Positions 1 to 64,000 of a stretch of DNA of 64,000 nt are shown piece after piece. How positions within the stretch are numbered: the first letter of the stretch is position 1; each line of letters begins with the position of its first letter. The notes under the pieces were generated by a model. The model saw only the letters and a list, made by a program, of their open reading frames with translations. It did not search any database and was not told the origin of the DNA. The position numbers and the translations under genes are program-made. The DNA lies in assembly GCA_030055465.1 (NCBI GenBank), contig JASFYF010000001.1, positions 11,399 through 75,398 of the forward strand, given 5' to 3'. The stretch comes from Candidatus Nezhaarchaeota archaeon (GTDB lineage Archaea; Thermoproteota; Methanomethylicia; Nezhaarchaeales; WYZ-LMO8).

Positions 1-225
1 GGGAGTTGTAGGCTGAGTAGGAGTTGTAGGCTGAGTAGGAGTTGTAGGCTGAGTAGGAGTTGTAGGCTGAGTAGGAGTTGTAGGCTGAGTAGGAGTTGTA
101 GGCTGAGTAGGAGTTGTAGGCTGAGTAGGAGTTGTAGGCTGAGTAGTGAGGTAGTAACTTGATCCAGCAGCTATTAGTATAATGCATAATATTACTGCTA
201 TCCAAACTCCTATCTTCTTATTCAC
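1..225 (-). CDS. N-terminal part of a secreted solute-binding protein (runs off the window)
   Basis: Reading leftward from a GTG at 225, preceded by a strong GAGGGGG ribosome binding site, 75 codons stay open to the window edge. The protein starts with two lysines, then a hydrophobic segment of about 18 residues (signal or anchor), then eight copies of TQPTTP as a linker. The same architecture, with the same hexapeptide, opens the TAXI-type TRAP binding protein at 26006, so this is probably the start of another extracytoplasmic solute receptor. The binding domain lies outside the window, so TAXI, ABC or other families cannot be separated. It points away from the rest of the window and lies just downstream of the first flavoprotein operon on the same strand, so it could be that pathway's importer subunit (inference). 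Confidence 0.75.
   Translation of the reverse strand, partial: MNKKIGVWIAVILCIILIAAGSSYYLTTQPTTPTQPTTPTQPTTPTQPTTPTQPTTPTQPTTPTQPTTPTQPTTP
3..146 (-). repeat. Eight perfect 18-bp tandem repeats, coding
   Basis: The 18-bp unit GAGTTGTAGGCTGAGTAG (plus strand) occurs eight times without interruption. On the minus strand it reads ACT CAG CCT ACA ACT CCT, in frame with the GTG start at 225, giving a Thr/Pro-rich extracellular linker. Copies are identical even at silent positions, which points to recent slippage expansion. Confidence 0.95.
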
Positions 226-330
226 ATAACCCCCTCATCATTATTTGTTTTTAAGATATTTAAGCATTATCTGCATATTAGATAGTCTCATTAAACGACA
301 TTTAAAACTAAAAAACAAAAAGATTGAGTT

Positions 331-537
331 TTATTGGTCTTCATACTGTTTCACCTGTCTTTTAAGAGTCTTCAGCATCTCCTGCACGCGGTTAATTCTA
401 TCCACCTGCTTTTCCCATGAAAATTTCGTCCTTGGCTTAAGCTCTGTAAAGTATGTTCGTCTCCATTCAAAGACTACTTCGCCCAGTTTCTTATCCTCAA
501 CCCTTTCAAGTATTCTCCTCAGTTTCTCCTCAGCCAT
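331..537 (-). CDS. Small charged helical protein, 68 aa, at the end of flavoprotein operon 1
   Basis: The frame is open further upstream, but the likely start is the ATG at 537 (protein begins MAEEKLRR), with an AGGAG eight bases upstream; the ATG at 543 is the alternative. The product is rich in Lys, Arg and Glu, predicted mostly helical, with an FEWRR stretch in the middle and no cysteines or membrane segment. It follows the flavoprotein stop codon at 551 by 13 bases, so it is co-transcribed. A relative with the same FEWR core lies in the same place after the second flavoprotein operon (14294-14462), so it looks like a true operon member, perhaps an assembly factor or small subunit. No family recognised. 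Confidence 0.65.
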   Translation of the reverse strand: MAEEKLRRILERVEDKKLGEVVFEWRRTYFTELKPRTKFSWEKQVDRINRVQEMLKTLKRQVKQYEDQ

Positions 538-550
538 TTTCATCACTCCT

Positions 551-2047
551 TCACCTGTATATGTACCAAGCCCCAGTCTCCATGATTGAGTCAGGGTCCA
601 AGGTGTTTTGGAAACTCCACATAAGCCTTTGGAAGGTTTCGGAGATCCCCATTTCACCCGGTCTTTGAACAACGTATTTAAGATCTACCGGAACGCCTTC
701 ATCCTTCATGGACTTCAATAGCTTAGGTACGAAGCGTGGATTTATCCTGAGAAGGACCGGGTCTGTTGGAGAACCTGCAGCCACAGCCTCCCACATAACG
801 TAGTGGCCACCATCTATCGGATAGAGTATCAAGCTTCTGTTCAAAGCCGCATCCACAAGGTCAGGGTCACGTACATCGGGGTCTTCTAACTGGAGCTTCG
901 TCAGTATCTTGAATAGCCTAGGCACCGATTTTACTGGTATCCACAGCTGCCCAGCAATATGGCCAACAGAACCGGGATGCTGAAAGTACTTCTGGGTATA
1001 CTCTGAGTAAAACGAGGAAGCCATATTAATATGCGTATCCACGAACATTTGGTAGAACGGTAGCTTGTCGGTTATTATCCTACCATCGTATTTTTCGGCT
1101 ATCTTTCTTACAACGCTCTCTTCGTACTCAACCCTCCTCTTAGTCCCCATAAATGTGAGTATCAACATGAATTCAGGGTGAATTCTCACAGATCTATCAG
1201 CAGCTTCCTCAAAATCAAGGCCATAGAGACAATACTTGTAGCCTGAGTAGAAGCTGGAACCGGTCCCTATCTCCATGTGTAGGAAGTCTATGTAAGCTTT
1301 GATTCCCTCTTCAATGTCATCGAAGGCTACCCAGAACGGCTTTAATACCTCATCGAGTGGGTGGCATCTAACCGCCAACGTCGTTACAATGCCTAGATTG
1401 CCCTCGGAGTACCTGGGAAAATGCCCTAAGTTAGGACCGGGCCCATACGGCCAGAATGCCTCGTTCAGGTATACATCGGCTAGAGACCCTGTTCTGAGTA
1501 TTGTGGCGTCGGGGAGCACTATTTCCCAGCCTATGATCTGCTCGTCAACAAGTCCTATTCTTGCACCAACCTTGTTTGCATTGCCATGGACCCAGTGGGA
1601 CCCTATATGAACTGTTGAAGGTCCCCCTGGTTGATGTATAAACATACGCCTCTTTAGGAGTTCGCATTGAAGTTTGAGTATTGGCACGCCTGTCTGAACC
1701 GTAGCTACCAATGTGTCTTCATCTATCGAGATTATACGATCCATTCTCTTTAAGTCGACGAGAATGCCTCCCCTGTTAGGGATCGTCCAACCCCTCATGT
1801 TTATTCCGGAGCCCATTGGAATGAGAGGAACCTTGAACTGCCTTGCTATCTTAACTATGTTCTGGACCTCAGCTGTGGATGATGGCATTACAACTATGTC
1901 AGGGCTCCTAGACTTCCACCCGAACCTAAGGTAGGTAGCATGATCTCTTGAATATCCTATCGTTATCTCAGGCTTATCGGAGACATACTCTGGTCCCACA
2001 ACATCGGCTAGCACCCTAGTTAACTTCTTCCTATAATCTCCTTTCAT
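551..2047 (-). CDS. VAO/PCMH-superfamily FAD-dependent oxidoreductase, subunit A of module 1
   Basis: A 498-residue flavoprotein. An FAD_binding_4 domain spans about residues 45-230, with a PMGSG pyrophosphate-binding turn at 77-81, a GGP segment near 141 and a YGPGPN loop at 201-206 followed by a GNLGIVT strand. The C-terminal half is the substrate-cap domain. The YGPGPN...GIVT region resembles 4-phenol-oxidising members (p-cresol methylhydroxylase, vanillyl-alcohol and eugenol oxidases) more than lactate or glycolate enzymes; that similarity is by eye. No signal peptide, so probably cytoplasmic. Its start overlaps the stop of the Fe-S protein gene, and the second FAD protein and an SCP2-like protein lie upstream, suggesting one complex that oxidises an organic hydroxy or phenolic compound and hands electrons to Fe-S clusters. 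Substrate unknown. Confidence 0.88.
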   Translation of the reverse strand: MKGDYRKKLTRVLADVVGPEYVSDKPEITIGYSRDHATYLRFGWKSRSPDIVVMPSSTAEVQNIVKIARQFKVPLIPMGSGINMRGWTIPNRGGILVDLKRMDRIISIDEDTLVATVQTGVPILKLQCELLKRRMFIHQPGGPSTVHIGSHWVHGNANKVGARIGLVDEQIIGWEIVLPDATILRTGSLADVYLNEAFWPYGPGPNLGHFPRYSEGNLGIVTTLAVRCHPLDEVLKPFWVAFDDIEEGIKAYIDFLHMEIGTGSSFYSGYKYCLYGLDFEEAADRSVRIHPEFMLILTFMGTKRRVEYEESVVRKIAEKYDGRIITDKLPFYQMFVDTHINMASSFYSEYTQKYFQHPGSVGHIAGQLWIPVKSVPRLFKILTKLQLEDPDVRDPDLVDAALNRSLILYPIDGGHYVMWEAVAAGSPTDPVLLRINPRFVPKLLKSMKDEGVPVDLKYVVQRPGEMGISETFQRLMWSFQNTLDPDSIMETGAWYIYR

Positions 2048-3270
2048 TATCTGCCACCTTCCCTTTTCAAGGCTTTACTTAGAAGTTCAACAATATCGTA
2101 AACTTCTATGTTGAAGTCCTTTGAGGCCTTTAATAAGTTGTCTTTACAATGTGGACATGCAGTTGCAAGAACGTTTACACCTATGTACTTTGCCTCCTCA
2201 AGCCGTTTCTGCGCAACCCATGATGCAAACTCAGGATAGGTGTATGCTACTCCGCCTCCAGCGCCACAACACCAAGCATTCCTTCTGTTTCTCAAGAACT
2301 CCACATATTCCACTCCTTCAATGGACTTAACTAGATTTCGGGGGCTTTCAAAGATCAACAGGTGCCTGCCCAAGTAGCAGGAGTCGTGATACGCAGCTTT
2401 GGGAGGGTTATCGAGATTATTTAATTCAAATCTAAGCCTCGATGCCTTTTCCTCAAGGAGCTGCGTTACATGTAGAAATTCGAAGTCTGGTTTTTTGAGT
2501 CCATAACGATCTGCATCATTAAACATCTTTAAGCATTCCGGACAACTGAATACAACCCTCTTTGCTCCTGCCTCTTTCAACGCATTTATGTTCTCTTCAA
2601 GCAACTTAGCCCCCTCATCAACCAATCCTAACCTGGCTAACAGGCTTCCGCAGCACTTCTCCGATCTAAGAACTCCGAAGTCCACTCCTAGCTTTTTAAG
2701 CAAGTCTATTGTAGCACTAGCTATCTCATGTCTCTTATAAGCGGTAGTGCACCCGACAAAGTACATAGTTTCCGCCCTCGCGGAGACCCCTCTAAGGTCT
2801 TCAAGCAACATGGAGTAATGCGTGCTGTTAACACAGTATGGATTTCCATGCTTCATTATGTTGTCCCGTAGAGCCTTGTGTTGAGGTAACGGTCCTACGT
2901 TCTCAACGTATCCTTTGCGTAGGCGTTCTATTATGAAGAGGGGATAGCAGCGCCCTATGAACTCTCCCCAGACATGGCAGGCACCACACGTAGTGCACGT
3001 ATACAGTATGTGGGAAAGGTTATCGCTCCACATCAATTTACCCTCCACGAGCCCCCTAGCTAGCTCCATTTTACCAGATGCGTAATAGGCGTCAAACCGC
3101 CATCTATCACCTGAAGGGCATATTGAGACAAACCTCTCATCTCTGCAGTCCGGGGCAAACACGTAGTGACAGTACCTGCACTTGTAGCATCTCAGCAGGA
3201 CCTCATAAAACTCGTCAAGTTCCTCTCTAACTAAAGGCCAGACATAATCTCTTAATTTCCCCATAAACAT
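2047..3270 (-). CDS. CCG-domain Fe-S oxidoreductase (GlcF/HdrD-like), module 1
   Basis: About 407 residues from the ATG at 3270, which overlaps the upstream stop as TGATG and has AAGG upstream; the open frame extends to a GTG at 3285. The N-terminus has a CxxCxxC followed 16 residues later by CPS, then a second cluster starting CTTCGAC. The C-terminal two thirds carry two CCG motifs (CCGSLL and CCGAGG), the family hallmark of HdrB/HdrD, GlcF and LutA proteins that bind Fe-S clusters and relay electrons. It sits between two FAD subunits as GlcF sits with GlcD/GlcE. In the second cluster the usual fourth Cys is Gly, while a Cys appears six residues later. Likely the electron outlet of the flavoprotein complex. 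Confidence 0.88.
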   Translation of the reverse strand: MFMGKLRDYVWPLVREELDEFYEVLLRCYKCRYCHYVFAPDCRDERFVSICPSGDRWRFDAYYASGKMELARGLVEGKLMWSDNLSHILYTCTTCGACHVWGEFIGRCYPLFIIERLRKGYVENVGPLPQHKALRDNIMKHGNPYCVNSTHYSMLLEDLRGVSARAETMYFVGCTTAYKRHEIASATIDLLKKLGVDFGVLRSEKCCGSLLARLGLVDEGAKLLEENINALKEAGAKRVVFSCPECLKMFNDADRYGLKKPDFEFLHVTQLLEEKASRLRFELNNLDNPPKAAYHDSCYLGRHLLIFESPRNLVKSIEGVEYVEFLRNRRNAWCCGAGGGVAYTYPEFASWVAQKRLEEAKYIGVNVLATACPHCKDNLLKASKDFNIEVYDIVELLSKALKREGGR

Positions 3271-4706
3271 CAACCTTGAAAGCACAATTTACCAGGATTG
3301 CAAATATTGTTAGGATCTACTATCCTTTTGAACTTCCTTATGACTCGGAAATAGGCTGGACACCTTTCGTACACTATATCAGCCCATAGTGGGTAGGGCT
3401 TGTCGAAGAAAGCGCCTGAAATCATCAACTCCTTTACGGCTCCTCGAACCATTGTTCTCAGCTTGTTGAGGTCTGCTTTAGATTCAAAACTAAAGGAAAC
3501 TTGACAGTAGGATCTTCCTACACCAACGGGTATGGCTGCCACGCCAATTTCGGCTTTGGAATATTTATATCTTTCAGCCACATTGAAGATAGCATTTTCA
3601 AGTGCCTTAATATTCCGTGTAAGAGCCATGAAAGGTATGGTAACGCGACGACCTCTATGCCGCGCTTTTCTAAGCCACCCTTGGGGTCTATTTATTTCAT
3701 GCAAAACTTTTTGAGGGGCGTTACTTACCCCCTTTAATTCGCTGTCTAGTTTAAACCCCATTTTCCTGGATAAGTCTTCAAAATCCTCGCGCTCAAACTC
3801 CACTTCTCGACTTGGGCCTCTCAGCGTAAGGATCACCAAGTATTTCGGCATAAGTTTCAGGACATCAGAAACATCCTCGATTCTCTCTGAGAAGAGCAAA
3901 GCAGCTTCAAATGCATTCAACACCATAAGTTCTTTTGAGGATCTTTGCCACATTATTTCTCTTAGCATCTTATGTACATCATCGAAATCATTAAATTCTA
4001 TGAAGAAAACTTCGTTGCATTCCCTCACAGGTTTCAGCTTTACCGTTCCCTCTACTATGATGCCCAAAGTCCCTTGAGAGCCGAACCACAAGTAATCCAT
4101 TAAGCCTGCAAACGGTACTCCAAAAGCTGATGTGTAAGGCTGCTTTGCTACAGGAATCGATGCCACACCTGTCTTGAGAATCTCGCCTGAGGGCAGCACC
4201 ACGGTCATGGTTGTCATGGTGTCGATACTATACCTAGGCCAAGAGAATAATGCCTGATAGTCCAAGTACGCAGAGATCACTGATGCCTTAGAGGGCCACT
4301 CGTAAGTGGTAAGCGGCCTTAAACCGCGTTTTGAGGCTTCTTCATTTAAATCATCGAAGGTCACGCCAGGCTGAACAGTTGCCATCCATGAATCTTCATC
4401 GAGAACTAAGATATTCCTTAGGCCCGATAAGTCCAACACGACGCCAGGCTCGGAAGGCACGCTTAAGCCTTGATTGTTAAGGCCAGTGGAGAAGGGAGTT
4501 ACGGGTACTTTGTACCTGTTGCACATCTCAAGGACGCTTTTGACGTCATCAATCAACGAAGGCCTTACAACGCAGAGGGGCTTACAACTGTAATAGAGGC
4601 TTGCGTCCTGAGAGTAGCGACTTAGAGTTTCTTCGTCGCTAAAAACCTCTGAAGATTCGAGCCTCGCATCAAGCATTTTAATTATCGTCGAATCTTCGCT
4701 AATCAT
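3270..4706 (-). CDS. VAO/PCMH-superfamily FAD-dependent oxidoreductase, subunit B of module 1
   Basis: 478 residues from the ATG at 4706, chosen because GAGGAGGA lies just upstream and the ATGA overlaps the preceding stop; the frame is open to 4733. The FAD_binding_4 domain has a PFSTG turn near residue 70 and a GSQGTLGIIV strand near 220. The C-terminus carries VDPNNICNPGKL, the standard end motif of glycolate/lactate-type FAD oxidases. It is distinct from subunit A (about 20-25% alike by eye) but a close paralogue of the gene at 17224-18666 and of the truncated one at 49584. Two unlike FAD subunits plus a CCG Fe-S protein recall GlcD/GlcE/GlcF. The substrate-specific role of A versus B is not visible. 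Confidence 0.87.
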   Translation of the reverse strand: MISEDSTIIKMLDARLESSEVFSDEETLSRYSQDASLYYSCKPLCVVRPSLIDDVKSVLEMCNRYKVPVTPFSTGLNNQGLSVPSEPGVVLDLSGLRNILVLDEDSWMATVQPGVTFDDLNEEASKRGLRPLTTYEWPSKASVISAYLDYQALFSWPRYSIDTMTTMTVVLPSGEILKTGVASIPVAKQPYTSAFGVPFAGLMDYLWFGSQGTLGIIVEGTVKLKPVRECNEVFFIEFNDFDDVHKMLREIMWQRSSKELMVLNAFEAALLFSERIEDVSDVLKLMPKYLVILTLRGPSREVEFEREDFEDLSRKMGFKLDSELKGVSNAPQKVLHEINRPQGWLRKARHRGRRVTIPFMALTRNIKALENAIFNVAERYKYSKAEIGVAAIPVGVGRSYCQVSFSFESKADLNKLRTMVRGAVKELMISGAFFDKPYPLWADIVYERCPAYFRVIRKFKRIVDPNNICNPGKLCFQG

Positions 4707-5218
4707 AGCTTGTCCTCCTCTACAATCCTCCATAGATCAGGTCTTCGCTCTACTAGTTCTTGCATGCATGCAAAGATTTCAAGTACCGTCACCCAATCAC
4801 TGAGGGAGATGCCATTGGAGTGTCTTACCCTTACTTTCGGATCGCTTAAAGCCCAGATAACTCTATGCTTGCCCAACACGAGTTCCTTGAAAAGGAATAT
4901 TGGGAGGGCTACTTCGAGTATGGGGTTTTTAGCAGGCCTCATTTCAACTTTGAACACTCCCTCCTCGCTCAAGCTAATGGTGTAGACGCTCCTACCTTCA
5001 ACATCCACCTGTATGAGGTCTCTCCCGATTAATATCGAAGAGGGATACCCCCGAGCTCTTGACCAGCCTGTCGGATCGAAGGCTAAGTTCGGCGGAGGAT
5101 ACGGACCCGGCCCCGGATAGGGACAAGGCCCCCCGCAGAAAGTCCTGAACGGTTTAAGGCGCCTCTTGAGCTCCTGATCATCGTTTAAGTAGTTCTCTAG
5201 TTCACGCCAAAAGGTCAT
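4703..5218 (-). CDS. SCP2-like small protein, first gene of flavoprotein operon 1
   Basis: The frame is open to 5320, but an ATG at 5218 has GAGGATT upstream and lies about 38 bases from a clear TATA box, and alignment with the paralogue at 18671 starts here; this gives a 171-residue protein. It has an N-terminal helix, a Pro-rich GGPCPYPGPGPYPPP segment, a GYPSSIL motif, then about 105 residues whose order (beta strands, LFKELVLG, WALSDPKVRV, SLSDWVTVLEI) resembles the SCP2 sterol-carrier fold, a hydrophobic-ligand binding domain. The SCP2 assignment is my inference, not a certain match. Placed first in the operon and retained in module 2, it may present substrate to, or act as a subunit of, the flavoprotein complex. 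Confidence 0.6.
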   Translation of the reverse strand: MTFWRELENYLNDDQELKRRLKPFRTFCGGPCPYPGPGPYPPPNLAFDPTGWSRARGYPSSILIGRDLIQVDVEGRSVYTISLSEEGVFKVEMRPAKNPILEVALPIFLFKELVLGKHRVIWALSDPKVRVRHSNGISLSDWVTVLEIFACMQELVERRPDLWRIVEEDKL

Positions 5219-5251
5219 ACAATCCTCGTTTATAGATTTATTCATATATTT

Positions 5252-5259
5252 TATATAAA
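5252..5259 (-). promoter_or_regulatory. Archaeal TATA box for flavoprotein operon 1
   Basis: TTTATATA on the minus strand, centred about 38 bases before the ATG at 5218. With the usual 25-27 base spacing, transcription would start near 5230, leaving a leader of about 12 bases that contains the GAGG site. Confidence 0.6.
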
Positions 5260-5328
5260 AGTTTCGCAAATAATTGTCAATAAAATTAAAATTCACATAA
5301 TTGTCGCAATCAATAATCAAACAAAAGA

Positions 5329-5336
5329 TTTAAAAA
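5329..5336 (+). promoter_or_regulatory. Probable TATA box for the molybdopterin enzyme gene
   Basis: TTTAAAAA, centred about 41 bases before the ATG at 5374, in the AT-rich divergent region shared with operon 1. An AGGTTGA eight bases before the ATG would serve as ribosome binding site. Confidence 0.45.
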
Positions 5337-5373
5337 TTCAGATTCTGTCAAATTCTTTGTAGGTTGACTAATT

Positions 5374-7842
5374 ATGGCTAAAGAAAAAAACGTAGAAACC
5401 AAAAAGGGCTGCTGCTACTTCTGCACGAGCATTGGTTGCGCGGTCTTAGTTAATGTAATTGATGACCCTAACAGCCCCGGAGGTAAAAGAATAGTAGGCG
5501 TTGAACCGGACCCCAGCATATCCGGACCCAACGGTCAAGGATGTCCAAGGCTTGCTTTTGCCCCTGAGTACTTCTATCACTCCATGAGGATAAAGTATCC
5601 ATTAAAACGCGCCGGCAAGCGAGGGGATGGCAGATGGCAGAGGATATCGTGGGATCAAGCCCTCGACGAGATAGCCTCTAAGCTCAAGGAGATAAGAGAA
5701 AAGTATGGGCCTGAAGCCGTCGCCGCCACGCATGGTACTGGAAGAAGCGGCTCCGAGGACTGGTGCATGACCCGCTTCATGAACCTGTGGGGCAGCCCCA
5801 ACAGAGTGGGCCCGATAATATGTTCAGCCCCCTCAGCTCAAGTGGACCAAATGGTGTTTGGATGGTACGACGTGGCGTCAAGCTATGCGGCACCAGGAAA
5901 AGAGCAATCCACAACGATAGTCAACTGGAGCAGGAATAGGCCCGATTCACAGCCTGTTGCTTGGCCGCAAATGATGGAGCAGTGGAGGAAAGGCGCCAAG
6001 TTCATAGTTGCCGACCCCAGGTGCATCGAGGTATGCAAATACGCTGACATATGGCTTCAACCCAGGCCTGGAACAGATTTAGCAATAGTTTTGGCTTGGC
6101 TTCGAATAATAGTTTACGAGGGGCTTTACGATCGCGACTTCGTTGTGAGGTGGACCAACGCTCCATTCCTGGTACGAACAGATAAGATGAAGATCTTAAG
6201 GGAGTGGGACTTAAATGAAGGCGGAAAAAAGGAGAACTTCGTAGTGTGGGACTTAAACTCCAAAGGACTAGCGGTATGGAACTCCAAGTCACTTACTTAT
6301 GATAAGCCGGGCGTTAGTCCAGCCCTTGAAGGAGAATTTGAAGTTACCGGTAAGGACGGCGAGAAGATACAATGTAAAACCGTGTGGACTCTCCTGAAGG
6401 AGAGGATTGAACCTTACACCCCCGAGTGGGCAGAAGAAGTATCATGGGTTTCAGCCCGCAAGATAAGGGAGTCGGCATACACCTATGCTAAATCAAAGCC
6501 TGCAATATTCATCAAGGACCTAACGCCGGAGCAGCTGCCGAATGGCACTCAGTTCCTCTTCGTGCGCAACATACTGAGAGCCATAACCGGCAACCTCGAC
6601 GTCGAGGGTGGACACGTCTTAACCGGGCCTCCTCCTATAAGGGCTAGGGGCGAGATGTCCCTAGACGAGAAGTTCCCAACACCTGAGCAGAGAAAGAAGC
6701 AGATCGGCGCAGACAAGTTCAAGCTATTGACGTACCCAGGTTACGATCTGATAGCTCCAAACGTGAAGGAAGTGTGGGGCATGTGGCCAGGTGCTTGGAG
6801 GCAAGCAGATGCTCACCCTCCATCCGTGTTCCGGGCTATGCTCACCGGTAAACCATATCCAGTTAAGGCATGTCTCATAACTTACTCAAATCCTATGGTG
6901 GCGTTCCCGAATTCAAGGCTGGTCTTCGAGGCCCTCATGAGCTGTGAGCTTCTGGTAACTCATGAAATAGTGTGGACGCCGGCTGCAATGATATCAGATT
7001 ACGTGCTTCCATCCACATGCTGGATGGACAGGCCGGAGCTCAACACTATGGGCGCATCGGGGGACATAAACGTAATAATAGCAGGTGAAAGAACCGTACC
7101 TCCATACTACGAGGCCAGAGACGGGTACGACTTCTGGCGTGGCCTGGGGATTAGGCTGGGGCAAGGGGATTACTGGCCATGGAAGACGCTTGAAGAGGCC
7201 CTTGACTATCGGTTTGAACCGATGGGCGTAACGTTCCAAGAGTTCATAGAGATGGGTAGGATATACTTCCAACCAGTGAAGCACAGGAAGTACGAGGAGA
7301 AAGGCTTCGGCACTCCTACGCGGAGGGTTGAGATATGGTCCACGATATTAGAAGAGCTGGGGTATGATCCATTACCCCACTGGAGGGAGCCTACAATAAG
7401 CCCCATAAGCACGCCGGAGATAGCGAAAGAATACCCGTTGGTACTCACTTCTGGTGGAAGACACCTGCCGTTCCATCATTCAGAGTTCAGGCAGCTAGAA
7501 TCCTGCAGGAGACAGAGGAAGTGGCCGATGGCTGACATTCATCCAGAGACGGCTAGACAATATGGGATAACGAACGGAGACTGGGTGTGGATAGAAACCC
7601 CTATAGGGGCAGTCAAAATGGTTGCCAGGGTAACACCGGGAATACACCCGCAGGTAGTACATGCAGAACATGGATGGTGGTACCCGGAGGAGCCAGGGAT
7701 AATGCCAAACCTATTTGGCGTGTTCAAGTCTAACATAAACGTGGTAGTAATGGATGACCCGAAGTATTGTGATCCTGAAATGGGACTATACCCGTTTAGA
7801 ACACAACTGTGCAAAATACGTAAAGCTGAGATGGGCCCATAA
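5374..7842 (+). CDS. Molybdopterin (bis-MGD) oxidoreductase, DMSO-reductase/CISM family, cytoplasmic
   Basis: 822 residues. An N-terminal [4Fe-4S] motif uses Cys14, 17, 22 and 57; the spacing CxxC-x4-C is one residue longer than the usual CxxC-x3-C. Molybdopterin domains follow. The segment WGSPN...C150SAPS matches the place where the metal ligand sits in polysulfide/thiosulfate reductase-type enzymes, so Cys150 is the likely Mo or W ligand. A C-terminal dinucleotide-binding domain is at about 690-820. There is no twin-arginine signal, and no Fe-S or membrane subunit is adjacent, unlike respiratory members; stand-alone cytoplasmic relatives include formate dehydrogenases, acetylene hydratase and pyrogallol transhydroxylase. 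It is divergent from operon 1 and followed by an NrpR-like regulator. Substrate unknown; a role in the same carbon pathway is inferred from position. Confidence 0.9.
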   Translation: MAKEKNVETKKGCCYFCTSIGCAVLVNVIDDPNSPGGKRIVGVEPDPSISGPNGQGCPRLAFAPEYFYHSMRIKYPLKRAGKRGDGRWQRISWDQALDEIASKLKEIREKYGPEAVAATHGTGRSGSEDWCMTRFMNLWGSPNRVGPIICSAPSAQVDQMVFGWYDVASSYAAPGKEQSTTIVNWSRNRPDSQPVAWPQMMEQWRKGAKFIVADPRCIEVCKYADIWLQPRPGTDLAIVLAWLRIIVYEGLYDRDFVVRWTNAPFLVRTDKMKILREWDLNEGGKKENFVVWDLNSKGLAVWNSKSLTYDKPGVSPALEGEFEVTGKDGEKIQCKTVWTLLKERIEPYTPEWAEEVSWVSARKIRESAYTYAKSKPAIFIKDLTPEQLPNGTQFLFVRNILRAITGNLDVEGGHVLTGPPPIRARGEMSLDEKFPTPEQRKKQIGADKFKLLTYPGYDLIAPNVKEVWGMWPGAWRQADAHPPSVFRAMLTGKPYPVKACLITYSNPMVAFPNSRLVFEALMSCELLVTHEIVWTPAAMISDYVLPSTCWMDRPELNTMGASGDINVIIAGERTVPPYYEARDGYDFWRGLGIRLGQGDYWPWKTLEEALDYRFEPMGVTFQEFIEMGRIYFQPVKHRKYEEKGFGTPTRRVEIWSTILEELGYDPLPHWREPTISPISTPEIAKEYPLVLTSGGRHLPFHHSEFRQLESCRRQRKWPMADIHPETARQYGITNGDWVWIETPIGAVKMVARVTPGIHPQVVHAEHGWWYPEEPGIMPNLFGVFKSNINVVVMDDPKYCDPEMGLYPFRTQLCKIRKAEMGP

Positions 7843-7907
7843 GGCTTTCACCATTTCTCTTTTCTGTACTAATCCACAATTCGAATTCAATTTTTAAGGT
7901 TGAGACC

Positions 7908-8870
7908 ATGAGTGTCGACTACAAGAACGATATCTTGAGGTACCTGTATTTTAATGGTGGCAGGGTCAGCTCACTTAAATTAGAGAAGGAGCTTGAAGAA
8001 AGGGGCATAAAGCTTAGCGCTAGCGCCATTAGATATCACTTGAGAACATTAGAGTCTTTAGGCTACGTAACGACGACAAGAAGGGGCAGCATGATAACTG
8101 AGAGGGGTATAGAAGAAATCTGGAGGTCTAATGTTCATAAACGCATAGGCTTTTTCAGAGATTTTATGGCTGAAATAATTTACAATACCAAGTTCGATAT
8201 TGAATGCGGTGAAGGCGTAGTAAGCGTTAATACTACGATGGTTCACAGATCAAGACTTGACGAATGTCTAGAGTTTATGCGCAAACTAAAGGGCACGTGT
8301 CTTTGTATATACCCAAAGATAAAGATAGCATATGAGGGGGAAAGAGTAGGCAATGTTGTAATCCCCAAAGAGGGGGCCTGTATAATCACGTTGTGTAGCC
8401 TCATATTCGATGCTGCCTTATTTCATTTCGGCATACCTCTGACCCAGATACTGGCAGGCTACGTAGAGCTCGAAGAATGGTGTATGACAAGGTTTACCGA
8501 CGTCATAATGTTCGAGGGAACATCCTTGGACCCTATAATAACGCTTCTAAGCCTCAAACAGACATCTATAGCAAAAACACCCATCACCGGCAGAGGAGTT
8601 GTGATTGGCGAGCTCATAAAGGTTCCCGAATCCTCTTTCAAAGACTTAAAACTGGTGTTTTCCAAACTTGAAAAGCTAAATATAAGATGTCTCAAAACTT
8701 TTGGATCTGCTGGCAAGCCGATTTTAGGAATAAATGTTGGTGAGAACGTGGGTGTGGTATTTAGCGTCGGCATAAATATGGTGGCTCCAATACTTGAACG
8801 AAACATACCGTGTAAGATACGTGGAGCCACGACGATGATGGATATAGGTGACCTCGATGAAGAGCTCTGA
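7908..8870 (+). CDS. NrpR-family transcriptional regulator (winged helix plus one effector domain)
   Basis: 320 residues. A winged-helix domain (HTH_12 type) covers about 5-68, including the recognition-helix stretch SASAIRYHLRTLESLGY. An NrpR/DUF128 effector domain fills about 75-310. Methanogen NrpR represses nif and glnA and is released by 2-oxoglutarate; many NrpR proteins have two effector domains, whereas here there is one. The gene starts 65 bases after the molybdenum enzyme and probably shares its transcript, so it may control that enzyme rather than nitrogen genes, although glnK, amt, GOGAT and glnA lie 25-33 kb away. Its 3' end overlaps the microprotein start at 8857. Family assignment is fairly sure, target is not. 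Confidence 0.8.
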   Translation: MSVDYKNDILRYLYFNGGRVSSLKLEKELEERGIKLSASAIRYHLRTLESLGYVTTTRRGSMITERGIEEIWRSNVHKRIGFFRDFMAEIIYNTKFDIECGEGVVSVNTTMVHRSRLDECLEFMRKLKGTCLCIYPKIKIAYEGERVGNVVIPKEGACIITLCSLIFDAALFHFGIPLTQILAGYVELEEWCMTRFTDVIMFEGTSLDPIITLLSLKQTSIAKTPITGRGVVIGELIKVPESSFKDLKLVFSKLEKLNIRCLKTFGSAGKPILGINVGENVGVVFSVGINMVAPILERNIPCKIRGATTMMDIGDLDEEL

Positions 8871-8982
8871 AAAAAACGCTTGCATCTTTAAGGCTTCCTG
8901 TAGTGGCTATCCTTCAAGGTGTGAAGAATGCAAAAATGCCGAGTGGAAGGCCCTCATAGCTTACGTTAATGCTTGCGGCTAA
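8857..8982 (+). CDS. Cys-rich microprotein, 41 aa
   Basis: ATG at 8857 to TAA at 8982, overlapping the last 14 bases of the NrpR-like gene in another frame. The product has five cysteines (9, 15, 22, 25, 40); the spacing C-x5-C-x6-C-x2-C suggests a small metal-binding knuckle. Charged residues and a single Trp follow. No known family recognised. Translational coupling to the regulator and the close stop-start overlap argue that it is real, perhaps a modulator of the regulator or of the molybdenum enzyme. It could still be chance, since the ORF is short. Confidence 0.5.
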   Translation: MKSSEKNACIFKASCSGYPSRCEECKNAEWKALIAYVNACG

Positions 8983-9005
8983 AAAACAAAAATAATGAAG
9001 GGGTA

Positions 9006-10412
9006 TTATTGTGCAGTTCTTTTCTCTTCTTTCTTTCCGCTTAGGAGGTTCGCTATTATTAAAACTACAGCCGATATTATGAGTGGAATGAAAAGTTCCG
9101 AGTACTTCGGAACCTTAAATATCGTGTACATCAAGATCAATGTGACTTCGCTAATAATCATCGAAGCTATTACCCCGTATTTGCTTGTCCTCTTCCAGTA
9201 CATCCCCAGCACTATTGGCCAAAATATCGCCACAGCGATAATTTGAGCAGCCATAGTTGATATGGTCATTATTAACTCTATAGTCTGCAGTGAAAAGAGA
9301 ATCGCCAAAGCGCCAATTATTACAACGCCAAGTATAGACAGCTTTCTAAGGGTGCTAGTTGAGGTTGCGGGTTTTATGGCCGCAACAATGTCGTTTGATA
9401 ATGAGGCTCCACAAGCTAGTAAGAAGCTGTCTAGTGTAGACATCATTGCTGCAAGCAAGCCTGCCAACATTAAACCGGCAACTGCTGGAGGCAGAAAATC
9501 ATTGATCAGTAAGTAAACTACTTGGTCTGGTCTTGTAAGCTTCGCGTATATCGCGAGTCCCGCGATTCCCAATAACTCAGCACCTATGAAGTGTTGTACT
9601 ACAAAGAACGTTGAACCGATTAGCGTTGTACGTTTTGCAGTTTTCTCATCTTGAGAAGCGAAAATGCGCATGTGAAGGTTGGGCATTGCTATAAACCCAA
9701 AGGTCCAAGATAGGCATAAACCCATAAAACTGATGTAGGGCAAGGTGATCGTGTTGGCATGTGAATGCATTTGAACTGCCTTTGCAACCGCCTCGGAGGG
9801 CCCTCCCAAAAGAAACATCATGTACCATCCAAAACCCAGACAGAAGACGAGCATCAGGGCTCCTTGGATAGCATCTGTGAGAGTGGTCGCCCACATACCT
9901 CCAAGTGCTACGTATATTATGAATACTGAGCCTACAAGTATTACGCACCACAAATAGTCGATCCCGGTAAACATGTTTAGCATTAAACCAGCACCTATGA
10001 GTTGCGGTACCGAGTACGTGAGAAGGCCTATGATCACTATGATGCCTGCTATGATCCTCACTATTCGAGAGTCATACCTTTCGGAGAGGAACTCTGCTAT
10101 TGTGCGTTTGCCGGAAAGTCTAAGCTTCCAGGCTACCAGCATAGTGGCTATGAAACCACCAGTCACAGGGCCTAATACATTGTTATAACCGAGCGGAATT
10201 CCGTAGACAAACATCAATCCCGGGACGCCCACGGCACCTGTAGCACTCATCATTGCAGTGTAGTAAGCAATCCCGTTAAGCCATTTGCCTATCTTACGCC
10301 CAGCAACCAAGTAATCATCGTAGGTCCTGCTCCTTCTTTCAGCCCATATACCTATCAATATACATACAGCTATGTAGACAGTTATTATTGTTATTATTAT
10401 TTCTGAGGACAT
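9006..10412 (-). CDS. Sodium:solute symporter (SSS family)
   Basis: 468 residues, about 12-13 hydrophobic segments, LeuT-fold SSS family. Recognisable stretches are YLVAGRKIG after the first helix, the MMSATGAVGVPG segment of helix two, and LAAMMSTLDSFLLACG, which holds the Ser/Thr residues that form the second sodium site. This imports an organic solute with Na+; monocarboxylates are common for carriers of this type paired with a small partner, but the ligand cannot be read here. Preceded by a 70-residue membrane protein six bases upstream. Convergent with the microprotein gene, leaving only 23 bases between their ends. Confidence 0.88.
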   Translation of the reverse strand: MSSEIIITIITVYIAVCILIGIWAERRSRTYDDYLVAGRKIGKWLNGIAYYTAMMSATGAVGVPGLMFVYGIPLGYNNVLGPVTGGFIATMLVAWKLRLSGKRTIAEFLSERYDSRIVRIIAGIIVIIGLLTYSVPQLIGAGLMLNMFTGIDYLWCVILVGSVFIIYVALGGMWATTLTDAIQGALMLVFCLGFGWYMMFLLGGPSEAVAKAVQMHSHANTITLPYISFMGLCLSWTFGFIAMPNLHMRIFASQDEKTAKRTTLIGSTFFVVQHFIGAELLGIAGLAIYAKLTRPDQVVYLLINDFLPPAVAGLMLAGLLAAMMSTLDSFLLACGASLSNDIVAAIKPATSTSTLRKLSILGVVIIGALAILFSLQTIELIMTISTMAAQIIAVAIFWPIVLGMYWKRTSKYGVIASMIISEVTLILMYTIFKVPKYSELFIPLIISAVVLIIANLLSGKKEEKRTAQ

Positions 10413-10418
10413 AGAAAA

Positions 10419-10631
10419 CTACCCCTTCTCCTTTACACGACTGGGTCTTTCGTCGACGTAGATCCATAGGGCCGTTAACACTGGCATTATTATGATGCCC
10501 GTAAAGAACGTACCCCAAAACGTTATTGGCATTCCCAAGGCATATGCTGTGAAAAACTCGGGGACGTAGTTCAGAAGTATTACTATGAAGCCTATTAACG
10601 TAAAGATCAAGGCAGTTTTTTCTCTAGACAT
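10419..10631 (-). CDS. Small membrane protein, probable SSS symporter partner, 70 aa
   Basis: Two hydrophobic segments (about residues 7-27 and 38-60) connected by a short loop and ending in a basic, soluble tail. Start ATG at 10631 with a GGAG about ten bases upstream. It is six bases from the symporter gene. Small two-helix proteins (DUF485/DUF997/DUF4212 types) commonly accompany SSS carriers for organic acids, so the same role is inferred. The exact family cannot be assigned by eye. Confidence 0.7.
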   Translation of the reverse strand: MSREKTALIFTLIGFIVILLNYVPEFFTAYALGMPITFWGTFFTGIIIMPVLTALWIYVDERPSRVKEKG

Positions 10632-11209
10632 GATTTCACTTCTCCATCATTTTTATTTTATTGGATTCTATATTAATTATCATCGGTGCAGAATTTATAA
10701 ACTTTAAGATAAGATTGATTAGCGCTAATTTTTCAAGTAAATCATTATCTTTCAGGTTAAGAAAAACTTAGAGTCTCGCAAACTAGCATTAACTCTTATT
10801 GTCAATACCCCGAAATGCACCAGCTATTCTCCTAGCACTTCAATATGGCGAAGTTTAGTAATCTGGTACAAGTCCTACTTCACTCCTTTAGGATAAGCCC
10901 AGGCGTTTTGCTAAAATCCGTTGTACTATGAATATACAATTCAAGGCCTTGTTTCCATTCCACCATTTCTACATAAGCTACTTCTATGATTTATTCGACT
11001 TCTTTGCTTCGGAGTCAGCTAGAATCCTATGCACAAAATTGTTGCATAGGTATATGTTCGGGCAAACCATAATAAATGAATTAATCAAAGCCGTGAAGTT
11101 TTCACAACTACTTAAGCCTCATAAACATGTCGCAACCCATAGTTTGCAAGGAAACAAGGAGAAGCGAACGTCCTATGATCCCACCTCTCCTATATGAGGA
11201 TGAAGGGCT
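10632..11209. other. 578-bp intergenic stretch
   Basis: AT-rich near the symporter operon start, with TATA-like TTTATAA around 10690 that may serve the 10631 gene on the minus strand. A plus-strand ORF at 10928-11197 has no recognisable protein character. Nothing else is supported. Confidence 0.5.
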
Positions 11210-12716
11210 TCACCACCATCTTTGCATGATTACTTTCCTGTCGGTGAAGAAGTCCACCGCGTCCATCTGTCCATGCAGTACTCCGAAGAAGCTCTTCTTG
11301 CGGCCCGGAAACGGGAAGAACTGCTGTGGTTGCGCTACAGCCATGTTTATGGCTACGTTGCCGGCCTGCACACGCCTAGCGAACTCTCTCGCCCACTTCC
11401 CGCTGGAGGTGTATATGGTTCCAGTATTACCGTACTTGCGGTTGTTGGCTATCTCTAGGGCTTCATCGAAGGTTGAGGCCTTAAGTATCGGCATCACGGG
11501 CCCGAAAACCTCCTCTTGTGCTATCTCGCTGTCCGGGGCAACATCGGTAAGTATGGTTGGGCCCAGGTAGAAGCCACCGGAGTATTCATCATCGACCTTT
11601 AGGCTTCTGCCGTCCAGAAGCAGCTTGGCGCCCCCCTCAATGGCCCGCTCTATCATCCCGCTTACCCTCTCCACGGACTTGCTCGAAGCCAGCGGACCCA
11701 TATCAGTCGATTCTAAGAGCTGATACCCCACGCGTTTCTTCTTGACCCTCTCAACTATTTTGTCCACAAAGTTCTCGTAGGCATTGCCCACCCGTTATGA
11801 GTAGGCCTGGAGCTAGGCACCTCTGACCGGCCATATCGAAGAAGCCTCCAACAATGTTTTCTACTGATGGCTCAGCTATGGCATCCGGCATTAAAACAAC
11901 GGGATTCTTCGCTCCGCATTGACACAAGGCCCTCTTACCATGTGCGCTCGCCAGCGCGTACACCTTTTCTCCCGCAGGCGTGGACCCAACAAAAGTTACT
12001 CCTGAAACCTCTGGGTGCGTTACAAGTGCTTGGCTGGTCGAAGCATCTCCATGGACTAGGTTGACGACGCCTGGCGGATACCCCGCCTCCTCGAAGAGGC
12101 CTACAAATATGGTTGTTGGCACGGGGTCCAGCTCACTCGGCTTTACGATAACGGTGTTGCCCAGCGTTATGGCCAGGGGAACGAACCACATGGGTATCAT
12201 AACTGGAAAGTTAAATGGCGTTATCACGGCGAAGACGCCTAGGGGTTCCCTGACGACCTCCATGTCTATCTCCGGGTCTGCCTTGGCCAAGTTCATTATC
12301 TTCCTGTTGAACGCTAGGAGATGTGGAGCACCAAGAGCGGCGTCAACGGCTTCAACTGCCCTACGCACCTCGGCCACACCCTCCTTAACGGTCTTCCCCA
12401 CGTTCTGGGCCACTATAACCGCAAGATCCTCCACCTCTTGCTCAATCAACGTTTTAAGCTTCACCAAGTATTGCAGTCTATCGAACACCGGGAGGTTAGA
12501 CCACTTTTCGTAAGCCCGTGCAGCCGAGCGAACCGCTTCTTCAACATCCTTTGTACCGGATATGGGAACCTCGGCGATAACCCTACCCAAACCCGGGTCA
12601 TAGGATTTAAGGCATTTAACACTGTCGGATTCAACATGTCTGTTATTTATAAAGTTCGGTAGCAAGCCATATCCTTCCGAAAATTGCCTCCTAGCTGAGT
12701 TCAACATCCTCTTCAT
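11210..12716 (-). pseudogene. CoA-acylating aldehyde dehydrogenase (methylmalonate-semialdehyde type), frameshifted
   Basis: Two overlapping frames together encode one complete aldehyde dehydrogenase. Residues from 12716 carry the cofactor-binding stretch ITPFNFPVMIPMW, VKPSELDP and the catalytic GQRC; the frame then fails after GLLIT, and translation of the other frame resumes with VGNAYENFVDKI and runs to the normal C-terminus at 11210. One extra base in a GGG run (plus-strand CCC at 11791-11793) explains everything. The PFNFP and GQRC context matches methylmalonate/malonate-semialdehyde dehydrogenases, which make acyl-CoA from a semialdehyde without a general-base Glu. Either a recent pseudogene or a base-call error. 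Convergent with nothing; the MFS gene lies upstream on the same strand. Confidence 0.85.
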
Positions 12717-12752
12717 TTCTACATAACCTAATTATTAAATAATTTAATGAAT

Positions 12753-14057
12753 TTAAGATTTAAAACTATGTGTTGCGTCACGCTTTTTAAGTGAAACAAC
12801 TACCATGTATAAAATTATTAAGTAAATCTTGAAGATTTGTCTGAGCGTGGACCTCAACTTTCTAGGCTTAATAAATTCGCCTCCACAAATTTCACGCAAC
12901 CTTTTCAATATAGTTCTGGACAGCTGGTCGCTAAACCACAATGTCAAAATACCCAACAAAATCAAGAACGAAATCGCTGATAACGAATGAAAAGAATACA
13001 TGATTCCAACAACATCTGTTACAACTCCAAGAATTATTGGTGATGCAAAGCCTCCGACATCCCAGAAGGCCCTCCAAATGCCTGTTGCTACCCCTATTAG
13101 GTGACGAGGCACCGAAGAGACTACGAAGATCGGCGTGGTGGATGAAGAGATGCCATATGAAAGCGCCGTAATGGATGCGAATACCAAGAACAGCGCTGTG
13201 GACTTCGTCAATGCAATTGATGATGTGGCTGTAATAGCGCATAAAAAGCTTATAATGTAGCTGAGGATGCGAAGCTTTGCCTCAAGTTTGTCAAATAATA
13301 TGCTTACTATGACTGCTCCGAGGGCAACGCTCAAGCCTCTAAGCCCCATCATGAGTCCAACGTCCATGAGTTCCATATTCAAAGCATACTTTGCATAAAT
13401 TGGAAGCACCATTGTCATGCCTACTTCGATTATGTTGGCGCCAAATATAGCGAGGCTCGCTATTTTCATATCTTTGAACTTGATAACCTTGGATATGTTT
13501 CGAGCTTGCAGAGCAATTTTGGTACGCGAAACGCTGCTTTTACAGGCTACTTCATGATTTTTCATCACCCCAGAGATCATAGCTGATATGGCAGTAGCCA
13601 ACAATGTAAACCCTGTTACGGCGAAGGTAAGCCTAAAGCCAATAAGACCTCCAAGGTAACCTCCCAAGGAGGCTCCGCTAGTGAGTGCACAGGACTCTAC
13701 AGCTTGAAGGGTGCCGAAGGCTTTCCCTCTAACGTGTGAGGCTGCCTGCTCCGATATATAGGATATAGTTGCCACAAAAAAGCTGACAGCACCCAGAGCT
13801 GCTAGCATCCGTGTAGCGGTGACCTGCCATATGTCTGTTGTCAATGAGAGGAGGAGATAAGAAGAAGAGCTTGTGAGAATCCCCAAGATCATGAGTCTAC
13901 GCTTGGAGATAACATTGGATACGATGCCGATGGGGATTTCAAGGCATGCACGTACGAGCCATAACGCCAGCACTGGCAGGCCCACAAGCAACATTGACTC
14001 TACAAGTTCCTTTGAATATAGAGACAGCAGTGCGTTGACGACTCCGTAAGCAAACAT
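12753..14057 (-). CDS. Major facilitator superfamily transporter
   Basis: 434 residues with about 12 hydrophobic segments and an intracellular loop 2-3 of basic type (SKRRLMILG). The last 40 residues are basic and non-membrane. Substrate unknown; position between the dehydrogenase and flavoprotein operon 2 suggests carbon-substrate uptake. The start is uncertain: the frame stays open for 29 further codons (to 14144) and those encode what looks like the normal MFS N-terminus (WISTLKVRSREYLVL then CTSGFAIM), but no ATG, GTG or TTG occurs there. A rare start codon or a small frameshift near an out-of-frame ATG at 14122 would explain this. Confidence 0.8.
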   Translation of the reverse strand: MFAYGVVNALLSLYSKELVESMLLVGLPVLALWLVRACLEIPIGIVSNVISKRRLMILGILTSSSSYLLLSLTTDIWQVTATRMLAALGAVSFFVATISYISEQAASHVRGKAFGTLQAVESCALTSGASLGGYLGGLIGFRLTFAVTGFTLLATAISAMISGVMKNHEVACKSSVSRTKIALQARNISKVIKFKDMKIASLAIFGANIIEVGMTMVLPIYAKYALNMELMDVGLMMGLRGLSVALGAVIVSILFDKLEAKLRILSYIISFLCAITATSSIALTKSTALFLVFASITALSYGISSSTTPIFVVSSVPRHLIGVATGIWRAFWDVGGFASPIILGVVTDVVGIMYSFHSLSAISFLILLGILTLWFSDQLSRTILKRLREICGGEFIKPRKLRSTLRQIFKIYLIILYMVVVSLKKRDATHSFKS

Positions 14058-14293
14058 TATGGCAAAACCCGACGTGCAGAGTACAAGGTACTCGCGGCTT
14101 CTAACTTTAAGCGTGGAAATCCACCTCCATAGAAACGTTGTGTATTAACGCGGCTTCTAGGTAGATGAGGCAGAAAGTCATGGTACGGCTACCTGCGGAG
14201 TCAAGTATTATAAAGTAAAAGGACATGAAGAAAAAGTAAGGATGATTTCTTAGAAAAAAGAATTTTTGAATTCGCTTTTAGGACCTTCTGGCC

Positions 14294-14462
14294 TCACTTG
14301 TTTGGGATTTGAAGGGCTTTTCGACGCTTATACAGGGCCTCTTGAATATGTTTAAAGCTCTCCATTGCTATGTCGTCCTCAGTCTTGGTCAACGGACGCT
14401 CTCGGTACTTCTTTTTCCTCCACTCGAATATCCATTCGAAAAAAGGCTTTCTCTGATGTCAT
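14294..14462 (-). pseudogene. Small charged helical protein at the end of operon 2, with a T6 frameshift
   Basis: An ATG at 14462, preceded by AGGAGG, opens a frame that after MTSEKAFF is out of phase. Skipping one T in the run of six (plus-strand AAAAAA near 14438-14443) yields a 55-residue protein with EWIFEWRKKKY, matching the FEWRR core and size of the protein at 331-537, and ending at TGA 14294. It follows the flavoprotein gene at 14477 exactly as its paralogue does. Either a +1 slippage site, a recent mutation or a homopolymer sequencing error; the conserved downstream frame favours a recent or technical cause. Confidence 0.6.
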
Positions 14463-14476
14463 CTTTATTTACCTCC

Positions 14477-15976
14477 TCATGTTGTGGCGTACCCCCAGTT
14501 GGGTAAAGATGCCGGGAACAGCGTCGCCGGCGAGAATATGTCGTCTGGGTCTACTTCTTTTCTGAACGAGAACGCAACTTCGACTAGGCTTGGATTCATT
14601 GTGAGGGGCTGCGCTCCCTGATATGAGGAGTAAAATCCATGTGCTCTCAGGTTCTCTTTAAGTTTCGCATCTAGACGAGCTATGTTTTGAAGTATTACGG
14701 GATCTTGAGTGTGGCCTTCTGATGTTATTTCCAACCTGCATATATGGGCTCCCTCCGCGGGATGAGCTATGGCTCCCAGGCTGAACTCTGCGCGAGGATA
14801 ATTGTTTGGGTTTCCAGCCCACTCGTCCTCTAATATTGTCTTTGCGAAGATCTTGTAGACTTCAGGCATGGTCTCCATTGTGCACATGACGTGAGCACCT
14901 ATAGCTGGCTTTCTCCAACCCCAGTATTTTATTGCACCCCAGCTACACATGTTCGCAGTAGATGCTATTTGAGTGTCATCGAATATTCTCCAAGGCGGAA
15001 ACCTTTCAGATATGAATCTCCCTCCATTTCTTCTCGCGATCTCCCTCATGATTTTTTCCTCGTATTCGACTCTGCGCTTGGTGCCGCACGTTGAGGCTGC
15101 AAGCATGAACTCAGGGCTGAACCTGTTCACCCTGTACTGAGAAAAACCTGCATCGCATGCGTAGGACGAGTACTTGTGACCGGCGTAAAACAGAAGTCCA
15201 TGGCCTATCTCCCTCTTGGCTATCTCCTCTAAGGCCTTGCAGACGTTGTCTATGTCGTTGAAGTAGGATATGACGGTCCGGAACTCCGTGCCCAGCGGCC
15301 AACACTTAACTGATCCTTTAGTAACAACACCCATTATTCCGAAAGGCCTAGACATGTACTGAGCAGATGGACCAGGTCCGTGAGGCCAATAGCTGTTTTC
15401 AGTGTCAAACTCGTTGGACCAGGTACCTATGCGGTAGATATTTCCATCAGCCATTACGATCTCGTATCCCAGTATTTGTCTGTAGTTCCAACCAACCTTA
15501 TTGTCGCCCCTGTTATCTATACCGTGGCATATGATGTTTGAAACTACAGAGACTGTTGAAGGCGCTCCGGGAACAGGGACGTATAGCCCCCTTTTCTGGA
15601 GCTCCGAGTTTAACATTGCGAAAGTAACCCCTGGCTCTACGACGGCTCTGAAGTTTTCCTCGTCTATTTCGATTATCTTCTTCATCCTCTTGCTCATGTC
15701 AATGAGTATCCCTCCACGTCTAGGAATGTGCCAGCTCCTAGTATTCACACCCGTGGTGGCAACGTAGATTGGAATCTTAAATTCCCTGGCCAGAATAACT
15801 GTTTCTTGGACCTCTGCAACGCTTGAAGGTATCACTACGTAGTCGGGGGTTCGGGGCCTTCGCAAAGTGCTTAAGGTGCCCACGTCTCTCGAGTAGGATA
15901 CAAGTATCGCGGGGTCGTTTGAAACCCATTCGGGCCCGACAATCTTTTTCAACTTGTTGTATATGGCGTCATCCAT
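14477..15976 (-). CDS. VAO/PCMH-superfamily FAD-dependent oxidoreductase, subunit A of module 2
   Basis: 499 residues, clearly paralogous to the subunit at 551-2047. FAD_binding_4 domain at about 45-230 with the TTGVNTRSW turn near 74-82, GAPSTV near 137 and WPHGPGPS near 193; C-terminal cap to about 490. In place of the GSG turn of subunit A1 it has TTG, so the flavin pocket differs. The ending EVDPDDIFSPATL follows the VDPxxI pattern of the family. Cytoplasmic, no signal. Ten bases downstream of the Fe-S gene. The divergence between modules 1 and 2 suggests different substrates of one general class. Confidence 0.88.
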   Translation of the reverse strand: MDDAIYNKLKKIVGPEWVSNDPAILVSYSRDVGTLSTLRRPRTPDYVVIPSSVAEVQETVILAREFKIPIYVATTGVNTRSWHIPRRGGILIDMSKRMKKIIEIDEENFRAVVEPGVTFAMLNSELQKRGLYVPVPGAPSTVSVVSNIICHGIDNRGDNKVGWNYRQILGYEIVMADGNIYRIGTWSNEFDTENSYWPHGPGPSAQYMSRPFGIMGVVTKGSVKCWPLGTEFRTVISYFNDIDNVCKALEEIAKREIGHGLLFYAGHKYSSYACDAGFSQYRVNRFSPEFMLAASTCGTKRRVEYEEKIMREIARRNGGRFISERFPPWRIFDDTQIASTANMCSWGAIKYWGWRKPAIGAHVMCTMETMPEVYKIFAKTILEDEWAGNPNNYPRAEFSLGAIAHPAEGAHICRLEITSEGHTQDPVILQNIARLDAKLKENLRAHGFYSSYQGAQPLTMNPSLVEVAFSFRKEVDPDDIFSPATLFPASLPNWGYATT

Positions 15977-15986
15977 AACTCTTCAC

Positions 15987-17210
15987 CTACAAACCTAAAG
16001 CCTTTGCCAACAGCTCCATGACGTCATAAGTCTTCATGTTCAATCCGAGCACGCCCGCTGTCTCTAGGAAGTTGTGTTTGCAGAATGGACATATAGATGC
16101 GATTACGTTGGCTCCCGTGCTTTTTGCCTCTTCGAGCCTCATTGAGGCCACTTGCAAAGCGTAGTCTTTGAATTCAGCTCGCACTCCTCCACCGTAACCG
16201 CAGCAGAACGAGTTCAGCCTATTCCTAGGCATTTCAGCGAGATCAATGCCTATGGCCCTCAATATTTCCCTTGGAGGCTCGAACATTCGGAATAACCTTA
16301 AGTGGCAGGGATCATGGTATGTGCTCTTCTCTATAGGCCTCTTCAACTTTATTTTGCCCTTTCCGGCCAGTTCTTTTATTAGAGGTGCGAGCAGCTGCGT
16401 AACGTGAATTACTTCGAGCGGCAGCTTCAATCCGTAGCGCGGAGCCTCTCTAAACGTCTTGTAGCAGCCTGCGCATGATACTATAAGCTTCTTAGCTTTC
16501 ATCTTGCGTAAAACCTCGATGTTATGGGCTAACGTCTCCACACCGCCTTTTACTTGTCCAGTCCTGAAGAGCGGGCTTCCGCAACACCATTCTTCTCCGT
16601 CCATGACAGTAAACGGTATCTCTAAGTGCTCTAGGACTTTGACTGTGGCTTGGGCTATCTCCATGCGCCTGTAAGAGGTTGTGCACCCAACAAAGTAGAC
16701 AACCCCGGACTCTATCAATGACACATCTCGCGGAGCGAAGCCGGAAGGGAGCCACGCAAAGCGGTTTTGGTGCGGCTCACCATATGGATTGTGGTTTACC
16801 TGTACGCTCTCCGCAAACTTTTTATGAGCTGGTAGAGGTCCTTGACCTACTTCAACCGCGTACTCTCTGAGCTTTTCAATAGCCTTCAAAGGGTAACCCC
16901 TACCCGAGAACATGCACCACGCTTCGCATGCCCCACATATTGTACAAGTGTAAATTATGTGCCTAACCCTATCAGACCATTTTACCTCTCCTTCTAGGAG
17001 GGCACGTATCAGCTCATTTCTGCCGCTGGCGTAGTAGGCCTCAAACTTGAACACCTCTCCCGAGGGACACTGATAGTGAAACCTGTGGTCAACGGTGTCG
17101 GGCAAGTACACGTGTTGGCAGTACTTGCATTTAACGCAATGAGTCCAGACCTCTTCATAGTAGTCTTCCAACGAATACCTAGTAACCGGCCATATGTAGT
17201 CTTGAGACAT
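15987..17210 (-). CDS. CCG-domain Fe-S oxidoreductase (GlcF/HdrD-like), module 2
   Basis: 407 residues with the same plan as the module 1 protein: CVKCKYC, then CPS 16 residues after the third Cys; second cluster CTICGACEAWC; CCGSPL and CCGYGG in the C-terminal part, with CAGC and CPFC ends. Here the second cluster keeps the usual fourth Cys (AWC), and the later position that is Cys in module 1 is Gly. It would carry electrons from the FAD subunits to ETF, a quinone/thiol reductase or another acceptor. Located between the two FAD genes with gaps of 10 and 13 bases. Confidence 0.88.
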   Translation of the reverse strand: MSQDYIWPVTRYSLEDYYEEVWTHCVKCKYCQHVYLPDTVDHRFHYQCPSGEVFKFEAYYASGRNELIRALLEGEVKWSDRVRHIIYTCTICGACEAWCMFSGRGYPLKAIEKLREYAVEVGQGPLPAHKKFAESVQVNHNPYGEPHQNRFAWLPSGFAPRDVSLIESGVVYFVGCTTSYRRMEIAQATVKVLEHLEIPFTVMDGEEWCCGSPLFRTGQVKGGVETLAHNIEVLRKMKAKKLIVSCAGCYKTFREAPRYGLKLPLEVIHVTQLLAPLIKELAGKGKIKLKRPIEKSTYHDPCHLRLFRMFEPPREILRAIGIDLAEMPRNRLNSFCCGYGGGVRAEFKDYALQVASMRLEEAKSTGANVIASICPFCKHNFLETAGVLGLNMKTYDVMELLAKALGL

Positions 17211-17223
17211 GAAATGTTACCTC

Positions 17224-18666
17224 CTACCAGAGCATGAGCTTACCGGGATTCATGATGTTGTTTGGATCAAAAGACTTCTTCACCTTCCTTAGGATGCGGT
17301 GCCACCTCTCCGCTCTCTGGTAAACCGCTGAAGCCCACAACGGGTACGGTTTATCGAAGTGAGCATTCATCTCAACAAGCCTGTTCCCCGCTTCAACGTA
17401 TAATTCTCTGACTCTTTTGGTGTCTTCAGGGTCTTCAGGATCTCTATGAAAGCTGAACTCGCAGTGCAGTGGCCCTGCCTTTATCGGTACTATTGTGAAG
17501 CCCACATCTTCTCTGGAGTAGCCGTGCTTCTCAGCCAGCCTGAGCACCTCAGCGAGGAAAATTGGTACGCGCTTCTGAATGGTAATGAAGGGGATCGTGT
17601 TTCTAGCCCCCTTGTACCTCGAGGTTTTTTCCCATCCTCCAGGCTCTTCAACCTCTTGAAGTATCCTTTCAGGTGCATTCTCAAGCCCCGGCACATAAGG
17701 CTCAACTTTCATGTTTAGCTCGAGAGCCAGATCCTTTAGATCTGCCTCCTGATAATCAACTTCATCCTTTGAGCCCCTGAGCACATGCACTACGTACCAC
17801 GGAGCTAACTGAGCTCTTACGTCTTCAAACTCTTCAGGATCCTTCGACATCAACAAAGCCAGATCGAAGCTGTTCAATATGAGCAGCTCTTCGCCTGTTT
17901 CAAGACGCCTGATTCTATGCATGGCCCTCAGCGCATCATCCAACTTCTCAAACGGCATGAACAGGACTCTATTTACCTCTGGGACGTCCTTAAGCTTAAG
18001 GTGTCCCGCCACGACAATGCCCAAGGTACCTTGAGATGCATGCCAAAACTTCGACAAGAAGAGAAGAGGACCCTCGCCCGGCTCGTAGGGATCTCTGGCA
18101 CCTTCAATACCCCACATGCCGCTTCTTAAAACACCACAGGTTCGAGGCACCACCGCTGCAATAGTCATCACAAGCTCCGTTTCATACCTTGGCCAAGCGT
18201 AGAAGGGAACATGCTCTAGGGCAGTTATGAGGGCCGAAGCAGAGGCTGGGTGCCCCACAGGCATTAACGCTCTAAACCCGCGCTTCTTTGCCTCTTTTTG
18301 CAGGACAGAGAACGTCAGACCAGGTTCAACCAATGCAACGCGGGCTCTGGTATTGACCTCTAAAAGCCTGTTAAGCCTGCTTACGTCCACGACCACTGCT
18401 GGAACCGATGGAACGGCGGCCCCCTGATTGTTTTTGCCCGTAGAGTAAGGAACGAGCGGCACCAGGTATCTGTTGGCAAACAACATTATCTCTTGCACCT
18501 CTTCCAAGCTACCCGGCTTTACTACGCAGATCGGCATTTTTGGGGAAACAAAGCTGTTGTCCTTTGAGTACTTTTCAAGGTCCTTGGGGTCTGTCAAGAC
18601 GTGCTTCGACCCTACAATGGCACTCATATTTTCCTCTATCACACTCTTAGATGCAGCCATAATCAT
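17224..18666 (-). CDS. VAO/PCMH-superfamily FAD-dependent oxidoreductase, subunit B of module 2
   Basis: 480 residues; paralogue of 3270-4706. PYSTG turn near 75, ASQGTLGIVV strand near 213, and the C-terminal FDPNNIMNPGKL signature. Start at the ATG at 18666, with a GGAGGGG about 12 bases upstream; an ATG two codons later is equally possible. It follows the SCP2-like gene by four bases. Same GlcD/GlcE-like pairing with subunit A as in module 1. Confidence 0.87.
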   Translation of the reverse strand: MIMAASKSVIEENMSAIVGSKHVLTDPKDLEKYSKDNSFVSPKMPICVVKPGSLEEVQEIMLFANRYLVPLVPYSTGKNNQGAAVPSVPAVVVDVSRLNRLLEVNTRARVALVEPGLTFSVLQKEAKKRGFRALMPVGHPASASALITALEHVPFYAWPRYETELVMTIAAVVPRTCGVLRSGMWGIEGARDPYEPGEGPLLFLSKFWHASQGTLGIVVAGHLKLKDVPEVNRVLFMPFEKLDDALRAMHRIRRLETGEELLILNSFDLALLMSKDPEEFEDVRAQLAPWYVVHVLRGSKDEVDYQEADLKDLALELNMKVEPYVPGLENAPERILQEVEEPGGWEKTSRYKGARNTIPFITIQKRVPIFLAEVLRLAEKHGYSREDVGFTIVPIKAGPLHCEFSFHRDPEDPEDTKRVRELYVEAGNRLVEMNAHFDKPYPLWASAVYQRAERWHRILRKVKKSFDPNNIMNPGKLMLW

Positions 18667-18670
18667 GGCG

Positions 18671-19222
18671 CTACAACCCCTCCACTAGGTTCCACAATGC
18701 AGGGTCGCGATCTACAGCTTCTTGTGCGACCACGAGAACCTCAAGTATTGTTATCCAATCGGAGAGCCCTATGCCCTCTCTCCACATCAATTTAACGCGT
18801 TCGTCAGCCAAAGCCCATACGACCCTATACTTGGTTAGAAGCATGTCTTTGAAGAGGTCCAGCGGCATCTCAATGTAAAGGCAGGGATTTTCAGCTTTTC
18901 CATCTCTGATCGTGAACACGCTATTCCTCAGCGAGACAACCCACGAAAGTTTCTCTGGAACCACTATCTGAATGAGATCGTTCTCGTGAAGTATAGTCGA
19001 TGGGTACCCCTTCTTTTCGGTCCAACTACTTGGATCCCAAGGGCCGTTGTATATTGGTCTGGGGTAGGGGCCTTCCCCTGGATAGGGAACGGGCCCTCCA
19101 TGCCATTCTGGAAATCCGCCCAATCTTCTCTTAAGCTCAAGGTCTTTGTTCAGCAGTTCTTCCCACTTCTCTCTTATTGAAAGATGCCGAGACAATTCAT
19201 GGCATCCCTTAATATTGCGCAT
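18671..19222 (-). CDS. SCP2-like small protein, first gene of flavoprotein operon 2
   Basis: Up to 183 residues from the ATG at 19222; a TTG at 19195 with AAGGGATG upstream fits the promoter spacing better and would give 174. It shares with the 4703 gene the ELKRRL helix, a GGPVPYPGEGPYPRP segment, GYPSTIL and the C-terminal block LFKDMLL, WALADERVKL, GLSDWITILEV. The strand/helix order resembles the SCP2 hydrophobic-ligand fold (inference). Conservation as first gene in two operons shows that it belongs to the flavoprotein system. Confidence 0.6.
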   Translation of the reverse strand: MRNIKGCHELSRHLSIREKWEELLNKDLELKRRLGGFPEWHGGPVPYPGEGPYPRPIYNGPWDPSSWTEKKGYPSTILHENDLIQIVVPEKLSWVVSLRNSVFTIRDGKAENPCLYIEMPLDLFKDMLLTKYRVVWALADERVKLMWREGIGLSDWITILEVLVVAQEAVDRDPALWNLVEGL

Positions 19223-19227
19223 CAAGT

Positions 19228-19237
19228 ATTTATATAA
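19228..19237 (-). promoter_or_regulatory. TATA box for flavoprotein operon 2
   Basis: TTATATAAAT on the minus strand. Its centre is about ten bases before the ATG at 19222 but about 38 bases before the TTG at 19195, the same distance as in operon 1, which supports the later start. Confidence 0.5.
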
Positions 19238-19498
19238 TATTGTCTAATATATCTTTGTAGCGATCACCGTTTCGATTCTCAATAACAGTATGATTTTGAA
19301 GCAAGCTTCTCTTATCCCCATGAGCATGGTTATATACTGCTAGCTCCCTGTTGCTTACCTTAGCGCTGACACAACCTACACCTGTTAATTCCTCACAAAA
19401 CCCCGCCGATTAATGTAATTTGCACTTTCACTTTGACATCGTGTCTAGGACTTTCAACGGTTACCGACGGAGGACCCCCAGCAAGGGAGGTGCGCGGT

Positions 19499-20863
19499 TC
19501 ATTTAGCCCTTGCCCTCCTTATCTTGCCCCTCCCCAGGGAGGCGAAGATCCCAATGAAGCATAAGGCTGCGAAGAGGTTGAAGGCGGTCGACATGCTGTC
19601 AATGAACTTTCCGAAGTACTCCGGGGTTATCGCGGTCCTCCCAATCATTGCTGAGATTATCAACATGACCAGCGCCATGCTCATGGTCTGGCCGATGAGC
19701 CGCATCGTCGCAACAGTCGCGGAGGCCACGCCCAGGAAGCGCCTTTCAACGGAGCTCATTATTGCGGTGGTGTTTGGGGAGCTGAACAGAGCTATTCCGA
19801 AGCCGAGAAGCACAAGGTAGATCACCGCGCTCTGGAGGGGCGTCTCGGCCCTCACCGTTGAGAAGAGCAGGAGGCTTATCGTGGTCACGGCCATCCCCAA
19901 GGAGGCAACAATCCTCGGCTCGATCCTATCGGAGATCCAGCCGGCCACCGGGGCAAATAAGGCCATGATTGCCGGCTGCGAGACCAGGATGAGGCCCGCA
20001 GTTGAGGCTTCCAGCCCCTTGATGTGCTGGAGGTAGAGGCTCATGAGGAAGCCGACGGCGAACGTCGCCGCGTAGTTCAGCAGGGCGGCGAGGCTTGAAA
20101 GCGAGAAGGCGGGGTTCCCCAGCAGCAGCTTCACCTCGAAGACTGGGTGTTTAACCCTGCCCTCGAGTAGGATGAAGGCTACCGCGAGGGCGGCCCCCAC
20201 TATTACGAGCGGGATTGAGGTCTCGGAGAACCCGTAGATGAGCGAGAAGAGCGCAACAGCGAATAGCGCGGAGCCCGCAACGTCGAACTTCTCCCCCCTC
20301 GCCTCAGCCCACTCCCCCTTAAGGTAGAGGGCGGCCACGGCCAGGGCGAAGAAGCTAAGCGCCCCGTTGACGAGGAACAGGCTCCTCCAGCCGAGGCTCT
20401 GGGTCAGGAGTCCCCCACCCATAGGCCCCAAGCTCAGGCCGGCGTAAACGGCTCCTGTGTTAATCCCAATCGCCTTCCCCCTTTCCTGGGGTGGGAAGGT
20501 CGAGGTGATGATGGCCACCGCCGTGGCGAATATCATTGCCCCTCCAATCCCCTGAATAACCCTGAAGGCCATCAGCATACCTATTGATGATGCGAGGGCC
20601 GACAGGACGGAGCAGGCCCCGAACACCACCAAGCCTATGACGAAGATCCTCCTCCTACCAGCAGTATCCGCAAGCCTCCCAAAAGGGATTGAAAACATGC
20701 CGGCCGCGAGGAGGTACGAGGTGGCAATCCACCCAAGCGTTACAGCGTCAACCTGAAAATCCCTTCCAATGGAGGGGAGGGCGACGTTTATTGAGGAGGC
20801 CATGAACGGAGTTATGAAGGATGCAACGCACGAGGCGAGCAGGGCAGCTCTCCTTAAATCCAT
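19499..20863 (-). CDS. MFS drug/metabolite exporter, DHA2 (EmrB/QacA) family
   Basis: 454 residues, about 12-14 membrane segments. The N-terminus shows the DHA2 pattern SSINVALPSIGRDF, WIATSYLLAAG, the GRLADTAGRRR loop and RVIQGIGGA motif C region, plus the GLSLGPMGGG stretch of helix five. It should export drugs or organic compounds by proton antiport; such pumps often accompany aromatic-acid pathways as efflux valves (inference). Base composition is markedly more GC-rich than the preceding 19 kb, and the gene marks the left boundary of the GC-rich UbiD/TRAP region, so recent acquisition is possible. Confidence 0.87.
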   Translation of the reverse strand: MDLRRAALLASCVASFITPFMASSINVALPSIGRDFQVDAVTLGWIATSYLLAAGMFSIPFGRLADTAGRRRIFVIGLVVFGACSVLSALASSIGMLMAFRVIQGIGGAMIFATAVAIITSTFPPQERGKAIGINTGAVYAGLSLGPMGGGLLTQSLGWRSLFLVNGALSFFALAVAALYLKGEWAEARGEKFDVAGSALFAVALFSLIYGFSETSIPLVIVGAALAVAFILLEGRVKHPVFEVKLLLGNPAFSLSSLAALLNYAATFAVGFLMSLYLQHIKGLEASTAGLILVSQPAIMALFAPVAGWISDRIEPRIVASLGMAVTTISLLLFSTVRAETPLQSAVIYLVLLGFGIALFSSPNTTAIMSSVERRFLGVASATVATMRLIGQTMSMALVMLIISAMIGRTAITPEYFGKFIDSMSTAFNLFAALCFIGIFASLGRGKIRRARAK

Positions 20864-21138
20864 GAGGATGAGTTGATGTGGATGAATTAAAAGTTTTCCT
20901 CTCGCAACACCCCAAATCCATCCTAGGAGGCGTAAAAACGATGAGGCCCCGCGCCGAGGCTTTAAAACTTCATGGATTTAAAGGTGCTTGGCGAATGCAA
21001 GCGGGCAAGCGCAAGTTTTGCCGTTCAAGTTCATGGGAGGCCTCAGCGTTAATCAATTCGCTTATGAGGCCATTGAAGGATACATCGGGGGAAAGGTTAA
21101 ATCCAGTTCACCATTAATGGTTTTGTTGAGGTCTTTCT

Positions 21139-22119
21139 ATGAAGATAGATTTCCACAACCACTTCTACCCTAAAGAGTACTTCGATGAAGTCGAGAAGCT
21201 GAAGGGGGACTTGAATGTTGCCAGGGACTCCCTTGGAAGGGTGGTCATAGAGGAGAGGGGGATGAGGGTTGTAACCGTGACTGAGCCCATGTACAGGCCC
21301 GAGCTCAGGATAAAGGACATGGACGAGGCCGGGGTGGACGTCCAGGTGCTTTCACTTTCAATTCCAAACGTGTACTTCGCCAGCCCGGAGGACAGCGTCA
21401 GGCTTGCGGAGCGGACGAACAACGCCATAGCGTCTGTGGTGGAGAAGCACCGCGACAGGTTCGTGGGCTTCGCAAGCGTGCCGCTGCTCAAACCCGATGC
21501 CGCCGTGGATGAGGCTAGGAGGGCCGTGAAGGAGTTGGGAATGAAGGGCTTCATCATAGGCTCGAACGTAAAGGGGAGGACCCTCGACGACCCCATGTTC
21601 ATGCCGTTCTACGAGGCGGCCTCAAGGCTTGACGTCCCAATACTCATACATCCCATGCCTCCCCTATCCCCTAAGGGAATGGAGGAGTACAGGCTGGCCC
21701 CTATCATAGGCTTCGAGTTCGACGTGTGCCTAGCCGTCGCGAGGCTCATATTCAGCGGGGTTCTGGAGAAGTACCCGTTAAAGATAATAGTCTCCCACCT
21801 CGGAGCTGGGCTTCTATTCCTATTCGAGAGGATAGAGTACGGCTACCGAGCCTACCCGGAGTGCAGGGAGAAGATTACGAAGCCTCCAAGCTTCTACCTG
21901 AAAAACCTCTACTACGATACGGTCGCCTTCCACAAGCCGGCTTTGGTTTGCGCCTACATGACCGTTGGATCCAAGCACATGGTGCTCGGAAGCGACTACC
22001 CCCACGTCATTGGAGACGCTAGGAGGGCCATCCAAAGCATCGAGGAGCTCGACATACCGGAAGAGGAAAAGGAAGATATATTCAGCGGGAACGGCAGGAA
22101 GCTGTTGAAGGCAGCGTGA
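21139..22119 (+). CDS. Amidohydrolase 2 (ACMSD-family) decarboxylase/hydrolase
   Basis: 326 residues, a metal-dependent TIM barrel of the ACMSD/amidohydro_2 family. Visible ligands are DFHNHFYP (HxH) at the N-terminus, LIHPMP near 175, SHLGAG near 220 and GSDYPH near 290. Characterised relatives decarboxylate aromatic acids without oxygen (2-amino-3-carboxymuconate semialdehyde, gamma-resorcylate, 5-carboxyvanillate). The full metal set here suggests an active enzyme. It stands just upstream of UbiD and UbiX and next to a second family member at 24530, which together suggest aromatic carboxylate breakdown; a hydrolase acting on a ring-opened product is an alternative. Confidence 0.82.
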   Translation: MKIDFHNHFYPKEYFDEVEKLKGDLNVARDSLGRVVIEERGMRVVTVTEPMYRPELRIKDMDEAGVDVQVLSLSIPNVYFASPEDSVRLAERTNNAIASVVEKHRDRFVGFASVPLLKPDAAVDEARRAVKELGMKGFIIGSNVKGRTLDDPMFMPFYEAASRLDVPILIHPMPPLSPKGMEEYRLAPIIGFEFDVCLAVARLIFSGVLEKYPLKIIVSHLGAGLLFLFERIEYGYRAYPECREKITKPPSFYLKNLYYDTVAFHKPALVCAYMTVGSKHMVLGSDYPHVIGDARRAIQSIEELDIPEEEKEDIFSGNGRKLLKAA

Positions 22120-22328
22120 AAGCCGTAAACCCCCTTATTCTTTATTGTTTAGCCTTCCACTTGCAACGATGTGAAGGCCTCAACGTAAGGGCTTAGCTGA
22201 ATGCGCCAGCGTCGACGAGAGCCACAACCCGTTTCGGTGGAGATCGCGGGGGCTATCGACCTCTCTCTTTGACTAGTTCAATTTACTAATTGGCTTACTC
22301 GTAAGTATTACTGATGTTTCGGCATAAA

Positions 22329-22336
22329 TTATAAAA
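22329..22336 (+). promoter_or_regulatory. TATA box for the ubiD-ubiX transcript
   Basis: TTATAAAA, 43 bases before the TTG start of ubiD, with AGTGGAGGT as ribosome binding site in the leader. Confidence 0.5.
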
Positions 22337-22375
22337 GTTTAATCATTACATAACGCTAAAAGTGGAGGTATACTC

Positions 22376-23824
22376 TTGATATTTAACGACCTGAGGGAGT
22401 ACCTGGACAGGCTGCTAAACCTCAACGAGCTCATCGAGGTGAAAGGAGCGGACTGGAACCTCGAAATAGGCTGCATCACGGAGATGATGGCTGAACGCAA
22501 GGGGCCTGGGCTTCTGTTCGACGAAATAAAGGGCTATCCCAAGGGTTACAGGCTCGCCTCAAACCTCTTAACAGTAACGAGGAGGAGGCAGAAGATAGCG
22601 CTGGGAATAAGGGAGGACACGCCGGACATAAAAGTCATCGAGGAGTGGAAGTGGAAGTACCTTAACTTCAAGCCTGTGCCGCCGCGGGAGGTCTCAGATG
22701 GCCCAGTCATGGAGAACGTGATGGAAGGCGACAAAGTTAACATGTTCAAGTTCCCAACGCCCAAGTGGCACGAGCTCGACGGCGGGCGCTACATAGGGAC
22801 TGGCGACGTGGTGATAACGGCGGACCCGGACACCGGCTGGGTAAACATGGGAACCTACAGGGTCATGGTGCACGACGAGAAGACCCTAAGCTTCTTCGTC
22901 GCACCTGGACACCACGCCGCGATAATGCGCGAGAAGTACTGGTCGAAGGGGAAGAGCTGCCCGGTCGTCATGTGCTTCGGGCAGGAGCCGCTGCTATGGA
23001 CGTGCGCCACGCTGCCCCTCCCGTGGGGTTGGTCTGAGCTTGAATTCGCAGGCTACGTCAGGGGGGAGCCCGTTCCAGTAATTAAAGGGAAGCATACCGG
23101 GCTTCCCATCCCAGCCACGGCTGAAATAGCAATTGAAGGCGAGGCGCCGCCCCCATCAGTTGAAAGCCGCAACGAGGGACCCTTCGGCGAGTGGACGGGC
23201 TACTACGCCTCGCACGTGAGGGCTGAGCCGGTCGTAAAGGTGAAGGCCGTTTACCACAGGAGCAACCCGATAATCGCCGCCGAGCTCACGTGCAAGGCCA
23301 ACCCAGCGTGGCATCCAATCCCAGTGCACTCCGCCCCGATAGTCTGGATGGCGCTGGAGAGGGCTGGGATAGAGGGCGTTAAAGGCGTGTGGACTCATGG
23401 AAGGGGAAACCTCACCATGATAGTGATATCGCTCCAGCAGAGGTATCCAGGCCACGCGAAGCAGGCTGGCGTTGTCGCCAGCGCGGTGTTCAGGGGGCTG
23501 GCGCTCGCGGGCAAGTGGATAATAGTGGTAGACGAGGACGTTGACCCCTCAAACATCGACGAGGTCTTCTGGGCCTTAGACACGAGGTGCAACCCCGAAA
23601 GCGACATAGAGGTCATCAGCGGATGCCCCACCACGCCGCTTGAACCAACGATTCCCCCATGGAAGAGGAGCATGGGCGACTACACCTTTGGCAGGGCAAT
23701 AATAATGGCCTGCAAGCCCTACCCCTGGCGCGACCAGTTTCCACCAGTCACCGAGGCAAGCCCAGAGCTGAAGAAGAAGATGCTGGAGAAGTGGAGCAAC
23801 ATATTCCCCAAACAGCTGAAGTAA
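22376..23824 (+). CDS. ubiD: UbiD-family prenylated-FMN-dependent decarboxylase
   Basis: 482 residues from a TTG at 22376 preceded by GGAGGT. The family pattern is clear: [10 protein letters not shown] near 140, [10 protein letters not shown], the [17 protein letters not shown] core, the acidic [10 protein letters not shown] near 252-261 and [11 protein letters not shown], which contain the catalytic glutamates and prFMN contacts. UbiD enzymes reversibly decarboxylate aromatic or alpha,beta-unsaturated acids, including 4-hydroxybenzoate, protocatechuate and vanillate. The paired UbiX supplies the cofactor. In archaea, UbiD can also act in the modified mevalonate route as anhydromevalonate phosphate decarboxylase, so that housekeeping role must be excluded; the linkage to ACMSD-type enzymes and a TRAP importer favours catabolism. 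Confidence 0.9.
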
Positions 23825-23849
23825 CTGCAGCTCACGTCGTTCACGCATC

Positions 23850-24413
23850 GTGAGGGCTATGAGAGTTGTAGTTGCAATCACCGGCGCGAGCGGAGCAGTG
23901 TACGGGGTTAGGCTACTGGAGGCGCTTGGCGGGAGTGGGGTTGAAACCCACCTTGTGCTCAGCGGGTGGGCCGAGAAAACCCTCCAGCTGGAGTTGGGGT
24001 TAACCCTAGAGGAAGTGAAGCGCCTAGCAACCTTCACGCACAGCTGCTCAGACCTCTCGGCGCCCATAGCCAGCGGCTCCTGCAGGTTCGACGGGATGGT
24101 GATAGCCCCATGCAGCATGAAGACCCTGTCAGCCATAGCCCATGGCTACGCGGACAACCTGATCACCAGGGCGGCGGACGTGGCCTTGAAGGAGAGGAGA
24201 AGACTAATACTGGTGCCTAGGGAAACTCCCCTAAGCGCGGTCCACCTGAGAAACATGCTGGCCCTGGCGGAGGCGGGGGCGGTGATACTTCCGCCGGCGC
24301 CGGCCTTCTACATCAAGCCGAGGACCGTAGACGACCTAGTCAACTATGTCGTAGGCAAAATCCTCGACCACCTGGGAGTGGAGCACAACCTCTACAAGAG
24401 GTGGGGGGAGTGA
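23850..24413 (+). CDS. ubiX: UbiX flavin prenyltransferase
   Basis: 187 residues from a GTG at 23850, or 184 from the ATG at 23859 ([12 protein letters not shown]); GTGAGGG lies directly before the ATG, rather close for a binding site. The flavodoxin-like fold shows [40 protein letters not shown] and [16 protein letters not shown]. It joins dimethylallyl phosphate to FMN to make the prFMN cofactor of UbiD. It lies 25 bases after ubiD in one transcript. Confidence 0.93.
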
Positions 24414-24529
24414 CCCCCTAAGGGCTCTATTTAAAGCAGGGGCAAGTAGAAACCCCACGCAATGGTGCCTACCTAAGGTCGCGGAGCAGCCTTCCACGAA
24501 GGTCCAAAAGGAAGGGATAACGGCAAACT

Positions 24530-25477
24530 TCACTTCAGCTTTAGGAGCCTCTGGGCGTTTCCGCCAAGTATATTCTCTTTGTGGTCTTCAGGTATATTCA
24601 TGCTTTTTATGCACTTCAGGTTATCTCTGACGAATGCCTCTCCATACTCCCTCCCAAACGGGTAGTCAGTTCCAAAGAGAAGGCGATCGGGGCCGAAGAA
24701 GGCGTATCCACAATAGTACGGGTCGAGGTTTATCCCGTCCAACGCGGTGTCGCCGTATATCTGCTTCCAGTACTCCGTTATGGGTCTACGCAGCTTCTCT
24801 TTGAGTCGGAACTTCTCAAGCTTATCGTAAACCCTGTTCACAAAGAATGGCAGCATGGCTCCACAGTGATGGGCAACGATCTTAAGGTTGGGAAACTCGT
24901 CCAGAACTCCGCCGAAGATGAGCCTCCACATCGCCTGCGTGGTGTCGAAAGGCCAGCCGAATATGTGCAGGAACATCCACCCTTTCCTCATATCTATCAG
25001 AGGGTAGTAAAGCCAGTCCACTGGATGAAGGAAGACAGGGACGTCGTGCTTCGACACCCTCTCAAAGAAGGGCCGGAATTGTGGGTAGTCAAGGCCTTCA
25101 CCATCCACGTTCGTGGGTATTGTGACGCCCTTTAAGCCCAAGTCCATGATAGCCCTGTCAAGCTCCTCGAGGGCGGAGTCCACGTCTAAGAGAGAAACTA
25201 TGGCTAACCCAGCAAACCTCTCCGGGTGTTTAGCGCAGAACTCGGCTATAGCGTTGTTGGAGGCTTCGCACACCTTTTTTGCAGTTTCAGGGTCTAAACC
25301 GGTTAAGACCGGCGCTGTCTGGGATAGCACCTGAACGTCGACTCCGTACCTATCCATGATTTTTATCCTCTCCTTCGGGTCGTTGCTCTCAGGCGGATGG
25401 GGATACTTCCTGCCGTAACCAACCATCCTATTGACCTCTTGGGTTACCAGGTGGGAGGAAAAATCGATAACAACCAT
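24530..25477 (-). CDS. Amidohydrolase 2 (ACMSD-family) enzyme with altered first metal site
   Basis: 315 residues, same family as the gene at 21139, but the N-terminal HxH is SxH (IDFSSHL). Other ligands remain: FLHPVD near 165, AHHCGAM near 218 and GTDYPF near 280. In gamma-resorcylate decarboxylases the first His is replaced by Glu, so ligand change at this position is tolerated in the family; Ser is less usual and may weaken metal binding or leave the site with three protein ligands. Opposite strand to ubiX, convergent, 116 bases apart. Substrate unknown, aromatic or muconate-type acid inferred. Confidence 0.8.
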   Translation of the reverse strand: MVVIDFSSHLVTQEVNRMVGYGRKYPHPPESNDPKERIKIMDRYGVDVQVLSQTAPVLTGLDPETAKKVCEASNNAIAEFCAKHPERFAGLAIVSLLDVDSALEELDRAIMDLGLKGVTIPTNVDGEGLDYPQFRPFFERVSKHDVPVFLHPVDWLYYPLIDMRKGWMFLHIFGWPFDTTQAMWRLIFGGVLDEFPNLKIVAHHCGAMLPFFVNRVYDKLEKFRLKEKLRRPITEYWKQIYGDTALDGINLDPYYCGYAFFGPDRLLFGTDYPFGREYGEAFVRDNLKCIKSMNIPEDHKENILGGNAQRLLKLK

Positions 25478-26005
25478 TATATTCTCACTTCACTAAAATA
25501 TCAAAACATCGGTGAAAATATAAAAACTTCACATGAAGAAGGGCCCAAAGAAGTTCCCGGCAAAGAGGAGCTGGAGAAGGAGTTAAAGGCTTTGGAAGGA
25601 AAAGTGAAGTCCACACAAAGCCTCTCCAAACCCTCTTAGGGCGCACTCCATAGGCCTATCCGATTTTTAACTAGGCCCATACTTCAATGGTTATCAGGCC
25701 TCCCCACTCATAATTTTAGGATAGGCCTCTACAAGGTGAGGCCCTTTAAAAATCGTTTAACTGTGGTTTAGGCGGCTATCCTAGGTTTCCATGGTACCCA
25801 AATCATCAGGCCCACGCTCGCTGAAGCCCAGACCTCTGGCAGGCTTGAATAGGCTAGCTAACCTGAAAAAGTTACGAGCTTAAACCCTTGGAGGCTATAT
25901 TTCACTATAACAATGATCAAGCTCTTCGAGTAGAGGTCAGTTTTCATCGCTATGAAAAGGTTAAAAGCAGCTTAAAATAAAATGATAGCTTAGTGTGGTG
26001 GAAAA
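25478..26005. other. 528-bp regulatory-looking intergenic region with interleaved inverted repeats
   Basis: Divergent promoters of the amidohydrolase and the TRAP receptor should lie here. AGGCCTATCC (25652-25661) pairs with GGATAGGCCT (25719-25728), and CGATTTTTAA (25661-25670) pairs with TTAAAAATCG (25746-25755). The arms are interleaved, so only one hairpin or a pseudoknot can form at a time. No convincing protein. Confidence 0.5.
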
Positions 26006-27106
26006 GTGCCTTTAGGAAGGAATGTGGCTATAGCTTTGGCAGTAGTGGTAATAGTAGTTGCGGTTGGAGCCGTAGCCTTGTGGTACACCTCTCAACCTAC
26101 AACCCCAACTCAACCTACAACCCCAACTCAACCTACAACCCCAACTCAACCTACAACCCCAACTCAACCTACAACCCCAACTCAACCTACAACCCCAACT
26201 CAACCTACAACCCCAACTCAACCGGTCAAGCTGATAGTTGTAACTGGGCGCTCTGGCTCAGCTGCGTGGATCCAAGACTCAACGCTTGCGAAGATATGCG
26301 AGAGGTACAATGTTGGGCTCGAGGTAACGGTCACGGCGACGACTGGAAGCGTTGAAAACCTCAGGATGCTGGGCGAGGGCAAGGCCGACATAGGCATGGT
26401 TACCCTGGGATTCGCCTTGGATTGCTACTATGGACGCGGCACCTTCGCCAACGCCTCAAACCAGAGGATAAGGCTGCTCGCAGTTAGGCAGCTTAACTAC
26501 CTTCACATAGTGACGCTGGAGGAGACAGGCATAAAAAGCGTGCACGACTTAGTAGGCAAAACGGTGTCTGTCAGCACTCCGGGCGGATACAACTACCTTA
26601 AAGCCATGGCGCTGCTGAGGGCTCTAGGCTTGGAGGGCAAGGTGACGACCGACCCGATAGAATGGGATCAGGGCATCGACGCCCTTAGAGATAGAAGGAT
26701 AGATGCCGTCATATTCATGACTAGCGCCCCTCAACCTAAAGTGCAGGAGCTCTTCGCCCTTCCAGGCTTAAAGCCGAAGCTGATAGGCTTAAGCGACGAT
26801 GACATATCGAAGTTCATCAACGCGTATCCTGAGCACGTTGTCGTGGACATGCCGCCTACCCTTTACGGGCAGGGCTACCCAGTCCACACGATAGCCGAGC
26901 CAAGCACCTACGCGTGCACTGCCTCTCTACCTGAAGACGTGGCCTACAGGTTCGTCAAGGCGATATACGACCACTACCAAGAGATGGGGAGCGAATCGGT
27001 CAACTGGGCTGCGTGGACTCCCGACCTAGGCCCGATGGCTAAGGGCAAGGGAGTCCCATACCACGACGGAGCCGTGCGGTTCTACACCGAGAAAGGATTA
27101 TGGTGA
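26006..27106 (+). CDS. TAXI-family TRAP transporter solute-binding protein
   Basis: 366 residues from a GTG at 26006 with GGTGG upstream. The N-terminal hydrophobic segment (about 6-27) acts as signal/anchor, followed by seven (S/T)QPTTP repeats as a flexible linker, then the TAXI domain: VTGRSGSAAW, TGSVENLRMLGEGKADIGMV, VSVSTPGG and the EWDQGIDALRDRRIDAV region. It captures a substrate outside the cell and delivers it to the fused permease encoded 69 bases downstream. TAXI receptors bind carboxylates such as glutamate or other organic acids; the ligand here may be the substrate of the neighbouring decarboxylases (inference). Confidence 0.92.
   Translation: MPLGRNVAIALAVVVIVVAVGAVALWYTSQPTTPTQPTTPTQPTTPTQPTTPTQPTTPTQPTTPTQPTTPTQPVKLIVVTGRSGSAAWIQDSTLAKICERYNVGLEVTVTATTGSVENLRMLGEGKADIGMVTLGFALDCYYGRGTFANASNQRIRLLAVRQLNYLHIVTLEETGIKSVHDLVGKTVSVSTPGGYNYLKAMALLRALGLEGKVTTDPIEWDQGIDALRDRRIDAVIFMTSAPQPKVQELFALPGLKPKLIGLSDDDISKFINAYPEHVVVDMPPTLYGQGYPVHTIAEPSTYACTASLPEDVAYRFVKAIYDHYQEMGSESVNWAAWTPDLGPMAKGKGVPYHDGAVRFYTEKGLW
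26090..26215 (+). repeat. Seven 18-bp tandem repeats, coding
   Basis: The unit ACT CAA CCT ACA ACC CCA is repeated seven times (the first begins TCT). It encodes the same TQPTTP hexapeptide as the repeats at 3-146, but with three different synonymous codons per unit. Confidence 0.95.
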
Positions 27107-27175
27107 AACCAGCCTAAAAGCCATTTAGAAACGCTTAAAAACATTCTTTCATACTCTTTTTTCTAACATAAAGTC

Positions 27176-29101
27176 TTGAGGCCTAGGGGCGTAGAGCTTT
27201 TGCAGCAAGCTGAATCTAGGAGTCGGAACATCAAGGAGCTGGCGATAACGATCGTAGGGAACATCCTCTGCCTCTACGTGTTGGCAACAACGCTCGTGCG
27301 CGTACCCATACTGCAGCACCGAGCCCTTTACCTGTTAATAGTACTAGCGCTGGTGTTCCTGCTGTACCCATCCTCTCGTAGGCGAGCCAGGTTAAGCTTG
27401 GGGGTAGACCTCACCCTCATAGCGCTAAGCTTGATCTCGGTGGGCTACGTGGCCCTCTATTACTCAGACCTGATAATGAGGTACTACAGTCCATCAGTGT
27501 TGGACATGGCCTTCGGCGTCATAACCATAATCCTAGTGCTTGAAGCCACTCGCAGAACCGTGGGCCTGCCGATGTGCATCGTAGCGCTGTTCTTCTTGGC
27601 ATACACGTTCTTCGGGAAGTACGTGCCAGGCTACTTCGGCCACCCCGGCTACCCCGTGGACATGGTGATAGGCTACATATACCAGACCATGGATGGACTC
27701 TTCGGAACCGTGTTGGGCGTGGCTGCAGCCGAGGTGGCCGTGTTAACGGTGTTCGGATCCCTCCTAAACGTGGGGGGAGGGGGACGCCTCTTCTCTGATG
27801 TGGGAAGGTCGCTGCTCGGAAAATCCGTTGGAGGAGGCTTAAAGGGAGCGAACATAGCTGCCTACCTTCTTGGAATGGTCGCCGGAAGCTCGGGGGCGAC
27901 GGCGATCATGACTTACTCGATGATGAAGGACTCCATCGACGAGGACATGAAGAAGGTCGGCAGGGACTCCGTGGCCGGCTACATAGCTGCCATAGGCACC
28001 GGCGCATTCATATCGCCCCCAGTCATGGGTGCGGTGGCATTCGTAATGGCATACGTAGCCGGCATACCGTACGTCGAGATATGCAAGATGGCGATCCTCA
28101 TAACGCTGCTGTACTACTTAACCCTATTCGTGATGATAGACATAACCGCCAGGAGGTCAGGGCTCTCAGGGCTCCCCCCAGAGAAGATCCCTAAGCTCGG
28201 CGACGCCTTGAAGACCCGAGGCCACATGTTCCTCCCAATAGTTCTACTCGTGGTGCTGCTGAGCCAAGGGTTCACTCCCGTAGGCTCAGCCTTCTGGGCC
28301 TGCGTCTCAACGGTGGCTCTAAGCATGGTGAGGAAGGAGACCAGGATGATGCCCAAGGCAATTGTGATGGCCTTCAAAGATGCGGCGAAAGCCATCATCA
28401 CCATAGCCACGGTCTGCGCCTGCGCCGGCATAGTCGTAGCGCCGATAATGCTCACGGGCCTGGGGATTAAGCTGTCAATCGCCATAGGGCACGCCGCAGA
28501 GGTCCACCTCGTCCTTGCGCTCCTGATAGCAATGGTAACGGCAATAATACTCGGAATGGGGCTGCCGCCTACACCGGTCTACCTGCTCGTCGCGGTCTTG
28601 ATAGCTCCAGCCCTAATACGCCTGGGAGTGCCAGCAGCCATAGCGCACTTCTTCGTGTTTTACTATGCCTGCTTCTCGGTTTTAACGCCTCCAGTAGCCA
28701 GCACAAGCTACGCCATGGCCGGAATACTGAAGGCAAACCCTTTCAAGAGTGGATGGATATCAATGAAGATGATCCTGCCCATACTCATAATACCCATAAT
28801 GCTTCCCTACGCCCCAGAGCTGCTGCTCATTGGTTCCTGGGAGTCGATAGCCCTCCGCTTCGCGGTGTGGGTGGCCGCAATATTCGCATTAGCCATAGGG
28901 ATCGAGGGGTACACCCCTCTATGGGGCAGCGCAGTACCCACATGGTTGAGGGCTCTCTTCTTCGTGGATGCTGCCCTGCTGATATTCCCGCAAATGATGC
29001 TGGACGCGGTCGGCATAGTGCTCTTCGCTGTTTTGATGGTGGTTTCCAAGAAGGCAAAGCGCGAATCCCTGAAGGCATCAGGAAAACCCCAGAAAACCTA
29101 G
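27176..29101 (+). CDS. TRAP transporter fused 4TM/12TM permease
   Basis: 641 residues, about 16 hydrophobic segments. The first 150 residues correspond to the DctQ-like small subunit fused to the DctM-like large subunit, the usual form for TAXI systems. Signatures are the glycine-rich GGGGRLFSDVGRSLLG, GGLKGANIAAYLLGMVAGSSGATA, GAFISPPVMGAVAF and GMGLPPTPVYLLVAV. It imports the TAXI ligand using a sodium or proton gradient. The start is a TTG at 27176 without an obvious ribosome site; a TTG eight codons later is possible. Confidence 0.92.
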   Translation: MRPRGVELLQQAESRSRNIKELAITIVGNILCLYVLATTLVRVPILQHRALYLLIVLALVFLLYPSSRRRARLSLGVDLTLIALSLISVGYVALYYSDLIMRYYSPSVLDMAFGVITIILVLEATRRTVGLPMCIVALFFLAYTFFGKYVPGYFGHPGYPVDMVIGYIYQTMDGLFGTVLGVAAAEVAVLTVFGSLLNVGGGGRLFSDVGRSLLGKSVGGGLKGANIAAYLLGMVAGSSGATAIMTYSMMKDSIDEDMKKVGRDSVAGYIAAIGTGAFISPPVMGAVAFVMAYVAGIPYVEICKMAILITLLYYLTLFVMIDITARRSGLSGLPPEKIPKLGDALKTRGHMFLPIVLLVVLLSQGFTPVGSAFWACVSTVALSMVRKETRMMPKAIVMAFKDAAKAIITIATVCACAGIVVAPIMLTGLGIKLSIAIGHAAEVHLVLALLIAMVTAIILGMGLPPTPVYLLVAVLIAPALIRLGVPAAIAHFFVFYYACFSVLTPPVASTSYAMAGILKANPFKSGWISMKMILPILIIPIMLPYAPELLLIGSWESIALRFAVWVAAIFALAIGIEGYTPLWGSAVPTWLRALFFVDAALLIFPQMMLDAVGIVLFAVLMVVSKKAKRESLKASGKPQKT

Positions 29102-29333
29102 ATGCTGGCAACTCATCCTCGATGAAGAGGGACAAGCGAGGGCTTTGAGGTTAGAGCCTTCTCATAAGTGTTTCGACGTGGACCTCCAAGGTGGAGGCCG
29201 GCTCCAAACGACGCGTGAATGCACCTCCACTCGTTCTGGGGCTTGATAAGATTTATCCTCGCGAGTCATGCTATAGGCGATAGTAGATGTAGCTTGGATG
29301 GGATGCGGGGGCCGGTGGACCCCTCAAGAGGGG

Positions 29334-30266
29334 TTAGTCCAGCACCTCCGCCCTCCTAAACGTGTACCACGCAGCTGCGAGGAGTACGGCTGAGTAGGCC
29401 GACGCAACTAGGATTGACCTCGCCAGCACTGCTGAGAGGGGCTCCGAGTACAGCTCAACAACCTGCATTCTGTTGGCAACCTTGAAGAAGGTGACGTTCA
29501 ACGATGGGTTAAGCGCGTATCTCACCAGGTTAGCCGCGATGCCGTCCGTCCCAGTGGATACCGCCGCTCCAAGGGTGTACGGCGTTCCTCCACCAGCACC
29601 GGCAAGGTAGCCTGTGGCCCCGCCCCCCGGAAGGTAGCTGAGGATCCACGCCTGGTCTGAGGCCATGGATATTATAGGGCTGCCAACCGCTAGCGCCATG
29701 AAAACGCCGAAGGATCCCAGCGCGGCGAGCAGGGAGCTTTTGGAGATGGAGCCTACGGCGAGCACAATGGACATCCACATAAGGGTGCTTAGGGTCGCTC
29801 CGAGCAGCGACAGCGGTAGGAGGTGCAGGTTCTCCTGGGGGCCGTAGACTATGGTGCCGCCGACGGCCATGTAGGCCAGCAGAAGCGCGTAGGCCGAGCC
29901 CAAAGTTATGAGGGCCGCGGTGAGCTTGCCCAGGAAGATCGTTGTCCTCGACACCGGCTTCGTAAGCAGCGTGACCGCCGTGCCGCCCTCAAACTCGCCC
30001 GATATGCTGTTCATGGCTACGGCCACGGCGAAGAGGAACATGCCTAAGCCGCCCACGCCGATGCCGGTGTCGACAACGTAGTTCGGGTTCCGCGCGAGCT
30101 CCAGCCCGGTGACGTTCGACAGGACGACCGGCAGGACGAGCGCCAGGGTGGCCAGGAGCAACGCGAGCACAAGCACGCCTATGAGCTTCTTCTTCCTGAT
30201 GTTCCAGAGGAGCTCGTACCTCACCACCGCCCAGAAACGCGGCGCCCAGCCTCCCCCAGCCATCAA
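29334..30266 (-). CDS. ABC-2 type transporter permease
   Basis: 310 residues with six hydrophobic segments. The N-terminus RYELLWNIRKKKLIG, then a first helix, then an extracellular loop, then the FEGGTAVTLLTKPVSRTTIFLGKL coupling region, is typical of ABC-2 exporters. Its start overlaps the ATPase stop by four bases. Together they form an efflux or membrane-protein export system of unknown substrate. GC-rich like its neighbours. Confidence 0.87.
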   Translation of the reverse strand: MMAGGGWAPRFWAVVRYELLWNIRKKKLIGVLVLALLLATLALVLPVVLSNVTGLELARNPNYVVDTGIGVGGLGMFLFAVAVAMNSISGEFEGGTAVTLLTKPVSRTTIFLGKLTAALITLGSAYALLLAYMAVGGTIVYGPQENLHLLPLSLLGATLSTLMWMSIVLAVGSISKSSLLAALGSFGVFMALAVGSPIISMASDQAWILSYLPGGGATGYLAGAGGGTPYTLGAAVSTGTDGIAANLVRYALNPSLNVTFFKVANRMQVVELYSEPLSAVLARSILVASAYSAVLLAAAWYTFRRAEVLD

Positions 30267-31228
30267 GCTCCCCCCTCCACGGGCTTGGACACGAGCTGCA
30301 GGAACACGTCTTCAAGGGTCCGGCCCTTCCACCCCATGGCTACGATGACCCCGCCGCTCCCCGTTATCGCCCTTGAGATGTGCGCCCTCACGTCGTCCCG
30401 GGTCTTCAGCTCAACCGTCAGAATCCTCCCGGACTGCTCAACGCGCGACACGAAGGGCAGCGACCTAAGGGACTCAGCAGCCGCCTCGCAGGGCTCCGCA
30501 AGCTCCACCTCAACTACGCCTCCACCCATAAGCATGCCGCGGATGTTTTGAAGCGTGTCGGAGGCTAAGGCCACCCCCCTATGAATTACCGTCACGTGGC
30601 TGCAAACTTGTTCAACCTCGAAGAGCAGGTGGGATGAGAGGAAAACGGTTCTGCCCTCCTTAGCCATCCCCTTCATGAGGTTCCTCACCTCAACCATGCT
30701 GACGGGATCCAAGCCTAGGCTCGGCTCATCCAGTATGACCAGCTCGGGGTCTCCGAGGAGCGCCTGTGCGATCCCCAACCGCTGCTGCATCCCCTTGCTG
30801 TACTTGCCTATTAGGTCACCCTCTCTCCCTTTAAGCCCAACCACCTCTAGAAGCCTCGGGATCTCCTCCCTCCGCTGCTGCTCGCTCATCCCGTACATCC
30901 TACCGTAGATGTCCAAGAGCTCACGCCCTTTAAGGTGCCTGGGAAACCTTGGAAGCTCAGGCATGTAGCCGACCTTTAAGCGTGTCTCGGGTGCGTCCCA
31001 ACGCACTTCGCGTCCGAGAACTCTCACAACACCTTCATCAGCCCTCAGCAAGCCCACCAAGATCTTTATAGTCGTCGTCTTACCCGCCCCGTTCGGCCCC
31101 AGAAACCCGTGGACGCTGTTTCTCCTCACCTCAAGGTTAAGCCCCTTCACGGCGGTTAACTGGCTGTACCTCTTCGTCAACCCAACGGTCTCCACGGCCA
31201 AATCCACGGTTGAAGCCCCTTCTACCAT
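30263..31228 (-). CDS. ABC transporter ATP-binding protein (ABC-2 exporter)
   Basis: 321 residues. Walker A GPNGAGKTT near 44-52, Q-loop YMPELP, signature YSKGMQQRLGIAQAL near 143-157, Walker B VILDEPSLGLD near 164-174 and H-loop SSH near 197. The C-terminal 90 residues form the extra domain seen in CcmA/DrrA-type ATPases. Drives the permease encoded downstream. Confidence 0.93.
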   Translation of the reverse strand: MVEGASTVDLAVETVGLTKRYSQLTAVKGLNLEVRRNSVHGFLGPNGAGKTTTIKILVGLLRADEGVVRVLGREVRWDAPETRLKVGYMPELPRFPRHLKGRELLDIYGRMYGMSEQQRREEIPRLLEVVGLKGREGDLIGKYSKGMQQRLGIAQALLGDPELVILDEPSLGLDPVSMVEVRNLMKGMAKEGRTVFLSSHLLFEVEQVCSHVTVIHRGVALASDTLQNIRGMLMGGGVVEVELAEPCEAAAESLRSLPFVSRVEQSGRILTVELKTRDDVRAHISRAITGSGGVIVAMGWKGRTLEDVFLQLVSKPVEGGA

Positions 31229-31575
31229 ACCAGGGGCGACGGCTCACATATTTTTTTAGTCTGCGGCTGGCGCAGAGAGGTGCGCGTGCTGGCTAGCACC
31301 ACCCAAGCCCAGCTGGGGTCGCCGGATCCCGAAAAGGAAGCCAGCTCAACAGCGTATGGTATCGCGCTTTACGCTCTCCTATCCTAAGCTCGGGTTTCAA
31401 CTTGAAGGGTATTGTCACCGCATGTTGTCGAGCAGCTTAAGGCTAAGGCCCGCCCCTCAAGGCATTAACAGCCGGCGAAATCAGTTTTAACCGCTCTAAC
31501 ACTCACCACCTTCCGTAGGCCTCCCATTGGGGTTCAGCCTTGGCGGCTGGTTACGCGTCGGCGCCATCCATCATA
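31229..31575. other. 347-bp intergenic stretch
   Basis: No supported gene. It separates the ABC operon promoter from the decayed TnpB gene; an IS605-type right end or guide-RNA segment could be here, but no hairpin I can trust was seen. Confidence 0.35.
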
Positions 31576-32300
31576 TTAAGTTTCGCTGGAAACCATCATT
31601 CGCCTCCCCACCGAATGGAATTGATCGGGTTTGACGCTCTCCACGGCTAAAGCCGGGGGGTTCTTGCTTCTAAGGTTTTCATCGGCTCTGTTGTTCATTA
31701 TTCTTTTAGGCTCCCACATCATCCCATTCCACCTTAGAAGCAAGGGGTGTGCCGCCACCCCGTTAACCTCGCCTCCATGGAGGCGAGCTATATTCAACAC
31801 GCCCACGGCGTCCCTGCGGGCTTCTAATCCACAGCTTAAGCATTTGAGAAGCCTTCCCTTTGAGGCTGTGTTCCTTGAGCGGCCATTGGGCATACACTTG
31901 ACGTTTCGCGTTCGCTCTCTTCTTTAACCTCTATCCCGTGTTCCTCTGCTCTCTCTTTAAACCTCCTAACTATGTGGTCGAAGCTCCAAAAGTTGTTTAT
32001 CATGGAGTTTGCCTTACAATTGTGGCTGTTTCCTCTTATGCCCTTAAGCTTTCCAAGCACTATCTTTGATATGCCCAGCGCATATGCGTCCTCAACGATG
32101 GCTTTTATCATGGCGTTTACGGCATGCCTGAAGCGCCTCCGCCTAAGCGCGTAAAGCCTTCTTGAGGTTTTAGCCCTGTTCACCCTAGCTAACCTACTTT
32201 GTTCTTTTGCTATCTTTCTCGTCCAGTACCACCAATCCGCTAATAACGTCCTTCCAGAGTAGTCTATTGGTTGTCTTAAACCTTCAAACCGTTGTGGGAT
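31576..32300 (-). pseudogene. tnpB: Decayed TnpB (IS200/IS605-family OrfB) gene
   Basis: Two frames carry TnpB sequence. The first (from about 32300) shows IAKEQSRLARVNRAKTSRRL, FRHAVNAMI, KANSMINNFWSFDHIVRRFKE and ERETSS; after this the frame shifts near 31880, and the second frame supplies the zinc-finger half (KCLSCGLEARRDAVGVLNIA) and tail. The N-terminal third is missing: an in-frame stop lies at 32301 and no start codon follows. In the RuvC-I position, GKLKG has Lys where active TnpB proteins have Asp (often GDLKG). Truncation, frameshift and active-site loss all say it is dead. No TnpA is nearby. Confidence 0.85.
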
Positions 32301-32443
32301 TCACGAGAAGGAAGCCGCACCAGCCGTGTCGCCAATGGGCGAAGGGATGGCCCTCCAAGAAGCCCCTTGCAGGCAAGGGTAGCTGATCGAATTCCCCGCA
32401 AACCGGCGGGACTCAAAGAAAAAAAATGATAGAGTTAAAGAAT

Positions 32444-32782
32444 TTATAGGGCCTCCTTCCCCCTCTCACCGGTTCTTATTCTAACCACCTCTTCCACCGG
32501 AACTACGAATATCTTTCCGTCCCCTACGTAGCCTGTCTTGGCTTTCTGTGCTATAACGTCCACAACCGCGTCGAGGTTCTCATCGCTTACCAGAACCTCA
32601 ATCTTCAGTTTAGGCAGCATATCCAAGCCGTACTCATGGCCCCTTGCACTCCACTTCACGCCCTCCTGTCTTCCCTTGCCCCTTACTTCGTAGATCGTAA
32701 GTCCCTTGATCCCTATGCTCCTGAGCCCCTGCTTTACCTCCTCAAGCTTATCCGGCCTTATTATGGCGCATATCATCTTCAT
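32444..32782 (-). CDS. glnK: Nitrogen regulatory protein P-II (GlnK)
   Basis: 112 residues from the ATG at 32782 (MKMICAIIRP), with GGGTGA a few bases upstream; the frame is open to 32809. The body matches P-II: IRPDKLEEVK, the T-loop GKGRQEG...RGHEYG, and the KTGYVGDGKIFV ATP-binding B-loop. The T-loop lacks the Tyr that is uridylylated in enteric GlnB/GlnK, as is common in archaea, so regulation would be by direct ATP/ADP and 2-oxoglutarate binding. Located four bases after amt, it should block the ammonium channel when nitrogen is plentiful. Confidence 0.95.
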   Translation of the reverse strand: MKMICAIIRPDKLEEVKQGLRSIGIKGLTIYEVRGKGRQEGVKWSARGHEYGLDMLPKLKIEVLVSDENLDAVVDVIAQKAKTGYVGDGKIFVVPVEEVVRIRTGERGKEAL

Positions 32783-32786
32783 CCGG

Positions 32787-34007
32787 TCACCCCCAGGCCA
32801 GCTCACCATGCTGAGTTAGGTCCAGACCCCACATCTCCTCCTGCCTATCCACCCTGAGGCCGATGGTCTTTGAGATGAGCTTCAGTATGAGCCATGTGAG
32901 GGCTGAGGAGTAGGCGGCCGTAACCGCTACACTTGCCATCTGCGCTATTAGCTGGCCTGGATTCCCGAAGAGCAGGCCTGCAGCTCCATTAACGCTTGGT
33001 TCGGCTAAGATTCCAACAGAGAGCGCTCCGCACAGTCCACCAACGCCATGTATGCCCCATACATCCAAGGAATCATCAATCCCCAACCTCGTCCTCAATA
33101 GCACCGCGAAGTAGCACAGCACGCCCGCCGCGGCGCCTATGATCATTGAGTTCATAACGCTCACAAAGCCGGCGGCTGGCGTTATAGCTACAAGCCCGGC
33201 GACTATTCCGCCAGATAAGGTCACTATGCTAGCCTTCCCCCTGCTAACTAGGCTGAGAATCATCTGGGTTGCCCCCGCAGCTGCAGCCGCCGTGTTCGTC
33301 GTTACAAATGCGTGCACTGCTAAGGAGTTTGATGATAAGGCGCTCCCTGCGTTGAACCCAAACCACCCGAGCCACAACATGGCTGTTCCAAGAAGGACGT
33401 AGATGACACTGCTGGGCTCAAATGAGCTGTTCCCGTAACCTACCCTTTTGCCCAACACCAAGGCTGCAATGAGGGCTGCAAACCCGGCGTTTACATGGAC
33501 CACTGTTCCACCGGCGAAGTCTATGGCGCCTAGGCTTCTCAACCAGCCCCCTTCAGCCCAAACCCAGTGGGCTATAGGTACATAGACGAAAGTGCTCCAG
33601 AGCGCTGTGAATAGCAGCAGAGCTTTGAACTTTATTCTCTCCACCACAGCTCCAATCACCAGCGCCGGCGTTATTATGGCGAACATCGCTTGAAAAAGCA
33701 TGAAGGCTGAATGAGGTATTGTGGGGGCGTAGCTGCTCGGCTGTGAGCCCACATTGCTTAACCCGAGCCACTCTAGGCCGCCGATTATACCGAACCTGTC
33801 GGGCCCAAACGCCAATGAGTAGCCGAATGAGACCCACAGAAGACTTATCACGATCGCGATGGCGAAGCAGGCCGCAACTGTGTTAGCCATGTTCTTCTTT
33901 CGGACTAACCCACCGTAGAAGAAGCCTAGCCCCGGAGTCATTAGGAAGACGAGAGCTGAGGACAGCAAGATCCACGTCGTATCCCCTGGAGATATGGTTG
34001 TTTCCAC
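32787..34007 (-). CDS. amt: Ammonium transporter
   Basis: 406 residues, 11 membrane segments. The two pore histidines are visible in VVHVNAGFAAL and WGIHGVGGL, plus NAGSALSSNSLAVHAF and the N-terminal PGLGFFYGGLVRKKN. Trimeric channel for NH4+/NH3 uptake. Co-transcribed with glnK downstream, the usual pair. Confidence 0.96.
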   Translation of the reverse strand: METTISPGDTTWILLSSALVFLMTPGLGFFYGGLVRKKNMANTVAACFAIAIVISLLWVSFGYSLAFGPDRFGIIGGLEWLGLSNVGSQPSSYAPTIPHSAFMLFQAMFAIITPALVIGAVVERIKFKALLLFTALWSTFVYVPIAHWVWAEGGWLRSLGAIDFAGGTVVHVNAGFAALIAALVLGKRVGYGNSSFEPSSVIYVLLGTAMLWLGWFGFNAGSALSSNSLAVHAFVTTNTAAAAAGATQMILSLVSRGKASIVTLSGGIVAGLVAITPAAGFVSVMNSMIIGAAAGVLCYFAVLLRTRLGIDDSLDVWGIHGVGGLCGALSVGILAEPSVNGAAGLLFGNPGQLIAQMASVAVTAAYSSALTWLILKLISKTIGLRVDRQEEMWGLDLTQHGELAWG

Positions 34008-34241
34008 TATTCATCACCCCAAGCGCTTCGGCCTAGACGCTGACATATCTTTTTATTTTCAATTACCTTCACGCTATTTCACCATCAGGTATGGTTTTAA
34101 TACATTGAAATATATTAATTTCCTAAATCATTCAATTAGGATGATTTTATCTATATACTTCACTATTAAAAATGTTTATGGAAGGTTTCCTCTTCAAATG
34201 TCATTCAGGGCCGCTTGAGATGGCGAAGGCACGGTAGCTCG

Positions 34242-35360
34242 CTAGGCGCCGGAGCCCTCATCACCCTTGGTCCTTCGCGGCGACAGGAACTCCTCCACGC
34301 TTCGGTGCAGTGCTATCTCAGCGATGTTCCGGCTACACTCCATGATCTTCCTCGATGCATCAAGCATGAGCCCTATTATAAGCGCTGAGTTTGGGTCCAC
34401 GTTTCCGCTGAGGAGGAACATGGCTATTTCCTTTTCCTGCTTGCTGCACTCCTCCATCCTTGATAGGATCTCGTCTGCCCCTTTGTAATCCCTTCTAAAC
34501 AATGCTCTAAGCGACGACTCAAATAATTGTTGCATTGCATGGTCAAACTCAGCTACCTTTGAGAAGGCCTCTTCGTTTGCGAATACTTCGAATAGCTGAT
34601 GTCCGCCGCCCCCAGACTCCCTCAATATTGCCAAGGTCTTGACTATGTTCAGGGCGCTGTTCGCCATGTTTTTTATCTCTCCGAGGACCATCCTGTAGCC
34701 TAAGAACTCTTTAGGACTCTTGAAGTTCAGGTTTCGATACATGTTCCTCTCCAAGTGATGCTTTAGCTGTCTAAGCACGTATAGGTTCAGCCTAGTAACA
34801 TCGTTGTAGAGGTCCATAATGTTCTTGGAAAGGTCCTCCTCGTGTCCTCTAAGCATTGACAATGCTTCTCTATGGGCCATCAACGTCAGTATTGCCATCC
34901 TCCTGATGGCTTTTTCAACGGGTAAATCTAGGTTGTCTATCAGTATCTGGATAGTAACTTCGTTATCCTCCTCCTCAATTATTTCGGCTCCCAAAAGCAT
35001 GTTCTTGACAAGGTTGTTTATGGATATCCTATGCCTATGGAAGGTTGCTTTGTCGCTGAACTTAAGTCGTATGACCTCAGCGCTCACCGCGTACAGCGCC
35101 ATTATCTCCCGGCACACCGAGACCGTATCATCACCCGGATTTACATGAAGCCAGAACTCCCTTGTTTCCTCTTCATCTGCTCCACGCGTCTCCAAGATCT
35201 TTCTGGGGATGAGTAGGGCTGATCCGTCGTCCTGTACCTTGAAAACGAGCTCGCTGCCTTTATCGATTCCTATTTCCTGCACCCACTCCTTGGGCAAGGA
35301 AACTATGTACGACCCTCTCCCCACGCACTGGATCTTTCTGGAGCCAAAATCTCTTTTCAT
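34242..35360 (-). CDS. AbrB-PhoU domain regulator
   Basis: 372 residues. An AbrB/SpoVT DNA-binding swapped hairpin is at about 5-52 (KIQCVGRGSYIVSLPKEWV, IDKGSELVF). It is followed by two PhoU-like three-helix bundles (about 105-225 and 235-350) with acidic metal-binding stretches. Archaeal proteins of this type are called phosphate-uptake regulators, but no pst or pit genes are here; it lies between amt and GOGAT, so a link with nitrogen genes is possible. It is divergent from the glutamate synthase genes. Confidence 0.82.
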   Translation of the reverse strand: MKRDFGSRKIQCVGRGSYIVSLPKEWVQEIGIDKGSELVFKVQDDGSALLIPRKILETRGADEEETREFWLHVNPGDDTVSVCREIMALYAVSAEVIRLKFSDKATFHRHRISINNLVKNMLLGAEIIEEEDNEVTIQILIDNLDLPVEKAIRRMAILTLMAHREALSMLRGHEEDLSKNIMDLYNDVTRLNLYVLRQLKHHLERNMYRNLNFKSPKEFLGYRMVLGEIKNMANSALNIVKTLAILRESGGGGHQLFEVFANEEAFSKVAEFDHAMQQLFESSLRALFRRDYKGADEILSRMEECSKQEKEIAMFLLSGNVDPNSALIIGLMLDASRKIMECSRNIAEIALHRSVEEFLSPRRTKGDEGSGA

Positions 35361-35472
35361 GCTTCACACCTTCAATATATTTCATTTAGCTCTGGTATCC
35401 TACAAAGATTCAATTTCCTATATATAAAATATTTTGGGTAAGTATATATGAATAAATGATTCCATCGTCCTC

Positions 35473-36759
35473 ATGGACTGGGCGTCTCGAAAAAATAAGT
35501 TCTCCAGCAGCAACACGCTCGCTCGGCAGCCCGCAAATCCCCAGAAGATAGGGACGCAATGCAGGGGTCACCATAGAAGGACGCGCCGCAGCCCAGACGA
35601 AATAACTATGTTCCAGCACAAGGACCAAAGAACAGCTTCTCGGATATGCGAAAAGTCCATTAGCTCATGCGCCCTCTTCGGGCTAATAAACCTAGAGAGG
35701 AGGAGGGTCACGTGTAATGAGGCCCTCCGGGCCATCTCCTGCATGAGTGAAAGAGGGAACGGGCTCGGCGCAGGCTTTGCCGGGTATGGAATCTATCCTC
35801 ATTTCACCGATGCATACGCCCTCCACGTAATGTACCTTGACGATAAGGCGAAGCGGAAAGTTGAGAAAGTGTTGATGCGGGACTTCCAGGTCCTGCTGGG
35901 CGAAGAAATCCCGACGCGAAGGGCCAGGTCAACCCTTCATGCCCCGGCCTTCTGGAGGTACTTCCTCGAACCAGCGCGCTCCAAGCTTCAAGAAGAGGAA
36001 GCGAGTCCCGATGAGTACGTTGTAAGTAGAGTAATGAAGATAAATGGTGAAGTAGAGGGCGCGTACATACTCTCGAGCGGCAAAGACGTTGGCGTATTTA
36101 AAGGGGTGGGCTTTCCACGCGATTTGGCGGAGTTCTTCAGGCTGGAAGAGTACAGGGGGTACATGTGGATCTGCCATGCCAGGTTCCCCACGAACACGGT
36201 TGGTTGGTGGGGAGGCGCCCATCCATTCAACCTCTTAGACCTGTCGGTTGCCCATAACGGCGAGCTCTCGTCCTACGATGTTAACCGTCGCTATCTAGAG
36301 ATGTGGGGTTACAAGTGCGTCATGCACACGGACAGTGAAGTGATATCCTACGCATTGGACCTCTTGTTGAGGAGGCATGCCATACCCATGGACCTCGCCT
36401 TAGCTGTCCTAGCCCCGCCTTACTGGGACGAGATCGATTCCATGAAATGTGAAGATAGGGACTTACTAACAGCGTTGAGGAGAGTTTATGGAGAGCTAGC
36501 CATGATCGGCCCGTTCTCAATAATAGCGGCTCGACACGGAGAGATGATCGGGTTTGTTGACCGTAAGAAGTTGAGGCCTCTCGTTGGTGGGGTTAGAGGA
36601 GAGTTTTTCTACTTATCATCTGAGGAATCAGCTATTCGGCTCATCTCACCCACGCTGGATAACGTTGTAAGGCCCAGAGCCGGCGAAGCGGTCATCGCTA
36701 GATGCGAAGCGCCTAGAGCTGTTGCTATGCTCTCTACGCTCAACCAAAAAGAGGTGTAG
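35473..36759 (+). CDS. Glutamate synthase amidotransferase domain protein (archaeal split GOGAT)
   Basis: 428 residues in the open frame from 35473. The class II glutamine amidotransferase domain begins at Cys66 (CALFGLINLERR), the presumed N-terminal nucleophile, followed by GNGLGAGFAGYG, HARFPTNT and GGAHPFNLLDLSVAHNGELS. It frees ammonia from glutamine for the synthase subunit downstream. The 65 residues before the Cys look unlike coding sequence; starts at 35473 or the ATG at 35608 would need cleavage of 20-65 residues to expose the Cys. A TATA-like TATATAAAA lies near 35420. Three bases separate it from the next gene. Confidence 0.85.
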   Translation: MDWASRKNKFSSSNTLARQPANPQKIGTQCRGHHRRTRRSPDEITMFQHKDQRTASRICEKSISSCALFGLINLERRRVTCNEALRAISCMSERGNGLGAGFAGYGIYPHFTDAYALHVMYLDDKAKRKVEKVLMRDFQVLLGEEIPTRRARSTLHAPAFWRYFLEPARSKLQEEEASPDEYVVSRVMKINGEVEGAYILSSGKDVGVFKGVGFPRDLAEFFRLEEYRGYMWICHARFPTNTVGWWGGAHPFNLLDLSVAHNGELSSYDVNRRYLEMWGYKCVMHTDSEVISYALDLLLRRHAIPMDLALAVLAPPYWDEIDSMKCEDRDLLTALRRVYGELAMIGPFSIIAARHGEMIGFVDRKKLRPLVGGVRGEFFYLSSEESAIRLISPTLDNVVRPRAGEAVIARCEAPRAVAMLSTLNQKEV

Positions 36760-36762
36760 AGC

Positions 36763-38274
36763 ATGAGAAACCGCGCGGCTTCCACGTACATCGTCCTCAG
36801 GAAGGAGGATAAGTGCACTAAGTGTAGGGCATGCGTGGAGCAGTGCACCTACGGCGTTCATAGCTACAACCCAGCGAAGAACGTGATAGAGAGCAAAAGC
36901 TGGTTGTGCTCAAACTGTTTGAGGTGTGTGGAGTTCTGTCCTACCGGAGCGCTAACCATCACCCGAAACCCGAATTCCTACAGGATGGGCCACCACTGGA
37001 ATCATGAGGCCATAATGGATGTGAAGAGACAGGCTGAGACCGGAAGCGCGCTTCTAGAGGGAATGGGCTGTGATGGGCCAAACCTCACATACTGGGATAG
37101 GCTCCTCCTCAATGCGTGTCAAGTGACAAACCCACCCATAGATCCCATAAGAGAGCCCATAGAGACAAGAGTCATTCTCGGAAGAAGGCCCCCTAGAGTC
37201 GAGCTTAAACCTGAAAATCGGAGGCTGATGCTCAAAAACGAGCTTGCACCCTACATATGCGCTGAGACCCCAATACTCCTTGCAGCTATGTCTTATGGTG
37301 CCGTCAACCTAAGGGTCCAAGAAGCTATGGCTAGAGCCGCCATAGAATGCGGCACGTATTTCAATTGCGGGGAGGGCGGACTTCATCCAGAGCTTCGCAG
37401 GTACGGGAGCCACATAATAGTGCAGGTGGCCTCCGGGCGCTTCGGCGTGGACATAGAATACCTAAACTCCGGGGTGGCAGTTGAAATAAAGATTGGTCAA
37501 GGAGCCAAGCCTGGGATAGGAGGACATTTGCCCGGCGAGAAGGTCACGGAGGACATAGCAATGGTCAGGATGATTCCTAAAGGCACCGACGCATTGTCTC
37601 CAGCGCCTCACCACGACGTGTATTCCATCGAAGATCTACGACAGCTCATTTACGCCCTTAAGGAGGCCACGGAGTACAAGAAACCCGTCGCCGTTAAAAT
37701 AGCCGCTGTTCACAACGCTGCGGCGATAGCAAGTGGCATAGCCCGCGCCGGGGCAGACATCATAGTTCTCGACGGCGTCAGGGGCTCCACCGGCGCGGCA
37801 CCTAAGGCTATCAGAGATAACATGGGCATACCAATAGAGCTTGCCTTGGCTGCTGTGGATCGAAGGCTCCGCGAAGAGGGCATAAGAAGCGAGGTGTCAA
37901 TAATAGCATCGGGAGGTATAAGAAGCGGCGCCGACGTGGTTAAGGCCATAGCTCTCGGCGCCGACGCCGTTTACATTGGGACGGCGGCCCTCATCGCCTT
38001 GGGCTGCACGCTTTGCAAAATGTGCTACACCGGAAGATGTGCTTGGGGAATAGCAACCACAGATGCGGAGCTCTCGAAGAGGCTTAACCTGGAAGAGGGT
38101 TGCAGAAGGGTTGCAAACCTCATCAAGGCTTGGACCATGGAGATAAAGGAGATGATGGGTGCTATGGGAATAGATACCATTGAGGCCCTTCGCGGAAACC
38201 GTGAACTCCTGCGAGGGGTTGGGCTGACGGAGGGGGAGTTGAGGGTGTTGGGAATTAAGGTAGCTGGTGAGTGA
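36763..38274 (+). CDS. Glutamate synthase FMN/Fe-S domain protein (archaeal GltB2) with ferredoxin domain
   Basis: 503 residues. Two [4Fe-4S] motifs (CTKCRACVEQC and CSNCLRCVEFC) lie at about 22-66. The FMN TIM-barrel synthase domain follows, with PHHDVYSIEDL, VLDGVRGSTGAAP and IIASGGIRSGADVVKA. The CTLCKMCYTGRC cluster ligands near 410-421 are those of the [3Fe-4S] site. It makes glutamate from 2-oxoglutarate and the ammonia passed from the amidotransferase, with electrons probably from ferredoxin or NADPH via the extra clusters. Middle gene of a three-gene operon. Confidence 0.94.
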   Translation: MRNRAASTYIVLRKEDKCTKCRACVEQCTYGVHSYNPAKNVIESKSWLCSNCLRCVEFCPTGALTITRNPNSYRMGHHWNHEAIMDVKRQAETGSALLEGMGCDGPNLTYWDRLLLNACQVTNPPIDPIREPIETRVILGRRPPRVELKPENRRLMLKNELAPYICAETPILLAAMSYGAVNLRVQEAMARAAIECGTYFNCGEGGLHPELRRYGSHIIVQVASGRFGVDIEYLNSGVAVEIKIGQGAKPGIGGHLPGEKVTEDIAMVRMIPKGTDALSPAPHHDVYSIEDLRQLIYALKEATEYKKPVAVKIAAVHNAAAIASGIARAGADIIVLDGVRGSTGAAPKAIRDNMGIPIELALAAVDRRLREEGIRSEVSIIASGGIRSGADVVKAIALGADAVYIGTAALIALGCTLCKMCYTGRCAWGIATTDAELSKRLNLEEGCRRVANLIKAWTMEIKEMMGAMGIDTIEALRGNRELLRGVGLTEGELRVLGIKVAGE

Positions 38275-38277
38275 CTT

Positions 38278-39069
38278 ATGGATTTGCGCGAAAGCCTAGA
38301 ACCACGCGGAAGGCTCCAAGTTGATGGTAATGTGGCCCTTTTGGACGCCACAGGGCTCCATTATCGAGAGTTGAACGCGCTGATGAGGAGGTTATCCGCA
38401 GAAGGTGTCGAAAACGTTGAACTTCACAACGTTAATGGGCAGAGATATATCGGGACTGGCCTGAAAAGACCTATGAACATAATTGTGAGGGGGACTCCGG
38501 GCAACGACCTCGGGATGTTCATTAATGGTCAGAGAATCTTTGTTTACGGTAATGCACAGGACGGATGTGGGAATACCATGAACGACGGCTTGATAGTAGT
38601 TCATGGGAGCGTGGGCGATGTTGCCGGCTACGCGATGAGGGGAGGGAGGATTTTCGTGAGGGATGACGCAGGCTTCCGGCTTGGAATCCACATGAAGGAG
38701 TACGGAGGCAAGAAACCGATCATAGTGGTCGGCGGAGGCGCAGGAGACTTCCTAGGAGAGTACATGGCCGGCGGGTTGATCCTCGTCCTCGGGCTGAAGG
38801 AGGAGAAAAACGAATGCGTGCACAGCCCGAAGTTTGTCGGCGTGGGCATGCATGGAGGCGTCATATATATGAGGGGGTGCACCATCCACGCAGGGAAAAA
38901 CGTCCTAGTCGAGGGCGTTGAAGATGAAGATCTCAAGTTGATAAGGAGTCTCGTCGAGGATTACTTCAACCACTTCAACTTGGATCTTCGTGTAAATGAT
39001 TTCATAAGCGACGAATTCGTTAAAGTTACACCTTCAACGTCCAGGCCTTACATGGGATTGTATAGATAA
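38278..39069 (+). CDS. Glutamate synthase GXGXG domain protein (GltB3)
   Basis: 263 residues consisting of the right-handed beta-helix GXGXG domain that forms the C-terminal scaffold of bacterial GltB: GNDLGMFINGQRIFV, GNAQDGCGNTMNDG, GSVGDVAGYAMRGG and GGAGDFLGEYMAGG turns. The last 45 residues are an extra helical tail. Starts three bases after the synthase gene. With the two preceding genes it reconstitutes a complete large subunit. Confidence 0.93.
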   Translation: MDLRESLEPRGRLQVDGNVALLDATGLHYRELNALMRRLSAEGVENVELHNVNGQRYIGTGLKRPMNIIVRGTPGNDLGMFINGQRIFVYGNAQDGCGNTMNDGLIVVHGSVGDVAGYAMRGGRIFVRDDAGFRLGIHMKEYGGKKPIIVVGGGAGDFLGEYMAGGLILVLGLKEEKNECVHSPKFVGVGMHGGVIYMRGCTIHAGKNVLVEGVEDEDLKLIRSLVEDYFNHFNLDLRVNDFISDEFVKVTPSTSRPYMGLYR

Positions 39070-40237
39070 CCAAACCAGAACCTTTCAACGGCTCCTTGAG
39101 CTTCTCCACAAACCAGCCCATCTTGTTGCATATATACTCTAGAAGCTTGCCCAAGTTATCAATTCAATGGATGATAACGCAGCTATAAGCCTAAATATTT
39201 CTCTTGTGATGTCGAAATTTGCAGAACCTCACGGCGATTTTGGGAGAATGAGGCGAGGCATTCTTTTTTCTTTCTTCTAGGTCTCCGCTTCGGGGGCTTC
39301 ATCACTTACCACACTTGTTTCCGGATTACGGCGATCTATCTAAGCCTGAGAATCTATGCCCCAGCCGCCCTTTGGAGAGGCATAGTGGACAACGCGCAAT
39401 TATCGTTTCAGATATGCCTTTCACCGCTTAGAGTTCCCGGCGAAGTGTTGCGGAGAAGAGCGGTTTAATCCCAACGCTGTATGGCACTTTGTACAGCTAC
39501 TTTATCTTCTAAAGAGTGGGCATTATTGCGAGGCGATGCGTGCATCCTTGCCCTACACACCTTCCTGGAGCTCGACGCATTCCGCACATGCAACCTTAAC
39601 TTTGGGTAGAAGTCAAAACGTTCACTCCTGGAATCCTATGCATTGGGTTTTCACGGCTCCCCGATTCCCTAAACCAATCAGATGGTGCTGACGTTTTCGT
39701 TAAAGTCTCGAGCGGGGTTGCGTCAACTCGGACCATTATCGTGGTTACCGGTTTTCCGCCATAATAAGCGCATGATGCCTTCAGATAGGCCTTCACGTGA
39801 AATGAAAAATACTCCGCGTAATTTCGAGCGGCCATCCTGAAGATGATGAGCCATTGAACTTTTGAGTACCATGCTACACCGATTAGTTACCCTTCGCATT
39901 TCTTACTTTCACCGCAATTAAATCTGCGGAGGTGCTCAAGTCAAGCCTAAACATCTTAATTCGAAGAAGCCGCTGATGGGCATGACTTGAATGAGGTTCT
40001 TTTCATCCTACAATAATCCCCTCAACAGCTAAGATGTGAAACTTACTTATTTATAAGTCACCATAATAAATTTTGCATTTACATGTCAGTCCATTTGATG
40101 GAAAGATCTTTGCGAACGTCTTTGGCTTTGACATTTCTCCTATATGGAGGCTCTATATGAATTATATAGAAAAAAACATCATACTTGAATAATTTGGGAA
40201 ATGTATATATTATTTTTTCCATTTCAAATCTTCAACG
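39070..40237. other. 1.17-kb region without a convincing gene, upstream of glnA
   Basis: Several short ORFs occur on both strands, the longest of 79 codons at 39596-39835 (minus), but none has recognisable protein character. The last 170 bases are AT-rich and hold the glnA promoter. A decayed gene or an untranslated RNA cannot be excluded. Confidence 0.45.
40197..40220 (+). promoter_or_regulatory. glnA TATA box flanked by a GGAA/TTCC inverted pair
   Basis: TATATATT (40204-40211) lies about 26 bases before the expected transcription start near 40234. It is bracketed by GGAA at 40197 and TTCC at 40217, spaced 16 bases. Methanogen NrpR operators are GGAA-N6-TTCC, so half-sites match but spacing does not. 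A repressor bound here would block TBP. Confidence 0.45.
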
Positions 40238-40246
40238 GTGAAGAAA

Positions 40247-41713
40247 ATGGATATCCCTCAAGAGGCGAAGAAAGCCATAGAGCTGCTTAAGACGCACAAA
40301 GTGAAGTGGGTAAATGCCACATTTACAGACGTGCGAGGCCTACTATACGACATGGTGGTATCGGTGAAAGAGTTCTTGAACGGAGAGGCCTTCACAAGGG
40401 GCTTAGGCTTCGACGGTTCCTCTGTCAGGGGCTTCAAGGACATCGAGGAATCAGACATGAGGCTTATGCCCGACCCGAAGACGTTGGCCATCCTTCCTTG
40501 GACTCTCGACGGCGAATCCCAGAGAGCCTCGATAGTTATAGGAGACGTCTTCGAGGCTTACGGAGGAGGAGCCTCCGAGGTATGCCCTAGGGGCTGGGCT
40601 GCGAAGAGGGCTGTAAAGGAAGCGGAAAACATGGGTTACACCGCCTACTTCGCTCCTGAAGTGGAGTTCTTCGTGTTCTCATCACTGGACCCAACAAAGC
40701 TTTTCTGGGATCTTTGGGTCAGCCCGAGAGGCGGAGAGGGAGACTCATGGGGTGCGCCGAGGGTGATCCCTCAATCTCCCGAGATCACAGCTGGAGGATA
40801 CGTGCTCAGACCAAAGGAGGCCTACTTCAGGCCACCGCCCGAAGACACAACGGTAGGTTACAGAAACGAGGTCTCCTCAATACTTGAGGAATACTTTGGA
40901 TTCGGTATAGAGAAACACCACCACGAAGTGGCTACTGCCGGCCAAGTCGAGATAAACTTCCAGTACGACACGCTCGTAGAGACATCCGACAGGGTTATGT
41001 ATTATAAGTTTGTGGCAAAAAACGTAGCCAAAAAACATGGCCTCATAGCAACCTTTATGCCTAAACCGGTGTACCTCGACAATGCAAGTGGCATGCACAC
41101 GCACATATCCATATGGAGGGACGGCATAAACGAAATGTATGACGAAAGAGATGAATACGCCGAGTTAAGCCAGACCGGCAGGTACTTCATAGGAGGGCTT
41201 CTCGAGCACGCCAAAGCATTAACAGCGGTGTGCTGCCCAACCGTGAACTCATATAAGAGGCTCGTGCCCGGGTTTGAAGCGCCGATATACATCCTGTGGT
41301 CACGTCGAAACAGGTCCGCCCTTGTCAGGATACCGGTGTACGATAGGGGCCAAGAGTACGCCTCCTCCAAACGCGTAGAGTATCGTGGAGTGGACCCTTC
41401 ATGCAATCCTTACTTGGCATTCTCCTGTCTTCTTATGGCTGGACTCGATGGCATTAAGAATAAGATAGACCCAGGAGACCCAGTCGACGAAGACATCTAC
41501 AAAATGCCTGCAGAGAAGCGGAGAGCTCTTGGAGTTAAGGAGCTACCAACAACACTGAAGGATGCGCTAGAAGAGATGAAGAGCGACGAGCTCATCAGGC
41601 AAGCGCTCGGAAGCCATATATTCGATGCATTCGTAGATTACAAGACAAACGACTGGAACCAGTACTGCCTCTACGTGACGCCGTGGGAAGTAATGAAGTA
41701 TCTGGACTATTGA
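40247..41713 (+). CDS. glnA: Glutamine synthetase type I
   Basis: 488 residues from the ATG at 40247, which has GGTGA six bases upstream; a GTG at 40238 is an alternative. The beta-grasp domain holds GFDGSSVRGF; the catalytic domain shows EVEFFVF, the HHEVATAGQVEINF metal and substrate loop, ASGMHTHISIW, and NRSALVRIPV. The C-terminal region lacks the adenylylated Tyr motif (NLYDLP) of enteric enzymes, as expected for the GSI-alpha class. It assimilates ammonium brought by Amt and feeds GOGAT. Confidence 0.96.
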   Translation: MDIPQEAKKAIELLKTHKVKWVNATFTDVRGLLYDMVVSVKEFLNGEAFTRGLGFDGSSVRGFKDIEESDMRLMPDPKTLAILPWTLDGESQRASIVIGDVFEAYGGGASEVCPRGWAAKRAVKEAENMGYTAYFAPEVEFFVFSSLDPTKLFWDLWVSPRGGEGDSWGAPRVIPQSPEITAGGYVLRPKEAYFRPPPEDTTVGYRNEVSSILEEYFGFGIEKHHHEVATAGQVEINFQYDTLVETSDRVMYYKFVAKNVAKKHGLIATFMPKPVYLDNASGMHTHISIWRDGINEMYDERDEYAELSQTGRYFIGGLLEHAKALTAVCCPTVNSYKRLVPGFEAPIYILWSRRNRSALVRIPVYDRGQEYASSKRVEYRGVDPSCNPYLAFSCLLMAGLDGIKNKIDPGDPVDEDIYKMPAEKRRALGVKELPTTLKDALEEMKSDELIRQALGSHIFDAFVDYKTNDWNQYCLYVTPWEVMKYLDY

Positions 41714-41944
41714 TTAATCTATTTCGTATCCCTTTGCATAAGGAAAGATGTGAGAAACCCTTTGACAATGGCGCTTAAGGAGTTTCAGAGCATTGCGCAG
41801 GTTGAAAAACCCGCTAGCGTTAACCGCTCTTGAGGCTAAGAATGTAGAAGACAAATGCCTAAGCGTCGAGATCTGTTGCCTCCATCAGACTGGAGGAGCA
41901 GTTCCAATTCAACTTCTGGATGAATGATCCTCGGGAGGGCCTCC

Positions 41945-42745
41945 TCATACGGTCATCGATGTAATGGATCTAGGCGTGAAGTCCCTGGTCGCGCTCAACA
42001 CCCATACACCCCTGCTCAACGCTTTCTCTACGGCCTCCGGCGTGGGGCGCATGGTGTATATCAGCTTAATCATCTTGGGCCTGAGAAGGTCCGGCCTCTT
42101 CTCCTTCACCAGCTGCAGCTTCCTCTCCAACTCGTCAACGAGGTTCACCCCGAACCTGACGGTTGCCTCCCCGATAACGCATAGGTCTCCGGAGGCCCCG
42201 TAAAGGTCTATCTCCCTCTTATCGATAATGATGGGGGCCAACTCCAATTGTACGCCCATCTCCTTCCTCAGCCTGTACCCAACGACCTCGCGGGCCTCCT
42301 CCTCAATGCTCAGCGTTAGGTGCTCCAGGCTCGCCGTGACCATGTCGAGTCTGTTCCTGATATCCCTGTAGTCCTCCCTTAGAGCCCTAACCTCCTCCCA
42401 AAGCTTCTCCTGATTCTCCCTTAGAGCCCTAACCTCCTCCCAAAGCTTCTCCTGATTCTCCCTTAGAGCCCTAACCTCCTCCCAAAGCTTCTCCTGATTC
42501 TCCCTTAGAGCCCTAACCTCCTCCCAAAGCTCTCTTTGGCTCCTCCAAAGCTTTTCTTGGCTCTCCCTGAGCGATTTAACCTCCTCCCAAAGCTTAGTAA
42601 TGTTCTCTTCAAGCCTGTCAAGTCTCCTCAGTATCTCCGCTATCCCCAAGTAGCCCGCCACGGTGTAGCGGAACTCGGCATCCTTTTCGAGGAGGTCCAG
42701 GAACTCCTTCCTAAGCTTAGGCTCCCTGGCCACGTCCAAGTCCAC
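41945..42745 (-). CDS. Coiled-coil protein with PD-(D/E)XK nuclease-like C-terminus
   Basis: The frame is open to 42817, but a GTG at 42745 with AAGGGA upstream and a TATA-like TATATCTG about 40 bases before it make a better start (266 residues). The N-terminus DLDVAREPKLRKEFLDLLEKD leads into a long coiled coil built of LWEEVRALRENQEK 14-residue units (about 40-140). The last 110 residues contain KREIDLYG and VIGEATVR, resembling the D...ExK core of nuclease-like DUF3782 proteins of thermophilic archaea, although the Lys is not in place. Function unknown. Confidence 0.72.
   Translation of the reverse strand: MDLDVAREPKLRKEFLDLLEKDAEFRYTVAGYLGIAEILRRLDRLEENITKLWEEVKSLRESQEKLWRSQRELWEEVRALRENQEKLWEEVRALRENQEKLWEEVRALRENQEKLWEEVRALREDYRDIRNRLDMVTASLEHLTLSIEEEAREVVGYRLRKEMGVQLELAPIIIDKREIDLYGASGDLCVIGEATVRFGVNLVDELERKLQLVKEKRPDLLRPKMIKLIYTMRPTPEAVEKALSRGVWVLSATRDFTPRSITSMTV
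42376..42535 (-). repeat. 42-bp tandem repeat, about 3.7 copies, coding
   Basis: Three essentially identical 42-bp units begin at 42376, 42418 and 42460, with a diverging partial copy from 42502. Each encodes two heptads of the coiled coil, so expansion lengthens the rod by about 2 nm per unit without changing frame. Confidence 0.92.
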
Positions 42746-42878
42746 GCACCATTCCCTTAATGTATGAGGAGGACGAGGCCAGATATATGTGTTTGGCGAG
42801 GCATCCGCTGAGGCCAACCCGGGTTTCCCGGGGCTTGCGCTGGTCCACCTTCCAGGGGCTTGACTGTTGGAGCCTCAC

Positions 42879-44150
42879 CTATGGAAGCAGCGCGTAGAGG
42901 AGCAGGGCCGCCGTGAAGGACACGGCGAAGGAGGGCATAAGCTGCTTGTAGACGTCGGCTAAAGGCGCTTTGAAGTACTCCGCGGTGAAGACGAGGCAGA
43001 GGTGGATGGGCGAGACCAGGTATCCCAGGTATGCAGCGACGTAAGTTAGAACCGCTTCCCTAGGCGTGAAGTTCACAATGCCCCCGAGGATCGAGACTCC
43101 TATGGCTACGCCTCCACCCGGCGACCCCGAGAAGAAGCCGCAGAGCGCCGACACGGCTGCGGTTAGGAGAAAGTTGACGCCCCCACCCGAGATGAGCCCG
43201 CCGAGAACTTCGGGGAGCCCCGAAGCGTTCACGGCTCCCCTCAGCAGGAGGGCACCGTACGTCGCGAGGGTTATGTCGTATATCGAGGCGCTCCTCAAAG
43301 AGGCAGCGAGCATCCTGGGGCTCACCTTGAAGATGGCTGCTAGGGCCGCCAAGCCCATAACCGTCGCCACTAAGACGTCTATTCCACGCCTCGTAAGCTC
43401 GTAATCCAGGAGGCTTATACCAACCGCCCCTACTATCGTAACCATTATTGGGGTGAACGACCTCGAAAACGCCTTCAAGCTTGAACCCGCCGCGCCGACG
43501 CCAGTAGCTTCAGGTGCTCGGCTGAGCGCTTGAGCCTCAGCGCCGCGGAGGCTGCTCACATAACCCACAAAAGCCATAACGGTAATGATTGGCAGGACCA
43601 TCAGTATCAATGACGAAGAGGTTAAGCCCGTCAGGGCCGTCGTAATTATCAGCATGGGCGCTAGGGGGTACACTGGAAGTATCAGGTGCCTGAACCATAT
43701 GTTCACGTACGTCTTCTTGGCCCTGGATAGCCCCACCTTGTTGCCCTCCGACTCAACCATCGGGGCGGACATCACTGCCCCGCCGGCGACGGGCAGCAGC
43801 CCTACAACTGCTGGAAGCACGCTTAGAAGGGCCCTCGGGCTCCTTATAATCCTCCCAAGGGACGAGTTCAGCTCATCCATGGCTCCGGTCTCCCTGTAAA
43901 GCTGGCTGAGAACCATCACCCCGAAAGTCGCGGAGACTATTGATAGGGTTAGCTGGCCCCCAACGGTTAGGGGATCCACGCTGGCGTAGATGAGCCCTGG
44001 AATCTCAGGCCAGTCGACGGCGAGCAACGCCAGAACGATGGCTGCGGCGTTCAGCGATATCCCCAGCCTCACGCGCCTAAACAGCATGAGGCCCAGGAGG
44101 CCGAACGACGCCGCCAAGGCCGTCATCGGGTCAACGATTCCCATAGTCAT
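42879..44150 (-). CDS. DUF401-family membrane protein (putative anion/organic acid permease)
   Basis: 423 residues, about 11-12 hydrophobic segments. VGLLPVAGGAVMSAPMVE near 113-130 and the FFSGSPGGGVAIGVS stretch in the C-terminal half are typical of DUF401 proteins, distant members of the ion transporter superfamily that contains citrate and arsenite carriers. Substrate unknown. Monocistronic as far as can be seen; 61 bases separate it from the coiled-coil gene's open frame. Confidence 0.78.
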   Translation of the reverse strand: MTMGIVDPMTALAASFGLLGLMLFRRVRLGISLNAAAIVLALLAVDWPEIPGLIYASVDPLTVGGQLTLSIVSATFGVMVLSQLYRETGAMDELNSSLGRIIRSPRALLSVLPAVVGLLPVAGGAVMSAPMVESEGNKVGLSRAKKTYVNIWFRHLILPVYPLAPMLIITTALTGLTSSSLILMVLPIITVMAFVGYVSSLRGAEAQALSRAPEATGVGAAGSSLKAFSRSFTPIMVTIVGAVGISLLDYELTRRGIDVLVATVMGLAALAAIFKVSPRMLAASLRSASIYDITLATYGALLLRGAVNASGLPEVLGGLISGGGVNFLLTAAVSALCGFFSGSPGGGVAIGVSILGGIVNFTPREAVLTYVAAYLGYLVSPIHLCLVFTAEYFKAPLADVYKQLMPSFAVSFTAALLLYALLP

Positions 44151-44386
44151 CGTCCCAAAAGCTCGAAACGCTAAGTCGTACGGCGCAGGTTCATATTAAG
44201 GGTTCCCCTCTCTTGAGGTGCCACGGCTTCACGTGGAAGCCCAACGCGCGCCTGCCGGAGAAAAAGTGGAGGTGGGCATCTAGTGGGCCGGCGGCCCGAG
44301 ACGCATGGAGGGCGCTTGAAAGGCGTGGGAAAGAATGGCTTTGATGCGCTTCATGGACCAACAGGCGTGCTGGCTTAGAGGTACGT

Positions 44387-45025
44387 TCAGCCCCACTCCT
44401 CCCTCATAACCGTAACCCTGAGGGCTTCCCCCCTCGAAACGGCGAAGGTGCCTGCAAGGGTTGAGTTGACGCTAACCGCGCCATCCCTTTCATGGTCGTA
44501 GGCCCTGCAGTACTCCAGCTTCGAGGTGCGCAGCGGGTGCAGCTCCCCGCCCGGCTCCAGCAGCTCGACTTCAACGTCGAAGAGCTTCACGCGCACCTCC
44601 ACTACTCTTAAGCCCCCACAGGATGACTCCGCCACCTCCACCTGCGGGATCCACTCGACTAGGAGGAAGCCCGGCTCTTCCAAGACCCTCACGCTCCTCA
44701 CATGAGACCACTCCTTCTCTTCTCCGTACAGCAAGCCGCCGGGGGCATCCGGGTGGGGGATCCTAAGCCTTGAAACAGGCGCTTCGATAATCAGCGGCTC
44801 CTCGTTGGGAAGCGAAATCGAGACCACAGCTGAGCCGCGCTCAACAGCCACGGGCAGGCTCACCTTGAACTCCTCCCCGCGCTCTATCATCCTGGCGTAC
44901 TTCAACGCCTCACCCCTGTAGTACTCGAGGGTCAGCTGGCCAGTGGGTTGCCACAACGCCAGAAGCAAAGCTATCCCAGCCGCGCAGCACGCCGCTAAAA
45001 CCGCCTTCTCGACAGTCCCAATCAT
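44387..45025 (-). CDS. Membrane-anchored protein of unknown function, 212 aa
   Basis: One N-terminal hydrophobic segment (about 6-26), with the remaining 185 residues soluble and rich in beta strands with many Glu and Val, therefore probably exported and anchored. Two cysteines (SSCGG near 136 and EYCRAY near 171) could form a disulfide. Nothing matches a family I know. It lies between hcp and the DUF401 permease on the same strand but with gaps of over 120 bases. Confidence 0.6.
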   Translation of the reverse strand: MIGTVEKAVLAACCAAGIALLLALWQPTGQLTLEYYRGEALKYARMIERGEEFKVSLPVAVERGSAVVSISLPNEEPLIIEAPVSRLRIPHPDAPGGLLYGEEKEWSHVRSVRVLEEPGFLLVEWIPQVEVAESSCGGLRVVEVRVKLFDVEVELLEPGGELHPLRTSKLEYCRAYDHERDGAVSVNSTLAGTFAVSRGEALRVTVMREEWG

Positions 45026-45151
45026 GCACGCAACAGCTTAAAAGCCCGCAGCATCAACGCGCTTTTCAGCTGTGAGCTGCCTGAAGGGCGAATGTCCCCC
45101 TCCAAGGGGAGGCGGCCAGACCAAAAATAGGAGAGGTGTTTCGGGATGCTG

Positions 45152-46810
45152 CTACCTTTTCAGGGATGCCGCAAGGTCTTCTTCGGGGGTCCTTATCGGC
45201 ATGATGTTGTACTTCTCCGAGAGAACCTTAAGCACGTTGGGCGTCAGGAAGGCTGGGAAGCTCGGCCCAAGGCGAATGTTCCTCACGCCCAAGTAGAGCA
45301 GCGTGAGCAGTATGGCCACCGCCTTCTGCTCAAACCAGGATAGGACCAGCGACAGTGGAAGTTCGTTTACCTCGACGTTTAAAGCACGCGCAAGCTCCTC
45401 AGCCACCTTTATGGCTGAGTAGGCGTCGTTGCACTGCCCCATGTCGAGCAACCGAGGTATCCCGTCCACCTCGCCGAGGTCCCTGTCGAAGAACCTGAAC
45501 TTCCCGCATCCAAGCGTGAGCACCACTGTGTCCTTAGGGGTTTTCTCGACGAACTCCGTGTAGTAGCTTCTAGCCGGCTTCGCGCCGTCGCAGCCGCCGA
45601 CGAGGAAGAAGTGCCTTATTCTGCCCTCCTTAACTGCCCTTACTATCCTCTCAGCCACGGATAGGACAGCGTTTCTCGCATAACCAACCACGATTGCTTT
45701 CCCCGGGACGTCCTTGGGGAATCCTGGAAGCTCGAGGGCCCTCTTTATCAGCGGGGTGAAGTCCCCATTGGATATGTGGGGGACGCCGGGGGCCCCGACG
45801 GGACCCGTGGTGAAGACGTTCCCCCTGTAGCCCTCAAGCGGGGGCAAAAGGCAGTTTGACGTCATGAGTATGGCTCCGGGGAAGCTGTTGAACTCCCTCC
45901 TCTGGTTGTGCCACGCCGTCCCGTAATGTCCATAAAGTTGCGGGTAGGCCTTGAGCTTCGGGTACCCGTGGGCCGGAAGCATCTCGCCGTGAGTGTAGAC
46001 GTATATTCCCGTTCCCCGCGTTTGCTTCAGGAGCTCCTCCATGTCTTTAAGGTCGTGCCCCGATACGAGGATGGCCTTCCCCTTCTTGACCCCTAAGGGG
46101 ACCTTCACGGGCGCGGGGTGGCCGTAGGCCTCTGTGTTCGCGGAGTCCAGGAGCTCCATGGCCTTCAGGTTTGCCCAGCCGCACCTTAAAGCCAAGCCGA
46201 GCAGATCCTCTACGCCCAGCTTCCCAGTTGCGGGGGCTGCAAGCGCCTCCTCAATGAACTTGAAGACCGCGTCGTCCACTTTACCAAGCTTGTAGGTGTG
46301 GTAAGCGTAGGCGGCCACGCCCTTCAACCCTATGGTTAACAGGGAGCGCAGGGCATACTCGTCGGACACGGGTTCCGGGTAGTTCTCAGCAACGTAGCCG
46401 AGCGCCTGCCTCACCAGGCCCTCCTTGGTCCCGGCAAGCGCAAGGCCGGCTGGGCCCTCAGCCGGAGGTTTACCCCCAGCGCTTCTGATCCTTTCTTCAA
46501 GGGCCCTTCGCTTAGCCTCAACCCCCCGCAGGTATCCGGCGATCCTGTCGGGGTCGAAGTTGACGTTGGTCAACGTCGCGAAGAGGCACTCGCAAGCGAA
46601 GAAGCCCACGGACTCGTCGTAGACGCCAAGCCTCCTAGACTCCAAGGCTACCTGCGCTAGGCGCCTAAGCGAGTATATCAGAAGGTCCTGTAGGGCCGAT
46701 GTTTCAGGATCCTTGCCGCAGACCCCAACGCTCGTGCAGCCTCGGCCTCCAGCTGTCTGCTCGCACTGGAAGCAGAACATCCTCCTCGACTGATCCTTCA
46801 TGCCTTTCAA
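45152..46810 (-). CDS. hcp: Hybrid cluster protein (hydroxylamine reductase/NO-detoxifying)
   Basis: 552 residues. The N-terminal cluster motif is FCFQCEQTAGGRGC followed by VGVC (CxxC-x8-C-x5-C), characteristic of class I/II Hcp. Downstream ligand stretches of the hybrid [4Fe-2O-2S] cluster are visible: SGHDL, YTHGEML near 275, SNCLLP near 315, LTLGCGKFRF near 430, and GQCNDAYSA near 458. It reduces NO or hydroxylamine and protects against nitrosative stress in anaerobes. A broken HTH_10 regulator lies upstream on the same strand. Confidence 0.94.
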   Translation of the reverse strand: MKGMKDQSRRMFCFQCEQTAGGRGCTSVGVCGKDPETSALQDLLIYSLRRLAQVALESRRLGVYDESVGFFACECLFATLTNVNFDPDRIAGYLRGVEAKRRALEERIRSAGGKPPAEGPAGLALAGTKEGLVRQALGYVAENYPEPVSDEYALRSLLTIGLKGVAAYAYHTYKLGKVDDAVFKFIEEALAAPATGKLGVEDLLGLALRCGWANLKAMELLDSANTEAYGHPAPVKVPLGVKKGKAILVSGHDLKDMEELLKQTRGTGIYVYTHGEMLPAHGYPKLKAYPQLYGHYGTAWHNQRREFNSFPGAILMTSNCLLPPLEGYRGNVFTTGPVGAPGVPHISNGDFTPLIKRALELPGFPKDVPGKAIVVGYARNAVLSVAERIVRAVKEGRIRHFFLVGGCDGAKPARSYYTEFVEKTPKDTVVLTLGCGKFRFFDRDLGEVDGIPRLLDMGQCNDAYSAIKVAEELARALNVEVNELPLSLVLSWFEQKAVAILLTLLYLGVRNIRLGPSFPAFLTPNVLKVLSEKYNIMPIRTPEEDLAASLKR

Positions 46811-46925
46811 TACTTTACTTGGCCCTTATAGGGATATAAACCTTGACCCTTACAAGTTAATCAACGCTACACGAAGCCGTTGGAAGCCTCAAGTTAAGGG
46901 CAGAGGCAACCCCTCATGTTATGCC

Positions 46926-47545
46926 CTAATGCTCGAAGTAGTCCTCGAGAAGCGCCTTAAGGCATCTACGGCGCACATCACTGAACGCCGCCTTGGAAAC
47001 CCCGAGCTGGAATGCAAGCTCCTGCGTTCCCACTCGCCTTGGATACTCGAAGAAACCTGCCTTCAACGGTAGCCACAGCGCCCTCTCCTGGGCTTTGGTG
47101 AGCAGCTCCTTCCTGCACCTGAACTTGCTGAGCCTCCTCACCGCCACCTTAAACTCCGCTTCGTTTAGGTCCTCCAAAGTGGCCTTGAAGGAGTCGGGAA
47201 CTATGAGGCTGTAGAGGATTCTCGGCGGAGCAACGCCTCCACCGACACTCAGGAAAGCACCATGCCTAACCATGGTTCTACGAGCCCCACAGCCCTCGCT
47301 CTCAAACCACGCGGCCCTTCAACCCCCCTTATGCTTGGGCTTCTCCCATCGTGGAGTCCTTCACCGTGATTTCAAAATCTGCCCTTTGACCCCCCATGCT
47401 TGGGCTTCTCACCCCCAAGTAGCACCAGGTGCTTCACCAACCCAGCCTTAGACGGCCTCACGTCAACCACGTTGATGTTGCTCAACTCCCTAGGCTTGAG
47501 GTCTCTGAGAACCCTGCATCCTTCGTTTTCCACCTCTACAGCCAC
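46926..47545 (-). pseudogene. HTH_10 (bacterio-opsin activator type) regulator, broken by a duplication
   Basis: The 3' part encodes a typical C-terminal HTH_10 domain (LTKAQERALWLPLKAGFFEYPRR region, then LAFQLGVSKAAFSDVRRRCLKAL) and the preceding SLIVPD segment. The same frame upstream gives AWFESEGCGARRTMV, the usual middle of these proteins, but then meets a stop near 47318. The N-terminal part (VAVEVENEGCRVL, VVDVRPSKAGLVKHLV) is in another frame at about 47372-47545. An imperfect direct repeat (47314-47345 and 47381-47410) sits exactly at the break. An internal ATG at 47273 could still give a 115-residue DNA-binding fragment. Likely former regulator of hcp. Confidence 0.7.
47314..47410 (-). 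repeat. Imperfect direct repeat of about 30 bp, 66 bp apart
   Basis: Both copies contain ATGCTTGGGCTTCTC preceded by a run of C and GCCCTT on the plus strand (47314-47345 and 47381-47410), differing by a few bases including a 2-bp indel. A 66-bp tandem duplication would explain the frame change in the HTH_10 gene. Confidence 0.75.
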
Positions 47546-47833
47546 ATGGTAGAGCTCACTACGCCGAGAATTCAAGGGCAAAACCCACCGAGGAACTGAG
47601 AACAGCTGGACTGCGCTTTGCTTATAGTGGTTTCTACAGCCCATCCAACCGTTGGAAAGGTCACCCTCCCGGGGCCTTAATCCAATCGCGTCTAGGCAGA
47701 AGCATAGATGAGAGCTCCTGAGCGTGGCCGAGGAATTCGAAGGCAAGAACAAACCATCCGGAGTTACGCGTAAAAGAAAGGTGAAGGAGCAACAAGGTGT
47801 TGCTCGCCGGAAATGACTTGCCTGAAAAGGGCT

Positions 47834-48481
47834 TTATCCCCTATAGGCTACCTGCACCTCGGAGAAGGAGACTGTTACTTCGCCGTTTGCATTTATCGTC
47901 AAATGGTTCCTTATCGTAAATATCATGTTACTCGCGTTTCCCTGACTGATGAGCGGGGATGTGTTTATGTATGTCCACTCGTATGTGGAGCCGTCATACC
48001 TCGTGTTGTAATGCCTCGTCTCGGCGCTGACGACTTGATACTTAATCCCTGTGGTTAAGCCGACGCCCCTGAGGTTATGGCATGCAGAGATGCGCCAATG
48101 CCCCCCAGCTGAGTCAAGCACCAGCTGGACGTCGTAGTGGACCTCACCATCACATAGTATGTCTTCCTCGGGCCCAATAACGTAGAAGCCCTGGATATCA
48201 TATGTTCCCACATAATGGTAAACCGGGGGGCTGGCAGAGGCCAGCGATGGAAAGATAGAGGCCAAGAACAAGCCGACGGCGATCAAGAGCGAAAGCCTCA
48301 CAAGCCTTCCAGCCGTATAAATCACCTCCAACCCAATTTTTCGTCCTCGAAATTTAACGTGCCGAGGGCGGAGAGCACGGATCAAAAAAGCCCAGCCGCG
48401 GAGGCCAAGCTCTTCTAACCATGTATATCGAGACTCTACGCTATTTATGCATTCCCCTTCAGGCAGCTGAGGGCGCACCAC
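47834..48481 (-). CDS. Secreted protein of unknown function
   Basis: The frame is open to 48481 (215 residues), but the first 60 residues look unrelated to protein; a GTG near residue 61, after GGAGGTGAT and GGAAGG, starts a clean signal peptide (RLSLLIAVGLFLASIFPSLASAS) and gives about 155 residues. The mature part is beta-rich with Tyr, Thr, Asn and two Cys, suggesting a small exported beta-sandwich. No family recognised. Start uncertain. Confidence 0.55.
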   Translation of the reverse strand: MVRPQLPEGECINSVESRYTWLEELGLRGWAFLIRALRPRHVKFRGRKIGLEVIYTAGRLVRLSLLIAVGLFLASIFPSLASASPPVYHYVGTYDIQGFYVIGPEEDILCDGEVHYDVQLVLDSAGGHWRISACHNLRGVGLTTGIKYQVVSAETRHYNTRYDGSTYEWTYINTSPLISQGNASNMIFTIRNHLTINANGEVTVSFSEVQVAYRG

Positions 48482-49017
48482 ATCGAATAAGCCGCATTCA
48501 CGCCAGAAGCTTTACGAGCCTTGAGCGCCGCTCCATTTCTTGGCGAGCGCCACGCATAGAACATCATGCATCGTAGCGTCCGCTCTTAAAGCTGGTTGAA
48601 GGGCTTCACGGCGAGGCGTCCTTGAGCTAAATCGCGTTTATCCTGCTGTAGATTTACATTATGTCTTCCAGGGGGCGTTGAGTGCTTTCTCCGCGCTCGA
48701 ATCGCTAATCAGCTTTAGGTGCTTCTGAAGGGCGTTTAACGTCTCGGACAAAGCGACGTCAACAGTGCAAAGGTTGAAGCTGCCCCTTCAGGAGGTGCTT
48801 TACGCTTCTCCTCATAGCATTGAGACCCCGGGTTCCTCTACGATAAGCTTCACGAGAAAGCTGCGGATGCAAACGGCGAGGTATAAGTTGTGCAGCTGCT
48901 GTATCATGCGAAGCTTTAATCGCTCTAACCTTTTTCCCCACATTCTTGGGATGCGCGTTGCGTTGAGCATTCATAAAGAAGTTGGAAGGATAGAGGCTGT
49001 GTTTCTTCCCGATTGCT
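48482..49017. other. 536-bp intergenic stretch
   Basis: No convincing gene on either strand. It lies between the secreted orphan and the truncated symporter. Confidence 0.4.
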
Positions 49018-49602
49018 TCAGTTACTCGCCTGCGTGGCTGTTGGTTGCGCGGGACCCCTGAATATTGGAGGTTTGTTGTCCTTCTTCCACACGTAGCTCA
49101 ACAGCAAGTATAGAACCACAGTTACGATCAGGGATGGGTAACAGTATCCGAATGGTGGGTGGAGAAAGCTTGGAAGCGTAGCTGTTATTGCAGGGGCAAA
49201 GAGAAGCCACAACACGTCGGTGACCCAGCAGGCTATTGTTGACCATATCAGCGCCCTCGTATTCCTCCTCCAGTAGGCAAATATTGTCGCCAAGAAGAAC
49301 GGTATCCTCATAAAGAAGAGCCATATGAATGCCATCATCATGTACGGCGTTATAAGTGCGCCTAGGCAAGCTATCGTGCTCATGACTACAACCATGAGTC
49401 TCTCCGCCCTCAACATGCCTTTGTCGCTTATGGTTGGCTTCAACGAGCGAACAACGTACTCGGTGAAGGCGACGCTGCAGCCCAAGGCCGTTAAGCCAGA
49501 AGTTGAGAGGCATGCGAGGAGTATTGCCATCAGTAAGAGCGTCAGCGGGACCCAGCCCAGCTGGTGGAGCGTTACAACTAGCGCAGGGAACCATAGGGAT
49601 AG
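49018..49602 (-). pseudogene. C-terminal fragment of an SSS-family symporter
   Basis: About 195 codons open to 49602 encode the last five or six membrane helices of an SSS carrier. LLACLSTSGLTALGCSVAF corresponds to LLAAMMSTLDSFLLACGAS in the intact symporter at 9006, and RSLKP matches its following loop. Everything N-terminal to this is missing; the frame runs directly into sequence that in the opposite strand codes for a truncated flavoprotein. An ATG at 49530 could start a 170-residue remnant, but it cannot be a transporter. Confidence 0.8.
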
Positions 49603-50408
49603 TCACGTGGGCCTCCATCAGGTGCAGGGCCATGCCGGAGGTCAGAAAAGCACTCTTAATTCCATCGGATGACTTGGCTCGACTGATTGAGCTTACCTAC
49701 AAGTTAACGTGGAGGAGGCTGGGAGATGCCCTCTTCATATTGAACAACTGCAACCTAGCGTGCATAGTGGGGAGGAGCTCCCGCGAAGCATTGGAACTGC
49801 TTGAATCTCTACCTCAATGGCTACTCTTCATCTCCATAGAGCCAAGCGGCTACTACGCTGAGAAGAAAGCAGAAGTGTATGAAGACGAGTTGAGCAAGTG
49901 GTGCAGGACCTTTGGCGTGGAGCCCAAGCCAGTGATCTCCACGGTCAGCGCCGATGACGTCATGACCCTGACGTCAGAACAATCAGAGGAACAATACTGG
50001 AAGCTGAAGCTTAAGGGTGGGGTTCAAGAACTCTTCTTCATAACAACGATGGATAAAGTTCAAGAATTCGTGCAGATAATGCGCAACGTAGCTGGAACAC
50101 ATGGTTACTCCACCAAAGACATGGGAGTTTACGTACAGCCGATAATGCAAGGAAGCAGCTGCCACTGCGAGTTCGATCTCTACTACGACCCGCAGGACCC
50201 GACAAGCGTGGAAACGATCAGAAAAGTGTTCTACGATGGCGCTAGGGCATTGGTGCGTGCTGGGGCCTTCTTTGCAAGGCCCTACGGACCATTGAGGGAC
50301 ATCACGTACCCTTACATCGCTGCTCCAGCGATAATCCTCCAGAGGAAGCTCAAGGCCATATTTGACCCTAACAACATCATGAATCCCGGCAAGCTGTATT
50401 ATGGGTAG
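49584..50408 (+). pseudogene. N-terminally truncated FAD oxidoreductase subunit B, module 3
   Basis: About 274 codons matching the C-terminal 55% of the B subunits: it starts at QGTIGIVTWA (equivalent to SQGTLGIVV near residue 214 of the module 2 protein) and ends with FDPNNIMNPGKL. The FAD-binding half is absent; upstream codons in the frame (from 49503) are symporter DNA read in antisense. The remaining cap domain could be made from the ATG at 49632 but could not hold FAD alone. The downstream Fe-S and A subunits are intact, so module 3 either works without B, borrows one from modules 1/2, or is decaying. Confidence 0.8.
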
Positions 50409-50418
50409 GTGATTAGGT

Positions 50419-51714
50419 GTGCCGCTCGAAGATTATAGGTCCCTGATAGAGAGGTGTGTAAGGTGTTCGCACTGCAAGCACGTACCCTACGTAGCTTTGG
50501 CGCGCGTGGATAGGCGTTTCAGGCCTGTCTGCCCAAGCAATGAGAAGTACCACTTCCATTCATGGTCAGCCGGGGGGAGAACCATCACCTCCTACTCGTT
50601 AATGATTGGGGAGCTCAAGTACTCGCCCAAGGTGATAGACGTAGTCTATCAATGCTTGATGTGCGGTGCCTGCGATGTTTCATGCAAGATCCAGATGGAT
50701 CTCGAGCCGTATGAGGTCATGCTGGAGCTCAGGGTCAAATGCGTGGAGGACGGCCAGATACCGGTCGAGTTCATCCCCGTAATTGAGGGGCTGAGAAAGG
50801 ATGATAACATGCTTCAAAAGCCGAAATCCGAACGCGGAAAATGGGCTGAGGGGCTAAACGTTAAGAAGCTCCCCGAGGAGAAGGCTGAAGTCGTTTTCCA
50901 CGCTGGCTGCAGGTTTAGCTTTGACGAGGGGCTGTGGTCAACGGCGAGGAAGGCACTTACGATAATTAAGGAGGCCGGGGTTGACGTTGGGATCTTCGGC
51001 GTAGACGAGGCCTGCTGCGGTGGTCGAGCATACGAAATGGGATATCAAGGTGAACTCGTGAAGTACATGGATCACAACGTAGAATCATGGAGGAACGCCG
51101 GGGTTAAAACCGTTGTGACCCCATGCTCCGACTGCTACGCGACCTTCAAGGCTTGGTATTCTAGGTTCGGGCGCAGAGTCCAAGTCATGCACATCGTGGA
51201 ATACCTCGAGAGGCTTGTCAGGGAGGGCACAATAAAGTTAACAAGGGAAGTTCCGATGAAGGTCACCTGGCACGATCCATGCCACTTGGGAAGGCGGTCG
51301 GAGCCCTACCTCTACTCTGCTCCAGGAAAGCCATACATAACGCCCGAGAAGAAGATCATGGGGATAGTCGCGTACGATCCGCCGAAGCCTTGGAGGAGGG
51401 GGGCGAAGGGAATCTACGATCCACCGCGCAACGTGCTCAGCAGCATCCCAGGCTTAAAGCTCGTGGAAATGCACCGCATCAGAGAATACGCATGGTGCTG
51501 CGGAGCGGGAGGCGGCGTCACATACGCGTACCCAGAATTCTCGGCGTGGACCGCCAAGGAGAGGATCAAAGAGGCTAGGGCTGTCGGGGCCAAGGCAATC
51601 GTCACAGCCTGCGGATGGTGCGAGAGGAACTTCAGAGATGCCGTTAAAGACTTGGTTGACGGCTTTGAAGTTTACGACATTGTAGACTTGGTATGGGAGG
51701 CTATGGGGAGGTGA
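50419..51714 (+). CDS. CCG-domain Fe-S oxidoreductase (GlcF/HdrD-like), module 3
   Basis: 431 residues from a GTG at 50419. CVRCSHC with CPS 18 residues after the third Cys, CLMCGACDVSC as a complete second cluster motif, then CCGGRA and CCGAGG, with CSDC and CGWC. An insertion of about 25 residues around 295-320 is not in the other two. Electron carrier between flavin and ETF or another acceptor; it is encoded with ETF downstream. Confidence 0.88.
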   Translation: MPLEDYRSLIERCVRCSHCKHVPYVALARVDRRFRPVCPSNEKYHFHSWSAGGRTITSYSLMIGELKYSPKVIDVVYQCLMCGACDVSCKIQMDLEPYEVMLELRVKCVEDGQIPVEFIPVIEGLRKDDNMLQKPKSERGKWAEGLNVKKLPEEKAEVVFHAGCRFSFDEGLWSTARKALTIIKEAGVDVGIFGVDEACCGGRAYEMGYQGELVKYMDHNVESWRNAGVKTVVTPCSDCYATFKAWYSRFGRRVQVMHIVEYLERLVREGTIKLTREVPMKVTWHDPCHLGRRSEPYLYSAPGKPYITPEKKIMGIVAYDPPKPWRRGAKGIYDPPRNVLSSIPGLKLVEMHRIREYAWCCGAGGGVTYAYPEFSAWTAKERIKEARAVGAKAIVTACGWCERNFRDAVKDLVDGFEVYDIVDLVWEAMGR

Positions 51715-51717
51715 TGG

Positions 51718-53316
51718 GTGATGAGCAAAGCACTCGTTAAGGATAAGAAGCTGCCGAGGGAGGCGTACAAGGCCCTAGAAGACATTGTAGGCGCGGAATA
51801 CATATCGGAAGAACCAGTTGTGCTGGACAGCTACAGATGGGTTTGGGGGAACGAAGGAATATTCGGCCGGAGGCTTGCCCCCTTTAGGCCCTTAGCAGTA
51901 GTTTTACCGGGGAGCGTCGAAGAGGTCTCCGCTATAGTTAAGGTGTGCAACAGGTTCAAGATAAAGTTCAGGGCGTTTTCAACGGGCTTTGAAACCACGG
52001 CGCTCACCTCCAAGGAACCCATGCTGATAATAGACCTCAAAAGGATGAATCGCATAATCTTCATAGACGAGAAAAACAGGATAGCCCTGGTTGAACCATG
52101 CGTTTCGCTCGCCGAGTTCTTCTACGAATGCATAAAGAGGGGGTTGAGGTTCAACGTCATAAGCGGTGGACCATCTTCATCGGTTGTTGCCAGCTCCGCG
52201 TGTCACATGGGCGCAGGCTTCCAACAGGTGAGCGGGGGTTACCAGCCTCAAAACCTGCTGGCGGTTGAGTGGGTTTTGCCCACAGGTGAAGTTGTGAGGC
52301 TCGGCTCCATGGCTACTGACTCCGGATGGTTTGCACCTCACGGCCCTGGACTAAACCTGAGAGCAATACTTAGAGGCTACTCGGGGACAAATGGGGGGCA
52401 CGGCATAATAACGAAGGTGGCGGTGAGGCTTGCACCTTGGTTTGGACCTCCAAGGCTGGAGGTGAAGGGAGGACCTCCAATATACCACATCGAGAACCCT
52501 GAAAACCTTAAGCTTTACTTCGTGGCTTTCCCCTCGTTGAGCAACCTCATAGAGGCCCTACGCATGATCTCGGAGGAACAGATAGCAATGTGCGCCCACA
52601 AGACACCATTGGGCGGCATAAGCCTGTCGATGGTAACCACCGAGTCAAATAACGAGGCCTTAGAGAAAATGGAGAGGAACAAGGACATGATACAAAAGGC
52701 CTGCTACTCCATCCTAGTGCTCCTAGACGCGTTTTCGCCTAAGGAGCTTGAGCTCAAGGAATCAATACTCAAGAAGATACTAGAGGAAACAAATGGCGAA
52801 GTCATACAGCTAAGCGAAAAGGAAAGGTCAGCGCTGCTCGCGTTCAACCTGATCGCTCTAGGGACGTTCAGGGAGAGCTTCAGGCCGGGAGGATCCTTCT
52901 TGGTTGCGGCATTTAATGACAGCACAATCGACGCGGCTGCAAACACCACGCTTGTGCTTGAAGACATCTTGTTGAGATATGCCAAGGAAGGAAAAATAGT
53001 CTTCATGCCCGGTGAGAGCTGGCTTGCTCCTATAGCCGGAGGGCAATGGTGCCATGTGGAGCAGGTTTACGGCTATGACGCTGCAGACCCCGAATCCATA
53101 AAGGCCGCTAACGAGGTCTTAGCGTGCTCAATAAAGACGATGGCCGAGAAAAAGCTAGGCATATGGTCTGACTCGTGCTTGGCCTTCGACGACAGCGTGA
53201 ACGACATTGCAGGTCCGCTATGCTTCAATTACCACCGCTGGATCCGCAAGATAAGGAAAATGCTGGACCCCAACCTTGTGTGCGAGGCGTCGTGGTACAC
53301 CGCGAAGGACGAGTAA
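51718..53316 (+). CDS. VAO/PCMH-superfamily FAD-dependent oxidoreductase, subunit A of module 3
   Basis: 532 residues, the longest of the A subunits. FAD domain with AFSTGFETT near 80, SGGPSSS near 146, PHGPGLNLRAILRGYSG near 203 and GGHGIITKVAV. It has a longer cap domain than modules 1 and 2. Its loop is closer to PHGPGLD-type FAD oxidases, so its substrate may differ. It follows the Fe-S gene by three bases, and ETF genes follow. Confidence 0.87.
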   Translation: MMSKALVKDKKLPREAYKALEDIVGAEYISEEPVVLDSYRWVWGNEGIFGRRLAPFRPLAVVLPGSVEEVSAIVKVCNRFKIKFRAFSTGFETTALTSKEPMLIIDLKRMNRIIFIDEKNRIALVEPCVSLAEFFYECIKRGLRFNVISGGPSSSVVASSACHMGAGFQQVSGGYQPQNLLAVEWVLPTGEVVRLGSMATDSGWFAPHGPGLNLRAILRGYSGTNGGHGIITKVAVRLAPWFGPPRLEVKGGPPIYHIENPENLKLYFVAFPSLSNLIEALRMISEEQIAMCAHKTPLGGISLSMVTTESNNEALEKMERNKDMIQKACYSILVLLDAFSPKELELKESILKKILEETNGEVIQLSEKERSALLAFNLIALGTFRESFRPGGSFLVAAFNDSTIDAAANTTLVLEDILLRYAKEGKIVFMPGESWLAPIAGGQWCHVEQVYGYDAADPESIKAANEVLACSIKTMAEKKLGIWSDSCLAFDDSVNDIAGPLCFNYHRWIRKIRKMLDPNLVCEASWYTAKDE

Positions 53317-53344
53317 TAATCAACTAACCCCTTTCTTTCTTAAA

Positions 53345-54355
53345 ATGGTGTTAACCATGTCTGGTGGAGTCCTAAGCGTCATGGAAATTAATGAAGAAGA
53401 CAACAGCTTGGATAATACTTCTTTTGAGCTACTCGAAGCCGGCGGGGTTCTCTCGAAAGAGGCAGGTACAACCATTTCCGCTGCCATAATTGGCCGCAAA
53501 GCGTCACATCACGCAGATAATGTAGCAAGGTACGTGGACAGAGTTTACGTGGTGGAGCACGAGGCGTTGGCCTCGTTTAACCCATACTTGCACTTACACG
53601 CGCTTGAGAAGGTTTTGAAATTGGAAGGCCCAAGCTACATACTCATGGGACACACGTACAAGGGCGTTGACATCGCGGCTAGGCTTGCAGCTAGACTTAA
53701 GGCTCCGCTGACCACGGATTGCATAGGTCTAGAGCTAGACCCTCAAACTCGGCTGTTAAAGAGGAGGAGACAGGTTTACGGCGGTGCAGTCATAGCAACA
53801 TTCATATATCAAGGCGAGCCCCAGCTTGTGACGTTGAGGCCTAAGGTTTGGAGGGGGAGGGCTGAGCCTCGGCAAGTCATGGGAGATATCATCCAAGTTG
53901 ACTTGGATATCAACAGCTCGGCATCCAAGCTCAGGGTAATAGAGAGGGTTAAAGAGGAGGCCGTAAGGCTCGACGACGCAGACGTAATAGTCTCAGGTGG
54001 AAGGGGGCTGGGAGGGCCCGATGGCTTCAAAGAGCTGGAGAAGCTAAGGAGCGCGCTCGCGAAGGGCTTCAAGAAGGTTGAAATAGGCTCCAGCAGACCT
54101 CCAGTTGACAAGGGATGGATATCCTCGTCTAGACAAGTTGGCTTAACAGGAGAAAAGGTTTCACCCATGATATACATTGCAGTTGGAATCTCAGGCGCCA
54201 CACAGCATATAGTGGGCATGGAGAAGTCGAAGCTAGTGGTGGCCATCAACTCAGATAAGGGGGCCCCCATCTTCACGATGGCAGACATAGGAGCGGTGGG
54301 AGATTACAGGCAAATACTTCCGAGCTTCATCAAGAAGTTGGAGGAGCTTCTATGA
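53345..54355 (+). CDS. etfA: Electron transfer flavoprotein alpha subunit
   Basis: 336 residues from the ATG at 53345 (an ATG at 53357 with GGTG upstream is also plausible; the frame is open to 53276). The N-terminal Rossmann-like domain includes GHTYKGVDIAARLAARL. The C-terminal FAD domain has the family signature SGGRGLGGPDGF, SSRPPVDKGW, VGLTGEKVSPMIYIAVGISGATQH and AINSDKGAPIF. With EtfB it accepts electrons from acyl-CoA or other flavin dehydrogenases. Here the natural donor is the flavoprotein/Fe-S module directly upstream. No ETF:quinone oxidoreductase gene is in the window. Confidence 0.95.
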   Translation: MVLTMSGGVLSVMEINEEDNSLDNTSFELLEAGGVLSKEAGTTISAAIIGRKASHHADNVARYVDRVYVVEHEALASFNPYLHLHALEKVLKLEGPSYILMGHTYKGVDIAARLAARLKAPLTTDCIGLELDPQTRLLKRRRQVYGGAVIATFIYQGEPQLVTLRPKVWRGRAEPRQVMGDIIQVDLDINSSASKLRVIERVKEEAVRLDDADVIVSGGRGLGGPDGFKELEKLRSALAKGFKKVEIGSSRPPVDKGWISSSRQVGLTGEKVSPMIYIAVGISGATQHIVGMEKSKLVVAINSDKGAPIFTMADIGAVGDYRQILPSFIKKLEELL

Positions 54356-55158
54356 CTGGCCTCAGAATAATCGTGTGCGCAAAGCAGGTTCCAGACCCCG
54401 AGGCTCCCGCATCCGCAGTGGATGTGGACCCCGAAAAGCGGAGGGTCACCGTAAAGGGCTTGATGCCTGTGATAAATCCACTTGATGAGGTCGCCCTCGA
54501 AGCGGCGTTACAGATTAAAGAGAAGTATGGAGGAAAAGTCACCGTTCTAAGTGTTGGAGAGCGACTTTCGGAAAACGTCCTACGGAAAGTGCTAGCAGCC
54601 GGCGCAGACGAGCTAATCCTCGTGCAGGATGAAGGACTCGACGATCTGGATCCCTACTCCACTGCGCTCCTTCTGTTTAAAGCCATTGAAAAGCTGGGAA
54701 CATTCGACTTAATATTGACTGGAAGGGAGTCGGCAGACTGGGGTTCAGGCCAGGTGGGACTGATGCTTGCGGAGCTCTTAGGGATACCGGCAATTAACTG
54801 GGTGAAGAGAATTGAGGTGGTCAACGGAGCTATCCGCGCAGCAAAGGTAGTTCACGGAGGATATGACCTCGTGGAGGCGCCTTTACCGGCGCTTTTAACG
54901 GTGACGAACGAGTTCGGGGAGTTAAGGTACGTCTCCATTATGGCCTTGAAAAGGGCCCGGGATAAACCGGTGGATGCTTGGACCCTGAGCGACGTGGATG
55001 TAGACCCATCGACTCTGAGGAAGATGGAGGTTGCAGAGCTATTCAAGCCGCGATTCGAAAGGATGTGCACTATCATAACCGGAAAAACCCCGGAGGAGGT
55101 GGGGGAGAGGCTAGCGGTGAAGCTCGTAGAGGAGCTGCACTCTCTGAGAGGTAGGTAG
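54352..55158 (+). CDS. etfB: Electron transfer flavoprotein beta subunit
   Basis: 268 residues; start overlaps etfA by four bases (ATGA). CAKQVPDPEAP, NPLDEVALEAALQIKEKYGGKVTV, AAGADELILV, RESADWGSGQVGLMLAELLGIP and the VTNEFGELRY stretch are standard EtfB/FixA features. Binds AMP or a second FAD; in bifurcating ETFs, an NADH site is present, which cannot be judged by eye. Confidence 0.95.
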   Translation: MTGLRIIVCAKQVPDPEAPASAVDVDPEKRRVTVKGLMPVINPLDEVALEAALQIKEKYGGKVTVLSVGERLSENVLRKVLAAGADELILVQDEGLDDLDPYSTALLLFKAIEKLGTFDLILTGRESADWGSGQVGLMLAELLGIPAINWVKRIEVVNGAIRAAKVVHGGYDLVEAPLPALLTVTNEFGELRYVSIMALKRARDKPVDAWTLSDVDVDPSTLRKMEVAELFKPRFERMCTIITGKTPEEVGERLAVKLVEELHSLRGR

Positions 55159-55820
55159 CCCGTAAACGGCTTTACCAACATGAATTAAAGGTCGAGCGGC
55201 CTTCATAAGGCCTTCGCGACAAATCCTATAAAGGCCTCCAACCACAACCATCCTCCTTCAACCCATTTTTACGAGTTTCGGCTTTTCCTCCAGTAGGCAC
55301 ATCCCAATAAGCCTCTTGAGGAGCCTTTTCTAGTCTGAAGCCAAGAGGTAAGCGTAGGAGACAAGCGCGTTGCGGACTAGGCTAACTACTATTATACCTC
55401 CTGATCAATGCTATAGCCTCTCAAGACCCCACACGCGTACCTCCTTCACTTCTCATCTCAACTGGGAGCGGTGGAACTCGCGGCTCTTCACGGTTTCACC
55501 ATATACTGTCAACACGTTGACCTCCACGACCTTATGGGTTGCATAGCCTAGAGTTCACAGCACACATGGCTAACATTACAAAGATCCCTTTTCTCAAATA
55601 GAAACACTACATATAGAAACACCTCTCTCCTTCACAACCTGCCGTGACCTATGAGCAGTAATCCATAGCCTCTAGGAAATCCGAAATGGTCTCCGCCCAA
55701 TTGAGGAATGGCGCGGCCTTTTCCCATAGATGGCTGAGCGAACAACAACCTGGTGAAATCAACTCCTTAACTGCCTGCGATCACTCGTCGGGTGCTCGGC
55801 CTAACCGCAACATTGTGAGG
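55159..55820. other. 662-bp intergenic stretch between convergent operons
   Basis: The ETF operon and the shikimate operon converge here. No ORF with protein character and no clear terminator hairpin was recognised. Confidence 0.45.
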
Positions 55821-56897
55821 TTAGGCCACCTCCTTATATGAGCCCAGAACCTTCACAAGGTTGAAGCTGTTCCTCAGCTCTCTCAGGGCCTCCCTGCAGG
55901 CTTCCTCTTCCCTGTGACCTTCAATGTCAATGAAGAAGAAGTACTCCCACGCTCTGCCCTTAATTGGACGCGGCTCCACCTTCATGATGTTTATGCCCTT
56001 ATCCACGAGCACCTCGAAAGCTCTGGAGAGGCCCCCAGCCTTATGAGTAACGGGGAGCACAATCGATGTTTTACATCCCTCGGTGAGGGGCAGGTCTTCA
56101 TGTCCCAGCAGGAGGAACCTCGTGTAGTTGTTCTTGCAATCCTCTATGCTCCTGAATATTATCTCTCCACCGTAGATTTCAGCGGCCAGCCTGGAGCCTA
56201 CGGCTGCTACCCCCTCCCCTTCAAGGGAGAGCTTGACCGCCTGGCTCGTGCTGGCCGTCTCTATCAGCTTCACGTCTCCCAGCTCCCTTCTCAGGAACTC
56301 TCTGCATTGAGCTAAGGCCTGAGGGTGGCTGGCCACGGCCTTTACATCAGCGATCCCGAGGCCGGGCTTAGCTATCAGGTTAAGCTCAATCCTGTGTTTA
56401 ACTTCACCGCACACTTTAAGGTCCGCCTCCAGAAGGAGGTCCAACGTTTCAGCTATGCTTCCGCTTAGAGAGTTCTCCACCGGAACCACGGCGTGGTCGG
56501 CCTCGCCCTTCTCCACGGAGGCGAATAGGTCCCTTACGGTCATGCACTCTTTAAGCTCCACGAAGGCGCCAATGGAGAAGAACCTTCTGGCCGCCTCCTC
56601 GCTGAAGCTGCCGCTTGGGCCGAGGAAGGCGACGCGTATGGGCTTCTGGACTGCGCTGCAGAGCGCTATTATCCCGCGGTAGATGGCTTCTACGGCCTCC
56701 GGGTTTAACTTAAGCTTCAGGGCCTCGCTTCTAACGTTGGAGAGCACCTCCAACTCCCTATGCAGGTCCGCAACGCCTAACCTTGCCCTGCGCTTGGCTT
56801 CTCCCAGCATCCTAGCTATGGATGCCCTCTTGGCTAGAAGGCTGAGTATGCGCTTGTCGACCTCATCTATCTCCCTGCGCAGCTCTTCAATGCTCAT
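55821..56897 (-). CDS. pheA: Bifunctional chorismate mutase/prephenate dehydratase
   Basis: 358 residues in three domains: AroQ-type chorismate mutase helices (about 1-85, LRREIDEVDKRILSLLAKR), prephenate dehydratase (about 90-270, AFLGPSGSFSEEAA, then NYTRFLLLG, the Thr-Arg-Phe catalytic motif) and a C-terminal ACT domain (KTSIVLPVTHKAG...) for phenylalanine feedback. It converts chorismate to phenylpyruvate. Last gene of the shikimate operon; its ATG overlaps the aroC end by 11 bases. No tyrA is adjacent. Confidence 0.95.
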   Translation of the reverse strand: MSIEELRREIDEVDKRILSLLAKRASIARMLGEAKRRARLGVADLHRELEVLSNVRSEALKLKLNPEAVEAIYRGIIALCSAVQKPIRVAFLGPSGSFSEEAARRFFSIGAFVELKECMTVRDLFASVEKGEADHAVVPVENSLSGSIAETLDLLLEADLKVCGEVKHRIELNLIAKPGLGIADVKAVASHPQALAQCREFLRRELGDVKLIETASTSQAVKLSLEGEGVAAVGSRLAAEIYGGEIIFRSIEDCKNNYTRFLLLGHEDLPLTEGCKTSIVLPVTHKAGGLSRAFEVLVDKGINIMKVEPRPIKGRAWEYFFFIDIEGHREEEACREALRELRNSFNLVKVLGSYKEVA

Positions 56898-57990
56898 CCC
56901 TTAGCACCACCGGTATAACCCCTTGATTTAGGCAGTGGTCCACTAGGACCAAGGCTAGGCAGGCCTCCACAACGGGCACAGCCCTCACACCTATGCAAGG
57001 GTCGTATCTCCCCCAAGGTTCTAGGTACTCCTCTCTCACCGCTTCAACGTTAACCGTTTTAACCTTCTTGAAGGCCGTGGATGGAGGCTTGAAGGCCACG
57101 CGCACGTGGATAACGCCGCCCGTAGAGATGCCGCCCAATATCCCGCCGCAACGATTTGTTTCGTGAACTACCTTGCCACCGCTTACCGTGTATTCATCCA
57201 CGAACTCGGAGCCCTTCATGGAGGGGGCCTCGAAGCCCATGCCCACGCTCAGAGCCCTGACGCCCGGCACCGCGAAAATCAGCGCGGCTAAGTCGCCGTC
57301 GAGTCCGTGAAACACCGGGTCTCCTAGGCCTGGGGGAACGTTGAAGGCGAAGGCCTCCACCATGCTGCCAACAGTGTCTCCCTCCGCAACGGTTTGTCTC
57401 AACAAGTCCTCCATCCTCCCCGCAAGCTCCGGCAGGGCGCACCTCGCAGGGTTCTCGTAGGCCCTCTTAAGCTCCTCAAGCGTTGGAGCCCTCTCAGCCC
57501 TTACCCCGCCAACCTGGCATACGTGGCCGTAGACCTCAACACCCAACCTTGCGAGGAGCTTCCTCGCTATTGCCCCCGCGGCGACAAACGATGCCGTGAT
57601 CCTGCCCGAGAACCTTCCACCACCCCTATAATCGTTGAAGGCGCCATACCTCACGCGAGCGGTGTAATCAGCGTGCCCAGGCCTAGGCTTAAACCTGAAG
57701 TCCTCGTACGGCCTCGAATCAACGTCCCTGTTGGTTATCAAGATGCATATGGGCGCGCCGGTGGTGTATCCGTTGAAGACCCCGGAGACTATCCTAGCCG
57801 CATCGGGCTCGGCCCTCCTCGTAGAGTACAGTGTAGACCCGGGCCTACGCTTGTCCAACTCACCCTGTATGTCGCGCTCGCTGAGCTTTAAGCCTGCAGG
57901 GCACCCATCAACCACCACGCCTATCAGCTCGCCGTGGCTTTCGCCGAAGCACGAGAGGGAGAAGCGTCTACCAAAGCTGTTAGCCGACAA
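56887..57990 (-). CDS. aroC: Chorismate synthase
   Basis: 367 residues from a TTG at 57990, which has GGGAGG seven bases upstream; the open frame continues to 58059 but the family begins at NSFGRRFSLSCFGESHG. The FMN and EPSP-binding stretches SCFGESHG, KRRPG, RPGHADYT and GGRFSG are visible, and GGILGGISTGG in the C-terminal half. The product removes phosphate from EPSP using reduced FMN to give chorismate. Overlaps the aroA end by 11 bases. Confidence 0.95.
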   Translation of the reverse strand: MSANSFGRRFSLSCFGESHGELIGVVVDGCPAGLKLSERDIQGELDKRRPGSTLYSTRRAEPDAARIVSGVFNGYTTGAPICILITNRDVDSRPYEDFRFKPRPGHADYTARVRYGAFNDYRGGGRFSGRITASFVAAGAIARKLLARLGVEVYGHVCQVGGVRAERAPTLEELKRAYENPARCALPELAGRMEDLLRQTVAEGDTVGSMVEAFAFNVPPGLGDPVFHGLDGDLAALIFAVPGVRALSVGMGFEAPSMKGSEFVDEYTVSGGKVVHETNRCGGILGGISTGGVIHVRVAFKPPSTAFKKVKTVNVEAVREEYLEPWGRYDPCIGVRAVPVVEACLALVLVDHCLNQGVIPVVLRDEH

Positions 57991-59272
57991 CTCTAAACCT
58001 CCCCCCCAGCCTCTCGAGATCTGCGAGAAACCTCGGGTAAGACTTAGACACGCACTCAAACTTCTCTACGAGGACGCCTCTTCGGCTGCGCAGGCCAGCC
58101 ACCGCAAGCGCCATGGCTATCCTGTGGTCGCCCCATGAGCGTGCGCGACCGCCCTCCACGCGTCCCGACCCGTGAACCATTATGGCGTCTTCATCCACTT
58201 GAAGCTTAGCGCCTATGCGCGTAAACTCAGACACCAAGGCCTTCATCCTGTCGGACTCCTTGAACTTAAGCCTCCTGCAGCCCTTTATCTTGGAGGGGCC
58301 CTCGCAGAAGCAGGCGAGGGCGACGAGGGGAGGGGCGAGGTCCGGGGCGTCCCTCACATCAACTTCAAAGGGCTTCAACGCTTCCCCCCCACCCTTGATG
58401 CGAAGGCTTTCGCCCTCAAAGCCTATTGAGATCCCCAAACCTTCAAGCACGTCAACTATCATCCTATCCGGCTGCACCTCCCGCCGGGAAAGGCCGTGCA
58501 ACTTGACGTGGGAGGGGAGGAGCGAGCAGGCGACGAGGATGAACGATGATGAGGAGTAGTCCCCAGGAACCCTGCAGCGCAGCGGAGATCGATATTCTTG
58601 GGGTGCATCCACGTGGAACCGAGAGTAACCCTCATGTTTCACGTGAACTCCGAACTCCCTTAAAACCGATATCGTCAGGTCCACGTACCCCCTAGATTCA
58701 AGGGGTCCTTTAACTTCCACAGTAGACTCTCCATGCGCGTTAGGCAAGGCGAACAACAGTCCGGAGAGGTACTGGGAGCTTACACGGCCGTCCACCCACG
58801 TGTAGCCTCCAGGTATACCCCCTCCGAACACCACCACCGGCGGAAACCCGCTTCCACGCGTGGAGTAGGCCTTCACGCCCAGCTCCCCGAGGGCCTCGAG
58901 CATGGGACCCATAGGCCTCCTCCTCAGGGATTCGTTCCCCGTTAAGACGCTTATGCCTGGAGCCAAAGCCGCTATGGCGGACAGCACCCTAATGGCCGTG
59001 GCGGAGCCTCCGCAGTTCACCACATTGCTTGGAGTTCGAAGCCTGCCGCTAGAGGAAACTTCAACTTCGCCTTCCCTCACGCGGACCTTGGAGCCGAAGG
59101 CCCTGCAGGCCCTCATCATGGCTAAGGTATCATTGCATATCGACGGGTTAACTATCATTGTGGCTCCCTCGCTCAACATTGAAGCCGCTAGGTACCGCTG
59201 CGTGTAGGACTTCGAAGGTTGAGCGTGCAGGCAGCCCTTAAGCCCATCGGATGGCTCAAACAGAACCTTCAA
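57980..59272 (-). CDS. aroA: 3-phosphoshikimate 1-carboxyvinyltransferase (EPSP synthase)
   Basis: 430 residues. PSKSYTQRYLAASML (phosphoshikimate site), NCGGSATAIRVLSAIAAL, the LRRRPMGPML loop, ESDRMKAL and GDHRIAMALAVAGL near the C-terminus define the family. Transfers enolpyruvate from PEP to shikimate 3-phosphate. Its start overlaps the shikimate kinase stop by four bases. Confidence 0.96.
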   Translation of the reverse strand: MKVLFEPSDGLKGCLHAQPSKSYTQRYLAASMLSEGATMIVNPSICNDTLAMMRACRAFGSKVRVREGEVEVSSSGRLRTPSNVVNCGGSATAIRVLSAIAALAPGISVLTGNESLRRRPMGPMLEALGELGVKAYSTRGSGFPPVVVFGGGIPGGYTWVDGRVSSQYLSGLLFALPNAHGESTVEVKGPLESRGYVDLTISVLREFGVHVKHEGYSRFHVDAPQEYRSPLRCRVPGDYSSSSFILVACSLLPSHVKLHGLSRREVQPDRMIVDVLEGLGISIGFEGESLRIKGGGEALKPFEVDVRDAPDLAPPLVALACFCEGPSKIKGCRRLKFKESDRMKALVSEFTRIGAKLQVDEDAIMVHGSGRVEGGRARSWGDHRIAMALAVAGLRSRRGVLVEKFECVSKSYPRFLADLERLGGRFRVVG

Positions 59273-60165
59273 CCAGTCAACCCCTCCCTGCAGCTGCGCG
59301 CCTTCTCATCGTTCAGATCAACCACCCTGATCGTGCCATCCAAGCTTAGCCACGCATCCCTAACCGAGTCCACATTGCCCTCCTCGACTATGGCCGCCAG
59401 CGCGGGCCCCTTCCCCGAGGGGGAGGCTGCCAGCGCTCCAGCCTCCAAGGCGTCTGCTAAAGCGCTGACCGGGTAGCCGAGGGCTGAGGCCACAGCCAAG
59501 CCGTTGATGTTCATCGCGTCGATCCAGCACCCCTTCACGGCGCAATGCCAAGCCACCTCAAAAGCCCCCCTGTAAAGCCTAAGCCGCTCGGCGTCGACCT
59601 CAGCGGTGTACCTCTCCTCCTCCGGTATTAAGAGGACCACCTTTAAGTTGCTTGGAGGGAGCATGCGCCTCACGAGCTCGCGTTTAAAGTTGTCCGTGAC
59701 CGTTAAGCCCCCATACATCGACGCTGAAGCGTCGTCAAATGCGCCTGTAACAGTAACACCCGCTTCAAGGCTTGCGTCCACGGCAGCCTCCAAAGCCAGC
59801 CTAAGCTTACGGTCGGGGCTGTCCTCCGCGAGGCCTAAGGCCTCAACTGCAGCTAAGGCCACGGCGTTCGACACGGCGCTGCTGCTCTTCAGGCCCCTAG
59901 CCACAGGCACATCCGATTTCAGCTTCACCTCAGCCTTAAACCCGTCCGTTAGCCCAGCCATCTTCGCCACCCTTGATAGGCAAGCCTTTATAAGCCTGGA
60001 ATCCTTCGGCCTGAAGCCCTCGAACTTCACGTGCAACCCGTAGCCCTCCCCCACCTCTACAAAGGCCTCAAGGCGCATGTCTATGCTCAGCGCCGCTCCA
60101 AGCCCAGTAGCCAACGCGTTGACCACCGTCACCGCTGCGAAGGTTGACGCCCTGCCTCTCCCCAC
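59269..60165 (-). CDS. aroK: Archaeal shikimate kinase (GHMP family)
   Basis: 298 residues from a GTG at 60165 with GGGAGGGG upstream; the frame is open to a TTG at 60183. GHMP-kinase features: ATGLGAALSID near the N-terminus, and PVARGLKSSSAVSNAVALAAVEALG near 85-115 as the ATP loop. Unrelated to bacterial AroK, this is the archaeal form that phosphorylates shikimate. It overlaps aroE by 37 bases. Confidence 0.93.
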   Translation of the reverse strand: MGRGRASTFAAVTVVNALATGLGAALSIDMRLEAFVEVGEGYGLHVKFEGFRPKDSRLIKACLSRVAKMAGLTDGFKAEVKLKSDVPVARGLKSSSAVSNAVALAAVEALGLAEDSPDRKLRLALEAAVDASLEAGVTVTGAFDDASASMYGGLTVTDNFKRELVRRMLPPSNLKVVLLIPEEERYTAEVDAERLRLYRGAFEVAWHCAVKGCWIDAMNINGLAVASALGYPVSALADALEAGALAASPSGKGPALAAIVEEGNVDSVRDAWLSLDGTIRVVDLNDEKARSCREGLTG

Positions 60166-61010
60166 TTCAACAACCCCTCCCAAGCGGCCCTAAACATAAC
60201 CTCCACCGGGGGCGCCATCTTAAACCACAAGTTGAAGGAGTGGGCTGCTTGGTGCACCAGCATTGAGAGGCCGTTCAGCGTTGAGGCCCCCTTAAGCCTC
60301 GCCTCCCTGAGAAGCTGGGTTTCAGGGGGCCAGTATATCATGTCGAAGACCACGTGGCCGCTGTGGATCAGGCCTGGGTCGATTGGACAACCCGGAACGG
60401 TCATGCCCACCGGCGTGGCGTTGATTATTAGCCGTGCTCTTGGTATAACCTTCCTCTGGGTTTGCAGGCTTAAATCCCCGTAAGCAATGTTAGCGTTGGC
60501 GCGGCCCTTAAAGTTCTCCACAAGAAGCTTGGCTTTCCCCGGGTCCCTGCTCAGAACCGTGATGTCGCATTGGAAGCCGGAGAGGCGGCTAACAAGGGCC
60601 CTAGCGGCTCCCCCTGCACCCACCACCACAATGTCGAGGCCGCTCACCTCACCCACAGCCCTTCTCAGCGCCTCCAAGGCTCCGACGCCGTCCGTGTTGT
60701 ACCCTATGAGTTTCCCATCATCGTTCACGACGGTGTTCACGGCCTTCACCGCCGCCGCTTCATCATCCAAGGCGTCTAGATGTACCATTACCTCGGCCTT
60801 GAACGGCATGGTCACGTTGAAGCCCCTGACTCCCATAACCCTCAAACCGTCAACGGCTTTCGCAAGCCCGTCGGGCTTAACGCTGAACGCCACGTACACG
60901 GCGTCCAGGCTTAGCTCGTTGATCGCCGCGTTGTGTATGGCGGGACTTAAGCTGTGCTCCACGGGGTAACCGATAATCCCATACAAGGCGGTGGAACCGG
61001 AAATCCTCAT
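60129..61010 (-). CDS. aroE: Shikimate dehydrogenase
   Basis: 293 residues. HSLSPAIHNAAI (substrate), NVTMPFK with the catalytic Lys, NTDGVGALEAL, the GAGGAARALVSRL NADP loop and INATPVGM are all in order. Reduces 3-dehydroshikimate to shikimate. Starts inside the aroD stop (ATGA). Confidence 0.96.
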   Translation of the reverse strand: MRISGSTALYGIIGYPVEHSLSPAIHNAAINELSLDAVYVAFSVKPDGLAKAVDGLRVMGVRGFNVTMPFKAEVMVHLDALDDEAAAVKAVNTVVNDDGKLIGYNTDGVGALEALRRAVGEVSGLDIVVVGAGGAARALVSRLSGFQCDITVLSRDPGKAKLLVENFKGRANANIAYGDLSLQTQRKVIPRARLIINATPVGMTVPGCPIDPGLIHSGHVVFDMIYWPPETQLLREARLKGASTLNGLSMLVHQAAHSFNLWFKMAPPVEVMFRAAWEGLLKWGEAGRQPSQR

Positions 61011-61702
61011 AACCCCAGCACGTCGTACACTTGTTTAAGCTTGTCCAATGGTATCTGGCCGGGTGCCGTCTGGTTCTCGGGGTCAAGCGATGCATATGTG
61101 AACTCAGACCCGTAGAGGGGGGCTAAGATGCGGGTGGGCAGGCCGTAGCTCCCCATGGAAAGGCAGACAACCCTCCCGCTCTTGGAGGCCGTCTCCGTGA
61201 AGAGGAGGAGTAGAACGCTGTCCCGCCAGCTCCTAGCTAGAACCGCTACCTTGCAAACGTCGCAGCCCATCTTCCTCATAGATGAGAGGACGCGAAAGAG
61301 CGCGTTTAGGTTTGGCGTCCCCTCGAAGTTGTGGTACGAAACTATAACTTGAGGTCCCGCCTGCTTCACATCCTCCACAAGCTTGTTGACGTCGGTGACG
61401 TCGCACTCCACATCAACGTAGTCGGGGCCGCAGCGTGCAGCCTCCTTCAACAGCTTAACCCTCAGCTCTTCGCTCAGCCTCCACAGTCCCCCCTGAGCGG
61501 GGGGGCGGGCGGTGAATATAACGGGTATACCCGTAAGCCGCGCGTGATCCATTATCGGTTTGAAGTCCCGCACCTCCTCCAGATAGTCTGACCTCAGCTC
61601 CACGAGGTCGGCTCCGCCTTCCTTAGCCTCGTCTATCAGGCGCACCGCCTCTTCAAGCCTCCTGCAAGGTATGGAGACGCATATGCGAGGCCTCAACTTC
61701 AC
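61007..61702 (-). CDS. aroD: 3-dehydroquinate dehydratase, type I
   Basis: 231 residues from a GTG at 61702 (GTGACGG upstream). Type I features: DLVELRSDYLE, FTARP, VSYHNFEGTP with the catalytic His, CKVAVLARS with the Schiff-base Lys, and the terminal SEFTYASL...APGQIP segment. Dehydrates 3-dehydroquinate. Confidence 0.94.
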   Translation of the reverse strand: MKLRPRICVSIPCRRLEEAVRLIDEAKEGGADLVELRSDYLEEVRDFKPIMDHARLTGIPVIFTARPPAQGGLWRLSEELRVKLLKEAARCGPDYVDVECDVTDVNKLVEDVKQAGPQVIVSYHNFEGTPNLNALFRVLSSMRKMGCDVCKVAVLARSWRDSVLLLLFTETASKSGRVVCLSMGSYGLPTRILAPLYGSEFTYASLDPENQTAPGQIPLDKLKQVYDVLGL

Positions 61703-61705
61703 CCG

Positions 61706-62770
61706 TCACCTTTCTATTATTCGCTCGGACTCCACCAGCCAGCCGAGGTGGCGGGCTCCCTCTTCAACGTGCACGAGCACTGCGTCGCCAGGCTTAAGCT
61801 CCGTAACGGGCTTGGAGCCGTCGCTCGTCACCAACCTGATAGTCTCCGCGTTCTGAAGTATGACGTGCCCCCTACGCCCTTCGCACTCCGCCTCCACAAG
61901 TATTAGTGGCCTCCACTCTATTTTGGCCCTGCACACGTTGACCGGCCTGCACCCCCCCTCGCGGTTAACTATAAGCACCTCAGCTCCAGCTGCAAGCTCT
62001 GATAAGTACTTGGTTCTACCTCCACAAGCATAGGCGTAGAGGCCCACCGGGCCGGCGTTAACTCTGAAGGGCCTGGGCTGGACGTACGGGTTCTGCAGCA
62101 CTTCTCCTTCAACTAAGAAGAGGAAACCCGACTGACATCCGACGAGCATTCCCTCCCCCGGGGTCATGAGCTCGCAAGTGTCGACGCATACCCTAGCGCC
62201 TAAACCGAGGGGTTTCAAAGCTGTCACCTTGGCTGCCTTAAGCTCCACGCTTCCCAGCCCGCTGAGCATGGCCTTCAAGGCCATCAGCGACGATTGATCC
62301 CTCGCTTCAATCACTATGCCGTCTGCTCCCACCTCCAGCGCATTGGCCATCAATAGGGCCTCATCGACAGTGCGGGCCTCAGCCAGGATCTTCACCCTTC
62401 CCTTAAGCATCGCAATTGCATTCTCGAGCGGAACCACGCGCCAATCAGCACACTTCACAAGGACGAACTCCAAGTCTCCAACGCGCAGCAAGTCGGAGAC
62501 CTGGGAATACACATCGCTTTCCCCTTTAACCTCCAGGAGGTACGCAGCCCTCTTCCCGCGAGTGCACGCTTCCATTAATCCCTTGACATCAGATGCGATA
62601 AGTATATCCGGGTCGCCGCAGGGCGATGCAAGCTTCACGTTGCAATCCTCCGGCAGCTCCAGCTCATCCTCCGCTATCACGCCGTCGCACAGGTAAGCTA
62701 GCCTGGAGAGGAGGCCTTTGGCCTCTTCGGCTCCGAAGTTCGATGGTATTTTAAGCCAGAGCTCCTTCAC
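61706..62770 (-). CDS. aroB': 3-dehydroquinate synthase II (archaeal)
   Basis: 354 residues of the archaeal DHQ synthase II family, starting MKELWLKIPS. Features include the VLVKCADWRVVPLENAIA stretch near 105, EVGADGIVIEA, the GEGMLVGCQSGFLFLVEGE segment, RVNAGPVGLYAY, and the C-terminal KPVTELKPGDAVLV. Oxidatively deaminates ADH to 3-dehydroquinate with NAD+, replacing bacterial AroB. Overlaps the ADH synthase gene by four bases. Confidence 0.93.
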   Translation of the reverse strand: MKELWLKIPSNFGAEEAKGLLSRLAYLCDGVIAEDELELPEDCNVKLASPCGDPDILIASDVKGLMEACTRGKRAAYLLEVKGESDVYSQVSDLLRVGDLEFVLVKCADWRVVPLENAIAMLKGRVKILAEARTVDEALLMANALEVGADGIVIEARDQSSLMALKAMLSGLGSVELKAAKVTALKPLGLGARVCVDTCELMTPGEGMLVGCQSGFLFLVEGEVLQNPYVQPRPFRVNAGPVGLYAYACGGRTKYLSELAAGAEVLIVNREGGCRPVNVCRAKIEWRPLILVEAECEGRRGHVILQNAETIRLVTSDGSKPVTELKPGDAVLVHVEEGARHLGWLVESERIIER

Positions 62771-63582
62771 CGCGGTGCACCCCTCTTAGAGGCCTCGACG
62801 AACCTCCTGTAAGCTTCCTCCACTCCAACACCCTCATGGACTATGCTGTAAAGCGCATAGGCCATGGCCCTGGGCGGGTTGGCCTGGAAGACGTTTCTGC
62901 CTATCGATACGCCTTGAGCTCCCGCCTCCACGGCCTCGTGAACCATGTTGAGGAATGACTTGACGTCCGGCGTTTTTGGGCCGCCGGCCAAGACTATTGG
63001 CACGGGGCACGCCTCCACGACGCTCCTGAAGCTCTCCCTGCTACCCGTGTACACCGTTTTGACGACGTCCGCGCCCAGCTCAGCGCCAAGCCTTGCAGCG
63101 TGGGCAACGGCCTCCGGATCGTACTCGGAAGGGATCTTGGGGCCTCTGGGATACATCATGGCCAGCAGGGGCACCTGCCACCTGTCGCATGTGTCCGCCA
63201 CCTTCCCCAGCTTCCTGAGCATTGAGTGTTCCCTCTCGGCTCCGAGGTTCACGTGGACTGAAACAGCATCTGCGCCTAGAAGCAATGCCTCCTCAACCGA
63301 TGAGATGCAAACCTTCCAGTTTGGGTCGGTGCCTCTAATGGTGCTGCCCGACAGGTGCACTATCAACGCTAGGTTGCCGCTCTCTACGTGCTTGGCTACC
63401 CCCTTGTGGAGGACAACGGCATCAACGTAGCCGCCCTTCAAGTTGTCCACTGCGCGCTGCATGTCTATTATGCCTTCGATGGGGCCTGTGGTCACGCCGT
63501 GATCCATGGGGACTATTACAGCTTTTCCGTCCTCCCTGAAGATCCTTCTCAGCCTCCTCTCCTTACCCATGTAGATCCTCAT
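62767..63582 (-). CDS. aroA': 2-amino-3,7-dideoxy-D-threo-hept-6-ulosonate (ADH) synthase
   Basis: 271 residues, class I aldolase (DhnA/FbaB) fold. PMDHGVTTGP near 26-35, YPRGPKIPSEYDP near 142 and VVKTVYTGS with the Schiff-base Lys near 178, then LAGGPKTPD and SIGRNVFQ phosphate loops. It condenses 6-deoxy-5-ketofructose 1-phosphate and aspartate semialdehyde, the first step of the archaeal route. First gene of the operon; GGAGGTG lies nine bases before the ATG. Confidence 0.93.
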   Translation of the reverse strand: MRIYMGKERRLRRIFREDGKAVIVPMDHGVTTGPIEGIIDMQRAVDNLKGGYVDAVVLHKGVAKHVESGNLALIVHLSGSTIRGTDPNWKVCISSVEEALLLGADAVSVHVNLGAEREHSMLRKLGKVADTCDRWQVPLLAMMYPRGPKIPSEYDPEAVAHAARLGAELGADVVKTVYTGSRESFRSVVEACPVPIVLAGGPKTPDVKSFLNMVHEAVEAGAQGVSIGRNVFQANPPRAMAYALYSIVHEGVGVEEAYRRFVEASKRGAPR

Positions 63583-63839
63583 GCGGCCAGCACCTCCACT
63601 GGAAGGGTCAGCCGAAGAATGAGGGGTGCAGCCTTGGGGGCTGAGGTTTTAGGTGTCGGTTTGGACTTAACGTTATCCGGTGAAAACACGGCACGCTCCT
63701 TGGCAAACCTCCACTCCCAACATCCCGTAAAACCTCCACGGCTCTTTTCGCCGAAGCAGCCTTATAAACTTTTTGTATTTAAACTAGGTTTACTGCATTT
63801 TTTTATGCATTAAAGCTTAAATATATGCATTAACATTTT
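63583..63839. promoter_or_regulatory. Divergent promoter region of the shikimate operon and trpE
   Basis: On the minus strand TTTAAATA (63776-63783) and TTTATAAGG (about 63760-63769) are TATA candidates, which would give a leader of 150-170 bases before ADH synthase. In that leader an ATG at 63723 with GGAGG upstream opens a 16-codon ORF ending at 63673. On the plus strand TTAAATATAT near 63818-63827 is the TATA candidate for trpE. Confidence 0.5.
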
Positions 63840-64000
63840 TTGGCCGGTGAAGGTACGTGGGGGAACGGCTTTGGCCTGCTAGGCGAAGCGACGAGCAGCC
63901 TACACGCGGTAAGGCTTGAATTGAGGAAACCGCCTCTCGAGGTCTTCAGTCGGCTGTGCCAACGCTGCGACTACGCTTACCTTTTAGAGTCCGTGGAGGG
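63840..64000 (+). CDS. trpE: Anthranilate synthase component I, N-terminal fragment (runs off the window)
   Basis: The frame from the TTG at 63840 is open to the window end. From about 63912 it reads RLELRKPPLEVFSRL, then CDYAYLLESVEG, which matches the N-terminus of archaeal TrpE (a short strand, SPFEVF-type helix, then the LLES motif that binds feedback tryptophan). The true start may be the TTG at 63921; no ATG occurs. Divergent from the shikimate operon, so chorismate supply and use are coordinated. Confidence 0.65.
   Translation, partial: MAGEGTWGNGFGLLGEATSSLHAVRLELRKPPLEVFSRLCQRCDYAYLLESVE

Follow-up and report, generated by a model that had tools for sequence, protein, structure and literature searches.

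Archaeal FAD/CCG Iron–Sulfur/FAD Gene Modules Carrying a Predicted SCP2-Fold Partner

Introduction

The anaerobic oxidation of hydrophobic and aromatic compounds, at the steps where aerobes use oxygenases, is an open question for which several flavoprotein systems offer points of comparison. GlcDEF of Escherichia coli comprises two FAD subunits and one CCG 4Fe-4S subunit encoded in the order D-E-F, and HxGDGNxH and EHGxG are the metal-site motifs of the GlcD type. Enzymes of the p-cresol methylhydroxylase (PCMH)/VAO family possess a FAD_binding_4 domain and a YGxGP-type loop, their Tyr–Arg pair (YRTH) binds phenolate, and PCMH has a cytochrome c subunit and covalently bound FAD. A current candidate for anaerobic benzene activation is a bacterial, GlcDEF-like trimer (ORM2 "Magic" proteins 24–26; BzS1_12970/80/90) located beside CoA/beta-oxidation genes, in which a FAD_binding_4 plus FAD-oxidase_C protein, a CCG protein and a FAD_binding_4-only protein follow each other in this order (PMC13416013); the terms "SCP2", "sterol carrier" and "U32" are absent from the two main texts on it. 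In the UbiT-UbiU-UbiV system, UbiT is an SCP2 protein, a cysteine spacing of CX12CX3C is reported for U32 proteins/UbiV, and no flavoprotein trimer is named among the parts in the excerpted account (PMC6747719).

Here, we describe related modules in a window of 64,000 nucleotides from a Candidatus Nezhaarchaeota archaeon (contig JASFYF010000001.1; genome G000, 67% complete), compared across a phylum sample of 398 genomes. The reading we prefer, to which we assign about an even chance, is that the full module encodes a flavoprotein dehydrogenase that works anaerobically on a hydrophobic substrate, possibly an aromatic one, and feeds an aldehyde dehydrogenase.

Results and Discussion

Gene Content and Order of the Modules

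The first module, M1, occupies positions 331-5320 of the minus strand and consists of an SCP2-fold protein (4703..5320, true start uncertain), the FAD subunit B (3270..4733; 487 aa, FAD_binding_4 and FAD-oxidase_C), the Fe-S protein C (2047..3285; 412 aa, two CCG domains and a 4Fe-4S region), the FAD subunit A (551..2047; 498 aa, FAD_binding_4 only) and a tiny helical protein of 71 aa (331..546). The same order is found on the minus strand in M2, which encodes an SCP2-like protein (18671..19225; 184 aa), B (17224..18666; 480 aa), C (15987..17210; 407 aa, cluster cysteines kept), A (14477..15976; 499 aa) and a tiny protein (14294..14462), adjacent genes of both modules overlapping or lying no more than about 13 bp apart. 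The M2 tiny gene is frameshifted as assembled, its ATG being at 14462 and the M1-like frame (FEWIFEWRKKK..., 14294-14458) lacking a start codon and running one base off the frame of that ATG. The two full five-gene copies in conserved order announced in an earlier note on this DNA were thus retained as regards the order, M1 and four M2 genes, but not the M2 tiny gene. The alignment score between the M1 tiny protein and the M2 frame was reached in 0/2000 shuffles, and that with the tiny protein of a second archaeal genome, G313, in 1/2000.

Identity between M1 and M2 is 37% for A, 37% for B, 45% for C and 47.5% for the SCP2-like protein. The clade {M1, M2, G313} was recovered in the trees of A, B and C alike, and since M1 pairs with the module of the distant genome G313, M1 and M2 are old paralogues. 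G313 belongs to another class than G000 and conserves the same gene order with an aldehyde dehydrogenase inserted; this recurrence across classes makes the order more than a chance arrangement. The evidence for the order including the SCP2-like gene comes from three loci in two genomes, which counts against our preferred reading. The SCP2-like protein was detected in 2 of the 398 genomes (1/40 in the class of G000, 1/229 in that of G313), and these same two genomes have the A subfamily of M1/M2 (858-951 bits, where the next match reported had 149), up to three candidates per genome being scored. The co-occurrence of the accessory genes with B-C-A, which the earlier note had proposed to look for in other archaea, is therefore found in a second genome. 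As that note also stated, these genes are not known from GlcDEF operons: neither an SCP2-like nor a tiny gene belongs to the E. coli system, whereas M1 has both, and its gene order D-E-F differs from the B-C-A of the modules.

A third locus, M3 (49.5-55.2 kb, plus strand), encodes the C-terminal part of B (49503..50408), C (50419..51714) and a type II A (51718..53316), followed by EtfA (53276..54355; Pfam domains ETF and ETF_alpha) and EtfB (54352..55158; Pfam domain ETF). Its B covers positions 203-484 of the B profile (486 long), the N-terminal part being missing, and borders on an inverted ORF that is weakly similar to SSF transporters (E about 4e-4; no Pfam match); a B-profile search of G000 yielded no separate N-terminal half. 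The only two SCP2-like matches of G000 are those of M1 and M2, and none of the ORFs of at least 25 aa just 3' of M3 resembled the M1 tiny protein (top score 25, with shuffles averaging 27-29). With B shortened, no SCP2-like or tiny gene found and EtfA/EtfB present, M3 was rejected as an equal third copy. Of the three paralogous modules with divergent A subunits suggested earlier, what holds is that the A subunits fall within a wider family in the trees, while M3 differs in module type.

A Predicted SCP2-Like Fold in the Accessory Protein

The SCP2-like protein matched no Pfam or NCBIfam model, its alignment found no match in genome contigs, viral contigs or PDB sequences, and the protein had none among plasmids. 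The predicted model of the M1 protein superposes on 2cx7 with Z 11.3 (2.7 A over 114 residues), and each of the 10 structures that Foldseek matched to it at E<=0.001 is an SCP2-type entry (3cnu through its other entry, 3bn8). These comparisons support an SCP2-like fold as predicted, in agreement with the first naming of the protein, and its sequences share a conserved Pro/Gly-rich segment, GGPxPYPGxGPYPxP.

The FAD Subunits Lie outside the Glycolate and Lactate Dehydrogenases

Two FAD subunits accompanied by one CCG subunit, as in GlcDEF, would suit a conventional glycolate/lactate-type 2-hydroxyacid dehydrogenase whose FAD subunits are paralogous, and further features lean that way: among NCBIfam models, TIGR00387 glcD ranks first or second for A and B, with scores far under the cut-off, and the structure model of A lies nearest to D-lactate dehydrogenases (Z 28.6 vs up to 26.6 for VAO enzymes), which counts against our preferred reading. 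This model has a pTM of 0.70 and was built from 12 rows, mostly two-gene FAD paralogues, its matches coming from the VIA list, a second look at those of Foldseek. Against such a dehydrogenase, the AU test rejects the grouping of A with GlcD/LDH (p 0.0009), of B with GlcD/LDH (p 0.0176) and of B with GlcE (p 0.0376), and in the second FAD tree (calculated without GlcE, G358_L030, G358_L024 and G225_L028) a 10-row clade containing GlcD/LDH excludes A and B at 97/98. The GlcD-type metal motifs occur in 0/9 A/B rows, EHGxG being present in 6/8 GlcD/LDH rows and missing from the YdiJ part and GlcE. A and B are thus outside the glycolate/lactate dehydrogenases, the outcome that would have placed them inside was not found with the GlcD/LDH and VAO references, and the likeness to GlcD/E/F holds in composition only. 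Since the metal motifs are missing, the hydroxy acids once suggested as substrates are disfavoured, and we consider the 2-hydroxyacid dehydrogenase quite improbable.

A close relationship of A and B to VAO/PCMH is possible. The AU test did not reject A+VAO (p 0.32), A+B (p 0.16) or A+B+VAO (p 0.28), and in the first FAD tree a 14-row group of VAO, A and B appeared at 95/94, a group missing from the second; the short M3 B was included in no tree. A shares the FAD_binding_4 domain with this family, and its GPGP loop, which the earlier note likened to p-cresol-methylhydroxylase-type enzymes, does align with the YGxGP loop. However, two-gene FAD/CCG proteins of G000 and one relative carry GFGP, so that the loop is not diagnostic and was dropped as such, and the YRTH residues, present in 3/3 VAO rows, are found in 0/9 A/B rows. 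Unlike PCMH/VAO, the modules also have a second FAD subunit, and a CCG protein takes the place of the cytochrome c subunit of PCMH. A plasmid-borne relative has genes for cytochrome c, an aldehyde dehydrogenase and a hydroxyaryl decarboxylase as neighbors. The search of A against genome contigs gave no match.

Fe-S Protein and Putative Electron Path

TfrB is the best match of the CCG proteins, which also match HdrB. As both act in reductions, a reductive enzyme (e.g., for enone or aromatic-ring reduction) to which the CCG protein would donate electrons comes into consideration; the aldehyde dehydrogenase partner and the dehydrogenase superfamily point instead to oxidation, and we regard a reductive role as very improbable. 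In M1 C, 7/8 cysteines of the 4Fe-4S region are present, and the C proteins of G313 and of Agrobacterium vitis have a first CCG domain without its cysteines. The electron path is therefore not uniform, which counts against the preferred oxidative dehydrogenase. In the first C tree, the only one with the C part of YdiJ, a Georgenia row grouped with M3 and A. vitis (95/95); in the second it did not. Apart from the cluster cysteines of M1 C, CXXCH is absent from the ORFs of at least 40 aa around M1-M3 and the G313 module.

Related Modules in Archaea and Bacteria

Full-length A subunits of types I and II were found in four genomes (G000, G265, G313 and G316). The type II A of M3 groups with those of G265, G316 and A. 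vitis. Plasmids of A. vitis/Allorhizobium ampelinum conserve a related type II operon with the three subunits in the B-C-A order of M1/M2 and, unlike M1, no SCP2-like or tiny gene among its annotated neighbors; P450, aldehyde dehydrogenase and AMP-binding genes lie some 6-11 kb away.

G265 and G316 encode A, B and C in this order, then a U32 protein and a second protein, and each of the five shares 60-72% identity with its counterpart in the other genome. For the U32 protein, the top NCBIfam family is UbiU, far under the cut-off (88-92 vs 440 bits), and the cysteine spacings (CX6CX15C in the U32 protein; CX13CX3C plus an upstream Cys in the second) resemble those given for U32/UbiV in the excerpted report (PMC6747719). 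With an SCP2 fold in the type I modules and a UbiU-like gene in these sister modules, a UbiT-UbiU-UbiV-like function can be envisaged, that is, an O2-independent reaction that hydroxylates or otherwise modifies a hydrophobic molecule (quinone-like or aromatic), for which the SCP2-fold protein would be a UbiT-like carrier, the U32 protein and its partner would hydroxylate, and the flavoprotein trimer would supply or remove electrons. However, the second protein matched no Pfam or NCBIfam family, so that "UbiV-like" rests on its place and cysteines; the SCP2-like protein lacks such a match too; no examined locus combines SCP2-like and U32 genes; and PF01136 has 0 matches in G313 and 0 in the 67% complete G000, against 3 in G265 and 2 in G316. 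We consider this function unlikely.

As far as layout goes, the benzene trimer shares with the modules an identical gene order and domain split. Its ORM2 protein 25 is reported to be without conserved cysteines in two motifs, a loss paralleled in one CCG domain of G313 C. By this analogy, the modules could be the archaeal equivalent of that putative benzene activator, acting on an unfunctionalised hydrocarbon. Distant homologues in species that make no use of benzene (PMC13416013) speak against this, as does an unsystematic look at 331-20863 in which no CoA-transferase, MaoC or benzoyl-CoA gene was recognised; such a counterpart seems improbable. It is also decidedly unlikely, in our estimate, that all these systems form one hitherto unnamed family of O2-independent, anaerobic machines for C-H/C-O oxidation built on a FAD/CCG-FeS/FAD core, with alternative UbiT-like (SCP2) or UbiU/UbiV-like (U32) partners, gene transfer among archaea and bacteria, and the benzene flavoprotein as a branch.

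Proposed Function and Neighboring Genes

For the preferred anaerobic dehydrogenase, we infer a single cytoplasmic complex in which A and B, two diverged FAD subunits of the FAD-linked oxidase superfamily, would be bridged by the TfrB/HdrB-like CCG 4Fe-4S protein C, with the tiny protein as a small helical subunit. The SCP2-fold protein would deliver or hold the hydrophobic, probably aromatic or alcohol-type, compound, whose anaerobic oxidation would pass a hydride to FAD, and electrons would flow through C to a carrier such as ferredoxin, quinone or, for M3, EtfAB, a route that would replace the cytochrome c of PCMH. The carbonyl product would then be handed over to a methylmalonate-semialdehyde-dehydrogenase-like aldehyde dehydrogenase. 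An aldehyde dehydrogenase lies inside the operon in G313, and one of the methylmalonate-semialdehyde-dehydrogenase-like type between M1 and M2 in G000 (11210..12716, minus strand), where it is encoded by two overlapping ORFs, frameshifted as assembled, whose halves share 44% and 52% identity with the in-operon G313 enzyme. What the data show directly is the gene content, the conserved order, a predicted SCP2 fold, concordant A, B and C phylogenies and a place outside GlcD/LDH; these features, the restriction of the SCP2-like protein and the A subfamily to the same two genomes, the aldehyde dehydrogenase genes and the neighborhood of the bacterial B-C-A operon all favor the preferred reading. 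The two AORs near the modules share only 33% identity, which counts against the proposed function.

To the FAD/Fe-S/FAD trimers, the archaeal modules add a form equipped with its own SCP2-fold partner and an aldehyde dehydrogenase, and in the sister modules a related core is linked to a UbiU-like protein. The role of such trimers and the part responsible for substrate choice thereby become testable, and the module may help explain the oxygen-free attack on stubborn chemicals.

The DNA had been assigned to an archaeon in the earlier note, and the archaeal SSU, LSU and RNase P models indeed win within their own clans. The SSU model on its own also scores in bacterial controls.

A Mo/W-bis-pterin enzyme, with acetylene hydratase as nearest solved relative, is encoded on the plus strand (5374..7842), divergent from M1 with 53 bp between the ORFs. 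At E<=1e-130 it has matches in 8/398 genomes, three of which (G000, G265 and G316) are among the four with a type I/II A, G313 being the exception; the other five (G001, G002, G004, G005 and G007) belong to the same family/order as G000 and have no A match at E<=1e-48. With these five, and with the G265 copy some 17 kb away from its module and judged on inspection to be part of that wider set, the acetylene-hydratase-like enzyme was rejected as a specific partner. Related enzymes lie beside the modules in G000 and G316, and a link to the module is no more than suggestive.

Conservation and Rarity of the Five-Gene Modules

The modules are real, rare, and conserved. The host assembly (1,024,082 bases in a single contig, rated 67% complete) is archaeal, with the archaeal SSU rRNA, LSU rRNA, and RNase P models each winning within their clan. 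On its minus strand, M1 (331-5320) and M2 (14.3-19.2 kb) both display the order described in the earlier note, that is, SCP2-like protein, FAD subunit B, CCG Fe-S protein (C), FAD subunit A, and a tiny helical protein, with overlaps or short gaps. Pfam searches assigned FAD_binding_4 and FAD-oxidase_C to B, two CCG domains plus weaker 4Fe-4S matches to C, FAD_binding_4 as the sole domain to A, and no domain to the SCP2-like proteins of M1 and M2. The proposed search for synteny elsewhere was productive, as the order recurs in G313, a distant genome of another class, with an aldehyde dehydrogenase gene inserted between the SCP2-like and B genes. The SCP2-like profile had matches in 2 of the 398 sampled genomes of the phylum (1/229 in the class of G313 and 1/11 in its genus; 1/40 in the class of the host), and a profile of A from M1, M2, and G313 scored 858-951 bits in these two carriers and at most 149 bits elsewhere among the matches listed.

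The G313 operon is preceded, in the same orientation, by two small genes along with an AOR and a zinc alcohol dehydrogenase; the AORs of the two genomes share only 33% identity. The in-operon aldehyde dehydrogenase shares 44% and 52% identity with the two pieces of a frameshifted gene at 11210-12716 of the window. Its nearest solved relatives and nearest NCBIfam model are methylmalonate-semialdehyde dehydrogenases, the model score (416.6 bits) falling just below the cut-off of 448.5. The M2 tiny gene is also frameshifted, at a run of six T around 14440, and both frameshifts are possibly assembly indel errors. The alignment score of the M1 tiny protein was reached by 0/2000 shuffles against the M2 open frame and by 1/2000 against the G313 protein; that of M2 against G313 was reached by 12%.

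The label "SCP2-like" was borne out by an AlphaFold2 model from three rows (pLDDT 75, pTM 0.69): all 10 Foldseek matches at E<=0.001 were SCP2-type entries, and VIA alignment to 2cx7 gave Z 11.3 (2.7 A, 114 residues). A conserved Pro/Gly-rich segment, which falls in the low-confidence part of the model (residues 35-70), might, as a guess, be a docking element.

Base Composition

The G+C content was 0.453 in M1, 0.491 in M2, and 0.457-0.481 in the genes between them; the rest of the window showed 0.528-0.577 and four other sampled stretches 0.513-0.543. G+C was still low upstream of the window in a TRAP-type permease (DctM, Pfam; 0.491) and the following gene (0.442), and about 0.53 in the upstream AOR. 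The G313 module (0.429) stands above its surroundings (0.377-0.397). The low G+C of the M1-M2 region would fit acquisition as an island, and so would the elevated G+C of the G313 module. M3 (49.5-55.2 kb) is host-like (0.528).

Phylogeny and Class of the FAD Subunits

In the first FAD tree, the A subunits of M1, M2, and G313 grouped together (100/99), as did those of M3 and Agrobacterium vitis (100/99), and the B subunits of M1, M2, and G313 formed a clade (99/97), joined by that of A. vitis at 96/94. A 14-row group (95/94) united the A and B clades, two FAD proteins of two-gene modules, and three VAO rows, the latter being encoded on plasmids and sharing 57-64% identity with the query, a stretch of vanillyl-alcohol dehydrogenase; two of them have an adjoining cytochrome c gene. 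In the second tree, which gained two other archaea (G265 and G316) and lost four rows, type I (M1, M2, G313) and type II (A. vitis, G265, G316 and, for A, M3) separated for both A (100/99 and 100/100) and B (100/99 and 100/97), and the VAO placement was supported at only 56/42. The C trees recovered the same type I clade (97/96 and 100/99, first and second) and paired M3 with A. vitis (91/90 and 85/94). As A of M1 pairs with that of G313 and not with that of M2 (100/99), M1 and M2 are old paralogs.

For the likeness of A to PCMH/VAO enzymes noted earlier, the evidence was mixed. In the PDB profile search, the top entries belonged to the VAO family (E 9.8e-35), narrowly ahead of D-lactate dehydrogenase (1.1e-31), but the predicted model was nearest to D-lactate dehydrogenase (Z 28.6), followed by eugenol oxidase (26.6), and the YRTH residues present in the VAO rows were not found in A or B. 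Because these rankings diverge and YRTH is missing, the designation that suits A and B best is FAD-linked oxidase subunits outside GlcD/LDH.

Relatives on Plasmids and in Other Archaea

A tblastn search of plasmids reached a B-C-A operon in A. vitis and Allorhizobium ampelinum (L038 11962-16456 and L039 7962-12456), annotated merely as FAD-binding and Fe-S proteins. P450 genes lie some kb from both operons, as do aldehyde dehydrogenase and AMP-binding genes from that of L038. A wider A profile, run on the 398 genomes, revealed A-B-C modules in G265 (L069 2260-8407) and G316 (L070 7586-13886), with 60-72% protein identity across two families of the phylum. Downstream of A-B-C, these modules have a UbiU-like U32 gene and, after it, another cysteine-bearing gene, whose product matched no family and has a UbiV-like cysteine pattern (reference for UbiT, UbiU, and UbiV: PMC6747719). 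A partial type II-like A subunit also lies at a contig end (L071 70-1254, G013), beside a CrtC/lipocalin-like gene. Two-gene FAD + CCG modules occur in the host and its relatives (L010, with a GFGP loop, L011, L012, L072, and L073) and are possible ancestors of the three-subunit modules.

Two 2026 papers (PMC13101534, PMC13416013) describe a FAD/Fe-S/FAD trimer in anaerobic benzene degraders, which, as given in PMC13416013, has the same gene order and domain split as the archaeal modules. Their main texts nowhere use "SCP2," "sterol carrier," or "U32," and titles and abstract openings of the open-access literature yielded no further description of an archaeal, SCP2-linked, or U32-linked trimer.

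Genomic Neighborhood

Within 10 kb of M2 we observed UbiD and UbiX (22376-24413), two Amidohydro_2 proteins, and a TAXI TRAP transporter. The Amidohydro_2 protein that was compared (24533-25477) has aromatic-acid and related decarboxylases as its nearest PDB relatives, and the region 21139-29101 looks like an aromatic-acid decarboxylation locus. These neighbors would fit an aromatic substrate for the modules.

A divergently oriented gene for an acetylene-hydratase-like Mo/W enzyme (5374-7842) adjoins M1; a similar one adjoins the G316 module, another is encoded at G000:C1:383352-384782 in the host, and the family is also found without the trimer. The truncated B gene of M3 abuts, at about 49.58 kb, a reversed ORF that weakly resembles SSF transporters, and at L014 (about 8570-8600) an N-terminally truncated AIM24 gene meets another reversed ORF; these junctions may be either rearrangements or assembly errors. 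Elsewhere in the window, an NrpR-type regulator (NRD1_2 domain, 7908-8870) adjoins the Mo/W enzyme, and a protein at 34245-35360 carries a MazE-antitoxin-type domain and, after it, a PhoU domain.

Follow-up and report, generated by a model that had tools for sequence, protein, structure and literature searches.

The window, i.e., the whole stretch of 64,000 nucleotides analysed here (G000:C1:11399-75398), belongs to a single-contig archaeal genome of 1.02 Mb that is 67% complete. Positions are those of the window unless the contig or locus is named. Seven genes lie between 19499 and 29101: an MFS exporter of the DHA2/EmrB type (19499-20863, minus strand; MFS_1, 2.6e-55; efflux_EmrB, 195.6 bits against a cut-off of 230), the Amidohydro_2 protein AH1 (21139-22119, plus; PF04909, 2e-43), a UbiD (22376-23824, plus; TIGR00148, 278 bits), a UbiX flavin prenyltransferase (23850-24413, plus, with ATG at 23859 as the probable start codon; TIGR00421, 271.9 bits, cut-off 108.9), a second Amidohydro_2 protein, AH2 (24530-25477, minus; PF04909, 8e-41), a TAXI-family TRAP substrate receptor (26006-27106, plus; TIGR02122, 170 bits, cut-off 84), and a fused TRAP permease (27176-29101, plus; TIGR02123, 470 bits, cut-off 321). 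An earlier note on this DNA had called a UbiD/UbiX pair, two enzymes of the ACMSD type, an efflux pump, and a TAXI-TRAP importer at these positions. The calls are correct: all seven genes are intact open reading frames and match their family profiles with E-values of about 1e-41 to 1e-140.

The seven genes are not one operon, as the exporter and AH2 lie on the minus strand. According to strand and spacing, there are at least five units, namely MFS (-), AH1 (+), UbiD-UbiX (+), AH2 (-), and TAXI-TRAP (+), and close spacing is confined to UbiD-UbiX (25 bp) and TAXI-TRAP (69 bp). AT-rich, TATA-like stretches, judged by eye, are located upstream of UbiD, AH2, and TAXI.

A DNA search with positions 19300-34000 as query against 40 genomes of the class revealed counterparts of UbiX, the exporter (in several class genomes and in G002, the latter with 65% over 1.3 kb), an ABC transporter (29887-31223), and a transposase remnant. 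For AH1, UbiD, AH2, TAXI, and TRAP, no gene-length counterpart was identified in these 40 genomes; a single match of 32 bp inside UbiD came from G113. UbiX falls among archaea of the same class (96/83), a group in which family f30 is nested, and the best UbiX matches come from its own order. In G002 and G005, UbiX stands among other genes, none of which matches the window block. UbiX and the exporter are native genes common to the class. Thus, the remaining five genes, contiguous except for UbiX, would be non-native ones that collected around a native ubiX.

The earlier note had described a GC-rich block and read it as one transferred catabolic cassette including efflux. The block is indeed GC-rich compared to its left flank (0.43-0.52), but its GC3 (0.60-0.77) equals that of the native UbiX, MFS, and ABC genes and of the hcp and aro genes to the right. 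Since the class-shared UbiX and MFS genes have the composition of UbiD and AH1, the compositional case for transfer fails: the block is not marked as foreign, and transfer of the block as a whole finds no support in GC3. The single cassette does not hold either, because the class has UbiX and MFS as native genes, no compositional sign points to recent transfer, and only UbiD, AH1, AH2, and TAXI-TRAP are without DNA counterparts in the 40 class genomes. Nor does the pump show a specific link to catabolism; the exporter is probably a bystander. A degraded IS605-type TnpB remnant is located near the block (31576-32183, minus strand), and related copies are numerous in some genomes of the class.

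In a maximum-likelihood tree of 66 sequences, which includes four anhydromevalonate-phosphate decarboxylases (AMPDs) of the family but leaves out the genome's own, the window UbiD is the sister of PhdA (PDB 7pda). Both share 43-45% identity over full length (449 bits), and together with a proteobacterial protein (L028) they form a group with support of 99/98 within a mainly bacterial clade. An AF2 model of the window UbiD (pLDDT 89) has 7pda as its top Foldseek match, and the Glu-Arg-Glu triad (R162, E267, E272) is kept, as are N157 and E221 of the prenylated FMN (prFMN) site. The structure library entry names 7pda a phenazine-1-carboxylic acid decarboxylase of Mycobacterium fortuitum; a literature search by this accession gave no result. 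These features support the view that the window UbiD is related to the (hetero)aromatic-acid decarboxylases of bacterial type. One of the closest known systems is PhdA/PhdB/PhdC of Mycolicibacterium fortuitum, where PhdB is the UbiX and ubiX is part of the same operon as phdA (PMC13040415), as UbiX adjoins UbiD here. It differs from the window in that the host here is archaeal, an importer and amidohydrolases are added, and no phdC-like gene was recognised alongside.

A substrate call is justified only to the level of a (hetero)aromatic or unsaturated acid. The window UbiD stays below every specific curated cut-off, i.e., those for VdcC (274 of 650 bits), PpcB (270 of 469), E. coli UbiD (128 of 788), and the menaquinone type (200 of 496), as well as PpcA, and was not assigned to any of these equivalogs. 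Phthaloyl-CoA decarboxylase was likewise dismissed: the Pcd structure in the PDB matches with only 52 bits, identity to the Pcd-type UbiDs of Aromatoleum aromaticum EbN1 is 25%, and the block contains neither a CoA transferase nor a CoA ligase. A common clade with the other archaeal copies of the phylum (families f27 and f35) was rejected (p 0.002), and hence, the window UbiD was not simply inherited along with those copies.

The two amidohydrolases had been described as ACMSD-type enzymes. Their membership in the Amidohydro_2 superfamily stands, which comprises ACMSD and the 5-carboxyvanillate and gamma-resorcylate decarboxylases; the best PDB match is ACMSD for AH1 (2.5e-50) and gamma-resorcylate decarboxylase for AH2 (5e-34). 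AH1 has all metal ligands (the HxH pair H6 and H8, H171, H220, and D286) and, at the position of ACMSD Arg47, the conserved R57, whereas AH2 carries Ser7 instead of the first metal-ligand His. The narrower label was not retained. At the positions of Trp191 and Arg243 (human numbering), which we take to be the substrate residues of ACMSD, AH1 has Pro and Tyr, and AH2 has His and a gap; consequently, both proteins are assigned to the ACMSD superfamily level only. AH2 falls into a clade of four (95/87), which includes an amidohydrolase encoded directly upstream of a UbiD of the same subfamily in an alphaproteobacterium (L048). The nearest relative found for AH1, with 49-51% identity, is encoded on a haloarchaeal plasmid, that of Halostella pelagica (L161, 12001-12957), and has no UbiD match within 12 kb.

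The receptor and the fused permease both exceed their curated cut-offs and constitute a TAXI-TRAP transporter. The receptor has an N-terminal membrane anchor and a Pro/Thr-rich linker, and it matches TAXI receptors of the PDB with 1.6e-23. A perfect 18-bp tandem repeat of 7.4 copies (26091-26223, plus strand) encodes the PTTPTQ linker, and its perfection suggests a recent expansion and length variability of this linker. Beside an aldehyde ferredoxin oxidoreductase (AOR) gene just left of the window, the genome has a second TAXI-TRAP (G000:C1:8328-11093; L111:6324-11093), with no UbiD.

Importers of this kind recur with the UbiD subfamily in unrelated lineages. In a member of the Dehalococcoidia (L034), the receptor and the fused permease of a TAXI-TRAP are followed on the same strand by two UbiDs of the subfamily, with 191, 33, and 24 bp between successive genes. 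On plasmid 2 of A. aromaticum EbN1, a UbiD with 41% identity to the window UbiD shares an island with a UbiX, a TAXI-TRAP, CoA transferases, and two more UbiDs. NMT1-type solute-binding proteins (family F4) also recur beside this UbiD subfamily, with 17 genes in eight loci; the linkage of UbiD and importer is given here as counts of examples, without a statistical test. In clusters such as the anaerobic phthalate island of EbN1, TAXI-TRAP takes up o-phthalate according to a review (PMC13040137). The EbN1 island resembles the window in combining a UbiD of the same subfamily, UbiX, and TAXI-TRAP, but it has CoA transferases and phthaloyl-CoA-decarboxylase-type UbiDs and no amidohydrolases in the stretch. 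As identity between the window TAXI and that of EbN1 is only 24%, the ligand is not transferable.

Taken together, we favour, with moderate confidence, a cluster for the uptake and decarboxylation of a cyclic carboxylic acid, either (hetero)aromatic or otherwise unsaturated; this cluster would have been assembled around the native ubiX within the present archaeal lineage. The TAXI receptor and the fused TRAP permease would import the acid, driven by an ion gradient; the native UbiX would make prFMN; and the PhdA-related UbiD, loaded with prFMN, would take off the ring carboxylate in a reversible reaction that needs neither oxygen nor CoA. The same or neighbouring acids may be acted on by AH1 and probably by AH2, which belong to the superfamily of non-oxidative decarboxylases and would depend on metals. 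The catabolic set for an aromatic or unsaturated acid that the earlier note had proposed thus survives in part: it is backed by the UbiD clade and the recurrence of TAXI-TRAP elsewhere, while the single cassette and the role of efflux fall away. Judged from sequence, breakdown of an aromatic acid is a credible function of the cluster, and two decarboxylation chemistries, by UbiD and by Amidohydro_2 proteins, are plausible. The opposite orientation of AH2 and MFS, the missing canonical metal ligand of AH2, the low identity to the EbN1 TAXI, and the lack of HGD-D and LigB ring-degradation genes in the recovered genome (67% complete) count against the cluster. No other locus with precisely these genes turned up in a single pattern scan of genome contigs or in phylum searches that sampled about 400 genomes.

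The orientation of the genes would also fit a loose neighbourhood, in which UbiD-UbiX acts by itself as a small decarboxylase unit, while the importer and the amidohydrolases serve unrelated substrates. We consider this unlikely, though it is the strongest of the alternatives. It agrees with separate units on both strands, with the native origin of UbiX and MFS, and with the second TAXI-TRAP of the genome, which stands beside the AOR gene without a UbiD; moreover, among the TAXI receptors that have been characterised, some are specific for glutamate (PMC11574862). Against it, L034 and EbN1 both combine TAXI-TRAP with this UbiD subfamily, an AH2-type gene directly precedes UbiD in L048, and the five non-native genes are interrupted by UbiX only.

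Improbable, to our judgement, is a UbiD that acts in detoxification, in biosynthesis, or as a carboxylase instead of in growth on an acid. UbiD reactions are reversible, the beta subunit of phenylphosphate carboxylase (PpcB) is among the better-scoring curated models, and a streptomycete relative stands beside NRPS-type genes. Neither a benzoyl-CoA-reductase-type HGD-D gene nor a LigB ring-cleavage gene was found in the recovered genome (67% complete), and the lack of ring-cleavage genes there fits this explanation as well. On the other hand, the window UbiD misses every specific curated cut-off, PpcB included, an acid importer is adjacent, and the block holds no phenylphosphate synthase or CoA ligase.

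Archaea are known to employ a UbiD in the mevalonate pathway, and AcnX and UbiD are the archaeal pair of phosphomevalonate dehydratase and anhydromevalonate-phosphate decarboxylase. The genome contains two UbiDs, and the other one (G000:C1:916409-917503) overlaps the genes for the large and swivel subunits of AcnX and stands in a gene order that is kept in the family member G002. All family members have a single UbiD, to which it shows 67-71% identity; on these sequence grounds, it is the AMPD of this genome. A mevalonate role of the window UbiD is practically excluded, as it is a different UbiD that overlaps the two AcnX subunit genes, identity between the window UbiD and the AMPDs of the family is only 24-30%, and a grouping of the window UbiD with these AMPDs is rejected by the AU test (p about 1e-15). 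Hence, the window UbiD, which the earlier note had proposed to place by phylogeny, lies with PhdA outside the mevalonate clade, and its genome encodes a second UbiD. It shares the UbiD fold family with the AMPD, but gene and clade are distinct.

Both UbiDs would depend on the same UbiX. No second UbiX was identified in the recovered genome by a PF02441 search, where the other match to the Flavoprotein family is CoaBC by sequence. As the mevalonate UbiD also needs prFMN, a single UbiX probably supplies this cofactor to both. Within the proposed uptake-and-decarboxylation cluster, a more specific pathway may be considered tentatively, which we regard as rather doubtful: a (poly)carboxylated heteroaromatic acid would be used anaerobically and lose its carboxylates by two unrelated chemistries, the prFMN-dependent UbiD and the metal-dependent Amidohydro_2 proteins, with one native UbiX serving the essential mevalonate UbiD and the acquired catabolic UbiD.

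To our knowledge, the use of aromatic acids is documented in few archaea, and the locus represents a testable candidate. Here, an archaeon carries a UbiD of the PhdA type beside the ubiX required for isoprenoid synthesis, and this UbiD is set cleanly apart from the mevalonate UbiD, which could mislead annotation. The recurrence of TAXI-TRAP with this UbiD subfamily would help substrate assignment for both.

To the left of the block, the window contains a four-gene module composed of an FAD oxidase, a CCG Fe-S protein, a further FAD oxidase, and a protein of about 190 aa without Pfam match. It occurs twice as paralogues (551-5320 and 14477-19225), with 37-47% identity for three subunits, and a partial third copy (49503-53316) lies beside EtfA/B. 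Among 398 genomes of the phylum, the small protein was seen again only in G313, where the module is accompanied by an ALDH and other genes; a single-sequence model of the 184-aa protein (pLDDT 35) is not usable. The best PDB matches of the module at 14477-19225 are of the VAO/PCMH type. A p-cresol-type oxidase feeding the decarboxylase was considered for it and rejected: the Tyr and Tyr-Arg positions, which bind phenolate in p-cresol-type oxidases, are not kept, and the module is also present in G313, a genome without any UbiD match at E <= 1e-50. Finally, an ALDH of the methylmalonate-semialdehyde type (11210-12716, minus strand) is split into two frames near 11751-11791, representing either a frameshifted gene or an assembly error.
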